Below are positions 1 to 39,411 of a stretch of DNA of 39,411 nt, piece after piece. The DNA lies in NCBI GenBank assembly GCA_012517355.1, contig JAAYVD010000139.1:1-39411 (forward strand). Reading direction: 5' to 3'. Source of the DNA: Candidatus Rifleibacteriota bacterium. Lineage in GTDB: Bacteria > Muiribacteriota > Ozemobacteria > Ozemobacterales > Ozemobacteraceae. Made by a program: the position numbers and the translations under genes. Position 1 is the first letter of the stretch. The number at the start of each line of letters is the position of its first letter. Under the pieces are notes generated by a model. That model searched no databases. It was not told the origin of the DNA and saw only the letters and a list, made by a program, of their open reading frames with translations.

Positions 1-23
1 AAACGCGGGAAACCGGAGGGGCA

Positions 24-108
24 GCCACAAAGAGGCACAAAAGGCACAAGGAGGAAGGTTTCCGAAGCTGTCGTCAAACCCTTTGTGCTTCTTGTGCCTC
101 TTTGTGGC
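24..108. repeat. Imperfect inverted repeat (dispersed-repeat type)
   Basis: Two arms at 24-51 and 81-108 are near-perfect reverse complements built on the words GCCACAAAGAGGCACAA and TTGTGCCTCTTTGTGGC. They could fold into a hairpin of about 25 pairs. No coding frame is plausible here. It looks like an intergenic dispersed repeat rather than a terminator, since no T tract follows. Confidence 0.7.
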
Positions 109-259
109 CAAACCGGCTTCTGAAGGGATGCGAGGTTGCTGCGGGGTAGCCGCACGGGCTGGCGGTTTTTTCCTGCGGGGGGTGGGGAGTTGGGGTATAC
201 TTCCTGCCGGGGAATCCCATGGATAGAAGGCCAGTGCGCCTGGTGCGCGTGGGAGGGGC

Positions 260-2257
260 ATGAATACCGTCGAACTGCAGATCCTGCAGGGGGAGCTGGA
301 AGGCCGCACCCTGACGCTTTCCCGGCCGGAGGGGATCCTGTTCGGGCGGGCGGCCGATGCGATCTTGCGGGTGACCGACGACCCGTTCGTCTCCCGCCAT
401 CACTTCCTGCTCGAGGTGTCTCCCCCCTACCTGCTCCTGAGCGATCTCGGGAGCAAGAACGGGGTGTTCGTCAACGGCACCCTCTACGGTGGCCGGGAAC
501 AGGGCGGGGCCGGTGTGGCCAAAGGGCCCCCCGCCGGATGGAGCGGTTCGGGCAGCGGGTCCGGGCGGTCCGTGCCGCCGCGATCCGTGTTCCTGGCCGA
601 TGGGGACGAGATCGTGGTGGGCCGCAACCGTTTGGTGGTCAGATTCCCCGAGACTTCGGGTGCTCCCCAGCCGCCGCGGCGGAAGGGGTCGGGGCGCCGG
701 TCGCACCCGTTCTCCGGCATCCCGACCGCGGCCATGGGGGAAGTGTCCCCCGGCACCGAGATCGGTCCGTATCAGGTCAACCGCGGTCTCGGCCGTGGTT
801 GGATGGGCGTGGTCCACGAGGCGGTCGACACCAGGTCGGGGGCGGTCGTGGCCCTGAAGACCATGGTTCCCAACACCGTGTTCACCGACGCCATGGGGGA
901 AGCCTTTCTCGAGCAGGCCCGGCTCCTTCTCGGCGGCGATCATCCGGCCCGCTGCCGGTTGATCGAGGTCTGGCGCGACGGCAACCTGTTCGTCTGCGTG
1001 CAGGACCTGGTGGAGGGGTTGGACCTCGCCCGCTTCGCAGCCCTGCGCGGCGGCCGCGTGGCGCCCGAGGAAGCCGCCCCGCTGATGCTCGACGTGCTCG
1101 ACGGGCTGGGGGCGGCCCCCTTGCGGGCCGACGGGAAGCCCGTGCTGCACCGCAACCTCAAGCCGGCGAACATCCTGGTCTCGGGCCAGGGGCGGTCGCT
1201 GCGGGGGCGGGTGGCCGACTTCGGGCTGTTTCCCGCCCTCGAGAACGCGGGGCTGTCCCAGATGATCCTGTCGGCGGTCTACGATTCGGCAGCCGTCTAC
1301 TGGCCCCGGGAGCGGATCACCTGGTTCGGGCAGGCCTGGCCGGCCACGGAGGTGTTCACCGCGGCCGCCGTCTTCTACGAGATGCTGACGGGGTTCCTGC
1401 CCCGGGCCGGCCTGTCGGAGATGCGGGCCGCCTGCAAGAAGACGGGCCGGGTGCCGGGGCTGGCCGATTTCCTGGGGGTGATCGCCGAGAACCGGCCCGT
1501 GCCGATCCGGGAGCGGAATCCCGACCTGCCGGAGCGGGTGGCCGAGGTGCTCGACAAGGCTTTGGCCGAGCCGGTGATCCGGCGGGGCGGAGACGAGCCG
1601 GAGGCGGTCCTCGCGGCGGCCCGGTTCCCCGACCTCGGATCTTTCCGGGCGGCACTGCTGGAGGCCCTGACCGCGCACGGGCTGAAACCCTGGGCGCGGG
1701 AAGGGGAGGAAGGCGGCGAGGGCTGGGAGGCCCCCGGCGAGCAGATCGACGCCGCCCTGCTGGTGGTCGACCTGGCCGGCTCGACCCAGCTGGTGAACAA
1801 GCGGGGGACGGTGGTCTTCACCAGCATCGTCAACGCCTTCCACAGCCTCCTGCGCAGCCACGAGTCGAAGGCCGGCCTGCGCTTCCTGAAGTGCACCGGG
1901 GACGGCTTCTTCGCCATCTACCGGGAGGTGGCGGAAGGGCTGCAGGCGGCGCGGGCGATTCTCGCCGAGGCGGCCCGCAGCGACGTCCAGGTGCGGGTGG
2001 CGATGAACTGGGGGTGCATCACCATCGCTTCGGACGGCGACTTCCTCGGTCGCGAGGTCCACAAGCTGTTCCGGATCGAGGGGCTGAAGGACGGCGACCG
2101 GGTGTCGGGGCCGGCCATCCCCCTGCCGCTGCACGGCCGCATCCTGGTGACGCGGGCGATCGCCGGGCAGGCCCCCGGGCAGTTCGTGGAACTGGGGATG
2201 TTCCGGTTGAAGGGGTTCGAGGAACCCTGCGAGATCTTCCTGTTCCGGGAAGCATGA
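260..2257 (+). CDS. FHA - pseudokinase - class III nucleotide cyclase-like fusion
   Basis: A 665-aa cytoplasmic signalling protein with three domains. Residues ~1-130 are an FHA domain (FGRA, SRHH, GSKNGVFVNG), a phosphothreonine-binding fold. Residues ~170-480 are a Ser/Thr-kinase fold that keeps the VALK lysine (K200) and DFG (D320). Its catalytic loop reads HRNLKPANIL, with Asn299 where the catalytic Asp belongs, and the glycine loop is poor, so phosphotransfer is probably lost. Residues ~500-665 are a class III adenylyl/guanylyl cyclase domain with both metal Asp positions (D504 in VVDLAGST, D548 in CTGDGFF). The usual VN of the late GxxVNxxxR motif is VH (GREVHKLFRIEG), so cyclase activity is also uncertain. 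The start is chosen for the GGGAGGGG ribosome site just upstream of ATG 260. It probably acts as a phosphopeptide-gated regulator with the kinase downstream; that link is inference. Confidence 0.85.
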   Translation: MNTVELQILQGELEGRTLTLSRPEGILFGRAADAILRVTDDPFVSRHHFLLEVSPPYLLLSDLGSKNGVFVNGTLYGGREQGGAGVAKGPPAGWSGSGSGSGRSVPPRSVFLADGDEIVVGRNRLVVRFPETSGAPQPPRRKGSGRRSHPFSGIPTAAMGEVSPGTEIGPYQVNRGLGRGWMGVVHEAVDTRSGAVVALKTMVPNTVFTDAMGEAFLEQARLLLGGDHPARCRLIEVWRDGNLFVCVQDLVEGLDLARFAALRGGRVAPEEAAPLMLDVLDGLGAAPLRADGKPVLHRNLKPANILVSGQGRSLRGRVADFGLFPALENAGLSQMILSAVYDSAAVYWPRERITWFGQAWPATEVFTAAAVFYEMLTGFLPRAGLSEMRAACKKTGRVPGLADFLGVIAENRPVPIRERNPDLPERVAEVLDKALAEPVIRRGGDEPEAVLAAARFPDLGSFRAALLEALTAHGLKPWAREGEEGGEGWEAPGEQIDAALLVVDLAGSTQLVNKRGTVVFTSIVNAFHSLLRSHESKAGLRFLKCTGDGFFAIYREVAEGLQAARAILAEAARSDVQVRVAMNWGCITIASDGDFLGREVHKLFRIEGLKDGDRVSGPAIPLPLHGRILVTRAIAGQAPGQFVELGMFRLKGFEEPCEIFLFREA

Positions 2258-2587
2258 ACCGCGATCGCCAGTGGATTCCCGCGGGGCCGGGGGAGGTCTG
2301 TGCTATCATGAGGTCCGAGGGGAGTCCTTTGGCAGGTTTGACTTTGGAGGGACCGGGCGGGCAAAGAGTCGCCGCGGGTGACCGCGGATGGACGCAGATG
2401 GGCCGGGTGCGCTGCCGCGTGCATCAGCGTTCATTTGCGACACGAATGTCTGTTCCGACTTCCGGTATGAAGGGGTCATGCCATCGACCAGCCTGGAAAA
2501 TCATCCGTGACCAGGGCCTAGGACCCGCACGGGAATGAAGTTTGTACAAATAGTGAAAACACGTCATCGGCTGCCCGTTCTGGCCGG
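2258..2587. other. Intergenic region with one dispersed-repeat word
   Basis: No supported gene. Bases 2381-2404 carry CCGCGGATGGACGCAGATGG, which recurs almost exactly on the opposite strand at 25981-26014. This is the kind of dispersed intergenic repeat seen in many environmental genomes. I see no clear promoter for the kinase gene that follows. Confidence 0.4.
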
Positions 2588-5563
<2,976 letters not shown>

Positions 5564-5593
5564 TTCCCGCGGGACCGTTGGCCAGGGAATGCG

Positions 5594-5678
5594 AAGGGGC
5601 TGTGCCCCTTCACCCCACCAGGGGCAGAGCCCCTGGACCCGAATTCCTGGCTGTGGGAACGCGGTCGCGTTCCCACAG
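5594..5678. repeat. Palindromic intergenic element and strong hairpin
   Basis: Bases 5651-5678 are a perfect 13-bp inverted repeat, CTGTGGGAACGCG then GT then its complement. It lies between two convergent genes and could stop transcription from both sides, although no T tract follows. Just before it, CCAGGGGCAGAGCCCCTGG (~5619-5637) is another palindrome, related to a core word of the MITE-like elements at 8.2 and 10.5 kb. Confidence 0.6.
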
Positions 5679-5795
5679 CGGAAGGCCCGCTACGCGGGGG
5701 ACGACAGGCCTCCATTCGATGGTCGATAAGAGCACCGCCCGCGGTCCCCGACCCGACCGCGGGCGGTGGGGGATTCGGGACAGGCGGGGCGGGGG

Positions 5796-6698
5796 CTATT
5801 TCTTCCCTTCCAGGCGGACGCGCTGCAGCAGAACACCGTTTTCGCCCGCCGCCTGCACCAGGAGGATGGTGCCGTCGGGGGCGAGGCGGCAGGGGCGCTG
5901 CATGGTGAGGCCGGCGGGGCCGGGGATCTCGCGCGAGGCGTCGATGCGGCCGCCGCGGACGGCATACAGGGTAAAGACGGTGTCGAGTTCGCCGGAGCCG
6001 GTGATGACGCTGAACACCGACCGCTGGTCGGCGTCGTAGCCGAGGAACTCGACCGACTTCACCTGCCGGGGGGCGGCGGGGGTGGGGGCGGCCCAGAAGG
6101 GGCTGCCGTCCTCCTTGGTGACCAGGCCGGAGCGCTTGCGGGGTTTGTCGGGGTCGGGCGGCGGGATGAGGAGGGTGGCGCCCTGGGGGCCGGCCTCGAG
6201 GGCGGCATGCCGGGGCAGCCGCTGCAGGGGCTGGTCGCGCCGGAAGCGGAAGACGTACCCGTCAGCGTCGCGCAGGCGCCAGCCGTCGGCTTCCCGCGAG
6301 ATGTTCAGCAGGTGGAGCGAGGCGGCCTCCTGGTCGGGAGGGCGGAAGGTGGTGAACTGGCGCGGGTTCTTCAGGTTCAGTTCGAACACGACCGGGAAGG
6401 CGAAGCCGCAGAAGGCCAGGGTGCGGCCGTCGGTGACGAGGTCGCAGAACCGGTCGCCGGGCTTGGCTTCGGCGATCTTGGGCAGGGCGATGACCGACTG
6501 GCTGCCGTCGGGGCGCACCCGGACGACGCGGTGGTCGGCCCCGAGCAGGTAGGCGGAGCCGTCGGGGGCGCCGGCGACCGACAGGAACTTGCCGGCCACG
6601 AAGACGCCCTCGGTGCCGGCCGGGGCGGCCTTGGCGGCGCCGGCCGGGGCGGGGACCATCAGGATCACGCTCAACAACACGCTCAGGATCTTGATCAT
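5796..6698 (-). CDS. Exported protein of unknown function
   Basis: Not recognised. A 300-aa product from ATG 6698 begins MIKILSVLLSVILMVPAPAGAAKAAP, a classic signal peptide with an AxA-type cleavage site. The mature part has repeated short strands such as FLSVAGAPDGSAYLLGADHRV, which suggests a beta-propeller-like or PQQ-like fold; this is weak. The open frame extends 38 codons further upstream, but that part would overlap the upstream gene. Only ATG 6698 gives a signal peptide and has a purine-rich GGAGAA site in front. It starts 15 bases after the stop of the SH3b protein gene, so the two form an operon and probably act together in the envelope. Confidence 0.75.
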   Translation of the reverse strand: MIKILSVLLSVILMVPAPAGAAKAAPAGTEGVFVAGKFLSVAGAPDGSAYLLGADHRVVRVRPDGSQSVIALPKIAEAKPGDRFCDLVTDGRTLAFCGFAFPVVFELNLKNPRQFTTFRPPDQEAASLHLLNISREADGWRLRDADGYVFRFRRDQPLQRLPRHAALEAGPQGATLLIPPPDPDKPRKRSGLVTKEDGSPFWAAPTPAAPRQVKSVEFLGYDADQRSVFSVITGSGELDTVFTLYAVRGGRIDASREIPGPAGLTMQRPCRLAPDGTILLVQAAGENGVLLQRVRLEGKK

Positions 6699-6712
6699 GG
6701 AGGGTTCTCCGG

Positions 6713-7828
6713 TCAGTTGAGGGTCATGGCGGCATGCCAGCAACCGCCGCCGTTCCACCAGGACGAGAACTCGTCGTAGGACTTGACGTGGTTGACCACG
6801 CCGCCGCCCCACGGGTCATTGTAATAGATGTTGCCGGAGTCATCCACGCCCTTGATGACCACGTAGTGGTTGTAGACGTTGGCGATGACGGGCTTGCCGG
6901 CCTTGATCTGGGAACGGACCCACGACAGGTCGACGCTGTAGTGCCACTGGGCGTTGGGGAAGCCGCAGGCGGCGGCGCCCTTCTTCAAGCCGGCGTGGGC
7001 GGTACCCGCGGCGGCGGTGGAGCCGCAGATGTCCCACAGGCGGGCGGCCAGGGAGCTGGTCTCCTGCTTGGTGAAGTAGGAGATGGCCATGGCCAGCGAG
7101 GTGGGGCCGCAGGCCGAACTGGGGGCCGGGCAGGGCACCCGCATCTGGAGCTGTTCAGGCACGGGCAGGACGATCTTGCCGTTGGCGCCGGTGGTGGGGG
7201 TCGACGGGGTCGAGGGCGCGGAAGGGGCCGCGGGGGTGGAGGAGCCGCCCGCCGTGATGTACTGCGAGTGGCAGTAGACGGTCCGGCCATTCCAGGAGAT
7301 CTTGTACCAGTCGCCCTCCCGGCCGATGATGTCCACCTGGTCGCCCTCGTAGAAGCTGCCGACGATCTCGCCCCACGGGCTGGCGCGGATGTTCAGCGAC
7401 GGGTCGACGTGGACGACGCCCTTCTGCGTGGCAGGGGCGCTTGTGGAGCCGGTGCGCACGTAGTCGGAATGGACCCAGGCGTAGCCGCCGTTCCAGCGGA
7501 TCTTGTACCAGTCTCCCTCGCGGTCGACGATCTGGACCTGGTTGCCGTCGTGGAGGGCGCCGATGATGTTGCCCCATGGTCCGTCGCGGACGTTGAGGTA
7601 GGGATCGACCACCACGGTGCCGGTGGTTTCCCCGCCCTTGCCGCTGCCGCTGGGATCGGTGTTCTGGGGGGAGTTGGCGACGATGTCTTCGTCCGCCACG
7701 GAATCGCCCGAGGGGTCATGGCTGTCGAGGGTGGCCCGGAGCGACTCGCTCCGGGCGGGGGTGCCGGCCATGACCATCCCGAGCATGACCAGCAGGCAGA
7801 GGGTTCGCAACCAGATCCGTCTTTCCAT
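6713..7828 (-). CDS. Exported SH3b-domain protein with C39-like cysteine peptidase domain
   Basis: A 371-aa secreted protein. An N-terminal signal peptide (WLRTLCLLVMLGMVMAGTPA) leads to two bacterial SH3 domains at ~70-126 and ~137-193. Both have the LNVRDGPWG / LNIRASPWG and GDWYKI(R/S)WNG pattern typical of cell-wall-binding SH3b repeats. A Ser/Thr/Pro linker leads to a C-terminal papain-like fold of the peptidase C39-like type. The catalytic Cys is C240 in ACGPTSLAMA, the His is H321 in NVYNHYVVIKG and the Asp is D338 in YYNDPWGG. It should bind peptidoglycan and cut a peptide or amide bond outside the cytoplasm. First gene of a two-gene operon with the exported protein at 5796-6698. The triad and SH3b domains are directly visible; the substrate is unknown. 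Confidence 0.88.
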   Translation of the reverse strand: MERRIWLRTLCLLVMLGMVMAGTPARSESLRATLDSHDPSGDSVADEDIVANSPQNTDPSGSGKGGETTGTVVVDPYLNVRDGPWGNIIGALHDGNQVQIVDREGDWYKIRWNGGYAWVHSDYVRTGSTSAPATQKGVVHVDPSLNIRASPWGEIVGSFYEGDQVDIIGREGDWYKISWNGRTVYCHSQYITAGGSSTPAAPSAPSTPSTPTTGANGKIVLPVPEQLQMRVPCPAPSSACGPTSLAMAISYFTKQETSSLAARLWDICGSTAAAGTAHAGLKKGAAACGFPNAQWHYSVDLSWVRSQIKAGKPVIANVYNHYVVIKGVDDSGNIYYNDPWGGGVVNHVKSYDEFSSWWNGGGCWHAAMTLN

Positions 7829-8464
7829 GGCCTATTCCTCCCGCCCCGTCGATCAGGGGCTCCTGTGTGGTTCGGTGCCCACCCTTCCCGGGTGTCCACC
7901 AATGACATTTTACCCTGAAGCCAGGGAAAAGTTACACCCCGGTCCGGGCCGGGCGGAGGTCCGCCCGGGGGGCGGTTCGGGGCAGAATGATGTGTACAGC
8001 GGATTCCCGGGGAACCACCGGGTAGGGGCTGTCCGGGCCGGACCATGCCGGGGGCCGGTCGTCTCCGGGTTTTTCCTCCTGGGGGTCTGCGGCGGGAGAG
8101 GGACTTTCCACACCCTTCGTTCTCAACTGGTCCAAGCGGTCATCCTGGTGGGGCGGACTTGTCAGGACGAACGCAAGCCTGGGATGCGCTGTCAGAGAGA
8201 GAGGAGCTTTGCTCCTCCCGACCACCTCGCCAGGGGCCACAGGCCCTGGACCCCTTTTTCCTGTCTGCCGAACGAAGGGCGTTCGGCAGGAGTGCCGCCC
8301 GCTCCAACGGCTGCCCAGGCCGTTCGTCTTTTCTGACAATGCCGGTTTCAACCTGGCGTGCCCTGGTGGACTTGCCAGCGGGCAGGCAGGCGAGGGATAA
8401 TCGGACCGCCGGCGCTGCGGATGTCCAGAGGTTGGCAGCGCGACCACCATCGGGAGGGGATGAC
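7829..8464. other. Intergenic region between divergent genes
   Basis: About 640 bases with no supported gene. It must hold promoters for the two divergent genes, but I cannot place them with confidence. Its main visible content is the MITE-like element at 8165-8363. Confidence 0.5.
8165..8363 (-). mobile_element. MITE-like repeat element, copy 1
   Basis: About 199 bp that match the reverse complement of 10450-10636 along most of their length. Shared blocks include ACCTCGCCAGGGGC, CCTGGACCCCTTTTTC and the palindrome CTGCCGAACG...CGTTCGGCAG. The ends carry degraded versions of the terminal inverted repeat GGGCGAACGC (GGACGAACGC at 8165, GCGTGCCC at 8356). It has no coding capacity. Internal palindromes (GAGGAGC-TTT-GCTCCTC, and the one above) would make a cloverleaf-like single strand. 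Confidence 0.65.
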
Positions 8465-9172
8465 ATGCATCACCGTGACGTCAGGTCGGCCAGGCTGGCC
8501 GTGCTCGTGTTTTTGCTTCTCGCGGCCGGTATCGGCAGCGGGTTCGGGGAACCGGAGGCCCGGCTGGTGCCCGGCACCGAAGAGGCCGCCCGCGACGCCG
8601 AACAGGCGCTGGTCCAGTCGTGGCTCGACGACCCGGCCGCCCTCGAACGGCTGACCGGGGCCGCCCCCGCTCTCGACCCGCGGTTCCGGCAGCGGCTGGC
8701 GGTGCGGCTGCGGTTCTCGGCGATGCACCAGCCCGCCGCCGGCCTGCGCGCGCCGCTCGAGGCCCTCGGGACCGCCGCCCGGACCGGGGCGATCCGCGGC
8801 GGTCCGCTCACCACCGCGAACATGCTGAAGATCCCCCTGCGCACCGGCCGGCTCGAGGTGACCTGGCTGTTCAAGAAATACCGGGGCGAGATCCTGGTCT
8901 GCACTCCGCAGCAGTTCTCGGCGGTGCTCGACCAGTACAGCATCGACGTCGTGCCCGACCCGGCCCACCCCGGCAAGGTGCTCGCGAAACTGATGGGCGA
9001 CCCGCAGGCCCCGGCCAGCCCGGTGCGGGCGACGATCACCTCGGACGGCACGACCGCGCAGATCGTGGCCGAAGACGGCACGACGGTGACGGTGGTGCAC
9101 GTCGGCAAGGGGGTGTACAAGTTCTCGAGCAGCAAGCTGCCGGTCACCCTGACCGGGCGGTTCATCGGCTGA
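8465..9172 (+). CDS. Exported protein of unknown function
   Basis: Not recognised. A 235-aa product from ATG 8465, chosen for the GGGAGGGG site just upstream and because it places the signal peptide (LAVLVFLLLAAGIGSGFG) at the N-terminus. The longer open frame upstream runs through the MITE-like repeat and is not credible. The mature protein is helical and charged in its first half. The C-terminal ~100 residues are strand-rich (RATITSDGTTAQIV, TVTVVHVGKGVYKFSSSKLPV), perhaps a small beta domain. It ends 22 bases before the BLUF cyclase and is probably co-transcribed with it. Confidence 0.75.
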   Translation: MHHRDVRSARLAVLVFLLLAAGIGSGFGEPEARLVPGTEEAARDAEQALVQSWLDDPAALERLTGAAPALDPRFRQRLAVRLRFSAMHQPAAGLRAPLEALGTAARTGAIRGGPLTTANMLKIPLRTGRLEVTWLFKKYRGEILVCTPQQFSAVLDQYSIDVVPDPAHPGKVLAKLMGDPQAPASPVRATITSDGTTAQIVAEDGTTVTVVHVGKGVYKFSSSKLPVTLTGRFIG

Positions 9173-9194
9173 AGACGCCATCGGCCGGACGGCG

Positions 9195-10217
9195 ATGAAG
9201 CGGATCACCTACATCAGCCAGCTCGCCCCCGAGGTGAGGAGGGAGGCCCTGGCCGGGATCGCCCGGGTGGCGGCCGGCCACAACGCCGCGGTGGGCATCA
9301 CCGGGGTGCTGGTGGCGGTGGGCGGGTTCTTCTTCCAGGTGATCGAGGGGCCTGCCGACCGCATCGACGCGCTGATGACGCGGATCCGCGCTGACCGACG
9401 GCACCGCGAACTGCGGATCCTTGCCTGCGAGGAAGGGGTGGCCGCGCGCCTGTTTCCCGATTGGGCGATGCGGCCGGTCGATCTCGACGCGGCGTCCGAC
9501 GACGTGCTGCGGCCGATCCGGGTGCTGCTCGAGCGGCTGGCCCACTCGCACGCCGTCATCCAGCGCTACACGCAGCCGGCGGTGATGCGCATTCTCGAAC
9601 GCGGCCTCGACCCGCTGTCGGTGCCGTTGCGGCGGCGCGAGCGCGTCATCCTGTTCGCCGACCTGGTCGGTTTCTCACGGCTGGTCGAGCGGTTCCCCGA
9701 CGAGGCGATCGCGGGGATGGTGACGCGGTTCATCGACATCTGCGACGGGCGTGTGGCGGCGGCGGGAGGCGAGGTGTCGAAGGTGATCGGGGACTGCGTG
9801 ATGGCTTTCGCGCCGCGCGAGCAGACCGACGCGATGATCGCCGCCGCGCTGGGGATCCTCGGCGACCTGCACCGGTGCCGGACGGAGGCCGTGGACGGCA
9901 GGGCCGAGGCCTGCCTGCGGTGCGGCATCGGCCTGTCCCTGGGGGCCGTCCTCGAGGGGAATCTCGGGTCGCAGCGGAAGTCCGATTACACCGTCCTTGG
10001 CGACGCCGTCAACGTCGCCTCGCGGCTCGAGGCGATCAGCCGCACCACCGGGCGGGCGTTGATCCTGTCGGCCCCGGTGCGGGCCGCCGCGCGGCAATCC
10101 TGGCCGTTCGTGGCGCTGGGGTGCCACCCGCTCAAAGGGAAATCCGAGCCCCAGGAACTGTTCACGCTCAACGATCCGCTCATCGACGACCCGGAGCTGC
10201 TGCACCACCGGGTCTGA
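9195..10217 (+). CDS. BLUF-domain class III adenylyl cyclase (photoactivated cyclase type)
   Basis: A 340-aa protein expected to make cAMP from ATP under blue-light control. Residues 1-~95 are a BLUF flavin photosensor with the key Tyr6 (ITYIS), Asn30 and Gln48 (FFFQVIEGP). Residues ~145-335 are a class III cyclase domain with metal Asp156 (LFADLVGFS) and Asp200 (IGDCVMAF), base-selecting Lys196 and Thr266 (SDYTVLGD), and the VNVASRLE motif. Length and residue numbers are offset by only one from the Beggiatoa photoactivated cyclase bPAC (about 350 aa; Y7, Q49, K197, T267), a family known to be light-activated. The Lys/Thr pair predicts ATP rather than GTP. It lies just downstream of an exported protein in a likely operon. 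cAMP effectors are not visible in the window. Confidence 0.93.
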   Translation: MKRITYISQLAPEVRREALAGIARVAAGHNAAVGITGVLVAVGGFFFQVIEGPADRIDALMTRIRADRRHRELRILACEEGVAARLFPDWAMRPVDLDAASDDVLRPIRVLLERLAHSHAVIQRYTQPAVMRILERGLDPLSVPLRRRERVILFADLVGFSRLVERFPDEAIAGMVTRFIDICDGRVAAAGGEVSKVIGDCVMAFAPREQTDAMIAAALGILGDLHRCRTEAVDGRAEACLRCGIGLSLGAVLEGNLGSQRKSDYTVLGDAVNVASRLEAISRTTGRALILSAPVRAAARQSWPFVALGCHPLKGKSEPQELFTLNDPLIDDPELLHHRV

Positions 10218-10868
10218 TGCTGGTTCACGGCCAGGCTGGGCCGTGGCGGCCGGCACCCGCTTTTTTCGCCGGCGAGGGGCGGGGGCAGGCAGAGGGGCAC
10301 CTGTCTGGCGCCGGGGCCCCGCTGGCTGTTAGCACCGGCCCAAACTGACCCACCCACCGCCGGTCACCGGTTTCCTGTCGGCCGCCCGGGTGGCGGGGGG
10401 GCGATTGGGTCGGGGTGGGTCCGGCGGGCTTCCCATGGGCCCGCGGGCAGGGCGAACGCCAGGGTGAAGCCCGCATTGCCAGAAGAGACGCACGGCCTGG
10501 GCCGCCCGCCTGCCGAACGCTCAGCGTTCGGCAGGCAGAGAAAAAGGGGTCCAGGGGCCTGTTGCCCCTGGCGAGGTGGTGGGGAGGAGCGGAGTTCCTC
10601 CCGGTCTGACAGTGTTTCCAAGGTTTGCGTTCGCCCTGGGCCCGCGGGCAGCCATTCTCGCCATGGCTGCGGAAGCGGTTCTCCGGGGTGCAATGGCCTG
10701 GCTTGTCGAGTGGGCCAGGGCTTGCGAAAATCCCTGTTCATCAGAAAAGCCTGGGAGCGCTGGGTGAGGATTCCTGGCCCGCGGGCCTCATGGGGTGGGC
10801 CCATGGGCGTGGCGTGGTATCCTGGCGGGGAATCCCCGGCCGGAGGGTCGGGGTCGAAGGAGGAACCG
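10218..10868. other. Intergenic region
   Basis: About 650 bases with no supported gene, apart from the MITE-like copy at 10450-10636. Bases ~10337-10353 carry CCCAAACTGACCCACCCA; its complement TGGGTGGGTCAGTTT recurs at ~15420-15434. This may be a shared insertion-sequence scar. Confidence 0.4.
10450..10636 (+). mobile_element. MITE-like repeat element, copy 2
   Basis: 187 bp bounded by perfect terminal inverted repeats, GGGCGAACGC (10450-10459) and GCGTTCGCCC (10627-10636). The GC-rich palindrome GGGCCCGCGGGC lies outside both ends, at ~10438 and ~10638. The interior contains the palindrome CTGCCGAACGCTCAGCGTTCGGCAG and the GGGGTCCAGGGGCC / GGCCCCTGG type arms. It is the inverted copy of 8165-8363. 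No transposase is encoded, so movement would need one in trans. Confidence 0.7.
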
Positions 10869-11624
10869 ATGTCCGTGCGTCTGTCGCTGCTTGCCTTGTT
10901 CGTCCTGGCCGCCAGCCTGGGCCAGGCCGTCCGCGCCGGGGCGGAGCCCCCTGCCTCGCTGCCGGCCGACACCTTCGAGACCGCCTCCGGGCCGCTCGAG
11001 ATCACCTTTGTCGGCCACGGCACGCTGATGATGCGGTTCGGCGGGAAGGTCATCCACATCGATCCCTACGCGAAACTCGCCGACTACGCGACCCTGCCCA
11101 AGGCCGACCTGATCCTGCTCACCCACCACCACCAGGACCACCTCGACCTCGGGGCGATCGCGCCGATCCGGACCCCAAACACCCGCCTGGTGCTCACGGC
11201 CAGCTGCGCGGAGAAGCTTCCCGACGGCGAGGTCATGAAGAACGGCGACCGCCGCACCGAGGTCGGGGTCGGCATCGAGGCGGTTCCCGCCTACAACCTG
11301 CTCCACAAGCGGGACAACGGGCAGCCCTTCCACCCCCGCGGTGAGGGCAACGGCTACGTGCTGACCTTCGGGGCGACCCGGGTCTACGTGGCCGGCGACA
11401 CCGAGAACACCCCGGAGATGAAGGCCCTGACCGGCATCGACGTGGCCTTCCTGCCGATGAACCTGCCCTACACCATGACCCCGGACATGGTGTCCGACGC
11501 GGCGCGAGCCCTCAAGCCGAAGGTCTTGTATCCCTACCACTACGGGGAGACCGACCCCGCCAGCCTGACCGCGCTGCTGGCCGACCTGCCGGAGGTGGAG
11601 GTGCGCATCCGGCCGATGAGGTAG
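10869..11624 (+). CDS. Exported UlaG-like metallo-beta-lactamase-fold hydrolase
   Basis: A 251-aa protein from ATG 10869, preceded by GGAGGAACCG. It has an N-terminal signal peptide (LSLLALFVLAASLGQAVRAGA) and then a full metallo-beta-lactamase fold of the beta-lactamase-superfamily-2 (UlaG-like) type. It shows ITFVGHGTLMMRF, the metal motif THHHQDHLDL (H86, H88, D90, H91), VYVAGDTENTPEM for the bridging Asp, and the final His in VLYPYHYGETDP. Proteins of this kind hydrolyse phosphodiester, lactone or similar bonds with two metal ions; the substrate is unknown. The longer open frame upstream runs through the MITE-like element and is rejected. Confidence 0.88.
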   Translation: MSVRLSLLALFVLAASLGQAVRAGAEPPASLPADTFETASGPLEITFVGHGTLMMRFGGKVIHIDPYAKLADYATLPKADLILLTHHHQDHLDLGAIAPIRTPNTRLVLTASCAEKLPDGEVMKNGDRRTEVGVGIEAVPAYNLLHKRDNGQPFHPRGEGNGYVLTFGATRVYVAGDTENTPEMKALTGIDVAFLPMNLPYTMTPDMVSDAARALKPKVLYPYHYGETDPASLTALLADLPEVEVRIRPMR

Positions 11625-12217
11625 GCTGGTGCGGGCGTCCGGCTGCGGGCGACCGGCTGCGGGCGACCGGCTGCGGGCGACCGGCTGCGGGCCAAGCGGT
11701 AGCGGGCGACCGATAGTGGGCCAAGCGGTAGCAGGCCTGGGTTGACCGGCCCGTTGGGGGAAAACCTCCGGCCGGCAGAATCCCGGATCAGGAATCGGCA
11801 GCGGCCGGGAAATCGCAGGCACCCGGGCAAGATGTCAGGGCCCCCCTCAAAGCTGCCTCGGAGGCGGCTTGCGGCCCCAGGTGGGGTTCGGTGCGCCTGG
11901 AAGGCCTGCGGCAGCGAAAGTCCCTGGCCCGGCAACCCGCTTCGGGGGCATGATACCGGATGTGAGGAGTCCGGTTCATGTCCTCGGGATCCGCTGGGTG
12001 GCCTGAGATGGGCGGTCGAGAGCGGGAAGTGGGGGAATTCCAGCAGGGATGGCCTGAAAACTGGCGACCGTGGGGCCGGATGGTTCCTTTTTTTCCTCTT
12101 GTGGACTGGCCATGGCCGGGCGACTGCGGGGAACGCCCCGTGCCCTTGATGGGATGGTACGGAGATTGCGGCTTTCCGGGCGTTCGCGCGCCCGCATCGC
12201 TTTCCGGAGGTTCGCCC
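11625..12217. other. Intergenic region with minisatellite
   Basis: About 590 bases with no convincing gene. It starts with the 14-bp tandem repeat at 11641-11735. The rest contains no clear hairpin, promoter or small open frame with a ribosome site. Confidence 0.5.
11641..11735 (+). repeat. 14-bp tandem repeat (minisatellite)
   Basis: Three perfect head-to-tail copies of GGCTGCGGGCGACC (11641-11682) are followed by about four decayed copies in which GCGACC drifts to GCCAAGC and GGCTGC to GGTAGC. It sits directly after the stop codon of the hydrolase gene. The repeat could expand or contract by slippage. It lacks the unique spacers needed for CRISPR. Confidence 0.85.
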
Positions 12218-12805
12218 ATGGTTCGCCCCCGCTGCTTGTTCAGGCTGATGTCCTGCCTGTGGCTGGTCACGGTGGCGTTGCCGCTGGTCGCCGCCACCTT
12301 CGACACGATCCGTCTCGAGCCGCGCCTGGCCCCGGCGGGATGGGAGAACGCCCGGCGCTACGAGATCGCCTACCTGGCGACGGGTGGCGAGGAGCTTGGT
12401 GAGCCCGATTTCCCCCTGCATGCCAAGGCACAGGAGATCGACTTCATCATGGCCGGGGTGGTCCGCGAGCTCCTGGCGCGCGAGTACGGGCCGAAGGGCG
12501 TGAAGGCCGACACCCAGGCGGTGGCCACGGCCACGGCCGACGAGATCCTTTCCCTGGCGGCCGGTCGGGCCCCGGGGCGTTCCCCCGCCTGGGACCCGGC
12601 CAATCTGGAGAACCTCGCCCGCTACCTGCAGACGGCACCAGATTCCTTGATGTTGTACAAGGCTGTTGTCCGGGTCGAAGGGGCCGACGGCAGCGTTGCC
12701 GAGGAGACCGTCCCGTTGCTGGTGCGGTTCAAGCAATGCCCCGGCCAGCGCGACCTGCTGAGCCTGTTCTTCGTCACCACCACGCCCGAGCCGGCCCGGC
12801 CCTGA
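12218..12805 (+). CDS. Exported protein of unknown function
   Basis: Not recognised. A 195-aa product from ATG 12218, chosen for the GGAGG site seven bases upstream. A signal peptide (FRLMSCLWLVTVALPLVAA) is clear. The mature part is mixed helix and strand with no Cys pair or catalytic motif I can name. A stretch with EIAYLATGGEELGEPDF and a final strand region (VPLLVRFKQCPGQRDLLSLFF) may be a periplasmic or lipoprotein-like assembly factor; this is a guess. It converges on the anchored protein gene at 12929-13594. Confidence 0.65.
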   Translation: MVRPRCLFRLMSCLWLVTVALPLVAATFDTIRLEPRLAPAGWENARRYEIAYLATGGEELGEPDFPLHAKAQEIDFIMAGVVRELLAREYGPKGVKADTQAVATATADEILSLAAGRAPGRSPAWDPANLENLARYLQTAPDSLMLYKAVVRVEGADGSVAEETVPLLVRFKQCPGQRDLLSLFFVTTTPEPARP

Positions 12806-12928
12806 AACCTGGCCCCGCCGGCCGGAGCCCACGTCACGACGGACCCCTGGGATGACCTCTCGGGGGGGGGCCGTCGGCTGTGGGCCGGACCGCGTCTGTG
12901 CCAAGGCCCCGCGGCTGGCGGGGGCGGA

Positions 12929-13594
12929 TCACTTCCAGGTCAGGGGGCAGGGCAGGCGCAGGGTCAGCAGGTGCAGGTCCTGGTCGAGGACGCGGTAGGC
13001 GTAGAGCATGGGCAGGATGTCGCCGATTTCCATGAAGACCTCCAGGGCGTCGCACTCGGCGGGGGCGCTGAAGCGGAACTCGAAGGACCCGTTGCCCCTC
13101 GGCCCGGGCATGACGGGCGACCCCAGGTTGGATCCGCCTTTGGTGACGCGCTTGCCCTTGGCCAGGGGCTTGGCATACACCATGCACTGACCGATCGAGG
13201 TCAGCCCGAAGCGGAATTCGACGGTCACCTTGTCCTTCAGAGCCAAGGTGCTGCCGGGCGCGGGCGTGATGCCGGTGACCTCGAGGAAATCGCCGGCGGG
13301 GGTCTCCACCCGCCAGAGGGGCCCCCCTGACCCGCCGGGAGCGGGCGTCGGCGCGCCAGCCGCGGGGGCGCCAAGCCCTGGTCCGCCCGCCGTCGGAGTG
13401 CCTGATGACGGGCTGCTGGTTGCCGGGGATCCCGCGGCACTCGGCTGACCGGGCAGTGTCGTGCCGGTGGGCCCTGCGGTCAGGTCGAGGGTGGTGTGCA
13501 GGGCGAGCAGGCGGCTGACCCGCACGTGGACATAGACCAGGGCGCTTCCGAAGAGTCCCAGGGCGACCAGCAGGATGAGCAACAGCTTGCGCAC
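12929..13594 (-). CDS. Membrane-anchored protein with Gly/Pro/Ser-rich linker, unknown function
   Basis: Not recognised. A 221-aa product from a GTG start (13594) preceded by CGAGGAGGAAACC. One N-terminal membrane segment (LLLILLVALGLFGSALVYV) is followed by a ~60-residue linker rich in Gly, Ala, Pro, Ser and Thr (residues ~40-95). A ~120-residue C-terminal beta-rich domain follows (FLEVTGITPAPGSTLALKDKVTVEFRF). The first strands resemble the immunoglobulin-like 'Big' or fibronectin-type folds of envelope proteins. It probably hangs outside the inner membrane. Confidence 0.7.
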   Translation of the reverse strand: MRKLLLILLVALGLFGSALVYVHVRVSRLLALHTTLDLTAGPTGTTLPGQPSAAGSPATSSPSSGTPTAGGPGLGAPAAGAPTPAPGGSGGPLWRVETPAGDFLEVTGITPAPGSTLALKDKVTVEFRFGLTSIGQCMVYAKPLAKGKRVTKGGSNLGSPVMPGPRGNGSFEFRFSAPAECDALEVFMEIGDILPMLYAYRVLDQDLHLLTLRLPCPLTWK

Positions 13595-13702
13595 GGTTTC
13601 CTCCTCGCGTAACTCCGGGCCAGTATCTGCCTGGCCTGTTCCTACCGATCATTCTAGGGAACGGTGGCCATTCGGTCAAACCCCCTGGGCGGCAGCCTTT
13701 TT

Positions 13703-13731
13703 GTGAACCCATGGACCGGTGCCACCTATCC
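13703..13731 (+). promoter_or_regulatory. Island promoter-like element, variant (GTGAAC-N17-CTATCC)
   Basis: GTGAAC at 13703-13708, a 17-base spacer, then CTATCC at 13726-13731. It lies upstream of the dead copy of the ~120-aa family and matches the element before the live copy (35154) base for base at most positions, spacer included. Confidence 0.55.
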
Positions 13732-13746
13732 GTCGCCCGAATGGAG

Positions 13747-14113
13747 ATGGACGATGGGAAGCCGGAAATGGAAACCCAACAGGAGATCGATGGCGAGTAT
13801 CCCGACCACTTCCAAAAGGTTTCGTTCCAGTTCTTCGACGCCTGCCTGCGGGCCGACGAGGAAGAAAGTCCGTCCGGGTTGACCTGGTCAGGGCAGGGGA
13901 GCAGCAGGCCGCCTTCCTGGGTCGGATTGCCCAGGGCCGTCTTCCCCTCCTGGAGGCGGACGACTCGCAACCATCGTGCAGAAGGTCAGCGCCCTCGTCA
14001 ACCGCCCCCTGGGCAGTTCGCCGGTCACCGTGGCCGACCAGATCCGTCTGCTGAACCGCCTCGATCGGTCCCTGCCCTTGGCCCCCGGCAACAATCCGGA
14101 GTGGGGGTCCTGA
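13747..14113 (+). pseudogene. Decayed copy of the FFDxCLRxD small-protein family
   Basis: This stretch aligns along its full length with the intact 120-aa gene at 35205-35567. Shared blocks are TQQEID-EY, VSF-FFDACLR-D, AAFLG-IAQG-LPLL, TIV-KV-ALV-RPL, VTVADQIRLLNRLDRSLP, and the end GNNPEWGS. These blocks fall in three different frames. One base is lost near 13870 (after CLRADEE) and another near 13965 (before TIVQKV), with a further shift near the original start. The gene is therefore inactive. The nucleotide match extends upstream over the promoter-like element, so the whole gene plus control region was duplicated. Confidence 0.85.
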
Positions 14114-14138
14114 ACGCTCCCCGATGGCCCGGCTTTCC
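14110..14138 (+). promoter_or_regulatory. Island promoter-like element, variant (CTGAAC-N17-CTTTCC)
   Basis: CTGAAC at 14110-14115, a 17-base spacer, then CTTTCC at 14133-14138, about 100 bases before folE2. It overlaps the stop of the pseudogene and differs from the exact motif in one base of the first box. It could be a chance match. Confidence 0.35.
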
Positions 14139-14162
14139 TTTTTCGGGGGATTGGATTAGGAT
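14134..14162 (+). promoter_or_regulatory. Possible housekeeping promoter of folE2 (TTTCCT-N17-TAGGAT)
   Basis: TTTCCT (14134-14139) and TAGGAT (14157-14162) are spaced by 17 bases, a plausible sigma-70 arrangement 75 bases before the folE2 start. The same ~36-bp block, with CCCGGCTTTCC and GATTGGATTAGGAT, recurs at 32616-32649. Confidence 0.45.
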
Positions 14163-14236
14163 TGCCGCAATCCCAGCGGGAAAGCGTGAAAGCGGAGGAG
14201 GGCCCACCGCCGAAGGTGGCGGCGGGGCGATGGCTG

Positions 14237-15076
14237 ATGAAGGGTTCAGGCTTGCAGGATCTGCAGAACGCTCGTGACGAGCGGGCCCTGCCGATCGACC
14301 AGGTCGGGGTCAGCGGCCTGCGGGTGCCCATCGTGGTGCTCGACCGGCAGCGTGGTCGGCAGGAGACGGTGGCCCAGATCACCCTGTCGGTGAACCTTCC
14401 GCACCATTTCAAGGGAACCCACATGAGCCGGTTCATCGAGGTGCTCAACCGGCATCGCGGCGAGGTGACGATGAACACCGTGCCGGCGATCCTGGCCGAT
14501 CTGAAAGCGTGCCTGGCGGCCGAGAGCGCCATGGTCGAGGTGGCCTTTCCCTATTTCCTCGAGCGGGAGGCTCCCGTCTCGAAGGCGAAGGCCCTGATGG
14601 ACTACGAATGCCGCTTCGTCGGCGAGGCCAACGGGCGGCGCGACGATTTCATCCTGGGCGTGGCGGTGCCGGTGACCAGTGTATGCCCGTGCAGCAAGGC
14701 CATCAGCGATTACGGGGCCCACAACCAGCGGGGCCGGCTGGAGATCCAGGTGCGGTGCCGCAAGCGGCGGTCGGGCGGTCGCGACCTGGTCTGGATCGAA
14801 GAACTGATCGAGATCGCCGAGGCGTCGGCCTCGGCCCCGGTGTTCGCCATGTTGAAACGCTCGGATGAGCGTCATGTCACGATGCAGGCCTACGACCATC
14901 CCGTCTTCGTCGAAGACATGGTCCGCAACGCGGCCGGGGCCTTGAAGAATGACCCGCGCATCTCGTGGTTCCGCATCCTGGCCGTGAACCAGGAGAGCAT
15001 CCACAACCACAACGCCTTCGCCCGCCTCGAGTGGAAACGTCCGGGTCCGGGGAAGGGGCGCCGATCGGACCGTTGA
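14237..15076 (+). CDS. folE2: GTP cyclohydrolase FolE2 (type IB)
   Basis: A 279-aa enzyme of the COG1469/FolE2 family. It converts GTP to 7,8-dihydroneopterin triphosphate, the first step of folate and queuosine-type pathways, as a zinc-independent or Mn-tolerant alternative to FolE. The start region LQDLQNARDERALPIDQVGVSGLR is typical. The family signature is clear in VTSVCPCSKAISDYGAHNQRG, with the metal-ligand Cys. RISWFRILAVNQESIHNHNAFA is the conserved C-terminal end. ATG 14237 gives the usual family length; a TTG at 14162 would add 25 unrelated residues. The gene sits alone between a pseudogene and tandem repeats, with no folate operon around it. FolE2 is commonly zinc-repressed, but I see no clear Zur site. 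Confidence 0.95.
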   Translation: MKGSGLQDLQNARDERALPIDQVGVSGLRVPIVVLDRQRGRQETVAQITLSVNLPHHFKGTHMSRFIEVLNRHRGEVTMNTVPAILADLKACLAAESAMVEVAFPYFLEREAPVSKAKALMDYECRFVGEANGRRDDFILGVAVPVTSVCPCSKAISDYGAHNQRGRLEIQVRCRKRRSGGRDLVWIEELIEIAEASASAPVFAMLKRSDERHVTMQAYDHPVFVEDMVRNAAGALKNDPRISWFRILAVNQESIHNHNAFARLEWKRPGPGKGRRSDR

Positions 15077-15114
15077 CCAGAACTGGCCGGGGGTCGGCGG
15101 GGGGTGTGGAGCAT

Positions 15115-15290
15115 GTCCCGGTGATCCCTTGGTTTGGCGAAGGTCGATCCCTGCGGTTTGCTCGGCCGCGCTGGCACGTAGACCATTCCCAGGTCATCCC
15201 TTGGTTCGGCGAACGTCGATCCTTGCGTTTCCCTTGGCCGCGCAGGTAGCCGGCCATTTCCAGGTTGCTCCTTGGTTCGCGGAAATTCCG
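15115..15290 (+). repeat. ~72-bp tandem repeat, 2.5 copies
   Basis: Copies begin at about 15115, 15190 and 15262. Shared words are ATCCCTTGGTT(T/C)GGCGAA, GTCGATCC(C/T)TGCG, TTGGCCGCGC or TCGGCCGCGC, and CCATTTCCAGGT. The third copy is cut short. It lies in the 570-base gap downstream of folE2, which has no supported gene. It is a direct repeat with no spacers of the CRISPR kind. Confidence 0.75.
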
Positions 15291-15570
15291 ACCGGAGGGA
15301 TGTCTGCCTTGCCCGCTGACGGGAAGAGGCAGTGGAACCCTGCCCCCCCCTTCCCAAGCCGCTGGAACTCTCTCGAGATAGCTCAAACACGCAATTCCAG
15401 GTGGGTCAGCCCAACACCGTTGGGTGGGTCAGTTTCCGACCGTCGCCGGCAGTGATCGGCATCTTGGTGCCACGCGGCACTCCGCAAGGCAACGTTCTGA
15501 TGCTCCGCAACGGTCGTTCCGCGTGCCCGGCCCGTCGGTCGGGAACCTCGCCGGGGCGGTGGACGGAAGT

Positions 15571-15599
15571 TTGAACCGGGGCAACCCGATGGCCTTCAG
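15571..15599 (+). promoter_or_regulatory. Island promoter-like element (TTGAAC-N17-CTTCAG)
   Basis: TTGAAC at 15571-15576, 17 bases, CTTCAG at 15594-15599, 49 bases before the LRAT-like gene. Exact match to the TTGAAC-N17-CTT motif repeated before other island genes. Confidence 0.65.
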
Positions 15600-15647
15600 A
15601 CAATAGGTGGGTCGTCATCGGATGCGACGGCCCCGAAGGAGGAGGCC

Positions 15648-16181
15648 ATGGAACTGCGGGCGGGGATGGTGATCTACGTGTTCCGCAGCGGGACGGCGCG
15701 GGCGGTCGAACTGCTCGATGACGCCAGGCCCCGGGGGCGCAGTGGCGGCCGTCCCGCGGCGCGGGGGGCCGGTTCCCCGGCCTTGGCGTGGGAGGGCGGC
15801 GGCGAGGGGCCCTTCCCTGCCGACCTGCTGCCGGCGGGCATCCTTCCCCGGCCGGTTCACGCCTGGCTGACCCTGGAGCGGTATCGGCACTACGGGGTCT
15901 ATGCGGGTCGGGGCCAGGTGATCCATTTCCACGGGGACTCGCCCGCGCGGGCGCGGATCCGGTGCACGTCGATCGCGACCTTCCGGACGGGCGCGTTCCT
16001 CGACCTGGTGGCGGGGGGTCTGCTGGGTATCCACGTCGACCCGCACATGGCGTATCCCGACGGGCTGGCGGCCGTGGTGCGGCGGGCCCGGTCCTGCGTG
16101 GGGACGGACTTCGGAGGGTATGACCTGCTGGCCAACAACTGTGAGCATTTCGCCACCTTGGTGCGCCACCGGCAGGCGTGA
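15648..16181 (+). CDS. LRAT/NlpC-P60-superfamily (NC-domain) protein
   Basis: A 177-aa protein with the circularly permuted papain-like fold of the LRAT / NC-domain group. The residue order is His, His, Cys: H81 in RHYGVYAG, H93 in VIHFHG and C165 in LLANNCEHFA. Family members transfer or cleave acyl groups on lipids or peptides. In bacteria the domain also appears as an effector in conflict and envelope systems. There is no signal peptide, so action in the cytoplasm is expected. A Gly/Arg-rich insert (residues ~28-50) is unusual. ATG 15648 follows GAAGGAGG. The gene is preceded by an exact island promoter-like element, which ties it to the small-protein genes that follow. Confidence 0.85.
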   Translation: MELRAGMVIYVFRSGTARAVELLDDARPRGRSGGRPAARGAGSPALAWEGGGEGPFPADLLPAGILPRPVHAWLTLERYRHYGVYAGRGQVIHFHGDSPARARIRCTSIATFRTGAFLDLVAGGLLGIHVDPHMAYPDGLAAVVRRARSCVGTDFGGYDLLANNCEHFATLVRHRQA

Positions 16182-16405
16182 CTCTCGGCAGCTGCCCGAC
16201 AAGGGGGCCCAGCTCGGCCGCTTCCTGTCGGACCTGCTCGGGATCCCGTGATTGGGTTGGCGGCCCGGTCGGTCCTTTCCCGGCGGTGCCGGTCAGGGTG
16301 CCGGCCCGACCTGCCCCCGGCGGCCGCCGGGCCTCACCAGGCGCATCTTCGGTGACCCCTGAACATGACGGGCAACCCGGCAACGGGCGGATCGGCCACG
16401 AAACT

Positions 16406-16434
16406 TTGAACCCTTCCCCAACTGGCTCCTTCAC
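16406..16434 (+). promoter_or_regulatory. Island promoter-like element (TTGAAC-N17-CTTCAC)
   Basis: TTGAAC at 16406-16411, 17 bases, CTTCAC at 16429-16434, only 18 bases before ATG 16452. If it is a promoter, the mRNA leader is about 10 bases and begins at the GGAGGT ribosome site. Confidence 0.65.
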
Positions 16435-16451
16435 GGTCAGGGAGGTGGCGC

Positions 16452-16814
16452 ATGAAGCAGCGGAAGAATGAGGGGAATGTCAGGAAGGCACGCCCGAAGA
16501 TCCCGGGCGTCTACGAGGAGATCGCCTGGCAGTTCTTCGACAACTGCCTGCGGGCGGACGAAGTGGCGCGGGCGGTGCGCGTCGATCTCGCGAAGGTGGT
16601 GGAGGGCCGGAATTTCTTCCTCGACCTGATCAAGAAGGGCGAGCTGACCGAGGTCGGGGAAGCCGAAGTGCTGGAGATCGTCCAGAAGGTCCTCTCCCTC
16701 GTCGACCTCCCGTTCGACGAACTGCCCGATGGGGTGTTGGAGAAGGTCCGGGAGGTGACCTGGCAGGCCGACCCGCGCTGCGCGCGTGGCAACTCGGCAA
16801 AGATGGTTTCCTGA
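16452..16814 (+). CDS. Small FFDxCLRxD-family protein (paralogue A)
   Basis: Function unknown. A 120-aa acidic, helical protein with no membrane segment. It is clearly related to the product of 35205-35567: (Q/R)FFD(N/A)CLR-D, (A/I)RVDLA(K/R)V, FL--I--G-L, E-IV-KVL-LVD-P---LP--V---(V/I)R. The pattern of conserved helices with Asp/Cys/Arg and no catalytic triad suggests an adaptor or antitoxin-like binding protein; that is inference. GGAGGT lies six bases before the start. It is followed by a Gly/Ala-rich membrane peptide and a 49-aa peptide. The paralogue at 35 kb lies next to a ParE remnant, just as this one precedes the ParD/ParE pair. Confidence 0.75.
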   Translation: MKQRKNEGNVRKARPKIPGVYEEIAWQFFDNCLRADEVARAVRVDLAKVVEGRNFFLDLIKKGELTEVGEAEVLEIVQKVLSLVDLPFDELPDGVLEKVREVTWQADPRCARGNSAKMVS

Positions 16815-16893
16815 CCGGTTCCGCCTGGCATGGCCATTCCACGGGATTCTCTCCAGGCAGGGCCTGGAAACGTGGAAACCCGCCATCCGGAAT

Positions 16894-16922
16894 TTGAACG
16901 GTCGCCGGCGAGCAACCTTTTT
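16894..16922 (+). promoter_or_regulatory. Island promoter-like element with dyad (TTGAAC-N17-CTTTTT)
   Basis: TTGAAC at 16894-16899, 17 bases, CTTTTT at 16917-16922. The first box is also the left arm of an imperfect 13-bp inverted repeat (16894-16906 with 16926-16938, 11 of 13 paired; right arm GGTGACGGTTCAA). The ~70 bases from here to the start codon align with the leader of the gene at 30099. Confidence 0.65.
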
Positions 16923-16963
16923 CCAGGTGACGGTTCAACACCATCGATGAAGGAGGAATCCAC

Positions 16964-17239
16964 ATGAACGGACGGTTTGGAGCGGCGATTGCCACCGGGA
17001 CGGCGGCGGGGGTGGCCAAGGCCACGGCGATGTACGGCGGCGCGGTGGCGGCCGCCAATGCCACGGGCCTGGCCGGCGCGGCGGCGACCTCCCATGCCCT
17101 GGCTTCCCTGGGTGGTGGCGCCCTGGTGGCGGGCGGGACCGGGATGGTCGGCGGGGTCATGACCCTGGTGGCCGCCGGCACCGGCGTGGGCCTGGTGGTG
17201 GGACTCGGCGTCCTCGTCGGCGCCCGGGTCTTCGGGTGA
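16964..17239 (+). CDS. Small Gly/Ala-rich hydrophobic membrane protein
   Basis: A 91-aa protein made almost entirely of Gly, Ala, Val, Thr and Leu. It has two long hydrophobic segments with GxxxG-like spacing (ATAMYGGAVAAANATGLAGAAA and VAAGTGVGLVVGLGVLVGARVF). This glycine-zipper-like composition is typical of peptides that pack in membranes, including pore-forming or membrane-stressing effectors. No signal cleavage site is evident. The ribosome site GAAGGAGG is strong. Directly downstream is a 49-aa peptide, and upstream the FFDxCLRxD protein. A toxin-like membrane role fits the context but is inference. Confidence 0.7.
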   Translation: MNGRFGAAIATGTAAGVAKATAMYGGAVAAANATGLAGAAATSHALASLGGGALVAGGTGMVGGVMTLVAAGTGVGLVVGLGVLVGARVFG

Positions 17240-17267
17240 GGCCGGATTGCACGAGGAGGAGAAACCC

Positions 17268-17417
17268 ATGAGCGAACTGACCAGCCAGTTGATCATCCAG
17301 CTCCTGAAGCTCTTGATCATCATCTACGGGTGGGATCCCGCCAAGGTCTTCCAGGCGGCCGCCGCGCGGTTCGGGGTCTCCCCGGGGGCCATCCGGGCCA
17401 TCTGGGAGAACCGGTAG
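17268..17417 (+). CDS. 49-aa peptide, unknown function
   Basis: Not recognised. ATG 17268 is preceded by the very strong site GAGGAGGAG and lies 29 bases after the previous gene, so the two are co-transcribed. The N-terminal half is hydrophobic (LTSQLIIQLLKLLIIIYGW). The C-terminal half (VFQAAAARFGVSPGAIRAIW) reads like a short helix-turn-helix. It could be a single-span membrane peptide or a partner of the Gly/Ala-rich protein. Confidence 0.65.
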   Translation: MSELTSQLIIQLLKLLIIIYGWDPAKVFQAAAARFGVSPGAIRAIWENR

Positions 17418-17446
17418 GCGATTCGTGGGCGTGCCCGGGACTACCG

Positions 17447-17482
17447 GTTGACGGCGGGGGTGCCTCCCCCGCCGGTGTCAAC
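17447..17482. terminator. Strong hairpin after the small-peptide operon
   Basis: GTTGAC-GGCGGGGG (17447-17460) pairs with CCCCCGCC-GGT-GTCAAC (17466-17482) around a TGCCT loop, about 30 bases after the 49-aa gene. No T tract follows, so it may act as an mRNA end protector or Rho-assisted stop. Confidence 0.55.
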
Positions 17483-17631
17483 TCCAGGATCGGTTGCCTG
17501 GGAGGGCGAGGGGGTGGGCCAGAATCTGAGCCTCTTCCGCACCTCCGAAGGAGGCGAAACGCCCTTTTGATCCTTTTAAGGTACCCTGAGGGCACGCGAA
17601 GACCGCCCCCAGATAACGGCAAGGGACAATG

Positions 17632-17659
17632 TGCTCTTCTGTGCCTGTTGTGTTACAAT
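17632..17659 (+). promoter_or_regulatory. Possible promoter of the toxin-antitoxin pair
   Basis: TACAAT at 17654-17659 is a good -10 box, 26 bases before the antitoxin start. TGCTCT at 17632-17637 with a 16-base spacer is a poor -35 box. CTGT at ~17639 and ACAG at ~17664 could be half-sites for autorepression. The region is visibly more AT-rich than its surroundings. The island TTGAAC motif is absent here. Confidence 0.35.
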
Positions 17660-17685
17660 AAGTACAGAAAAGGGGGTGTTCAGGT

Positions 17686-17943
17686 ATGGCTCCGACTTCG
17701 ACCATGACCATCCGACTTCCGGTAGACATCTTGAACCGGCTGGCCGAACTGGCCCGCTCGACGGACCGCTCGAAATCCTACCTGGCCACCAAAGCCATCG
17801 AGGAATATGTCGTCGCGCAGGAATGGCAGATCAAGGCGATCGAAGAGGCCATCCGGGAAGCTGAAGCCCCCGGCGCTGTCTTCCATGATCACGCCGATGT
17901 CGTCGCCAGGATGCGCCGTAAGATTGCCGCCAAGAAGGAATAG
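17686..17943 (+). CDS. ParD/CopG-like ribbon-helix-helix antitoxin
   Basis: An 85-aa antitoxin. Residues ~5-45 form a ribbon-helix-helix DNA-binding domain (TMTIRLPVDILNRLAELA--TDRSKSYLATKAIEEYV). The C-terminal half is the charged toxin-binding helix (KAIEEAIREAE and ARMRRKIAAKKE). As in the family, it should neutralise the downstream toxin and repress its own promoter as a dimer of dimers. GGGGGTG precedes the start. The toxin gene begins six bases after the stop. Confidence 0.88.
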   Translation: MAPTSTMTIRLPVDILNRLAELARSTDRSKSYLATKAIEEYVVAQEWQIKAIEEAIREAEAPGAVFHDHADVVARMRRKIAAKKE

Positions 17944-17948
17944 GGCGG

Positions 17949-18227
17949 GTGATCATCCGCTGGTTTCACCTGGCGCGGAAGGATCTCGACGATCTGTTCG
18001 CATTCGTGGCCCGGGACAGCCTCGCCATGGCGGAAAAGGAAGTCGACCGCGTGGTCCAGGAAGTCTCCCGCCTCCACCACCACCCCGCCCTGGGCCGGCC
18101 CGGGCGGGTGCCGGATACCCGCGAGCTGGTGATCCCCCCGTACATCGTGGCCTACCGGGCCCATGACGGCATCGTCCAGATTCTCCGGGTTCTCCACTCC
18201 GCCCGGAAATGGCCGGACCAAATCTGA
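17949..18227 (+). CDS. ParE/RelE-family toxin
   Basis: A 92-aa toxin of the ParE group. It has an N-terminal helical hairpin (HLARKDLDDLFAFVARDSLAMAEKEVDRVVQEV), the LxxxPxxGRPGRVPDTRELVI core, and the final strands IVAYRAHDGIVQILRVLHSARKWP. ParE members inhibit DNA gyrase; RelE members cut mRNA at the ribosome. The GRVPDTREL and RVLHSARKWP motifs point to ParE. Antitoxin first, with a 5-base gap, is the standard order. A second, truncated copy lies at 35613-35807. Confidence 0.9.
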   Translation: MIIRWFHLARKDLDDLFAFVARDSLAMAEKEVDRVVQEVSRLHHHPALGRPGRVPDTRELVIPPYIVAYRAHDGIVQILRVLHSARKWPDQI

Positions 18228-18390
18228 CGGGCAGGCCCAAAAGAGGAAAAGAACCACTCCCAAGTCGAAGACGCCGCCGCCGCTCAGGAAGCGATACATG
18301 ACCTTTGCGGTGACAGATTGGGGACGGCAAGCTGTGGGGCTACCTCTTTCCCGGACGTTTTCCGGCACACCTTGGTTTTTTTCCTGGCAA

Positions 18391-19515
18391 TCAGATCGGA
18401 CCTTGTTCCCCAATCAATGCCAAGAGGAGATGAAGGGCCACCGGCTCCTGGTGGGCCAGGGCGTTGCGGGCTTCTTTGAGGACCTCGATCCGGCGCCGGA
18501 TCCGGGAGTTGAGGTTCAGATTGTACCGGCGGATCTGATAGTCCATGTAGCCGATTTCCAGGTCCAGGTGGTTGGTGATGGGGCCTACCGGGGTGTCCCA
18601 CGGGACCCGGAAGTGGTTGCGATAGCGGGTGACCAGGGACAGGCGCTCTTCTTCGATCACCGGCAGCAGCGTGCCCACCTGGGCCCGCCAGAGCCGGTGG
18701 GGGATCTCCCCCAGGCCCGGTCCCTGCAGGGTGGCCAAACAATGCGGGATCACCCGGCCCCCGCGCAGATCGACCAGGCCTTGTGCCCATCCAACCCGGG
18801 CGGGAAGGCTGGAAGGCTGACGGAACCGCTCGGCGCCTGGGAATTCCGCCAGGACCGCCGCCGGGGTGGCCAGTTCCTCAAGGGTGAATTCACAGAGGTA
18901 CTCGGCCAGGCGGGCATCCCAATGGGCCAGTTCCGCAATCAATCGGACACGGAGAGCCCCTTCCAATGAAGGGTCCTCCTGGTGGTCCAGGACCAGGTCG
19001 ACATAGAATTCCATGTCCCGGGGGGTCAGGATGCCTTGCCAAGGTTGATACGACAGACCGACTTCGTTGGGCACTTCGATCGTCGCTGCGTCCCCTCGCA
19101 GGACGATAACCAGCCGGGGCCGGTCCCACGGGCAATTCTGCCGACAGGCATGTTCGAACCGCAGAAGGAAATCCTTCCAGACTGGCCAGCTTTGTCGGGC
19201 AATCCCCTCCAGCCACCAGACCACCCCGCCCACCGCGAGGCTGGCCAGCCGGCTGACCGCCGGCCCGGCCTCGGCAGGCGGCTCCTGCCCACCCTTCTCC
19301 AGCAACCACGCGGCGGGGCTCCCACAGCATTGATCGGCCTCCAACAAGGCCAGATCGAAGCCACCCAGGCCCAGATCCTGGCGCAGGCTTTCGAACAGGC
19401 CATCGCCGGCCCCTTCGGGCAGGGCGAGGATGCATAGCCGGCCGTCGCGGAGGTTCCTGGTCAGCTGGTGCAGGAACCGCTTGGGGCCGGGGACCTGAAA
19501 GAGCCGGGTCGTCAC
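18391..19515 (-). CDS. Predicted HEPN-domain protein coupled to the giant ATPase
   Basis: A 374-aa protein. Its GTG start (19515) overlaps the TGA of the 2088-aa ATPase gene (GTGA), so translation is coupled and equimolar output is likely. The C-terminal ~45 residues are helical and contain ARNALAHQEPV: R350-N-A-L-A-L-type spacing R-x4-H (R350, H355) with Asn after Arg, the active-site motif of HEPN RNases. The N-terminal ~180 residues look alpha/beta (RLCILALPEGAGDGLF, GFDLALLEADQCCG, RPRLVIVLRGDAATIEV) like a P-loop or Rossmann relative without a Walker lysine. The middle is helical. I infer an RNA-cutting effector held in check by the ATPase. The HEPN call rests on one motif plus context. 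Confidence 0.6.
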   Translation of the reverse strand: MTTRLFQVPGPKRFLHQLTRNLRDGRLCILALPEGAGDGLFESLRQDLGLGGFDLALLEADQCCGSPAAWLLEKGGQEPPAEAGPAVSRLASLAVGGVVWWLEGIARQSWPVWKDFLLRFEHACRQNCPWDRPRLVIVLRGDAATIEVPNEVGLSYQPWQGILTPRDMEFYVDLVLDHQEDPSLEGALRVRLIAELAHWDARLAEYLCEFTLEELATPAAVLAEFPGAERFRQPSSLPARVGWAQGLVDLRGGRVIPHCLATLQGPGLGEIPHRLWRAQVGTLLPVIEEERLSLVTRYRNHFRVPWDTPVGPITNHLDLEIGYMDYQIRRYNLNLNSRIRRRIEVLKEARNALAHQEPVALHLLLALIGEQGPI

Positions 19516-22500
19516 GACGTCCCACCCCGCAGCAAGGTCTCCAGCGCAGGGGTATTGAGCCGCCAATGATTGGCGGGACCCCTGTCCAGCAATCCGAGCA
19601 GATCGGCCCACTGCAATACCGATGAAACCATTTCGAGGGGGAGTTCGATCAGCTGTGCAAGGTCCTCACCCGTCGCCGAACCGATGTCCGCGAGGGGCTT
19701 GAGGACGCCCTCCCGGTCCTGGTCATCCAGGCCGAAGTCCCGCAACAAGCCCGACCGGACACCCGGGTCAATCAGGGATTTCTGCAGATCCTCCAACCCC
19801 TTCCGCCAGTTCCCGCGACTCGGGGGACAGGCCTCGAGGAAACGCTGGATGAGCCCTGCCCACCCACCCGTTGCCAGATAGATCTCGTCGATCTCCGTCT
19901 GCGTGGTCGCCGGGATGTCCGCGTCCACCAGAAACAGTTTGAGGACCGCCTTGCTCCATGGGCGAACCGTCGTGGTGAAGGCATTCATCTTGTCCAGGGA
20001 TTGCCGCCACCCCGGGCTCTCGGTCACCAGGCGCCAGGTGGTGGCAGGGTCCGACTGGAACACGAATCGAAGGAATTTGCTCCGCGAAGAGAGATTCTCC
20101 AGGCGCGCTTTCGCATCCTGCAGCCAATCGAACGTCCAGGGACACAACGGCGACACCATGACCAGGTTGACCCCTTCCCGGGTCCGCTCGGGGAGACTCT
20201 TGAGGTCCCGCTGGAACCGCCCCCGGTCGCACCCCTCGGCCAGGGGAAGAATCTGCATCCGGTTCCCCTCGTCAAAGGCATACCGCAGATGGGCCAGACC
20301 GGCGGCCTCCGTGCCGAACACGATCCCCACGCGGTTGTCCCGGCCCGTGAGATCGGCCTCCTGGCGCGCGGTCAATGGGCTGCGCACCGACTTCCCGGGA
20401 AGATCCGGGTGGGTAAGGACCGGCCGGAAGGTCTCCATTTCGAAGGGTTCAGAGGCGGGAATGTCCGAACAGGCCACCAGCTCGTCCTCGATCTCCTTGG
20501 CGGTGCCCAGCAGGAGCAACACGTTGGGACTGCGCAAGGCGAACTCACCCTCCTCGGTCATCCGAAGGACGCCCAAGCCCACCATCTCGTCGAGCAGGGC
20601 GCGGATGGTGTCTTCTCCACTTGCCGCCTGGAACCCATTGGCCCAGAAATCCAGGACCTTTCCCCGGATCCAGGCGACCGAGAAGCTTTGCCTGGGGGTT
20701 TCGGTCCCTTCGGGCAGGCTGTAGAGGGCGATGGTCAGGGCGATGACGCGATAGCGGGGGTCGAGGTCGAGGGTCAGGCGGAACTTGTCCCGGATCTCCC
20801 TGCGGAGTTCCTTGTTCAGGTAGGCTTCCCGCAGGTGCTTGGCGGTGATGACGAACGGGGGTTGGGCCCCAGCCCCGGCGCCTCCCTCCTGGCGATGCAG
20901 TTCGAGGAGATGACGCAGCAACTGGGCGCAGTACAACTGGATCAGGCTGGGGAAGTAGTTCGTCTGGGAAAGGATCCGCATCGGCAGGTTCTTTTCCTCG
21001 AACTCGTAGCCAAGGGTCGACAGGGGGGTCTCGATCAGGGCGCGGGCCGCCCGCCATTCGTTGTTTTCCAGGAGGGGGCCGATGCAGCACGGAACACCGA
21101 AGTGGGCAAGGGGGTGGTTGCTCTGCCGGGTGGTGCGCTGCACATTGTGCAACCCCGCGAAGACCACTTTGAACCGCCGGTTGGTCGCCTCCATGACGCC
21201 TTTCAGGGCCGTGGTCACCTTGTAGCCCTGCGTGCCGTCCGATTCCAGGAACCGGTCGGCCTCGTCCAGCAGAAGCAGGATTCGACCATCGGGATGCTCC
21301 TGCAACCAGCGACAGACCAGGTCGCGGAACTTCGTCTCGCTGACGTTTTCGCCAACGCTGGTGGGAAAGATACCCCACCCCTTGAACTCACGCGTGAGGA
21401 GGGGCCAGATCTCGCTGATCCCGCGGTCGAGCCCCAGGCGCTCGAGCTTGAGATCGAACAACTTGGCGAAACGGTTGTTCCGGTGATCATGGGCGGTCAT
21501 CTCGACATCGCGTAGCAAAGCGGTCTTCCCGAGCTGGCGACCGCCATAGATGAAACAGGATCCCGTGGGTTCGATGATGGCCTGCCTCTCATGCTCGCGG
21601 CCATAGAACATCTCGGTCAGGAGCACCCCGCCCGAGGTGATGTAGGGTTCGGCATAGGAGAAGGGGAGGGCCAGTTCGAACATCTGCCGCAGCCGCGATT
21701 CCGCATCCTTGGCCTGGCACAGGAGCAGGATCATGGGGTCGTCGAGGACCACCACCGACCGTCGGCGGGCCCGGCACTTCAGCGCCAGTTCCCGCCGGCG
21801 CTGTTCCGGCTGCCGGCCGAAGTAGAAGACGATGATCGGATCGGTCCCATACCGGTGGCCGATCAAGCCGTCGAGGAGATGATCCACAGAAGGCCGTTTC
21901 CAGACGCAGAGAACCTTGTAGTGTCCCCTGGCCAGTGACCCGAAGGCGGGGATGGGGCAGGTTTCCCGATTCTTCAACGGCACGCACCGCAGGTTCAGCC
22001 AGGCATTTTCATCCGAGGTGGATTCCAACCGGGTGAAGGATGGATTCCCGAAACCGAGGACGGTGGCGATGGTGGCCAGGGAATCGAGGTCGACCGCGTT
22101 CATCTGCTTCAGACGCAGCCATGCCTCCATCATGTCGGCAGCCTTCCCGGCCTGCGGGCCCCCAACGCCTTTCAGGTCGATCAAACGGATGCTGTGGGCG
22201 TGGGTCTTCCCCTTTGCGTAGTTGCGCAGGTCGCTGCCCAGGTTGCGCCACACCTGGTTGCCATCCTTCCCGAGCAACTGGGACACGGTTTCCAGCCGGT
22301 CGGGAAAGACTTCCCGGAAAAAGCTCGGCCGCTGAGGACCAGCCTCGGTCTCCCCAATGGTCCCCCCATTCGCGAGGCGGTTCAGGAACTCGGTGGCGGT
22401 CAGGAGGTCGCGTTGGGCCAAGGCCTGGGTGACCCGCTCCCGAACCGGATTCCCCTTTTCGGGGACCACTTCCTCCAGGCGGCGGGTGAGCTCCTGGACC

Positions 22501-25500
22501 TGATTGTCCCAGAGGGTCCCGATCTTTTCCGAAATCCCTTTCAAAGCCCGCTCGGCCAAATCAAACCGGAGCTGGTTGGAGTTTTCCACCTGGAGGGCGA
22601 CCAACTGGCCGTCGAACCGGTTTCGATCAGCCTCCTGAAGGATGCCCATGGCCAGGGCCTCCTCCACTTCCAGGCGGACCCGTTCGATCTTTTCGGCAAG
22701 CTTCTGGCGGAGAAGGCGGACCTGGGAATCCCGATAACCCCGTTTGTCGGTGGCTTCGGCCCTGGTGGCAGGGTCCGCCTCGAGGACTTCGAGGATCTGG
22801 CTAGTACCCAGATGGTCCCCTTCATCCGAGCGACGCTGGAATGCCTTGGCGTAATCCTCGGGCCACCCGGCCAGGACCTGGAGCAATTCCCCTTCGACCA
22901 CCCGGGCCCTTTCCAGGATCCGGGATGCTTGCTCGGGAACCGGCACGCCCCAGAACACCTCTTCCTGCGACCAGTCATCGGCCAAGCGGGCCGACGTGAG
23001 CAGCAAGGGCTGGTGCAAGAGGCGACAGACGGGAGGTTCCAGGGCCTCCCGCTCGAACTCCCCATGGAACAGCCGGAACAGATCGTTCAGGGCCTGCCCT
23101 GCCATCCGACCGACGGCCAGGCCCAGCAGGCCGTTCTCCTGTTGCCACGCAGCAAGTTCCTGTTCGACCGGTCGTTGCAGCCGGGCCACGGCCTGCTGGA
23201 CCAATTCGACCCTCTGGTCGTGGAAGTTGCGTTGGGAACCCGGCTTCCCCTGGAGGAGCTCGACCCACCGGCGGGCAAACAACAGGGCTTCATTGGCGTG
23301 CCGGAGAAGGGCGTTCCGCGCGCCGGCCTGGATCGGACCGCTATTGGCGCCACGGGGGCGGATCTGCTGATCGGTGGTCTGGATCAACCGGGCAAGGTTG
23401 GCCTCGTCGGCGAGTTGATCGACCCTGGCCTGAACGGCCGCCACCTGGGCGAACGTTCCCTGGCGTATCGGCGCCAGCAGGGCGTCAATGACCTCGCCGC
23501 GGTCGATCCAGCGGCGCCAGACATTGCGGCCGTGGATATAGGCCTGGGCCATGAACCCTCGGGCGTTCCCCCACCAGGTTTCGCACTCCTGCCGAAGATG
23601 GTCGAGGTTCGCCTGCCAGGTCGCCAGATCCGTGATTTTGCGCAGGCTGCCCGCCGGCAAAGGGATCCCACTGCCGCTGAAGTCGGCCACCGCTTCGCAG
23701 AGTTCCCGGAACGCCGGCATTTCATTCCCGTTGGGAATCCCCCGCAACAGGAAGGCGACGCTGGTTCGAGGGGCCAGGAGGGCTGGCAGGAGGGCCAGGC
23801 TGCCCGACAACCACGCCATTCCCCGATTCCATGCGGGGAAGGTCGGCCAGAACCACGTGGTCGGATCCACGGTTCCCAGATGGTTTTGCAGGTGTTCGGC
23901 CAGTTCCCCCGAATCGGTGCGCAGGTGTCGGGAGACGACGGCCAGCTTGAGGACAGGGGGAACGATCCGGGGGCGAAGGCCTGGGAAAAGGGTTTCCAGG
24001 CAGCAGGAAAGGTGGTAGGCCAGGGCGGGCCGGTCTTCGGCAAGGAGTTTCAGGACGAGATCGCGGAGGGTCGCTGCCCGCGCTTCCCCTTGGGCCTGCA
24101 TGGCCAGGTCGGCGAGTTCCGGAATGGGGCGGTCGACACCGAGGGATCCTTCTGTTTCCAGGGCCACTGCAAGTACCGGTTGTCCGGGAACCGATGGTGC
24201 CTTCCCGGGAACTTCGGCGGAAGGGGCTTTGCCCGAATCCGACCCCGGCTCCGGGCGGTCGGGTGGCGCCGTCTCCAGGGCCATTTCTTGGGCCGCAGGT
24301 GCCATGGGGGGATCCACGACAATCGGGGCGGTTTCTTCGGCTTCTGAATCGGCAGGAGGATCGACGGTCGCGGTGGCCTCCCCGCTGGTTCCCGCCGGGG
24401 AAACCGGTGGGGGCGTGGCGGGATCGGGGGTCGGGATGGCATTCGTGGCCGCGCTTTCGACCGGTGACCCAGGATCGGGGTCATTCCCCTTCAATGGCGG
24501 CGCGGGCGTTTCTTCCCGGGTATTGCCAGCGGGCAGTGGGGCAAGGGAATAGACGCCCCGGTAAAGGTTCTCGACAAAGAAATGGGTGAGGTTCCTCTCG
24601 AGGATGGGCCTGGGCTCCAATCCCTCAGGGATGGCCAGGTCGGGCAGAAGGACCTTTCCCAGGGCGATCAGTACCTTGAACCCTTCCCATTCGGCATGCC
24701 CATCGGGGGTGGCCAGCCGCTTCCGGGCCTCTTCGGTTTCGGTCTCGAGAACGGACCGATCGAGCCGCTCCGCTGGCGGGAGCAACCGCGAAAGGAGGGT
24801 TGGCAGCTCGTCCCAGCGGGCCGGTGGGCCCTGCCGGACGAGGTTGGCCCGCAGGCTCTCCCAATGCTTCGTCAGCGAACCCCCATGGGCCCCATACCAG
24901 ATGAGGAGTTCTTCCAATTCTGTTCCCGGAGCAGGCACCGTCAGGCCTTCGGGCAGCTCTTCCGGTTTGATCGACCTGGCAAGGGTGTTGTGTTTCTGGC
25001 GGACCGTTTTGTCCACTCTCTCCGCCCACCCGCGGAGCGATTTCTCAGCGTGGCCCAGGAGGGCTGCGGAAAAAGGCTGGTGCTCCTGGGGAACGGGGCT
25101 TCCCTCCACCAGGAGGTCATACACGGCCTGGAAATCGTTGACCTCCCGTGGAGACTTGATGATCTTGCGGAGTTCCTCGAACATCCGTTCGGGCAGGGTC
25201 TGGAAACCGGCAATCTCCCGGGCGATGGTTTCAACGCGGATGGTCTCGAGAAGGGGTTGGAGGAAGGCCTTGGGCACTTGCGCCTCGGCGTCAACAACGG
25301 TGGCGGCAATTCGTTCGTGGAGATGCTCAGGGAAATCGATGTCCCTGAGGGTGGCCCAAAAGCATATCTCCAGCAGGTCCTGCCAGGTTGGGGTCTCGGG
25401 AAGGGGGAGCAACTCGTCTTCGGAGATTGGGGCCGTCGGGTCTTCAGGGCCTGGCTGCCCTGCCACCTGCGGGTCTTTGGCCAGTTTCGCTTTCTTCGAT

Positions 25501-25778
25501 CGGGCTCTGTACCAGGCCGACAAAAGATCGAAGAACGGCCTGTCCTGTCGGAAGAAGGGGGTCAGTTGCGCGAAATGGGCATCGGCAAAGGCATCGAGTT
25601 GGTGGCTCTTCATTCCCGCCCGCGGCTTGACGCTCGGCGTCCGTTTGTACAAGGCGAGCTTTTCATCGCGGGGCAAGGCTTGAAAAAGAACCTTGATCTT
25701 TCCACTCTTCAGCATCCGCTCCCGCAGAACCGAGAAAAAGGTGGGATACCTGGACTCCGCTGTCTGCACGTTCATCAT
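19512..25778 (-). CDS. Giant STAND/AAA-like P-loop ATPase (2088 aa)
   Basis: A 2088-aa protein. Residues 1-~410 are helical with no recognised domain. Residues ~415-535 are a Pro/Ala/Glu/Thr-rich disordered linker, and ~540-1230 are long helices, partly coiled coil (~1000-1130). Residues ~1290-1390 are alpha/beta (KVLCVWKRPSVDHLL, DPIIVFYFGRQPEQRRREL, RRSVVVLDDPM). Residues ~1395-1700 are an ATPase with Walker A GGRQLGKTALL (K1418) and Walker B ILLLLDEADRF (D1505, E1506). Winged-helix-like segments follow (LLDEMVGLGVLRMTEEGEFALRS, and the last ~60 residues). The layout fits a STAND-type sensor switch. The start is ATG 25778 or the adjacent ATG 25775, which is better spaced from GGGGGAGGGA. 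The downstream HEPN-type gene overlaps the stop. The ligand sensed is unknown. Confidence 0.8.
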   Translation of the reverse strand: MMNVQTAESRYPTFFSVLRERMLKSGKIKVLFQALPRDEKLALYKRTPSVKPRAGMKSHQLDAFADAHFAQLTPFFRQDRPFFDLLSAWYRARSKKAKLAKDPQVAGQPGPEDPTAPISEDELLPLPETPTWQDLLEICFWATLRDIDFPEHLHERIAATVVDAEAQVPKAFLQPLLETIRVETIAREIAGFQTLPERMFEELRKIIKSPREVNDFQAVYDLLVEGSPVPQEHQPFSAALLGHAEKSLRGWAERVDKTVRQKHNTLARSIKPEELPEGLTVPAPGTELEELLIWYGAHGGSLTKHWESLRANLVRQGPPARWDELPTLLSRLLPPAERLDRSVLETETEEARKRLATPDGHAEWEGFKVLIALGKVLLPDLAIPEGLEPRPILERNLTHFFVENLYRGVYSLAPLPAGNTREETPAPPLKGNDPDPGSPVESAATNAIPTPDPATPPPVSPAGTSGEATATVDPPADSEAEETAPIVVDPPMAPAAQEMALETAPPDRPEPGSDSGKAPSAEVPGKAPSVPGQPVLAVALETEGSLGVDRPIPELADLAMQAQGEARAATLRDLVLKLLAEDRPALAYHLSCCLETLFPGLRPRIVPPVLKLAVVSRHLRTDSGELAEHLQNHLGTVDPTTWFWPTFPAWNRGMAWLSGSLALLPALLAPRTSVAFLLRGIPNGNEMPAFRELCEAVADFSGSGIPLPAGSLRKITDLATWQANLDHLRQECETWWGNARGFMAQAYIHGRNVWRRWIDRGEVIDALLAPIRQGTFAQVAAVQARVDQLADEANLARLIQTTDQQIRPRGANSGPIQAGARNALLRHANEALLFARRWVELLQGKPGSQRNFHDQRVELVQQAVARLQRPVEQELAAWQQENGLLGLAVGRMAGQALNDLFRLFHGEFEREALEPPVCRLLHQPLLLTSARLADDWSQEEVFWGVPVPEQASRILERARVVEGELLQVLAGWPEDYAKAFQRRSDEGDHLGTSQILEVLEADPATRAEATDKRGYRDSQVRLLRQKLAEKIERVRLEVEEALAMGILQEADRNRFDGQLVALQVENSNQLRFDLAERALKGISEKIGTLWDNQVQELTRRLEEVVPEKGNPVRERVTQALAQRDLLTATEFLNRLANGGTIGETEAGPQRPSFFREVFPDRLETVSQLLGKDGNQVWRNLGSDLRNYAKGKTHAHSIRLIDLKGVGGPQAGKAADMMEAWLRLKQMNAVDLDSLATIATVLGFGNPSFTRLESTSDENAWLNLRCVPLKNRETCPIPAFGSLARGHYKVLCVWKRPSVDHLLDGLIGHRYGTDPIIVFYFGRQPEQRRRELALKCRARRRSVVVLDDPMILLLCQAKDAESRLRQMFELALPFSYAEPYITSGGVLLTEMFYGREHERQAIIEPTGSCFIYGGRQLGKTALLRDVEMTAHDHRNNRFAKLFDLKLERLGLDRGISEIWPLLTREFKGWGIFPTSVGENVSETKFRDLVCRWLQEHPDGRILLLLDEADRFLESDGTQGYKVTTALKGVMEATNRRFKVVFAGLHNVQRTTRQSNHPLAHFGVPCCIGPLLENNEWRAARALIETPLSTLGYEFEEKNLPMRILSQTNYFPSLIQLYCAQLLRHLLELHRQEGGAGAGAQPPFVITAKHLREAYLNKELRREIRDKFRLTLDLDPRYRVIALTIALYSLPEGTETPRQSFSVAWIRGKVLDFWANGFQAASGEDTIRALLDEMVGLGVLRMTEEGEFALRSPNVLLLLGTAKEIEDELVACSDIPASEPFEMETFRPVLTHPDLPGKSVRSPLTARQEADLTGRDNRVGIVFGTEAAGLAHLRYAFDEGNRMQILPLAEGCDRGRFQRDLKSLPERTREGVNLVMVSPLCPWTFDWLQDAKARLENLSSRSKFLRFVFQSDPATTWRLVTESPGWRQSLDKMNAFTTTVRPWSKAVLKLFLVDADIPATTQTEIDEIYLATGGWAGLIQRFLEACPPSRGNWRKGLEDLQKSLIDPGVRSGLLRDFGLDDQDREGVLKPLADIGSATGEDLAQLIELPLEMVSSVLQWADLLGLLDRGPANHWRLNTPALETLLRGGTS

Positions 25779-25872
25779 TCCCTCCCCCTGTCCCCCACCC
25801 GGTAAGGTGTGGCACCGGCCCCAAGTTTTTCAAGACCGGATTTGGTGGAAATTATACCCCTTTCCCAACCGC

Positions 25873-25902
25873 CCGTCTGTCGGGGAATCCCCCTACAGAC
25901 GG
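25873..25902. promoter_or_regulatory. Perfect hairpin in the ATPase gene leader
   Basis: CCGTCTGT (25873-25880) pairs with ACAGACGG (25895-25902). Inside it GGGG pairs with CCCC around AAT. It lies about 95 bases upstream of the 2088-aa gene start, so it could be a leader-RNA structure or an operator dyad. No T tract on either strand argues against a simple terminator. Confidence 0.5.
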
Positions 25903-26149
25903 ATTTCACCGTGACCGGTGTTATCTTTCCTGCCTGGCCAACGGCCTTTTCCCGAAGGCCTCCCCTGGATTCCGATGCCCTCGATCCGCGTCCATCAGCG
26001 TCCATCCGCGGCCTGGCCCATCTTGACCTTTTCAGGCAGAACTGATGGGTTTTCCATCGGGTTCAGGGGCCCGGATCCTTCGGAACGGGTGGTCGGCACC
26101 GACCGGAAATTGCCGCTGAGACCGGGTCCGGTGCATCCGGGGTCGTTTT

Positions 26150-26178
26150 TTGAACCACCGCTCCTGGACAGCCTTGTG
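26150..26178 (+). promoter_or_regulatory. Island promoter-like element (TTGAAC-N17-CTTGTG)
   Basis: TTGAAC at 26150-26155, preceded by a run of T, then 17 bases and CTTGTG at 26173-26178. It is 42 bases before the 13-codon leader of the RT operon, nearly the same distance as in the leaders at 16964 and 30099. Confidence 0.65.
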
Positions 26179-26219
26179 TGGCATTGATGATCCGAAGAAA
26201 AAGATGAAGGAGGCTTGTC

Positions 26220-26261
26220 ATGAAAACGGAAACCATCAAGCGCCAAAGGAGTTGTACATGA
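26220..26261 (+). CDS. 13-aa leader peptide overlapping the next start
   Basis: ATG 26220 follows a strong GAAGGAGG site and reads MKTETIKRQRSCT. Its TGA (26259-26261) lies inside the ATGATG start of the next gene, so ribosomes can hand over directly. The peptide is very basic. It may exist only to couple or attenuate translation of the RT operon. The AAAGGAG site for the next gene lies inside this leader. Confidence 0.5.
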   Translation: MKTETIKRQRSCT

Positions 26262-26620
26262 TGCGTCCATCCAGGATACCCTCGCCCACCGTTTCCCCCC
26301 GGACCATGCAGAAGGTGATCCGTCGGCTGCTGGACCACCACCAGTTGCAGAACCTCTTCCACGGCTTGGCCAACGAGATCGACCTGCCCCCCGTCACGCC
26401 CGACCGTCTGGCGACCCTTCTCGAGGAGGCGGTGGGCGGGTGCCGGAACCCCTTTGCCGCCCTGGCGTCCATCCCCGAAGACATCTGCGCCTTTCTCGTT
26501 CGACGTGTCCTTCCTTCGGCGCAAGCCCGCAAGACCCTTCCCCCCGAAGAATTTCGCCGGCAATGCCAGGTCGCCTACCAGGAGCTCCTCGGGCTGATGG
26601 CCCGGTATGACGTCCATTGA
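26258..26620 (+). CDS. Small helical protein, first main gene of the RT operon
   Basis: Not recognised. A 120-aa all-helical protein (MQKVIRRLLDHHQLQNLF, LATLLEEAVGG, FRRQCQVAYQELLGLMARYD) with no membrane part. The start is either ATG 26258 or ATG 26261. The compact helical bundle resembles adaptor-type (death-like or effector-associated) domains in general shape, but I see no diagnostic motif. It has a similar length to the FFDxCLRxD proteins, yet I could not align it with them. The AAGGAG site sits within the leader peptide gene. Confidence 0.65.
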   Translation: MMRPSRIPSPTVSPRTMQKVIRRLLDHHQLQNLFHGLANEIDLPPVTPDRLATLLEEAVGGCRNPFAALASIPEDICAFLVRRVLPSAQARKTLPPEEFRRQCQVAYQELLGLMARYDVH

Positions 26621-26701
26621 TGTCGATCGGATGAACGGGGAAGGAAAAACCCTTCGCGCGGTACGCACAGCCCAAAACCAGAAACCTCAGGAGGTCGAAC
26701 C

Positions 26702-27133
26702 ATGGGAGATTTCATGCAGATTGCCAGGCAGGTGGCCGCCCGCTTGAACGAGGGGCCTGGCGGAATCGGCACTGGACCCATCCAACCCGACCAGGTGGGT
26801 GATCTCGTCCGGAGATCGGGAGTGACCGCAACCTTCAATTGTTACCCGGGTATCCCCGAGGGGGCGTGCCATTCCCTGGCCGTCTTCGTCTCGCTCAACT
26901 CCGTCCGGAGCAAGGGAAACACCCGCGGGCACCTTCCCTTCAAGGATCTATTCCCGAGGGTGTGGAAGCACCTGGCCCAGTGCCCGGGGACCCGCCAGGT
27001 CGTCATCGTCACCGACACGTGGGAGGTTGGCCGGGTCGATCCCTTTCTGGGCGACCTCGCCCGGCTCAAGCAGACCGCCCACGTCGAGGCCTTCCTGATT
27101 CACGGGGGAAACGTGGCCGAGATTCCTCTGTAG
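26702..27133 (+). CDS. Small alpha/beta protein upstream of the RT
   Basis: Not recognised. A 143-aa protein from ATG 26702, preceded by AGGAGG. It has an alpha/beta layout with a buried strand ending in acidic residues (RQVVIVTDTWEVGRVDPFLGDLARL) and a final strand (HVEAFLIHGGNVAEIPL). The D-T-W after a hydrophobic strand recalls von Willebrand A or Rossmann-type metal/nucleotide sites, but evidence is thin. It ends 26 bases before the RT start, so it is probably an obligate partner of the RT operon. Confidence 0.65.
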   Translation: MGDFMQIARQVAARLNEGPGGIGTGPIQPDQVGDLVRRSGVTATFNCYPGIPEGACHSLAVFVSLNSVRSKGNTRGHLPFKDLFPRVWKHLAQCPGTRQVVIVTDTWEVGRVDPFLGDLARLKQTAHVEAFLIHGGNVAEIPL

Positions 27134-27158
27134 AAGATCCATCAGGAGAGCAACCGCC

Positions 27159-28754
27159 ATGACCCAGGCAGAACTGCGGGCTGGTCCGGCCGATACCGAT
27201 GCCGGTGCCTGTGCCTCACCGTTCCTGGAGTTCGTCCGGCGGGAGTTCACCCTGGCGGTCTGGGCGCGGTGGGTGAAGCGGCGGCGGGGTGGGACGGTTC
27301 CCCAGGGGCTGGACCATCTGTCCCAGGCGAAGTGGGTGGCCGGGTTTCCGGGCTTTCGGGAAGAGATGCTGAAGGACCTGGAGGCGGGCACCTTCCGCTT
27401 CCGCTTCTTCCGCCGGATTACCCTGGCCGGCGGGGAGAAGGCGCGTCGTCTCTGCATTCCGTCGGTTCACGACCGGCTCCTGATGCTCCTGCTGACGCGT
27501 TATCTGCGGCAGGCCTGGGGCATGCGGGCCGGGGCACGCGTCCGGCCGTGCTCGCGGGAGATCCAGAAAGCCATCGCCCGCGAGCGGCAGGGGTTCTTCC
27601 TCAAGACCGACATCCAGGCCTTCTTCGACTCGGTGGATCACGGGCTGCTCCTCGAGAAGATCGACTCGAAGGGGGATCCCATACTCGGGGCGGTGGTGCG
27701 GAGCCTGCTGGGCACGCCGGCCCTGACCATGGAGGAGGTCTGGCAGGCCCGCATCGACCATGGTGGCCAGGTCTGGCGGGGGGAAGTGGAGCGGCGCAGC
27801 AGGGCGGAACGGACCGCGCGAGGGTTGCCGCAGGGGTTGCCGTGCTCGACTCCTCTGGCCGAGATCTTCCTGCTGGATTTCGATCGGGAGGCGGCGGCAT
27901 TGCCGGGCCTGCGGATGTTCCGGTTCGTGGACGACCTGTTGTTCCTGGGGGGCGGACCCGCCGAACTGGAGCGGGCTCGCGGTTTCCTGGCCAGAGCAGG
28001 CCAACGGCTCCGGCTGGTCTTCGCGCCTGGGAAGACCCGCGAGGGGAAGGTCGCCGACGGGTTCGACTTCCTGGGATTCCTGCACCGGCCCGGCTATTGC
28101 GCGCGCTCCGAGCGGGCGGTGGCCCTGTTCAAGCGGAAGTGGATCCGGGCGTTGGTTGACCCGGTCGCCTTCCTGCGCCGGCGGGTTCCCCGCGAACTGG
28201 CCTTCCCGGTCCAGGTCCTCGGCTGCCAGGGAACCCGGCCGGCCCGGGAGATCCTGTTCCGGCTCGTGGTGCAGACCTACAATGTCTCGATCCTCGGGTG
28301 GTCGCGGGAATGGCTGCCGGGCACCTCCCTCTTCCGGATGGTGCTCGCCGGGCTTCCTCCCGAGAAGCGGCCCCCGGAAGGGCTGACCCGGGCGGATTTC
28401 GCCGAGGTGGCCGCGGAACTGCACGCCATGGGAAGGGGGGCGGGTGGGGGTATCATGGGCACCGCCACCCACAATGCGTTCTGCACCGACGGGGCCCAGA
28501 TCGCCGCCCTCAACCACTGGGCGGGGAAGCTGTTCGCTTCCTACGCGCGGCAGCTGGGGTTGCCGCCGCCGCCGTTGGTCGATCACCTGAAGTGGTTTTT
28601 TCGGTATCGCCGGAACCGGCCAGGCGTGCGGGCCAAGGCATTGGCCTGCCTCCTCGAGGTTCTGGCCGACCGGTGGGCGGTCCGCGACCGGTTGCGGTCA
28701 CTGGCCGAACATTGGGGATTGCAGGAATCTGGTGGCGGGGATTGTCCGTCCTGA
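27159..28754 (+). CDS. Orphan reverse transcriptase (candidate defence RT)
   Basis: A 531-aa reverse transcriptase. Early block: RRLCIPSVHDRLLMLLL, as in group-II-like RTs. Motif A: LKTDIQAFFDSVDH (D151). Motif B: GLPQGLPCSTPLAEI (Q225). Motif C: MFRFVDDLLFL (D258, D259). Then GFDFLGFLHRPGY for motifs D/E. All polymerase Asp residues are present. The ~190 residues after the palm/thumb are helical, without a maturase X domain match or HNH endonuclease. No intron RNA, CRISPR array or DGR repeat is seen, and motif B lacks the SQ of DGR RTs. This layout fits 'unknown group' or DRT-type antiviral RTs. ATG 27159 follows AGGAGAG. It is the last gene of an operon with two small proteins. Confidence 0.88.
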   Translation: MTQAELRAGPADTDAGACASPFLEFVRREFTLAVWARWVKRRRGGTVPQGLDHLSQAKWVAGFPGFREEMLKDLEAGTFRFRFFRRITLAGGEKARRLCIPSVHDRLLMLLLTRYLRQAWGMRAGARVRPCSREIQKAIARERQGFFLKTDIQAFFDSVDHGLLLEKIDSKGDPILGAVVRSLLGTPALTMEEVWQARIDHGGQVWRGEVERRSRAERTARGLPQGLPCSTPLAEIFLLDFDREAAALPGLRMFRFVDDLLFLGGGPAELERARGFLARAGQRLRLVFAPGKTREGKVADGFDFLGFLHRPGYCARSERAVALFKRKWIRALVDPVAFLRRRVPRELAFPVQVLGCQGTRPAREILFRLVVQTYNVSILGWSREWLPGTSLFRMVLAGLPPEKRPPEGLTRADFAEVAAELHAMGRGAGGGIMGTATHNAFCTDGAQIAALNHWAGKLFASYARQLGLPPPPLVDHLKWFFRYRRNRPGVRAKALACLLEVLADRWAVRDRLRSLAEHWGLQESGGGDCPS

Positions 28755-28930
28755 TGTCGCCTTTCTCGAGTTGTCCGTCTGATTGGATCGCCCGGTTTCC
28801 CCGCCACCTTTTCCTTTCCCCTTTCCCCGGCCGCAACGGACGGGGGAGGCTTCCCAACCCGTCTTGAACATCGTTCACGGGCGCAGAAGGCGGATGAGCT
28901 GGAAGTCAGATCCTGGGAGGTACTCTGCGG

Positions 28931-29869
28931 TCAGCGGGTGTTGGCGTAGCAGTACAGGCAGCCGTGGGAGCAGGTGCCGTACCGGCCGATGTCCTTGCTC
29001 ATGATGCAGCCGCATTCCCGGCGTTGGCCCTTGTCTTTGAGAGGTGGCCGCGCGGAGGGAGGGGCTTCGAACAGGTTCCCCTGCCGGGTGTCGAAGCCCA
29101 GGAACCGCTGCAGTTCATGGTCTTCTGGGAAAGCCCGGTGCATGAGTTCGTCATCGATGCACCGGTTGGCTTCGATGCCGAAACTCGAAAAATCCTGGCT
29201 TTCGGCACAGGTGGCCACCCGCAGTCCCCAGGTCCGGCCCAGGCCGGCCAGGCCTGCCGCCAGTCGCTCGACCTGGTCGGGAGTCCACTCCTGCACGCCG
29301 ATTCCCGCCCGCCGCAACCGCCGGTCGACGGCGGGATACTCGGCGATGTCGGCCAGGCTGAACACCAGTTTCTCCGTGCAGGAATGGAGAACCTCTCCCA
29401 CCCTGGCCACGCGGTCCAGCAACTCCGGCACTCCCAGGCCGGGCACCAGCATCAGGGGGTCGAACCGCCAGACGACGCGCTGCCGGCCGAGGCGCCGCGC
29501 CAGTTCGCGGAAGGTCGCCATCCGGTCCTGCAGCGGCGGGATCCCGGGTTCCAGCCCTTCGGCCTCGTAGTCGTTGACGGTGAAGGTGACGTAGAAACGG
29601 AAGCGGGAAAAGGCTTCCAGGCAGTCGAGCAGGGGCCGGGCATTCTTCGTCCAGAAGACGATGGCCCGGGCCCGGGCCAGGGAAACGATCTGCTCCTGGC
29701 GGTTGAACGGGTTCTGCCAGGCGAGCCAGCCGGCCGCCAGCCGTTCCCGGAGCCAGGGAAGGTGGAAGGCCGGGATGTCGGTGGCCCGGCTGGCTGAGAG
29801 GATGACCGGGGCCACCGCCTCCCGTGGTCCGGCAGGGGTTTCCACGATGACGCGTTCCCATTTCTTCAT
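28931..29869 (-). CDS. DUF1848 family protein with Cys-rich C-terminus
   Basis: A 312-aa protein from ATG 29869 with the site GAGGAG upstream; the longer frame upstream is not credible. It begins with VILSASRATDIPAFHLPWLRERL, followed by WQNPFNRQEQIVSL and VVWRFDPLM, all typical of DUF1848. It ends with CGCIMSKDIGRYGTCSHGCLYCYA, a Cys cluster (CxC, then CxHxCxxC) likely to bind a metal or iron-sulfur centre in the spore-photoproduct-lyase/radical-SAM style. The biochemical role of the family is not established. It converges on the RT gene with a 176-base gap that holds nothing obvious. Confidence 0.85.
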   Translation of the reverse strand: MKKWERVIVETPAGPREAVAPVILSASRATDIPAFHLPWLRERLAAGWLAWQNPFNRQEQIVSLARARAIVFWTKNARPLLDCLEAFSRFRFYVTFTVNDYEAEGLEPGIPPLQDRMATFRELARRLGRQRVVWRFDPLMLVPGLGVPELLDRVARVGEVLHSCTEKLVFSLADIAEYPAVDRRLRRAGIGVQEWTPDQVERLAAGLAGLGRTWGLRVATCAESQDFSSFGIEANRCIDDELMHRAFPEDHELQRFLGFDTRQGNLFEAPPSARPPLKDKGQRRECGCIMSKDIGRYGTCSHGCLYCYANTR

Positions 29870-30027
29870 GCCTTGGCTCCTCGATAAGGGTACGGAAGAT
29901 CCGTGATTTCCGCCAGGGAATACTTGCTCAGCCTCCCTTCCCGGCAGATATTCCCGGGATGGTACAGGTTGGCCCTCGACAGCCGGAAGGCCCGGTCGCT
30001 CCGGTCGGCCAGCGCTGGCCGGGAAAT

Positions 30028-30056
30028 TTGAACCGTCGCCGGCGAACCGCCTTTTT
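30028..30056 (+). promoter_or_regulatory. Island promoter-like element with partial dyad (TTGAAC-N17-CTTTTT)
   Basis: TTGAAC at 30028-30033, 17 bases, CTTTTT at 30051-30056, 43 bases before ATG 30099. A right arm GGCGATTCAA (30063-30072) partly complements the first box. The leader from here to the GAAGGAGGAG site aligns with that at 16894-16963. Confidence 0.65.
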
Positions 30057-30098
30057 CCTGATGGCGATTCAACAACAGCATCGAAGGAGGAGTCTGTC

Positions 30099-30521
30099 AT
30101 GTGGAAGTTCGGATCGTTTTTGCCCGTCCTGCTCCCGTTCCTGTTCAGCGAGACGCAAGTCCCCAAGAAGCCGGAAAAGCGGCCCACCGCCGGGGTGCCT
30201 GAGTTGATCTCGGTGGGGAACCTGCTGTTCCGCCTGGTCGAGTTGTTTCGGCGGGAGGAGACGGTCGATGTCCTGACCTTCGTCGAGGCCATCCAGTTCT
30301 TCTCCCGGCACCGGCCGGCGGACGCGCGGGTGGCCAAGGGGGCCATCCTGCGGAGCCGGGACCGGCAAGGGACCCTCATCTTCCAGGTGTTCCTGGATGC
30401 CGGCGGTCAGCCGCTTTTCGACCTGCCGGGAGGGGCCCGTGGGCGGAAGGTGCGCGTCCGGATGATGGACGAGGAGCTCGAAGAGGCGTTCGATGGCTCC
30501 GATCTCATCGTGGTGGAATAG
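30099..30521 (+). CDS. Small protein with hydrophobic N-terminus, AAA+ operon gene 1
   Basis: Not recognised. A 140-aa protein with a short hydrophobic start (FGSFLPVLLPFLFS) that may be a membrane anchor. A Pro/Lys linker and a helical segment follow (LLFRLVELFRREETVDVLTFVEAIQFF), then a C-terminal beta-rich part (GTLIFQVFLDAGGQPLFDL and KVRVRMMDEELEEAF). ATG 30099 follows GAAGGAGGAG. The next gene starts 12 bases after its stop. First gene of a four-gene operon ending in an AAA+ ATPase. Confidence 0.65.
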   Translation: MWKFGSFLPVLLPFLFSETQVPKKPEKRPTAGVPELISVGNLLFRLVELFRREETVDVLTFVEAIQFFSRHRPADARVAKGAILRSRDRQGTLIFQVFLDAGGQPLFDLPGGARGRKVRVRMMDEELEEAFDGSDLIVVE

Positions 30522-30533
30522 GAGGAGACACCC

Positions 30534-30842
30534 ATGGCCATTCCCATTCTTCTCAAGATCCTGGCGGTGATTGTCGGCCTGGCCGTGACGGCCCTCGTGA
30601 TCCTGCACTGGCGCACCATCGTCGACTGGTTCCGCGGGCGGCAGACCCTCGTCGAGAGCGACCGGGCCAACATCGCCTTCTCGCTCCAGGAGAAGTTGCA
30701 GACCGGCAGGTTCAAGACCGTCTACGGGGTCTTCAACACCCGCACCAATACCTTGAAGGAAGCCGAGGCGGTCGAGTCGGCGAAGATCGACCATGATCTG
30801 CGGGAGGTCCATCGCGACAGCCCGCTCGTCATCGTGAGGTGA
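30534..30842 (+). CDS. Membrane-anchored small protein, AAA+ operon gene 2
   Basis: A 102-aa protein with one N-terminal membrane span (LLKILAVIVGLAVTALVILHW) and a cytoplasmic or outer domain (LQEKLQTGRFKTVYGVFNTRTNTLKEAEAVESAKIDHDLREVH). Function unknown. It is a paralogue of the next gene: both have an anchor, then G(R/N)(F/Y)(K/R)VV-GVF, a charged stretch, E--(T/K)ID-DL. TAGGAGGAG precedes the start. Its stop overlaps the leader of the next gene. Confidence 0.7.
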   Translation: MAIPILLKILAVIVGLAVTALVILHWRTIVDWFRGRQTLVESDRANIAFSLQEKLQTGRFKTVYGVFNTRTNTLKEAEAVESAKIDHDLREVHRDSPLVIVR

Positions 30843-30847
30843 GCATC

Positions 30848-31126
30848 ATGTGGCATCTGGTCTGGTGGTTTCTGGGCGTCCTGCTCGTGTTGGGGGCCCT
30901 GACCCTGGTGGCGATCCAGTCCTGGGTCCGGGAGCAGGCCACCCAACAGACTGCCTACGCGGAGGTCATCCGGGAGCACCTCGATTCGGGGAACTACCGG
31001 GTGGTGGCTGGGGTGTTCACCCGCCGTGGGCAACTTCAGGAACGGACCGCCTGGGAGTGCGAAACGATCGACCAGGATCTGAAGAACCGCTTCCGGGGCC
31101 ATGACCGGTTCCGCATGGAGGTGTGA
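30848..31126 (+). CDS. Membrane-anchored small protein, AAA+ operon gene 3 (paralogue of gene 2)
   Basis: A 92-aa protein. The membrane span is WHLVWWFLGVLLVLGALTLVAI. The domain after it (IREHLDSGNYRVVAGVFTRRGQLQERTAWECETIDQDL) matches the previous gene's product. ATG 30848 is preferred because GAGGTG lies seven bases upstream; a GTG at 30839 overlapping the previous stop (GTGA) is the alternative. The ATPase gene begins one base after its stop, so expression of the two is tightly linked. Confidence 0.7.
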   Translation: MWHLVWWFLGVLLVLGALTLVAIQSWVREQATQQTAYAEVIREHLDSGNYRVVAGVFTRRGQLQERTAWECETIDQDLKNRFRGHDRFRMEV

Positions 31127-31127
31127 C

Positions 31128-32357
31128 ATGGGAGTGCAGATCGACATCAACGGGTGTCCGCCGTTTGCTGACCCGGCGGCCCTGGAACTGTTCCAGATAC
31201 GGATTGCCACCCTCCTTCGGCGCCAGTTCGGGGAAACCCCCTTCCAGGCGGGCGAACCGGTCTTTCGGCTGAACCCCGCCCGCCCGGCACTTCCGCCGCC
31301 CGACCGGTCGGGCCCGGGCGTGGCCCGACCGGTTCCGACCGACACGACGTCGGAAGGGCCCCTTTGCCACCACGGATGGCGGCGCGAGACGGCAGTTTCG
31401 CGCACCGCAAAGGGGCCGTCCGGAACCGCTCCGGGAGCGGGCGACGAGATATCCCTCGAGGAGCGGGCCCGACAATACCAGGCCGTCCAGCCTCGGTGGG
31501 ACTTCAGCCGGCTCATCCTGTCGGTGGCCGTTCGCGAGGAGATCGATCAGGCGCTGGCCGCCATCGAGTATCACGAGCTGGTGTTCCAGGTTTGGGGCTT
31601 GGGGGACATCGAACCGTTCCCCCGCTCGATCCTCAACTTCCACGGCGCGCCGGGCACCGGCAAGACGGCGGCCGCCCATGCGGTGGCCCATGCCCTACGC
31701 CGGCCGCTCATCGAGGCCTCCTATGCCCAGATCGAGAGCAAGTTCCACGGGGAGGGGCCGAAGAACCTCGAGGCCCTGTTCCACGCCGCCCGCCGGGACG
31801 GGGCGGTGCTGTTCGTCGACGAGGCCGATTCCCTGCTCTCGAAGCGGATCGCCCACGTGACCCAGGGGGCCGAGCAGGCCATCAACTCCCTGCGCAGCCA
31901 GCTGCTGATCAACCTCGAGCGGTTCACCGGCGTGGTGATCTTCGCGACCAACCTGGTCGGCCAGTACGACCCCGCCTTCGAGACGCGGGTCCGGAGCGTG
32001 GCCTTCCCCCTGCCCGACGAGTCGTCGCGCACCGCCATCTGGAAAGCCCACCTCGTCCCCGGTCTGCCCCGCGCCGGCGACGTCGACCCCGCCGACCTCG
32101 CCCGCCGCTTCCCGACCTTCTGCGGCCGCGACATCAAGAACGCCGTCCTGGACGCCGCCTTCGCCCTGGCCCGCCGCCGGGGCGCGGCCCTTTCCCACGC
32201 CGACCTCGTCGCCGCCGCTGAGCGCCTCCAGGCGTCCCTGATCAACCAGCACCAGGATGGGCCCAAGGCCTCCTCCGCGGTCGGTGCGGGCACCGCGCGG
32301 AAGATCCGGCGCCACCTCCGCCGTCGCCCTGGCCCCGCCCGTCATGCCAGACCCTGA
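31128..32357 (+). CDS. AAA+ ATPase (classical, FtsH/Cdc48-like type)
   Basis: A 409-aa ATPase. Residues 1-~110 are a variable N-terminal part ending in a Pro/Gly-rich, probably disordered stretch (~55-105). Residues ~125-370 are a AAA+ module: Walker A FHGAPGTGKTAAA (K179), a pore-type SKFHGEGPKNLEALFHAA segment, Walker B AVLFVDEADSLL (D231, E232), sensor 1 VVIFATN, Arg-finger region YDPAFETRVRSVAF and sensor 2 GRDIKNAVLDAAF. This is the remodelling/unfolding subgroup, which threads proteins through a hexamer. A basic tail (KIRRHLRRRPG) ends it. It sits directly behind two membrane-anchored paralogues, which may recruit it to the membrane or present substrates. Confidence 0.9.
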   Translation: MGVQIDINGCPPFADPAALELFQIRIATLLRRQFGETPFQAGEPVFRLNPARPALPPPDRSGPGVARPVPTDTTSEGPLCHHGWRRETAVSRTAKGPSGTAPGAGDEISLEERARQYQAVQPRWDFSRLILSVAVREEIDQALAAIEYHELVFQVWGLGDIEPFPRSILNFHGAPGTGKTAAAHAVAHALRRPLIEASYAQIESKFHGEGPKNLEALFHAARRDGAVLFVDEADSLLSKRIAHVTQGAEQAINSLRSQLLINLERFTGVVIFATNLVGQYDPAFETRVRSVAFPLPDESSRTAIWKAHLVPGLPRAGDVDPADLARRFPTFCGRDIKNAVLDAAFALARRRGAALSHADLVAAAERLQASLINQHQDGPKASSAVGAGTARKIRRHLRRRPGPARHARP

Positions 32358-32620
32358 GCAGGTCGGACGGCAGCCGATCGCGGGACGGAAGGTGCTGAGG
32401 GGGCGGGTTCCGCGGCACGACTCGCCTGCTGTAATGAGAATCCGCATCCATCGTACTGGATCTTCATGGTGCACCGCATCCTGCAGATCCGCGTCAGCCT
32501 GGGCTGTTTCGACAATCGTTGATCCAGGACTTTGCATAAACCGTCTTGCCGAACGCCGTGGCCCGGAGAGAAATGGGGCTTGCCCAGGGATGGCGGATGG
32601 GCGCCCGGCGAGGTCCCGGC

Positions 32621-32649
32621 TTTCCATCTCGTGGTGATTGGATTAGGAT
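32621..32649 (+). promoter_or_regulatory. Possible housekeeping promoter (TTTCCA-N17-TAGGAT)
   Basis: TTTCCA (32621-32626) and TAGGAT (32644-32649) with a 17-base spacer, inside a block nearly identical to the one before folE2 (14127-14162). It lies about 100 bases before the 757-aa gene. Confidence 0.45.
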
Positions 32650-32690
32650 GGTCGCCATTGCCAGGCCTTCGAGAACACGCCTGGGGGTTG

Positions 32691-32719
32691 GTGAAGATTC
32701 CACATCCAGGTTCCTTGGC
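32691..32719 (+). promoter_or_regulatory. Island promoter-like element, variant (GTGAAG-N17-CTTGGC)
   Basis: GTGAAG at 32691-32696, 17 bases, CTTGGC at 32714-32719, 33 bases before ATG 32752. Two mismatches in the first box, but spacing, position and CTT fit the island set. Confidence 0.35.
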
Positions 32720-32751
32720 CATTCACCGGTGAGATTTTTGGGAGGATCGGT

Positions 32752-35025
32752 ATGAACGGCTGGGAAAAAATCTGGCAGTGGCCTTTGGGCGACGAACGGT
32801 TCGGGATGGGGCGACGGTTGATCGCCTTGCGGGAGGCGCGGGAAGCATTCCCGGCCGGCCTGCCGTGGCAGATCGTTCCCGGATGCGTGGTCGAAAACCT
32901 CCTGCGGAACGCGTTGCAGGCGATCGACCACGCCACGAAAGCCGGGATCTTCCACCGCCTGCTGACCCATTCCTGTTTTGACCTGGCTTTGGCCATCGCC
33001 CTCTCCGAGAGCCAGCCGGACAAGCGAAAGGGCTGGCTGGCGGCCCTCCATTCCTGCCTCCTTCCCCCGGCCTGGCGAAAGACCGTGGCGGCCGAGATCG
33101 AGCGGGCCGAACGGCATTACCCGGGCATCAGGGGAACGCCGCCCACTGCCCCGGTTCCCCCGAAGAAAACGGCCCCTTCCGCCTGGGACCTGTTCCAGCG
33201 GGATCTCGCCGGGTTCCCGAACCGCGTGACCTGGACCCGGGCCGCCGAGGTCGTGGCGGCGGGAACCCCTACAGCGGAAGTGCGGCACGCCCTGGAACAG
33301 AAAGGCCATCCCCTCCCCCTGTTTAACGCCCTGATCGAGGGAAAGGCTCCCATCTTCCCCAGTGATCAGGATCGCTGCAAGTTCATCGAGTGGGCGATCC
33401 GCCTCCGGCTTCCCCTGGCCCCCGAGATACGACCCGGCGCCATCGATTCCCTGCGGGTGGCCCGGGCTGCCTGGTTGGGCGGGTGGGACCGGGTCGCCTA
33501 TCCCACCCGGTTGGCCGCGTTGGAGGCCGCCCGTCAGGCGGAAGAGATCCTGTTCGTCGCCCGTCTGGGGGCCAATCCCGCCCCTCTCCTGGAGGTGGTC
33601 GGCCCCCACGCCCGGGCCGCCCTGGCAGTGGAGCACCTGCTGCAGGCCGAAGGGAAACCGGCTGTCAAGCGGCATTTCCTCACCCTCATCCGGTTGCATC
33701 TGCAGGGCCTGAAGGGATGGCGGATCTACCGGCAGGTCTTCTTCGGTGTCCTGGACAAGGACCCCCGCCTCGAGAAGGAGTACCAGCTCTGGCTCGAACC
33801 CCGTCGGAAGGCCTACCGCGACCTTCTGGCCGAACTTCCAGGCCACCTCCGTTCCGCTGATCTCGACCGGATCAAGGAGCCGGTGCTCCTGGCGGATCTG
33901 CTGACGGGGGAAGTGCCGGATCGGGAGGTGGATCTCCCCCCCGGGGAGCTGGCCCCATACCTGATTCGGCGCCTCATCAACAATCCTGTGCAGACATTCC
34001 TGCACGGGCTTCTCCGCCTGCATCGGGTCGGGTTGTTCCGCCTCGGGCGGTCAGATCTGGCCGGCCTGCGGCACCAGTTCCTGGAGATCGACGGGTTCCT
34101 CCTGAACACGCACGAAGGGCAGGCGGCCCTTGCGGCCGTCGTGCAGGATCTGCTCGCGGACAAGTCGTTCCAGGCGGGCTTGCGGAAACTGGCCCTTGTG
34201 GAAAACCCTCCGGAGTCCATCCTGGCGGCCGGTCTGAAGCGGGCGATCAACGAGCGCGCCTGGGCGGAGGCTGCCGCCTTCCTCGCCCGGCTGCCCATCA
34301 AGGGCCGCGAGAACATCGCCAATCTTCTCGGCCTGGTACGGGGCAGGAGTTCACCGCGGGAGGCTCTTCCCCAGCTCATCTCGAAGGAGCGGGGGACCAC
34401 CGTCCGGCATGCCTTCCTGGCCTGCCTGGAGGTGTTGACCGGCGCGAGGACCGGTTCCGGCGGGTTGGTTCCCGACCTGGATTTCTGGGAAGGCCTCTCC
34501 CCGCGCGACCCCTTCCTGGCCGGCCTCGTCGACCTCGTGTTGCTCTCCGGCGGCCGGTTCTCCGCCGATCGCTTCACGTCGGTATCAGCCCACCCGGTCC
34601 TCCGGGGCCTGGCAGTATCGATGGGCTGGCCGGCCGACAGTTTTCCCCCACCCCCGGCGGAGGCCCCACTTCCTGGTTGGCAGGCGGTCCTGGCCAGGCA
34701 TCTGGCGGGTCCGGCGGGCAGGCAGGCCACCGGTTCCCCCCATCGAGGCGAGATGGGGGCCTGGATGGCGGAATTGACGAAACGGGTGCTGGCGGGAAAA
34801 TGGCGTTTGCCCGGGAGCAAGGGCATCCGGCTCCGGCAGACGAAGGCCGATCCTTTGTCCCTGCTCGAGGATGTCGAACCCTGGCGCCGTTCGGTCGACT
34901 GGCGACGGGAGGCGGCCCAGGTCGTAGCCAGGGCCATAGGCCCGGACGACGCCGGGTGGGACCGGTTCCTGGATCTCATTTCTGCTCTATCGTTTCTTCG
35001 GGGTGACCCAGCATGCCGAGTATGA
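32752..35025 (+). CDS. Large helical-repeat protein, unknown, frameshifted tail
   Basis: Not recognised. A 757-aa soluble protein made of helix pairs of ~35-45 residues (VVENLLRNALQAIDHATKAGIFHRLL, LAAVVQDLLADKSFQAGLRKLALV, AEAAAFLARLPIKGRENIANLLGLV). This suggests a HEAT/TPR-like alpha-solenoid scaffold. Proline-rich breaks lie at ~125-140 and ~640. The start follows GGGAGGATCGGT. At the end, the +1 frame continues ISFLLYRFFGVTQHAEYEAY for ~38 codons to a stop at 35090-35092. That is more protein-like than the SFLRGDPACRV end of the main frame. A one-base indel, real or from sequencing, near 34975-34985 is likely, so the true gene may be 32752-35092. Scaffold role is inference. Confidence 0.7.
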   Translation: MNGWEKIWQWPLGDERFGMGRRLIALREAREAFPAGLPWQIVPGCVVENLLRNALQAIDHATKAGIFHRLLTHSCFDLALAIALSESQPDKRKGWLAALHSCLLPPAWRKTVAAEIERAERHYPGIRGTPPTAPVPPKKTAPSAWDLFQRDLAGFPNRVTWTRAAEVVAAGTPTAEVRHALEQKGHPLPLFNALIEGKAPIFPSDQDRCKFIEWAIRLRLPLAPEIRPGAIDSLRVARAAWLGGWDRVAYPTRLAALEAARQAEEILFVARLGANPAPLLEVVGPHARAALAVEHLLQAEGKPAVKRHFLTLIRLHLQGLKGWRIYRQVFFGVLDKDPRLEKEYQLWLEPRRKAYRDLLAELPGHLRSADLDRIKEPVLLADLLTGEVPDREVDLPPGELAPYLIRRLINNPVQTFLHGLLRLHRVGLFRLGRSDLAGLRHQFLEIDGFLLNTHEGQAALAAVVQDLLADKSFQAGLRKLALVENPPESILAAGLKRAINERAWAEAAAFLARLPIKGRENIANLLGLVRGRSSPREALPQLISKERGTTVRHAFLACLEVLTGARTGSGGLVPDLDFWEGLSPRDPFLAGLVDLVLLSGGRFSADRFTSVSAHPVLRGLAVSMGWPADSFPPPPAEAPLPGWQAVLARHLAGPAGRQATGSPHRGEMGAWMAELTKRVLAGKWRLPGSKGIRLRQTKADPLSLLEDVEPWRRSVDWRREAAQVVARAIGPDDAGWDRFLDLISALSFLRGDPACRV

Positions 35026-35153
35026 AGCGTACCTTCGCCGCCCGGTCCCTGACGAGGCCGATATGGCCGCCATCTCCCTCCTGAAATTGTGACCCCGTCC
35101 CCTTGGGGAATTCACCACCATCGGAAGGAGCTGCGGGCGTTGGGCAGAAACAT

Positions 35154-35182
35154 TTGAACCGATGGCCAGGCGCCACCTTTCC
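35154..35182 (+). promoter_or_regulatory. Island promoter-like element (TTGAAC-N17-CTTTCC)
   Basis: TTGAAC at 35154-35159, 17 bases, CTTTCC at 35177-35182, 23 bases before ATG 35205. The block including the AGGAGATGGACG ribosome site is duplicated before the pseudogene at 13.7 kb. Confidence 0.65.
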
Positions 35183-35204
35183 GTCGCCCGAAAGGAGATG
35201 GACG

Positions 35205-35567
35205 ATGGAAAGCCCGAGAAGGAAAACCCAACAGGAGATCGATCGCGAGTATCTCGACCTCTTCCAGCAGGTTTCGTTCCGGTTCTTCGACGCCTGCCTG
35301 CGGGTCGATGATGAAGGGAAGGCCATCCGGGTCGACCTGGCCAGGGTCGGGAAGCTGCGGGCCGCTTTCCTGGGCGAGATTGCTCAGGGCTGCCTGCCCC
35401 TCCTGGACGCGGCTGATATCGAGACCATCGTGAAGAAGGTCCTCGCCCTCGTCGACCGCCCCCTGGCCAGCCTGCCGGCCCCCGTGGCCGACCAGATCCG
35501 CCTGCTGACCCGCCTCGACCGTTCCCTTCCCATGGCCCCCGGCAACAAGCCGGGGTGGGGGTCCTGA
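35205..35567 (+). CDS. Small FFDxCLRxD-family protein (paralogue B)
   Basis: Function unknown. A 120-aa helical protein, the intact parent or sister of the pseudogene at 13747-14113 and a more distant paralogue of 16452-16814. Conserved features are FRFFDACLRVD, IRVDLARVG, FLGEIAQG and IVKKVLALVDRPL--LP. The C-terminus VADQIRLLTRLDRSLPMAPG is shared with the pseudogene only. AAAGGAG precedes ATG 35205. It is followed by a broken ParE gene. Repeated co-location of this family with ParE sequences and membrane or helical proteins suggests an adaptor or immunity role, which is inference. Confidence 0.78.
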   Translation: MESPRRKTQQEIDREYLDLFQQVSFRFFDACLRVDDEGKAIRVDLARVGKLRAAFLGEIAQGCLPLLDAADIETIVKKVLALVDRPLASLPAPVADQIRLLTRLDRSLPMAPGNKPGWGS

Positions 35568-35612
35568 ATGTTGCCGATGGAGGGCCGGACCTAGCCACGA
35601 AGGATTGGGATC

Positions 35613-35807
35613 ATGGCTGATGTCCTCGGCGTGGTCCGGGACAGTTCCCGCCTGCACGACCACCCGGCCATGGGCCAACCCGGCCGGGTACCGGACACCC
35701 GCGAACTGGTGATCCCCCCGAATACCGTGGCCTACCGGGTCCAGGGCGGCATCGTCCAGGTTCTCCGGGCTCTCAACGGCCCCCGGAAATGGACGGACCA
35801 GTTCTGA
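35613..35807 (+). pseudogene. Truncated ParE-like toxin remnant
   Basis: The 64-aa frame matches the C-terminal two thirds of the ParE toxin at 17949-18227: SRLH-HPA-G-PGRVPDTRELVIPP, VAYR---GIVQ-LR-L---RKW-DQ. Nucleotide identity is high from about 35625 through the stop and a few bases beyond (TCTGACGGG). The N-terminal helical hairpin of ~35-40 residues and the antitoxin gene are missing, so it should be inactive. It marks a duplication that also carried the FFDxCLRxD neighbour. Confidence 0.82.
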
Positions 35808-35815
35808 CGGGTATT

Positions 35816-35844
35816 CTGAGCCGAGAGACTGGTGCCACCTTCCA
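35816..35844 (+). promoter_or_regulatory. Island promoter-like element, variant (CTGAGC-N17-CTTCCA)
   Basis: CTGAGC at 35816-35821, 17 bases ending GGTGCCAC, then CTTCCA at 35839-35844. The GGTGCCAC-CTT join is identical to that of the 13703 element. It is 108 bases before the DnaJ/HEPN fusion gene. Confidence 0.4.
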
Positions 35845-35952
35845 GTCGTTGAAACCTGACTGAATGCCGGTTCTAAACCCGGGCTCCACTGACGGGGACA
35901 ATTGGGCTTCCGGTGTCGGAATGATATACTTCGTCACGAACGGAGGTGTGCC

Positions 35953-38046
35953 ATGGCCAGAGGGGATCCTTTCGACAAACTGTTGGGAAGCCGGTTTCTG
36001 CGGGCTTCCGATTGGGAGGGGTTCGCCAACGTCCTGGGCATTTCCGTGCCGCGTCCCCGCAAGGAACGGCGGGAGGTGGTCAACAAAGCCTTCCGGCATG
36101 CCTATGGGCACTCCATTCCCAACCTCTTTCGTGACGCCTATTCCCCCGACTACGAGGTGATCCTGCGTGGGGCCGCCGGCCACCTGAAGGTGGCGGAACC
36201 CGCGAAGGGCGGCCTGCCGGCTCTCGAAGAAGCCGTCTGCGTGGGCATTCTGAACCGGATCAAGGACCAGATCATCAAGGAGAAGGGCGAGGAGGCCTGG
36301 CGGCAGATCGAAGCGAACCTGGAAAAGGACGTGCACCAGCTGGCAGCCACCGACCAGGAGTTCCGTACCGGCCTCGATCGGCTGGCGACCATGTCGGGGC
36401 CGGCCATGACGGCGGCCATCCTCGCGGGGAATGCTTCCGGGTTCGCCTTGTACATGGTGGCCAACCAGTTGTTCTTCGCCGTGTCGCGGACCCTGGGCCT
36501 GGGCATCGGCGTCGCGGCGGCCGGCCCCATCATCGGCAAGACCCTGGCCGCCGTGCTCGGGCCAGGGGGCTGGATCCTCACCGCCATCATCCTTCTCTAC
36601 GGCCTCGGCAACACCAACTGGAACAAGGTGGTGCCTGCCCTCATGCTGACGATCCTGTTGCGGCGCCGGGTCGAGCACGAGTCGGAAAAGGCCCGCCGGG
36701 TGCGGGAAGCCGCCAAACAGGCGGGCACCCCTGCCATTCACCCCGAAAAGGCCAAATCGCCGCGTTTGACCGCCGCCGCGGCCCGGATTTCCTCTCCGAC
36801 CGGTGAGGGCCCCACGGCCGGGTCCTCCGACCCCTGGCATTTCCTGGGCGTGAGCCGCCTGGCCGATCGCGAGGAGGTCGACCGGGCCTACAAGAAGAAG
36901 CTCAGCGGGCTTCATCCCGACCGGTTTGCGGTTGTCGATACCGAGATCCGGGCCCTGGCCGAGCAGAAACGCCAGGCCATGGAAGCCGCCTACCAGGCCA
37001 TCTGCCGCATCCTGGACAGCGACCCGGAGGAACCGGAGGTCTACCAGGCCGAAGTCGACCTCGAGAACGCCATCGAGAAACGCCGGTTGGCGCAGGAAAA
37101 ACGCCTGTTGCCCTGGTCGAAACTCCAGGCCCCCCCGCCCCAAGACGTCGCCGGCGGCCAGGACAAAGGTGGTGGGGGGCTGGCGAAGAACCTGCTTGGT
37201 TGGGTTCTCGGCGGGATCGTGTCCGGCATGGTGTTGGGCGGAAAGGGGGCAACCGGTGAGGAACCGCCCCCCAGGAAACCCCACCCCGCCTGGGCCCTGG
37301 ATTCCTGGAAATGGCTGTCGGCTTCCTCCGGCCAGGCGCTGGCCACCCTGCTGCCACCGCCAGGGAAGGACTTCCAGGAAGAGGCTCGCAAGAAACTGGA
37401 CGACCACAGTTTCAACGGGTTCGGACAGGCACTGGCCCAGGAACTGGCCTGTGAGCCGGCCAAAGCCGGCAACGTGCAGGGCCTCATCACCGTCCAGTGC
37501 CCGATCATCGAACGCGCCCTGCGCGGCATGCTTCTGCCCCTCCTGCGCGACCTCGGCCCCTGTCTCCGCCCTCATTGGTCCGCCAAGGAGTCTGGCCGGG
37601 AGGGTTTCGACCGGTTGTTTTCCGGTGGCGGCCGCTGGACCCTGGGTTCCCTGGAGCAGGGCCTGGGCGCGATCTGCCGCGGCCTGCGGGCCGGCGATGC
37701 CGAGATCGGCAACCGCCTCCCCTCCTGGTTCAACCCGGTCTGCCGCCGCTTTCCCGCCGAGGAGCGCCCGGTGCGCGAGCGGTTCGCCGACGGGTTCTAC
37801 CGGAAGGCCCTGGCCAAGTTCCGTACCTGCTATCGCAACCCCCTCGAACATGGCGACTACGAGAACTTCATCGACGGGGCCAACTACCTCGACTGGTGCC
37901 GTTTCATCTACGGGTCAGGCTCCCTGGCCAACCTGTGGCAACTCGGCGTGGAGCCCGACCAGGTGCAGCCCAAGTACTTCGGCTGGTTCACCCAGCTCCT
38001 CAACGCCTGGATCCCACGCAACCCCGACGGCACCCCGGCCGCCTGA
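35953..38046 (+). CDS. YaaW-like / DnaJ J-domain / HEPN-like fusion protein
   Basis: A 697-aa fusion from ATG 35953 (CGGAGGTG upstream). Residues ~1-240 resemble the YaaW/UPF0174 family. A helical start (VNKAFRHAYGHSIPNLFRD) leads to a Gly/Ala-rich hydrophobic stretch (GLGIGVAAAGPIIGKTLAAVLGPGGWILTAIILLYGLG) and NKVVPALMLTILLRRR. Residues ~295-360 are a J-domain (WHFLGVSRLADREEVDRAY; HPD at 321-323), which would call in an Hsp70. A Gly-rich hydrophobic segment lies at ~410-430. Residues ~510-660 are helical with TLGSLEQGLGAI and YRNPLEHGDY, an R-x4-H motif (R628, H633) with Asn after Arg, as in HEPN RNases. I infer a membrane-associated sensor with an RNase-type effector end. The J-domain is sure, the HEPN end likely, the YaaW match moderate. 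Confidence 0.72.
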   Translation: MARGDPFDKLLGSRFLRASDWEGFANVLGISVPRPRKERREVVNKAFRHAYGHSIPNLFRDAYSPDYEVILRGAAGHLKVAEPAKGGLPALEEAVCVGILNRIKDQIIKEKGEEAWRQIEANLEKDVHQLAATDQEFRTGLDRLATMSGPAMTAAILAGNASGFALYMVANQLFFAVSRTLGLGIGVAAAGPIIGKTLAAVLGPGGWILTAIILLYGLGNTNWNKVVPALMLTILLRRRVEHESEKARRVREAAKQAGTPAIHPEKAKSPRLTAAAARISSPTGEGPTAGSSDPWHFLGVSRLADREEVDRAYKKKLSGLHPDRFAVVDTEIRALAEQKRQAMEAAYQAICRILDSDPEEPEVYQAEVDLENAIEKRRLAQEKRLLPWSKLQAPPPQDVAGGQDKGGGGLAKNLLGWVLGGIVSGMVLGGKGATGEEPPPRKPHPAWALDSWKWLSASSGQALATLLPPPGKDFQEEARKKLDDHSFNGFGQALAQELACEPAKAGNVQGLITVQCPIIERALRGMLLPLLRDLGPCLRPHWSAKESGREGFDRLFSGGGRWTLGSLEQGLGAICRGLRAGDAEIGNRLPSWFNPVCRRFPAEERPVRERFADGFYRKALAKFRTCYRNPLEHGDYENFIDGANYLDWCRFIYGSGSLANLWQLGVEPDQVQPKYFGWFTQLLNAWIPRNPDGTPAA

Positions 38047-38097
38047 CCGGACCCGGGGGCGGGCCTGCCCCCGGTCCGCAACCGTGCAGGAAGAAGC

Positions 38098-39390
38098 CTA
38101 TTCCCCTTCATCATCCGGCGGGGGTGACCACTTGGGACTCTGCCGGTTGGCAAACTCCTTGGTTTCGGGCTCCTGTCCGTCTTCCTGGTCCTCGGGTTTC
38201 CGCAGGGGCGGTTCGAAGAACTCGAAACACTGCTTGAGATACATTCGCCGAAGGGCCTCGGTATAGGTGTTGGCGATGGACGGCAAGTACGCCCGGTGGG
38301 TCCGGGTGGCATGCATGGCCTGAATCCACTGGAGGTAGTGGGCTTCCATGGCGATCCGGGGCTTGGTCGTCTGGTTGAACCCGTCGGCACTCGGGCCGAA
38401 GAGGAACGACAGGCCGCAGTCATGAAGGCCGTAGAGGGTGAAGGGGGATCGGGGATGGACCCAGGTCATCAGGCTGTCCGGATCCTTTGGGTAATTGGGT
38501 TTGGGCCGGGAGCCGGTGGCCAGCAATTCCCAGGGCCCCACGAGGTCCGTGAAGTTCTCGTCGGTGGGGGAATCGGTGTACACCCCGGCCGGGACATGCA
38601 CCACCTGGCACAGCCGGAACTCGGGGGCGCTCCTGGCACCGGCCATCCGGGCCGGGTCGGGGCGGCGGCGCTCCGCCAGGGAGGTGGTCACCTCCAGGAT
38701 CAGACCACCGATCGTGATGGCGAGTTTCTTCTGTTCGGTGCGTGGCGAGGAGAGGGTGAACCGGCCCAAGCCCGCCCTGGCACTGATGAGGCTGAGATAC
38801 TGGCGCAAGGTCGTGGGCTTTCCTTCGAGGATGAGCCCGAGAAGGGCGGTATGCGCAGGACCCGCGCCAGCGGAAGAGGAAGCCGAAGTCCGGAAGCCCA
38901 GGCGCCGGGGTTCCTTCCCCCAGTTGAGGGGAACCAGGTCGATCCCTGCCAACCAGGCCTCCGGCAGGTCCGCTGGCCCCTGGACCCTGCATCCCTTCAG
39001 GAAATGGAGGTCGAGGAGGAACACATGGGGCAAGGCATCCGCGCTCTGTCCCTGCCAATGCAGGAAGTCCTCCCCCCAGGAATGCCAGGCCCGCCGGTGG
39101 ATCTTCCCGAACCATCCGTAGTGGTCGTCACCGGGCGCCAGTCGCCACCCGGGTATCCCCGAGAGCCAGGCGACGTCGAACGGCACCTCGACCACCACCC
39201 GCACCTGAAATGCCGGCCGCCGGTCGTTCCCGTTCTCGAGGCCAAACGCCATGACCCGCAGGAAATGATCCGTAAGCGTCCAATGGACGTTCAGGAAGGT
39301 CGGGGGTGGTCGGGGCTCAGGCCGGCGTGCCGAAGGTTTCGATTCTCTTCCGATCGATGTTCTGGGGAAGGAGCGCTCTGAGCTCGTCAT
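38098..39390 (-). CDS. Protein of unknown function at the window edge
   Basis: Not recognised. A 430-aa protein from ATG 39390. Residues 1-30 are basic, Pro/Arg-rich and probably disordered. The body is mixed alpha/beta with many aromatic residues (WRLAPGDDHYGWFGKIHRRAWHSWGEDFLHW). A ~40-residue charged tail (PEDQEDGQEPETKEFANRQ) ends it. No signal peptide or membrane span. The start has no ribosome site of its own. ATGA at 39390-39387 would overlap the TGA of a frame entering from beyond the window (ending SHGNLR), so it may be translationally coupled to an unseen upstream gene. It converges on the DnaJ/HEPN fusion gene with a 51-base gap. Confidence 0.65.
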   Translation of the reverse strand: MTSSERSFPRTSIGRESKPSARRPEPRPPPTFLNVHWTLTDHFLRVMAFGLENGNDRRPAFQVRVVVEVPFDVAWLSGIPGWRLAPGDDHYGWFGKIHRRAWHSWGEDFLHWQGQSADALPHVFLLDLHFLKGCRVQGPADLPEAWLAGIDLVPLNWGKEPRRLGFRTSASSSAGAGPAHTALLGLILEGKPTTLRQYLSLISARAGLGRFTLSSPRTEQKKLAITIGGLILEVTTSLAERRRPDPARMAGARSAPEFRLCQVVHVPAGVYTDSPTDENFTDLVGPWELLATGSRPKPNYPKDPDSLMTWVHPRSPFTLYGLHDCGLSFLFGPSADGFNQTTKPRIAMEAHYLQWIQAMHATRTHRAYLPSIANTYTEALRRMYLKQCFEFFEPPLRKPEDQEDGQEPETKEFANRQSPKWSPPPDDEGE

Positions 39391-39411
39391 CTGAGGTTGC
39401 CGTGGGAAGCG

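Follow-up and report, generated by a model that had tools for sequence, protein, structure and literature searches.

Ahead of a series of defence-like genes on a 39,411-nucleotide stretch of DNA from Candidatus Rifleibacteriota bacterium (contig JAAYVD010000139.1; hereafter the window), and ahead of CRISPR genes elsewhere in the same genome, stands one two-box motif, TTGAAC-N17-CTT. We propose that this motif forms the core promoter for a single alternative sigma factor serving a defence regulon, that its likely reader is the sigma-like protein of a conserved operon, and that this protein is released by the operon's Lon-domain protease; we hold this reading at a probability of about 60%. The promoter lies before many unrelated anti-phage-like genes in this bacterium and, in relatives, before CRISPR genes, there often beside the operon, suggesting one switch for the whole arsenal. 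The original prediction, made from the window alone, had proposed a single regulon with an ECF-like promoter. This is still the best reading, and the regulon appears larger than the window could reveal, its candidate targets extending to type III CRISPR-Cas, a PrimPol gene with cas1-cas2, and genes similar to those of other defence systems.

Six exact copies lie on the + strand of the window where they had been reported (Table 1), versus 0.12 expected by chance, and six or more were reached in 0 of 100 dinucleotide shuffles. As predicted, a strong ribosome site and a start codon follow 20 to 51 bases past the end of CTT, with one qualification: the site at 26150 is on the + strand upstream of a gene, but a 13-codon leader ORF (at ~44 bases) precedes the 120-aa gene at 26258 (at 82 bases). 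The window's remaining TTGAAC copies lack CTT at N17. Four near copies had also been proposed; when scored with a matrix of 19 sites (trained on exact sites, whose own scores are 23 to 30), those at 35816 and 13703 reached 16.5 and 15.6, and those at 14110 and 32691 scored below 13 and are doubtful. The copy at 35816 is probably a weak site, and the JukA/DnaJ-like gene behind it, whose Pfam DnaJ score falls slightly short of the curated cut-off, is perhaps also a target. Behind the decayed copy at 13703 is a broken FFDxCLRxD gene, with family-matching fragments at 13765-13863 and 13964-14110. Members of this family were aligned from the window (two), contig C147 (one), and contig C37 (two; alignment A1); across 39 genomes of the phylum the family was found only in G000 and as one weak match in G002, and no relatives were confirmed in genome_contigs.

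Table 1. Promoter-like sites and the genes behind them in the window, and the operon proposed to encode their reader (last row).
Feature	Position	Strand	Remarks
Decayed copy GTGAAC-N17-CTA, ahead of broken FFDxCLRxD gene	13703..13728	+	matrix score 15.6
Exact site, ahead of LRAT-like gene	15571..15596	+	
LRAT-domain protein, 177 aa	15648..16181	+	Pfam LRAT 9e-15
Exact site, ahead of FFDxCLRxD gene	16406..16431	+	
FFDxCLRxD-family protein, 120 aa	16452..16814	+	alignment A1
Exact site, ahead of Gly/Ala-rich peptide gene	16894..16919	+	promoter and ribosome site similar to 30028
Gly/Ala-rich protein, 91 aa	16964..17239	+	no Pfam match up to E 0.1
49-aa ORF, after Gly/Ala-rich gene	17268-17417		
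Exact site, ahead of RT operon	26150..26175	+	
RT operon	26258..28754	+	120-aa gene 26258-26620; 143-aa gene 26702-27133; reverse transcriptase 27159-28754 (Pfam RVT_1 7.7e-15; PADLOC RT_UG17 3.2e-36, DRT UG17-like)
Exact site, ahead of AAA+ operon	30028..30053	+	
AAA+ operon	30099..32357	+	140-, 102-, and 92-aa genes, then AAA+ protein 31128-32357 (Pfam AAA 1.2e-23; PADLOC IetA 4.7e-22)
Exact site, ahead of second FFDxCLRxD gene	35154..35179	+	
Second FFDxCLRxD-family protein, 120 aa	35205..35567	+	
Near copy CTGAGC-N17-CTT, ahead of DnaJ/JukA-like gene	35816..35841	+	matrix score 16.5
697-aa protein, DnaJ-like stretch	35953..38046	+	Pfam DnaJ 9.3e-6; PADLOC JukA 4.1e-10
Operon: gene1, sigma-like, zf-HC2 protein, Lon-domain protease	L031:13676-18983		end of contig C37

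A GAAC-type -35 box, a short -10 box, and fixed spacing are typical of ECF promoters, and this geometry is present here ahead of genes. Conservation also extends to positions that were unused in site choice: T precedes TTGAAC in 15 of the 19 sites, C follows it directly in 16, C stands just ahead of CTT in 16, and A occurs 8 bases past CTT in 11 (an A/purine enrichment). This conservation beyond the site-picking positions is genuine across the 19 sites.

Genome-wide, the bare motif is not specific, with 99 exact matches versus 58 for the reversed control, and, against expectation, it is common inside genes. Therefore, only position and extended sequence give specificity. Six contigs (1.8% of the genome; chosen with sites already known) hold 20 of the 99 matches, and a strong ribosome site and a coding ORF follow 15 of these 20 versus 1 of the 79 elsewhere, with genes called by a codon-model script or as the longest ORF rather than by a standard gene finder. 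The five sites failing this rule include one intragenic match, C37:27920, which is the fifth exact match on C37 and was counted among that contig's sites. Off the six contigs, 75 of 79 matches are coding-like (69 of those antisense). Across 7.1 Mb, the extended form TTTGAACC-N15-CCTT is matched exactly 12 times, and four of the six contigs account for 11 of these matches. No contig-end overlaps were found among the six; split genes suggest that C37 adjoins C147 and that C65 adjoins C115. Further genes behind sites are a type III-A cas10 (HD and palm domains) followed by csm3 to csm5, a PrimPol gene with cas1-cas2 (cas2 assigned by eye), a TPR-OB gene, and a DEAD-HNH helicase gene. Contig C65 has the gene content of a type III-A CRISPR system (Cas10, Cas6, Csm3, Csm4, and Csm5).

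The operon proposed to encode the reader sits on one of these six site-rich contigs. Its protease has a Lon domain with a Ser-Lys pair (PDB profile match, 1.3e-7; GxS and K are unchanged across all 8 members); at the seven other loci the protein is 892 to 1125 aa long, with the Lon domain within its first half. The zf-HC2 assignment comes from a weak match (best 0.0028) in 4 of 8 members, and a by-eye idea that gene1 or gene3 is MazF-like was dropped; a profile search of gene3 gave no match. The sigma assignment of gene2 is weak by every single test. Pfam matches of its 8 members up to E 0.5 include no sigma family, and no PDB sequence match was found; hhalign gave E values of 0.035 and 0.19 (versus 0.17 to 0.48 for three controls), and Foldseek gave 0.35 at best. 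In structural comparison (VIA) of a model predicted from the 8-row alignment (pLDDT 78; the single-sequence model, at pLDDT 40, was useless), 33 of 50 rows were sigma factors, with sigma2-like and sigma4-like parts in order, at Z 3.5 to 5.8; helical proteins without relatives score higher, and several rows align only at an rmsd above 20. A sigma fold for gene2 is tentatively supported but not proved. No relatives of this protein were confirmed in genome_contigs or plasmids. At none of its 8 loci does the operon itself have a site in the 300 bases upstream, even with one mismatch allowed; sigma70-type boxes were seen by eye at two.

The Lon-like protein occurs in 7 of 39 genomes of the phylum, and its 8 loci share one gene order; six other genomes of the family also carry the operon. 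In three of these, cas genes adjoin it with the motif ahead of them: type III cas genes in G006 and G011, and cas1-cas2 in G003. None were seen by eye in the stretch examined near the G009 operon, and the operon contigs of G016 and G033 are just 5 to 6 kb. Exact sites lie ahead of Cas10 (G006), TPR-OB (G003 and G011), and PrimPol-cas1-cas2 (G003; 150 bases ahead). Near the operons, the boxes matched 14 times at N17 versus 2 to 6 times at each of eight other spacings, and a ribosome site with an ORF followed 4 of the 14 versus 0 of 25 at other spacings. Upstream of TPR-OB homologues, the boxes stand at N17 in 8 of 11 loci versus a mean of 1.06 of 11 for 18 other spacings; this count left out G029 (partial) and weak matches beforehand and dropped 2 of 13 loci (G016 and G003b) for having no ORF, and G006 was scored a miss because the script took another ORF. 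By eye, one-mismatch sites were present in G016 and G006, and none in G003b. The site is missing at the TPR-OB genes of G002, at one of two in G001, and at the second in G003. In cross-genome pairs (picked by the motif), the boxes were kept while spacers were identical at 38 of 119 bases and flanks at 113 of 350.

For TTTGAAC-N17-CTT, genome-wide counts versus control were 33 versus 29 in G003, 35 versus 35 in G006, and below control in the other four, a clear excess in none of the six other operon-bearing genomes. The CCTT form gave 20 versus 7 in G001 and 29 versus 6 in G002, counts that we discarded as evidence, since many inspected matches lie in coding-like DNA. In G002, cmr-like genes (by eye) and an FFDxCLRxD relative have no good site across 8 kb, and the site L184:684 was rejected as lying in frame within a predicted RNA-polymerase-like gene.

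The strongest alternative, which we consider unlikely but well worth weighing, is that the promoter is real and is read by one of this genome's canonical ECF sigma factors, common to its genus or family, with the sigma-like/Lon operon being a mere neighbour. Sites or one-mismatch sites are present in G001 and G002 (same genus) and in G015, G030, and G031, including TPR-OB sites in all but G002, and the operon was not found there: searches with both the sigma-like and the Lon-like protein turned up no relative in G001 or G002, and searches with the Lon-like protein alone turned up none in the other three. Sigma domains are also abundant in the genome (31 PF04542 matches). However, the self-regulated sigma gene expected by the original prediction did not emerge: at 0 of 30 loci fetched around these domains was there a good site before the gene, in a scan restricted to sites whose first box contains AAC, and the best (TTCAAC-N17-CGT at L148) scored 14.6 versus 23 to 30 for the 19 sites. 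Moreover, the six contigs hold no PF04542 match, and in other genera the sites cluster around the operon. It is improbable that the two boxes are instead the operator of a DNA-binding activator or repressor, with the core promoter elsewhere. None of the sigma tests is decisive and the centre spacing of 21 to 22 bases would also suit two helix turns, but there is no other strongly conserved element from -30 to +20 bases around the boxes, and their internal spacing is constant while the distance to the gene varies. More improbable still is passive copying of promoter-ribosome site cassettes with mobile defence genes, without common function: the sites at 16894 and 30028, which lie ahead of unrelated genes, are identical at 13 of 17 spacer positions and at 24 of 50 in the flanks, and promoters accompany the FFDxCLRxD paralogues, yet flank identity over all pairs of the 19 sites averages 0.29, near chance, and in other genomes related genes keep the boxes while spacers and flanks diverge. 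A chance pattern, to which the coding-like matches off the six contigs would conform, is refuted by the expected count, the spacing controls, the extended form, and the placement at gene starts.

In our preferred reading of a Lon-released sigma factor, TTGAAC would serve as the -35-like and CTT as the -10-like element, 17 bases apart, and the operon itself would be transcribed from a sigma70-type promoter. The zf-HC2 protein would keep the sigma factor inactive until the cell, probably through its type III CRISPR complex, detects foreign nucleic acid, whereupon the Lon-domain protease would degrade the inhibitor. The released sigma factor would then activate cas10-csm, PrimPol-cas1-cas2, and TPR-OB, and in this genome further defence-like genes. 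Of this picture, the motif, its position ahead of genes, its conservation at one spacing, the operon, and the Lon domain are observed; inhibition, cleavage, the trigger, and the pairing of this sigma factor with this promoter are inferred. More tentatively, and at somewhat less than even odds, this would be an immune sigma factor that, once freed by the Lon-domain protease on type III CRISPR sensing, uses one conserved promoter to induce adaptation (PrimPol-cas1-cas2), interference, and unrelated defence systems (DRT, IetA-like, JukA-like, helicase-nuclease, and unknown families), making these an inducible regulon rather than independent systems.

Protease-released sigma factors beside type III CRISPR are already known, and their targets are largely open. 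We found no description of a regulon such as this one in the open-licence literature searched. Here the promoter is directly readable and its targets can be listed, so that the arming of other defence systems by CRISPR sensing becomes testable, and the motif offers a route to unknown defence genes, with the unnamed families behind sites, FFDxCLRxD and Gly/Ala among them, as candidates. The gene set resembles canonical ECF regulons in its boxes and spacing; unlike in them, no good site was found before a sigma gene and the candidate sigma factor is not recognisably ECF. With Calp (CalpL Lon-SAVED protease, CalpT anti-sigma, and CalpS ECF sigma) it shares a Lon-domain protease, a putative anti-sigma, and a sigma-like gene beside type III cas genes. 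Unlike in Calp, no SAVED domain, the part that binds cA4 there, was detected by Pfam among the 8 protease members, the candidate inhibitor has a zf-HC2 motif, the sigma-like protein has no Pfam sigma match, and an additional gene stands in front at several loci. The available portions of the Calp papers name no promoter set (PMC11417357, PMC12751052, and PMC11229360), whereas one genome here has 19 promoter-like exact sites. In the CASP-sigma/Csx30/Cas7-11-Csx29 system (type III-E), the protease is TPR-CHAT, and the available part of the report gives three strong matches to the motif within the system's locus, including one ahead of cas1, and one below q 0.6 elsewhere (PMC10028731). As proposed here, proteolysis frees the sigma factor in that system; the protease and effector differ, and our sites also lie ahead of other defence-like genes. 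The best reading is that this regulon works like Calp or CASP-sigma, much enlarged.

The window contains exactly six matches to TTGAAC-N17-CTT, a two-box promoter-like signal with a 17-base spacer (15571, 16406, 16894, 26150, 30028, and 35154; 0.12 expected by chance). All are on the forward strand where the original prediction had placed them, and, as it also claimed, none of the remaining TTGAAC copies has CTT at that distance. Start codons follow 20 to 51 bases past the sites, each with a strong ribosome site; at 26150, the first open reading frame (ORF) downstream is a 13-codon leader. The promoter and ribosome-site stretches at 16894 and 30028 are alike (13 of 17 spacer bases) in front of seemingly unrelated genes, as might result from copying of a promoter cassette.

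Across the source genome, G000 (7.1 Mb, 184 contigs), the bare motif occurs 99 times, compared to 58 for a reversed control. We scored the DNA around all 99 matches for coding potential and downstream starts. Six contigs, picked after their sites had been seen, hold 20 of the 99 in 130 kb, or 1.8% of the genome (C37, C39 [the window], C65, C115, C137, and C147). Coding potential was low at 17 of these 20 matches versus 4 of 79 elsewhere. The predicted enrichment upstream of genes held on the six contigs, where 15 of 20 matches had a strong ribosome site and a coding ORF within 110 bases downstream, but not in the rest of the genome (1 of 79). Exact copies of the extended form TTTGAACC-N15-CCTT number 12 in G000, 11 of them on C37, C39, C65, and C137. 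Excluding the intragenic match C37:27920 leaves 19 sites, in which positions unused in site selection were also conserved, including an A 8 bases 3' of CTT (11 of 19); such conservation would be as for a core promoter. The genes behind the sites are listed below, together with neighboring features.

Genes behind promoter sites, the sigma-like operon, and neighboring features
Location	Feature	Site	Remarks
Window	LRAT gene	behind site	
Window	two FFDxCLRxD genes	behind sites	
Window	Gly/Ala-rich peptide gene	behind site	
Window	RT operon	behind site	PADLOC RT_UG17
Window	AAA+ operon	behind site	IetA-like
Window	JukA/DnaJ-like gene	behind weak site	
Window 19512-25775 (-)	2087-aa protein	none	AAA_22 (8.7e-5, below cut-off), a weak hit to AAA/STAND-type ATPases
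Window 18391-19515 (-)	374-aa partner of 2087-aa protein	none	no match
Window 17686-18227	small two-gene pair		resembles toxin-antitoxin module (by eye)
Window 35613-35807	shortened further copy of that pair's second gene		69% identity across 58 residues
Window 28931-29869 (-); L184:11998-12960 (genome G002)	proteins 69% identical, in islands of two species	motif or near-motif nearby: window 30028; L184:13026	
C65	cas10 (HD + palm domains)	inside end of cas6	csm3-5 downstream
C65		second site, ~350 bases upstream of cas6	
C65:8105+	N-terminal part of gene continued on C115	before gene	
C115	TPR-OB gene	C115:977, upstream	
C147	DEAD-HNH helicase and GTPase	behind site	
C147	further FFDxCLRxD gene	one-mismatch site upstream	
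C147 (L034:265-1517)	CRISPR-type repeats		37-base unit, period ~76, near DEAD-HNH helicase
C137	unnamed genes	behind sites	
C137 (L033:10205-10813)	GreA/GreB-like protein, 202 aa	behind site	GreA/GreB C-terminal match 2.2e-6
C137	UvrD-like protein, 1560 aa	variant site upstream	
C37	two FFDxCLRxD genes	behind sites	
C37	HD protein (possibly)	behind site	
C37 (L031:13020-13120)	inverted repeat around cagccgtccgattc...gaatcggacggctg (by eye)		between site cluster and sigma-like operon
C37	gene1, ~230 aa		
C37	sigma-like gene, 383 aa		
C37	zf-HC2 gene		
C37	Lon-domain protease		runs off contig; C-terminal part at end of C147
G002 (L184:612-5504)	1630-aa protein	other sites on contig	Rpb2 and Rpb1 Pfam matches (beta-type and beta-prime-type RNA polymerase domains)

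The C65 and C115 gene pieces match residues 46 to 153 and 160 to 482 of one G003 protein (PADLOC, PrimPol), and cas1 (Pfam) and cas2 (by eye) lie downstream of the C-terminal piece. The GreA/GreB-like protein is a transcription factor-like member inside the regulon. The 2087-aa/374-aa gene pair, within the island, is possibly another defence system.

Given where the C-terminal part of the protease stands, C37 and C147 probably adjoin in the genome. A search of 39 genomes of the phylum found protease relatives in G003 (two), G006, G009, G011, G016, and G033, all in the same gene order; gene1 could be aligned for five of the eight loci, and the G016 third gene was placed by position, without a significant match. 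By sequence comparison, the Lon-domain assignment is secure (PDB profile match, 1.3e-7; Ser-Lys pair conserved in all eight members); the zf-HC2 motif is a weak match in 4 of 8 members. The sigma-like protein has neither a Pfam sigma match nor a PDB sequence match. For a predicted model of the G033 member (pLDDT 78), sigma factors made up 33 of 50 structural rows (counted from titles), with sigma2-like and then sigma4-like parts in order; each score is weak on its own. The 300 bases upstream of the operon contain no site at ≤1 mismatch at any of the eight loci; sigma70-type boxes were seen there by eye in G000 and G003.

The promoter also stands before genes in related genomes, and its boxes are conserved. 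In 138.9 kb around the seven other operons, the motif occurs 14 times, compared to 2 to 6 times for each of eight other spacings (25 in total); a ribosome site and ORF follow 4 of 14 versus 0 of 25. G006 has, in a cluster that diverges from the operon, a site ahead of cas10; csm3 and a CARF gene come next according to PADLOC, and other csm genes were recognized by eye. In G003, PrimPol-cas1-cas2 and TPR-OB each have a site in front and run in opposite directions, and the operon adjoins. In G011, a site precedes TPR-OB-PrimPol-cas2-cas1-cas6-cmr, with III-B cas10 last (cas6 and cmr1 by eye). TPR-OB matches, some very weak, occur in 17 of 39 genomes. An N17 site (≤1 mismatch, within 200 bases upstream) was found at 8 of 11 TPR-OB loci (exact at 3), and these eight loci represent five genera (three from one, two from another); 18 other spacings gave 19 such loci in total (mean, 1.06; maximum, 4). 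In G001, a gene related to the UvrD-like one (79% identity) also carries an exact site. Across seven related gene or operon pairs, chosen by motif and including one of related operons with differing first genes, boxes were identical at 62 of 63 bases, spacers at 38 of 119, and flanks at 113 of 350. Genome-wide motif counts in operon-bearing relatives showed no clear excess; therefore, the enlarged target set appears so far to be specific to G000.

The data show the promoter, where it sits relative to genes, and its conservation. Our best inference is that the sigma-like protein reads this promoter, because operon, motif, and cas genes co-occur in G000, G003, G006, and G011 and because no canonical sigma gene at the 30 loci scanned has a good site, contrary to the expectation of a sigma gene preceded by its own. 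Against this reading, G001, G002, G015, G030, and G031 have sites and the operon was undetected, in searches with single-sequence queries of assemblies in 60 to 440 contigs. If the sigma-like protein is the reader, its trigger and mechanism may be modelled on Calp and CASP-sigma, type III CRISPR-linked systems with a protease-released sigma, as portrayed in the published accounts (PMC11417357, PMC12751052, PMC11229360, PMC10028731).
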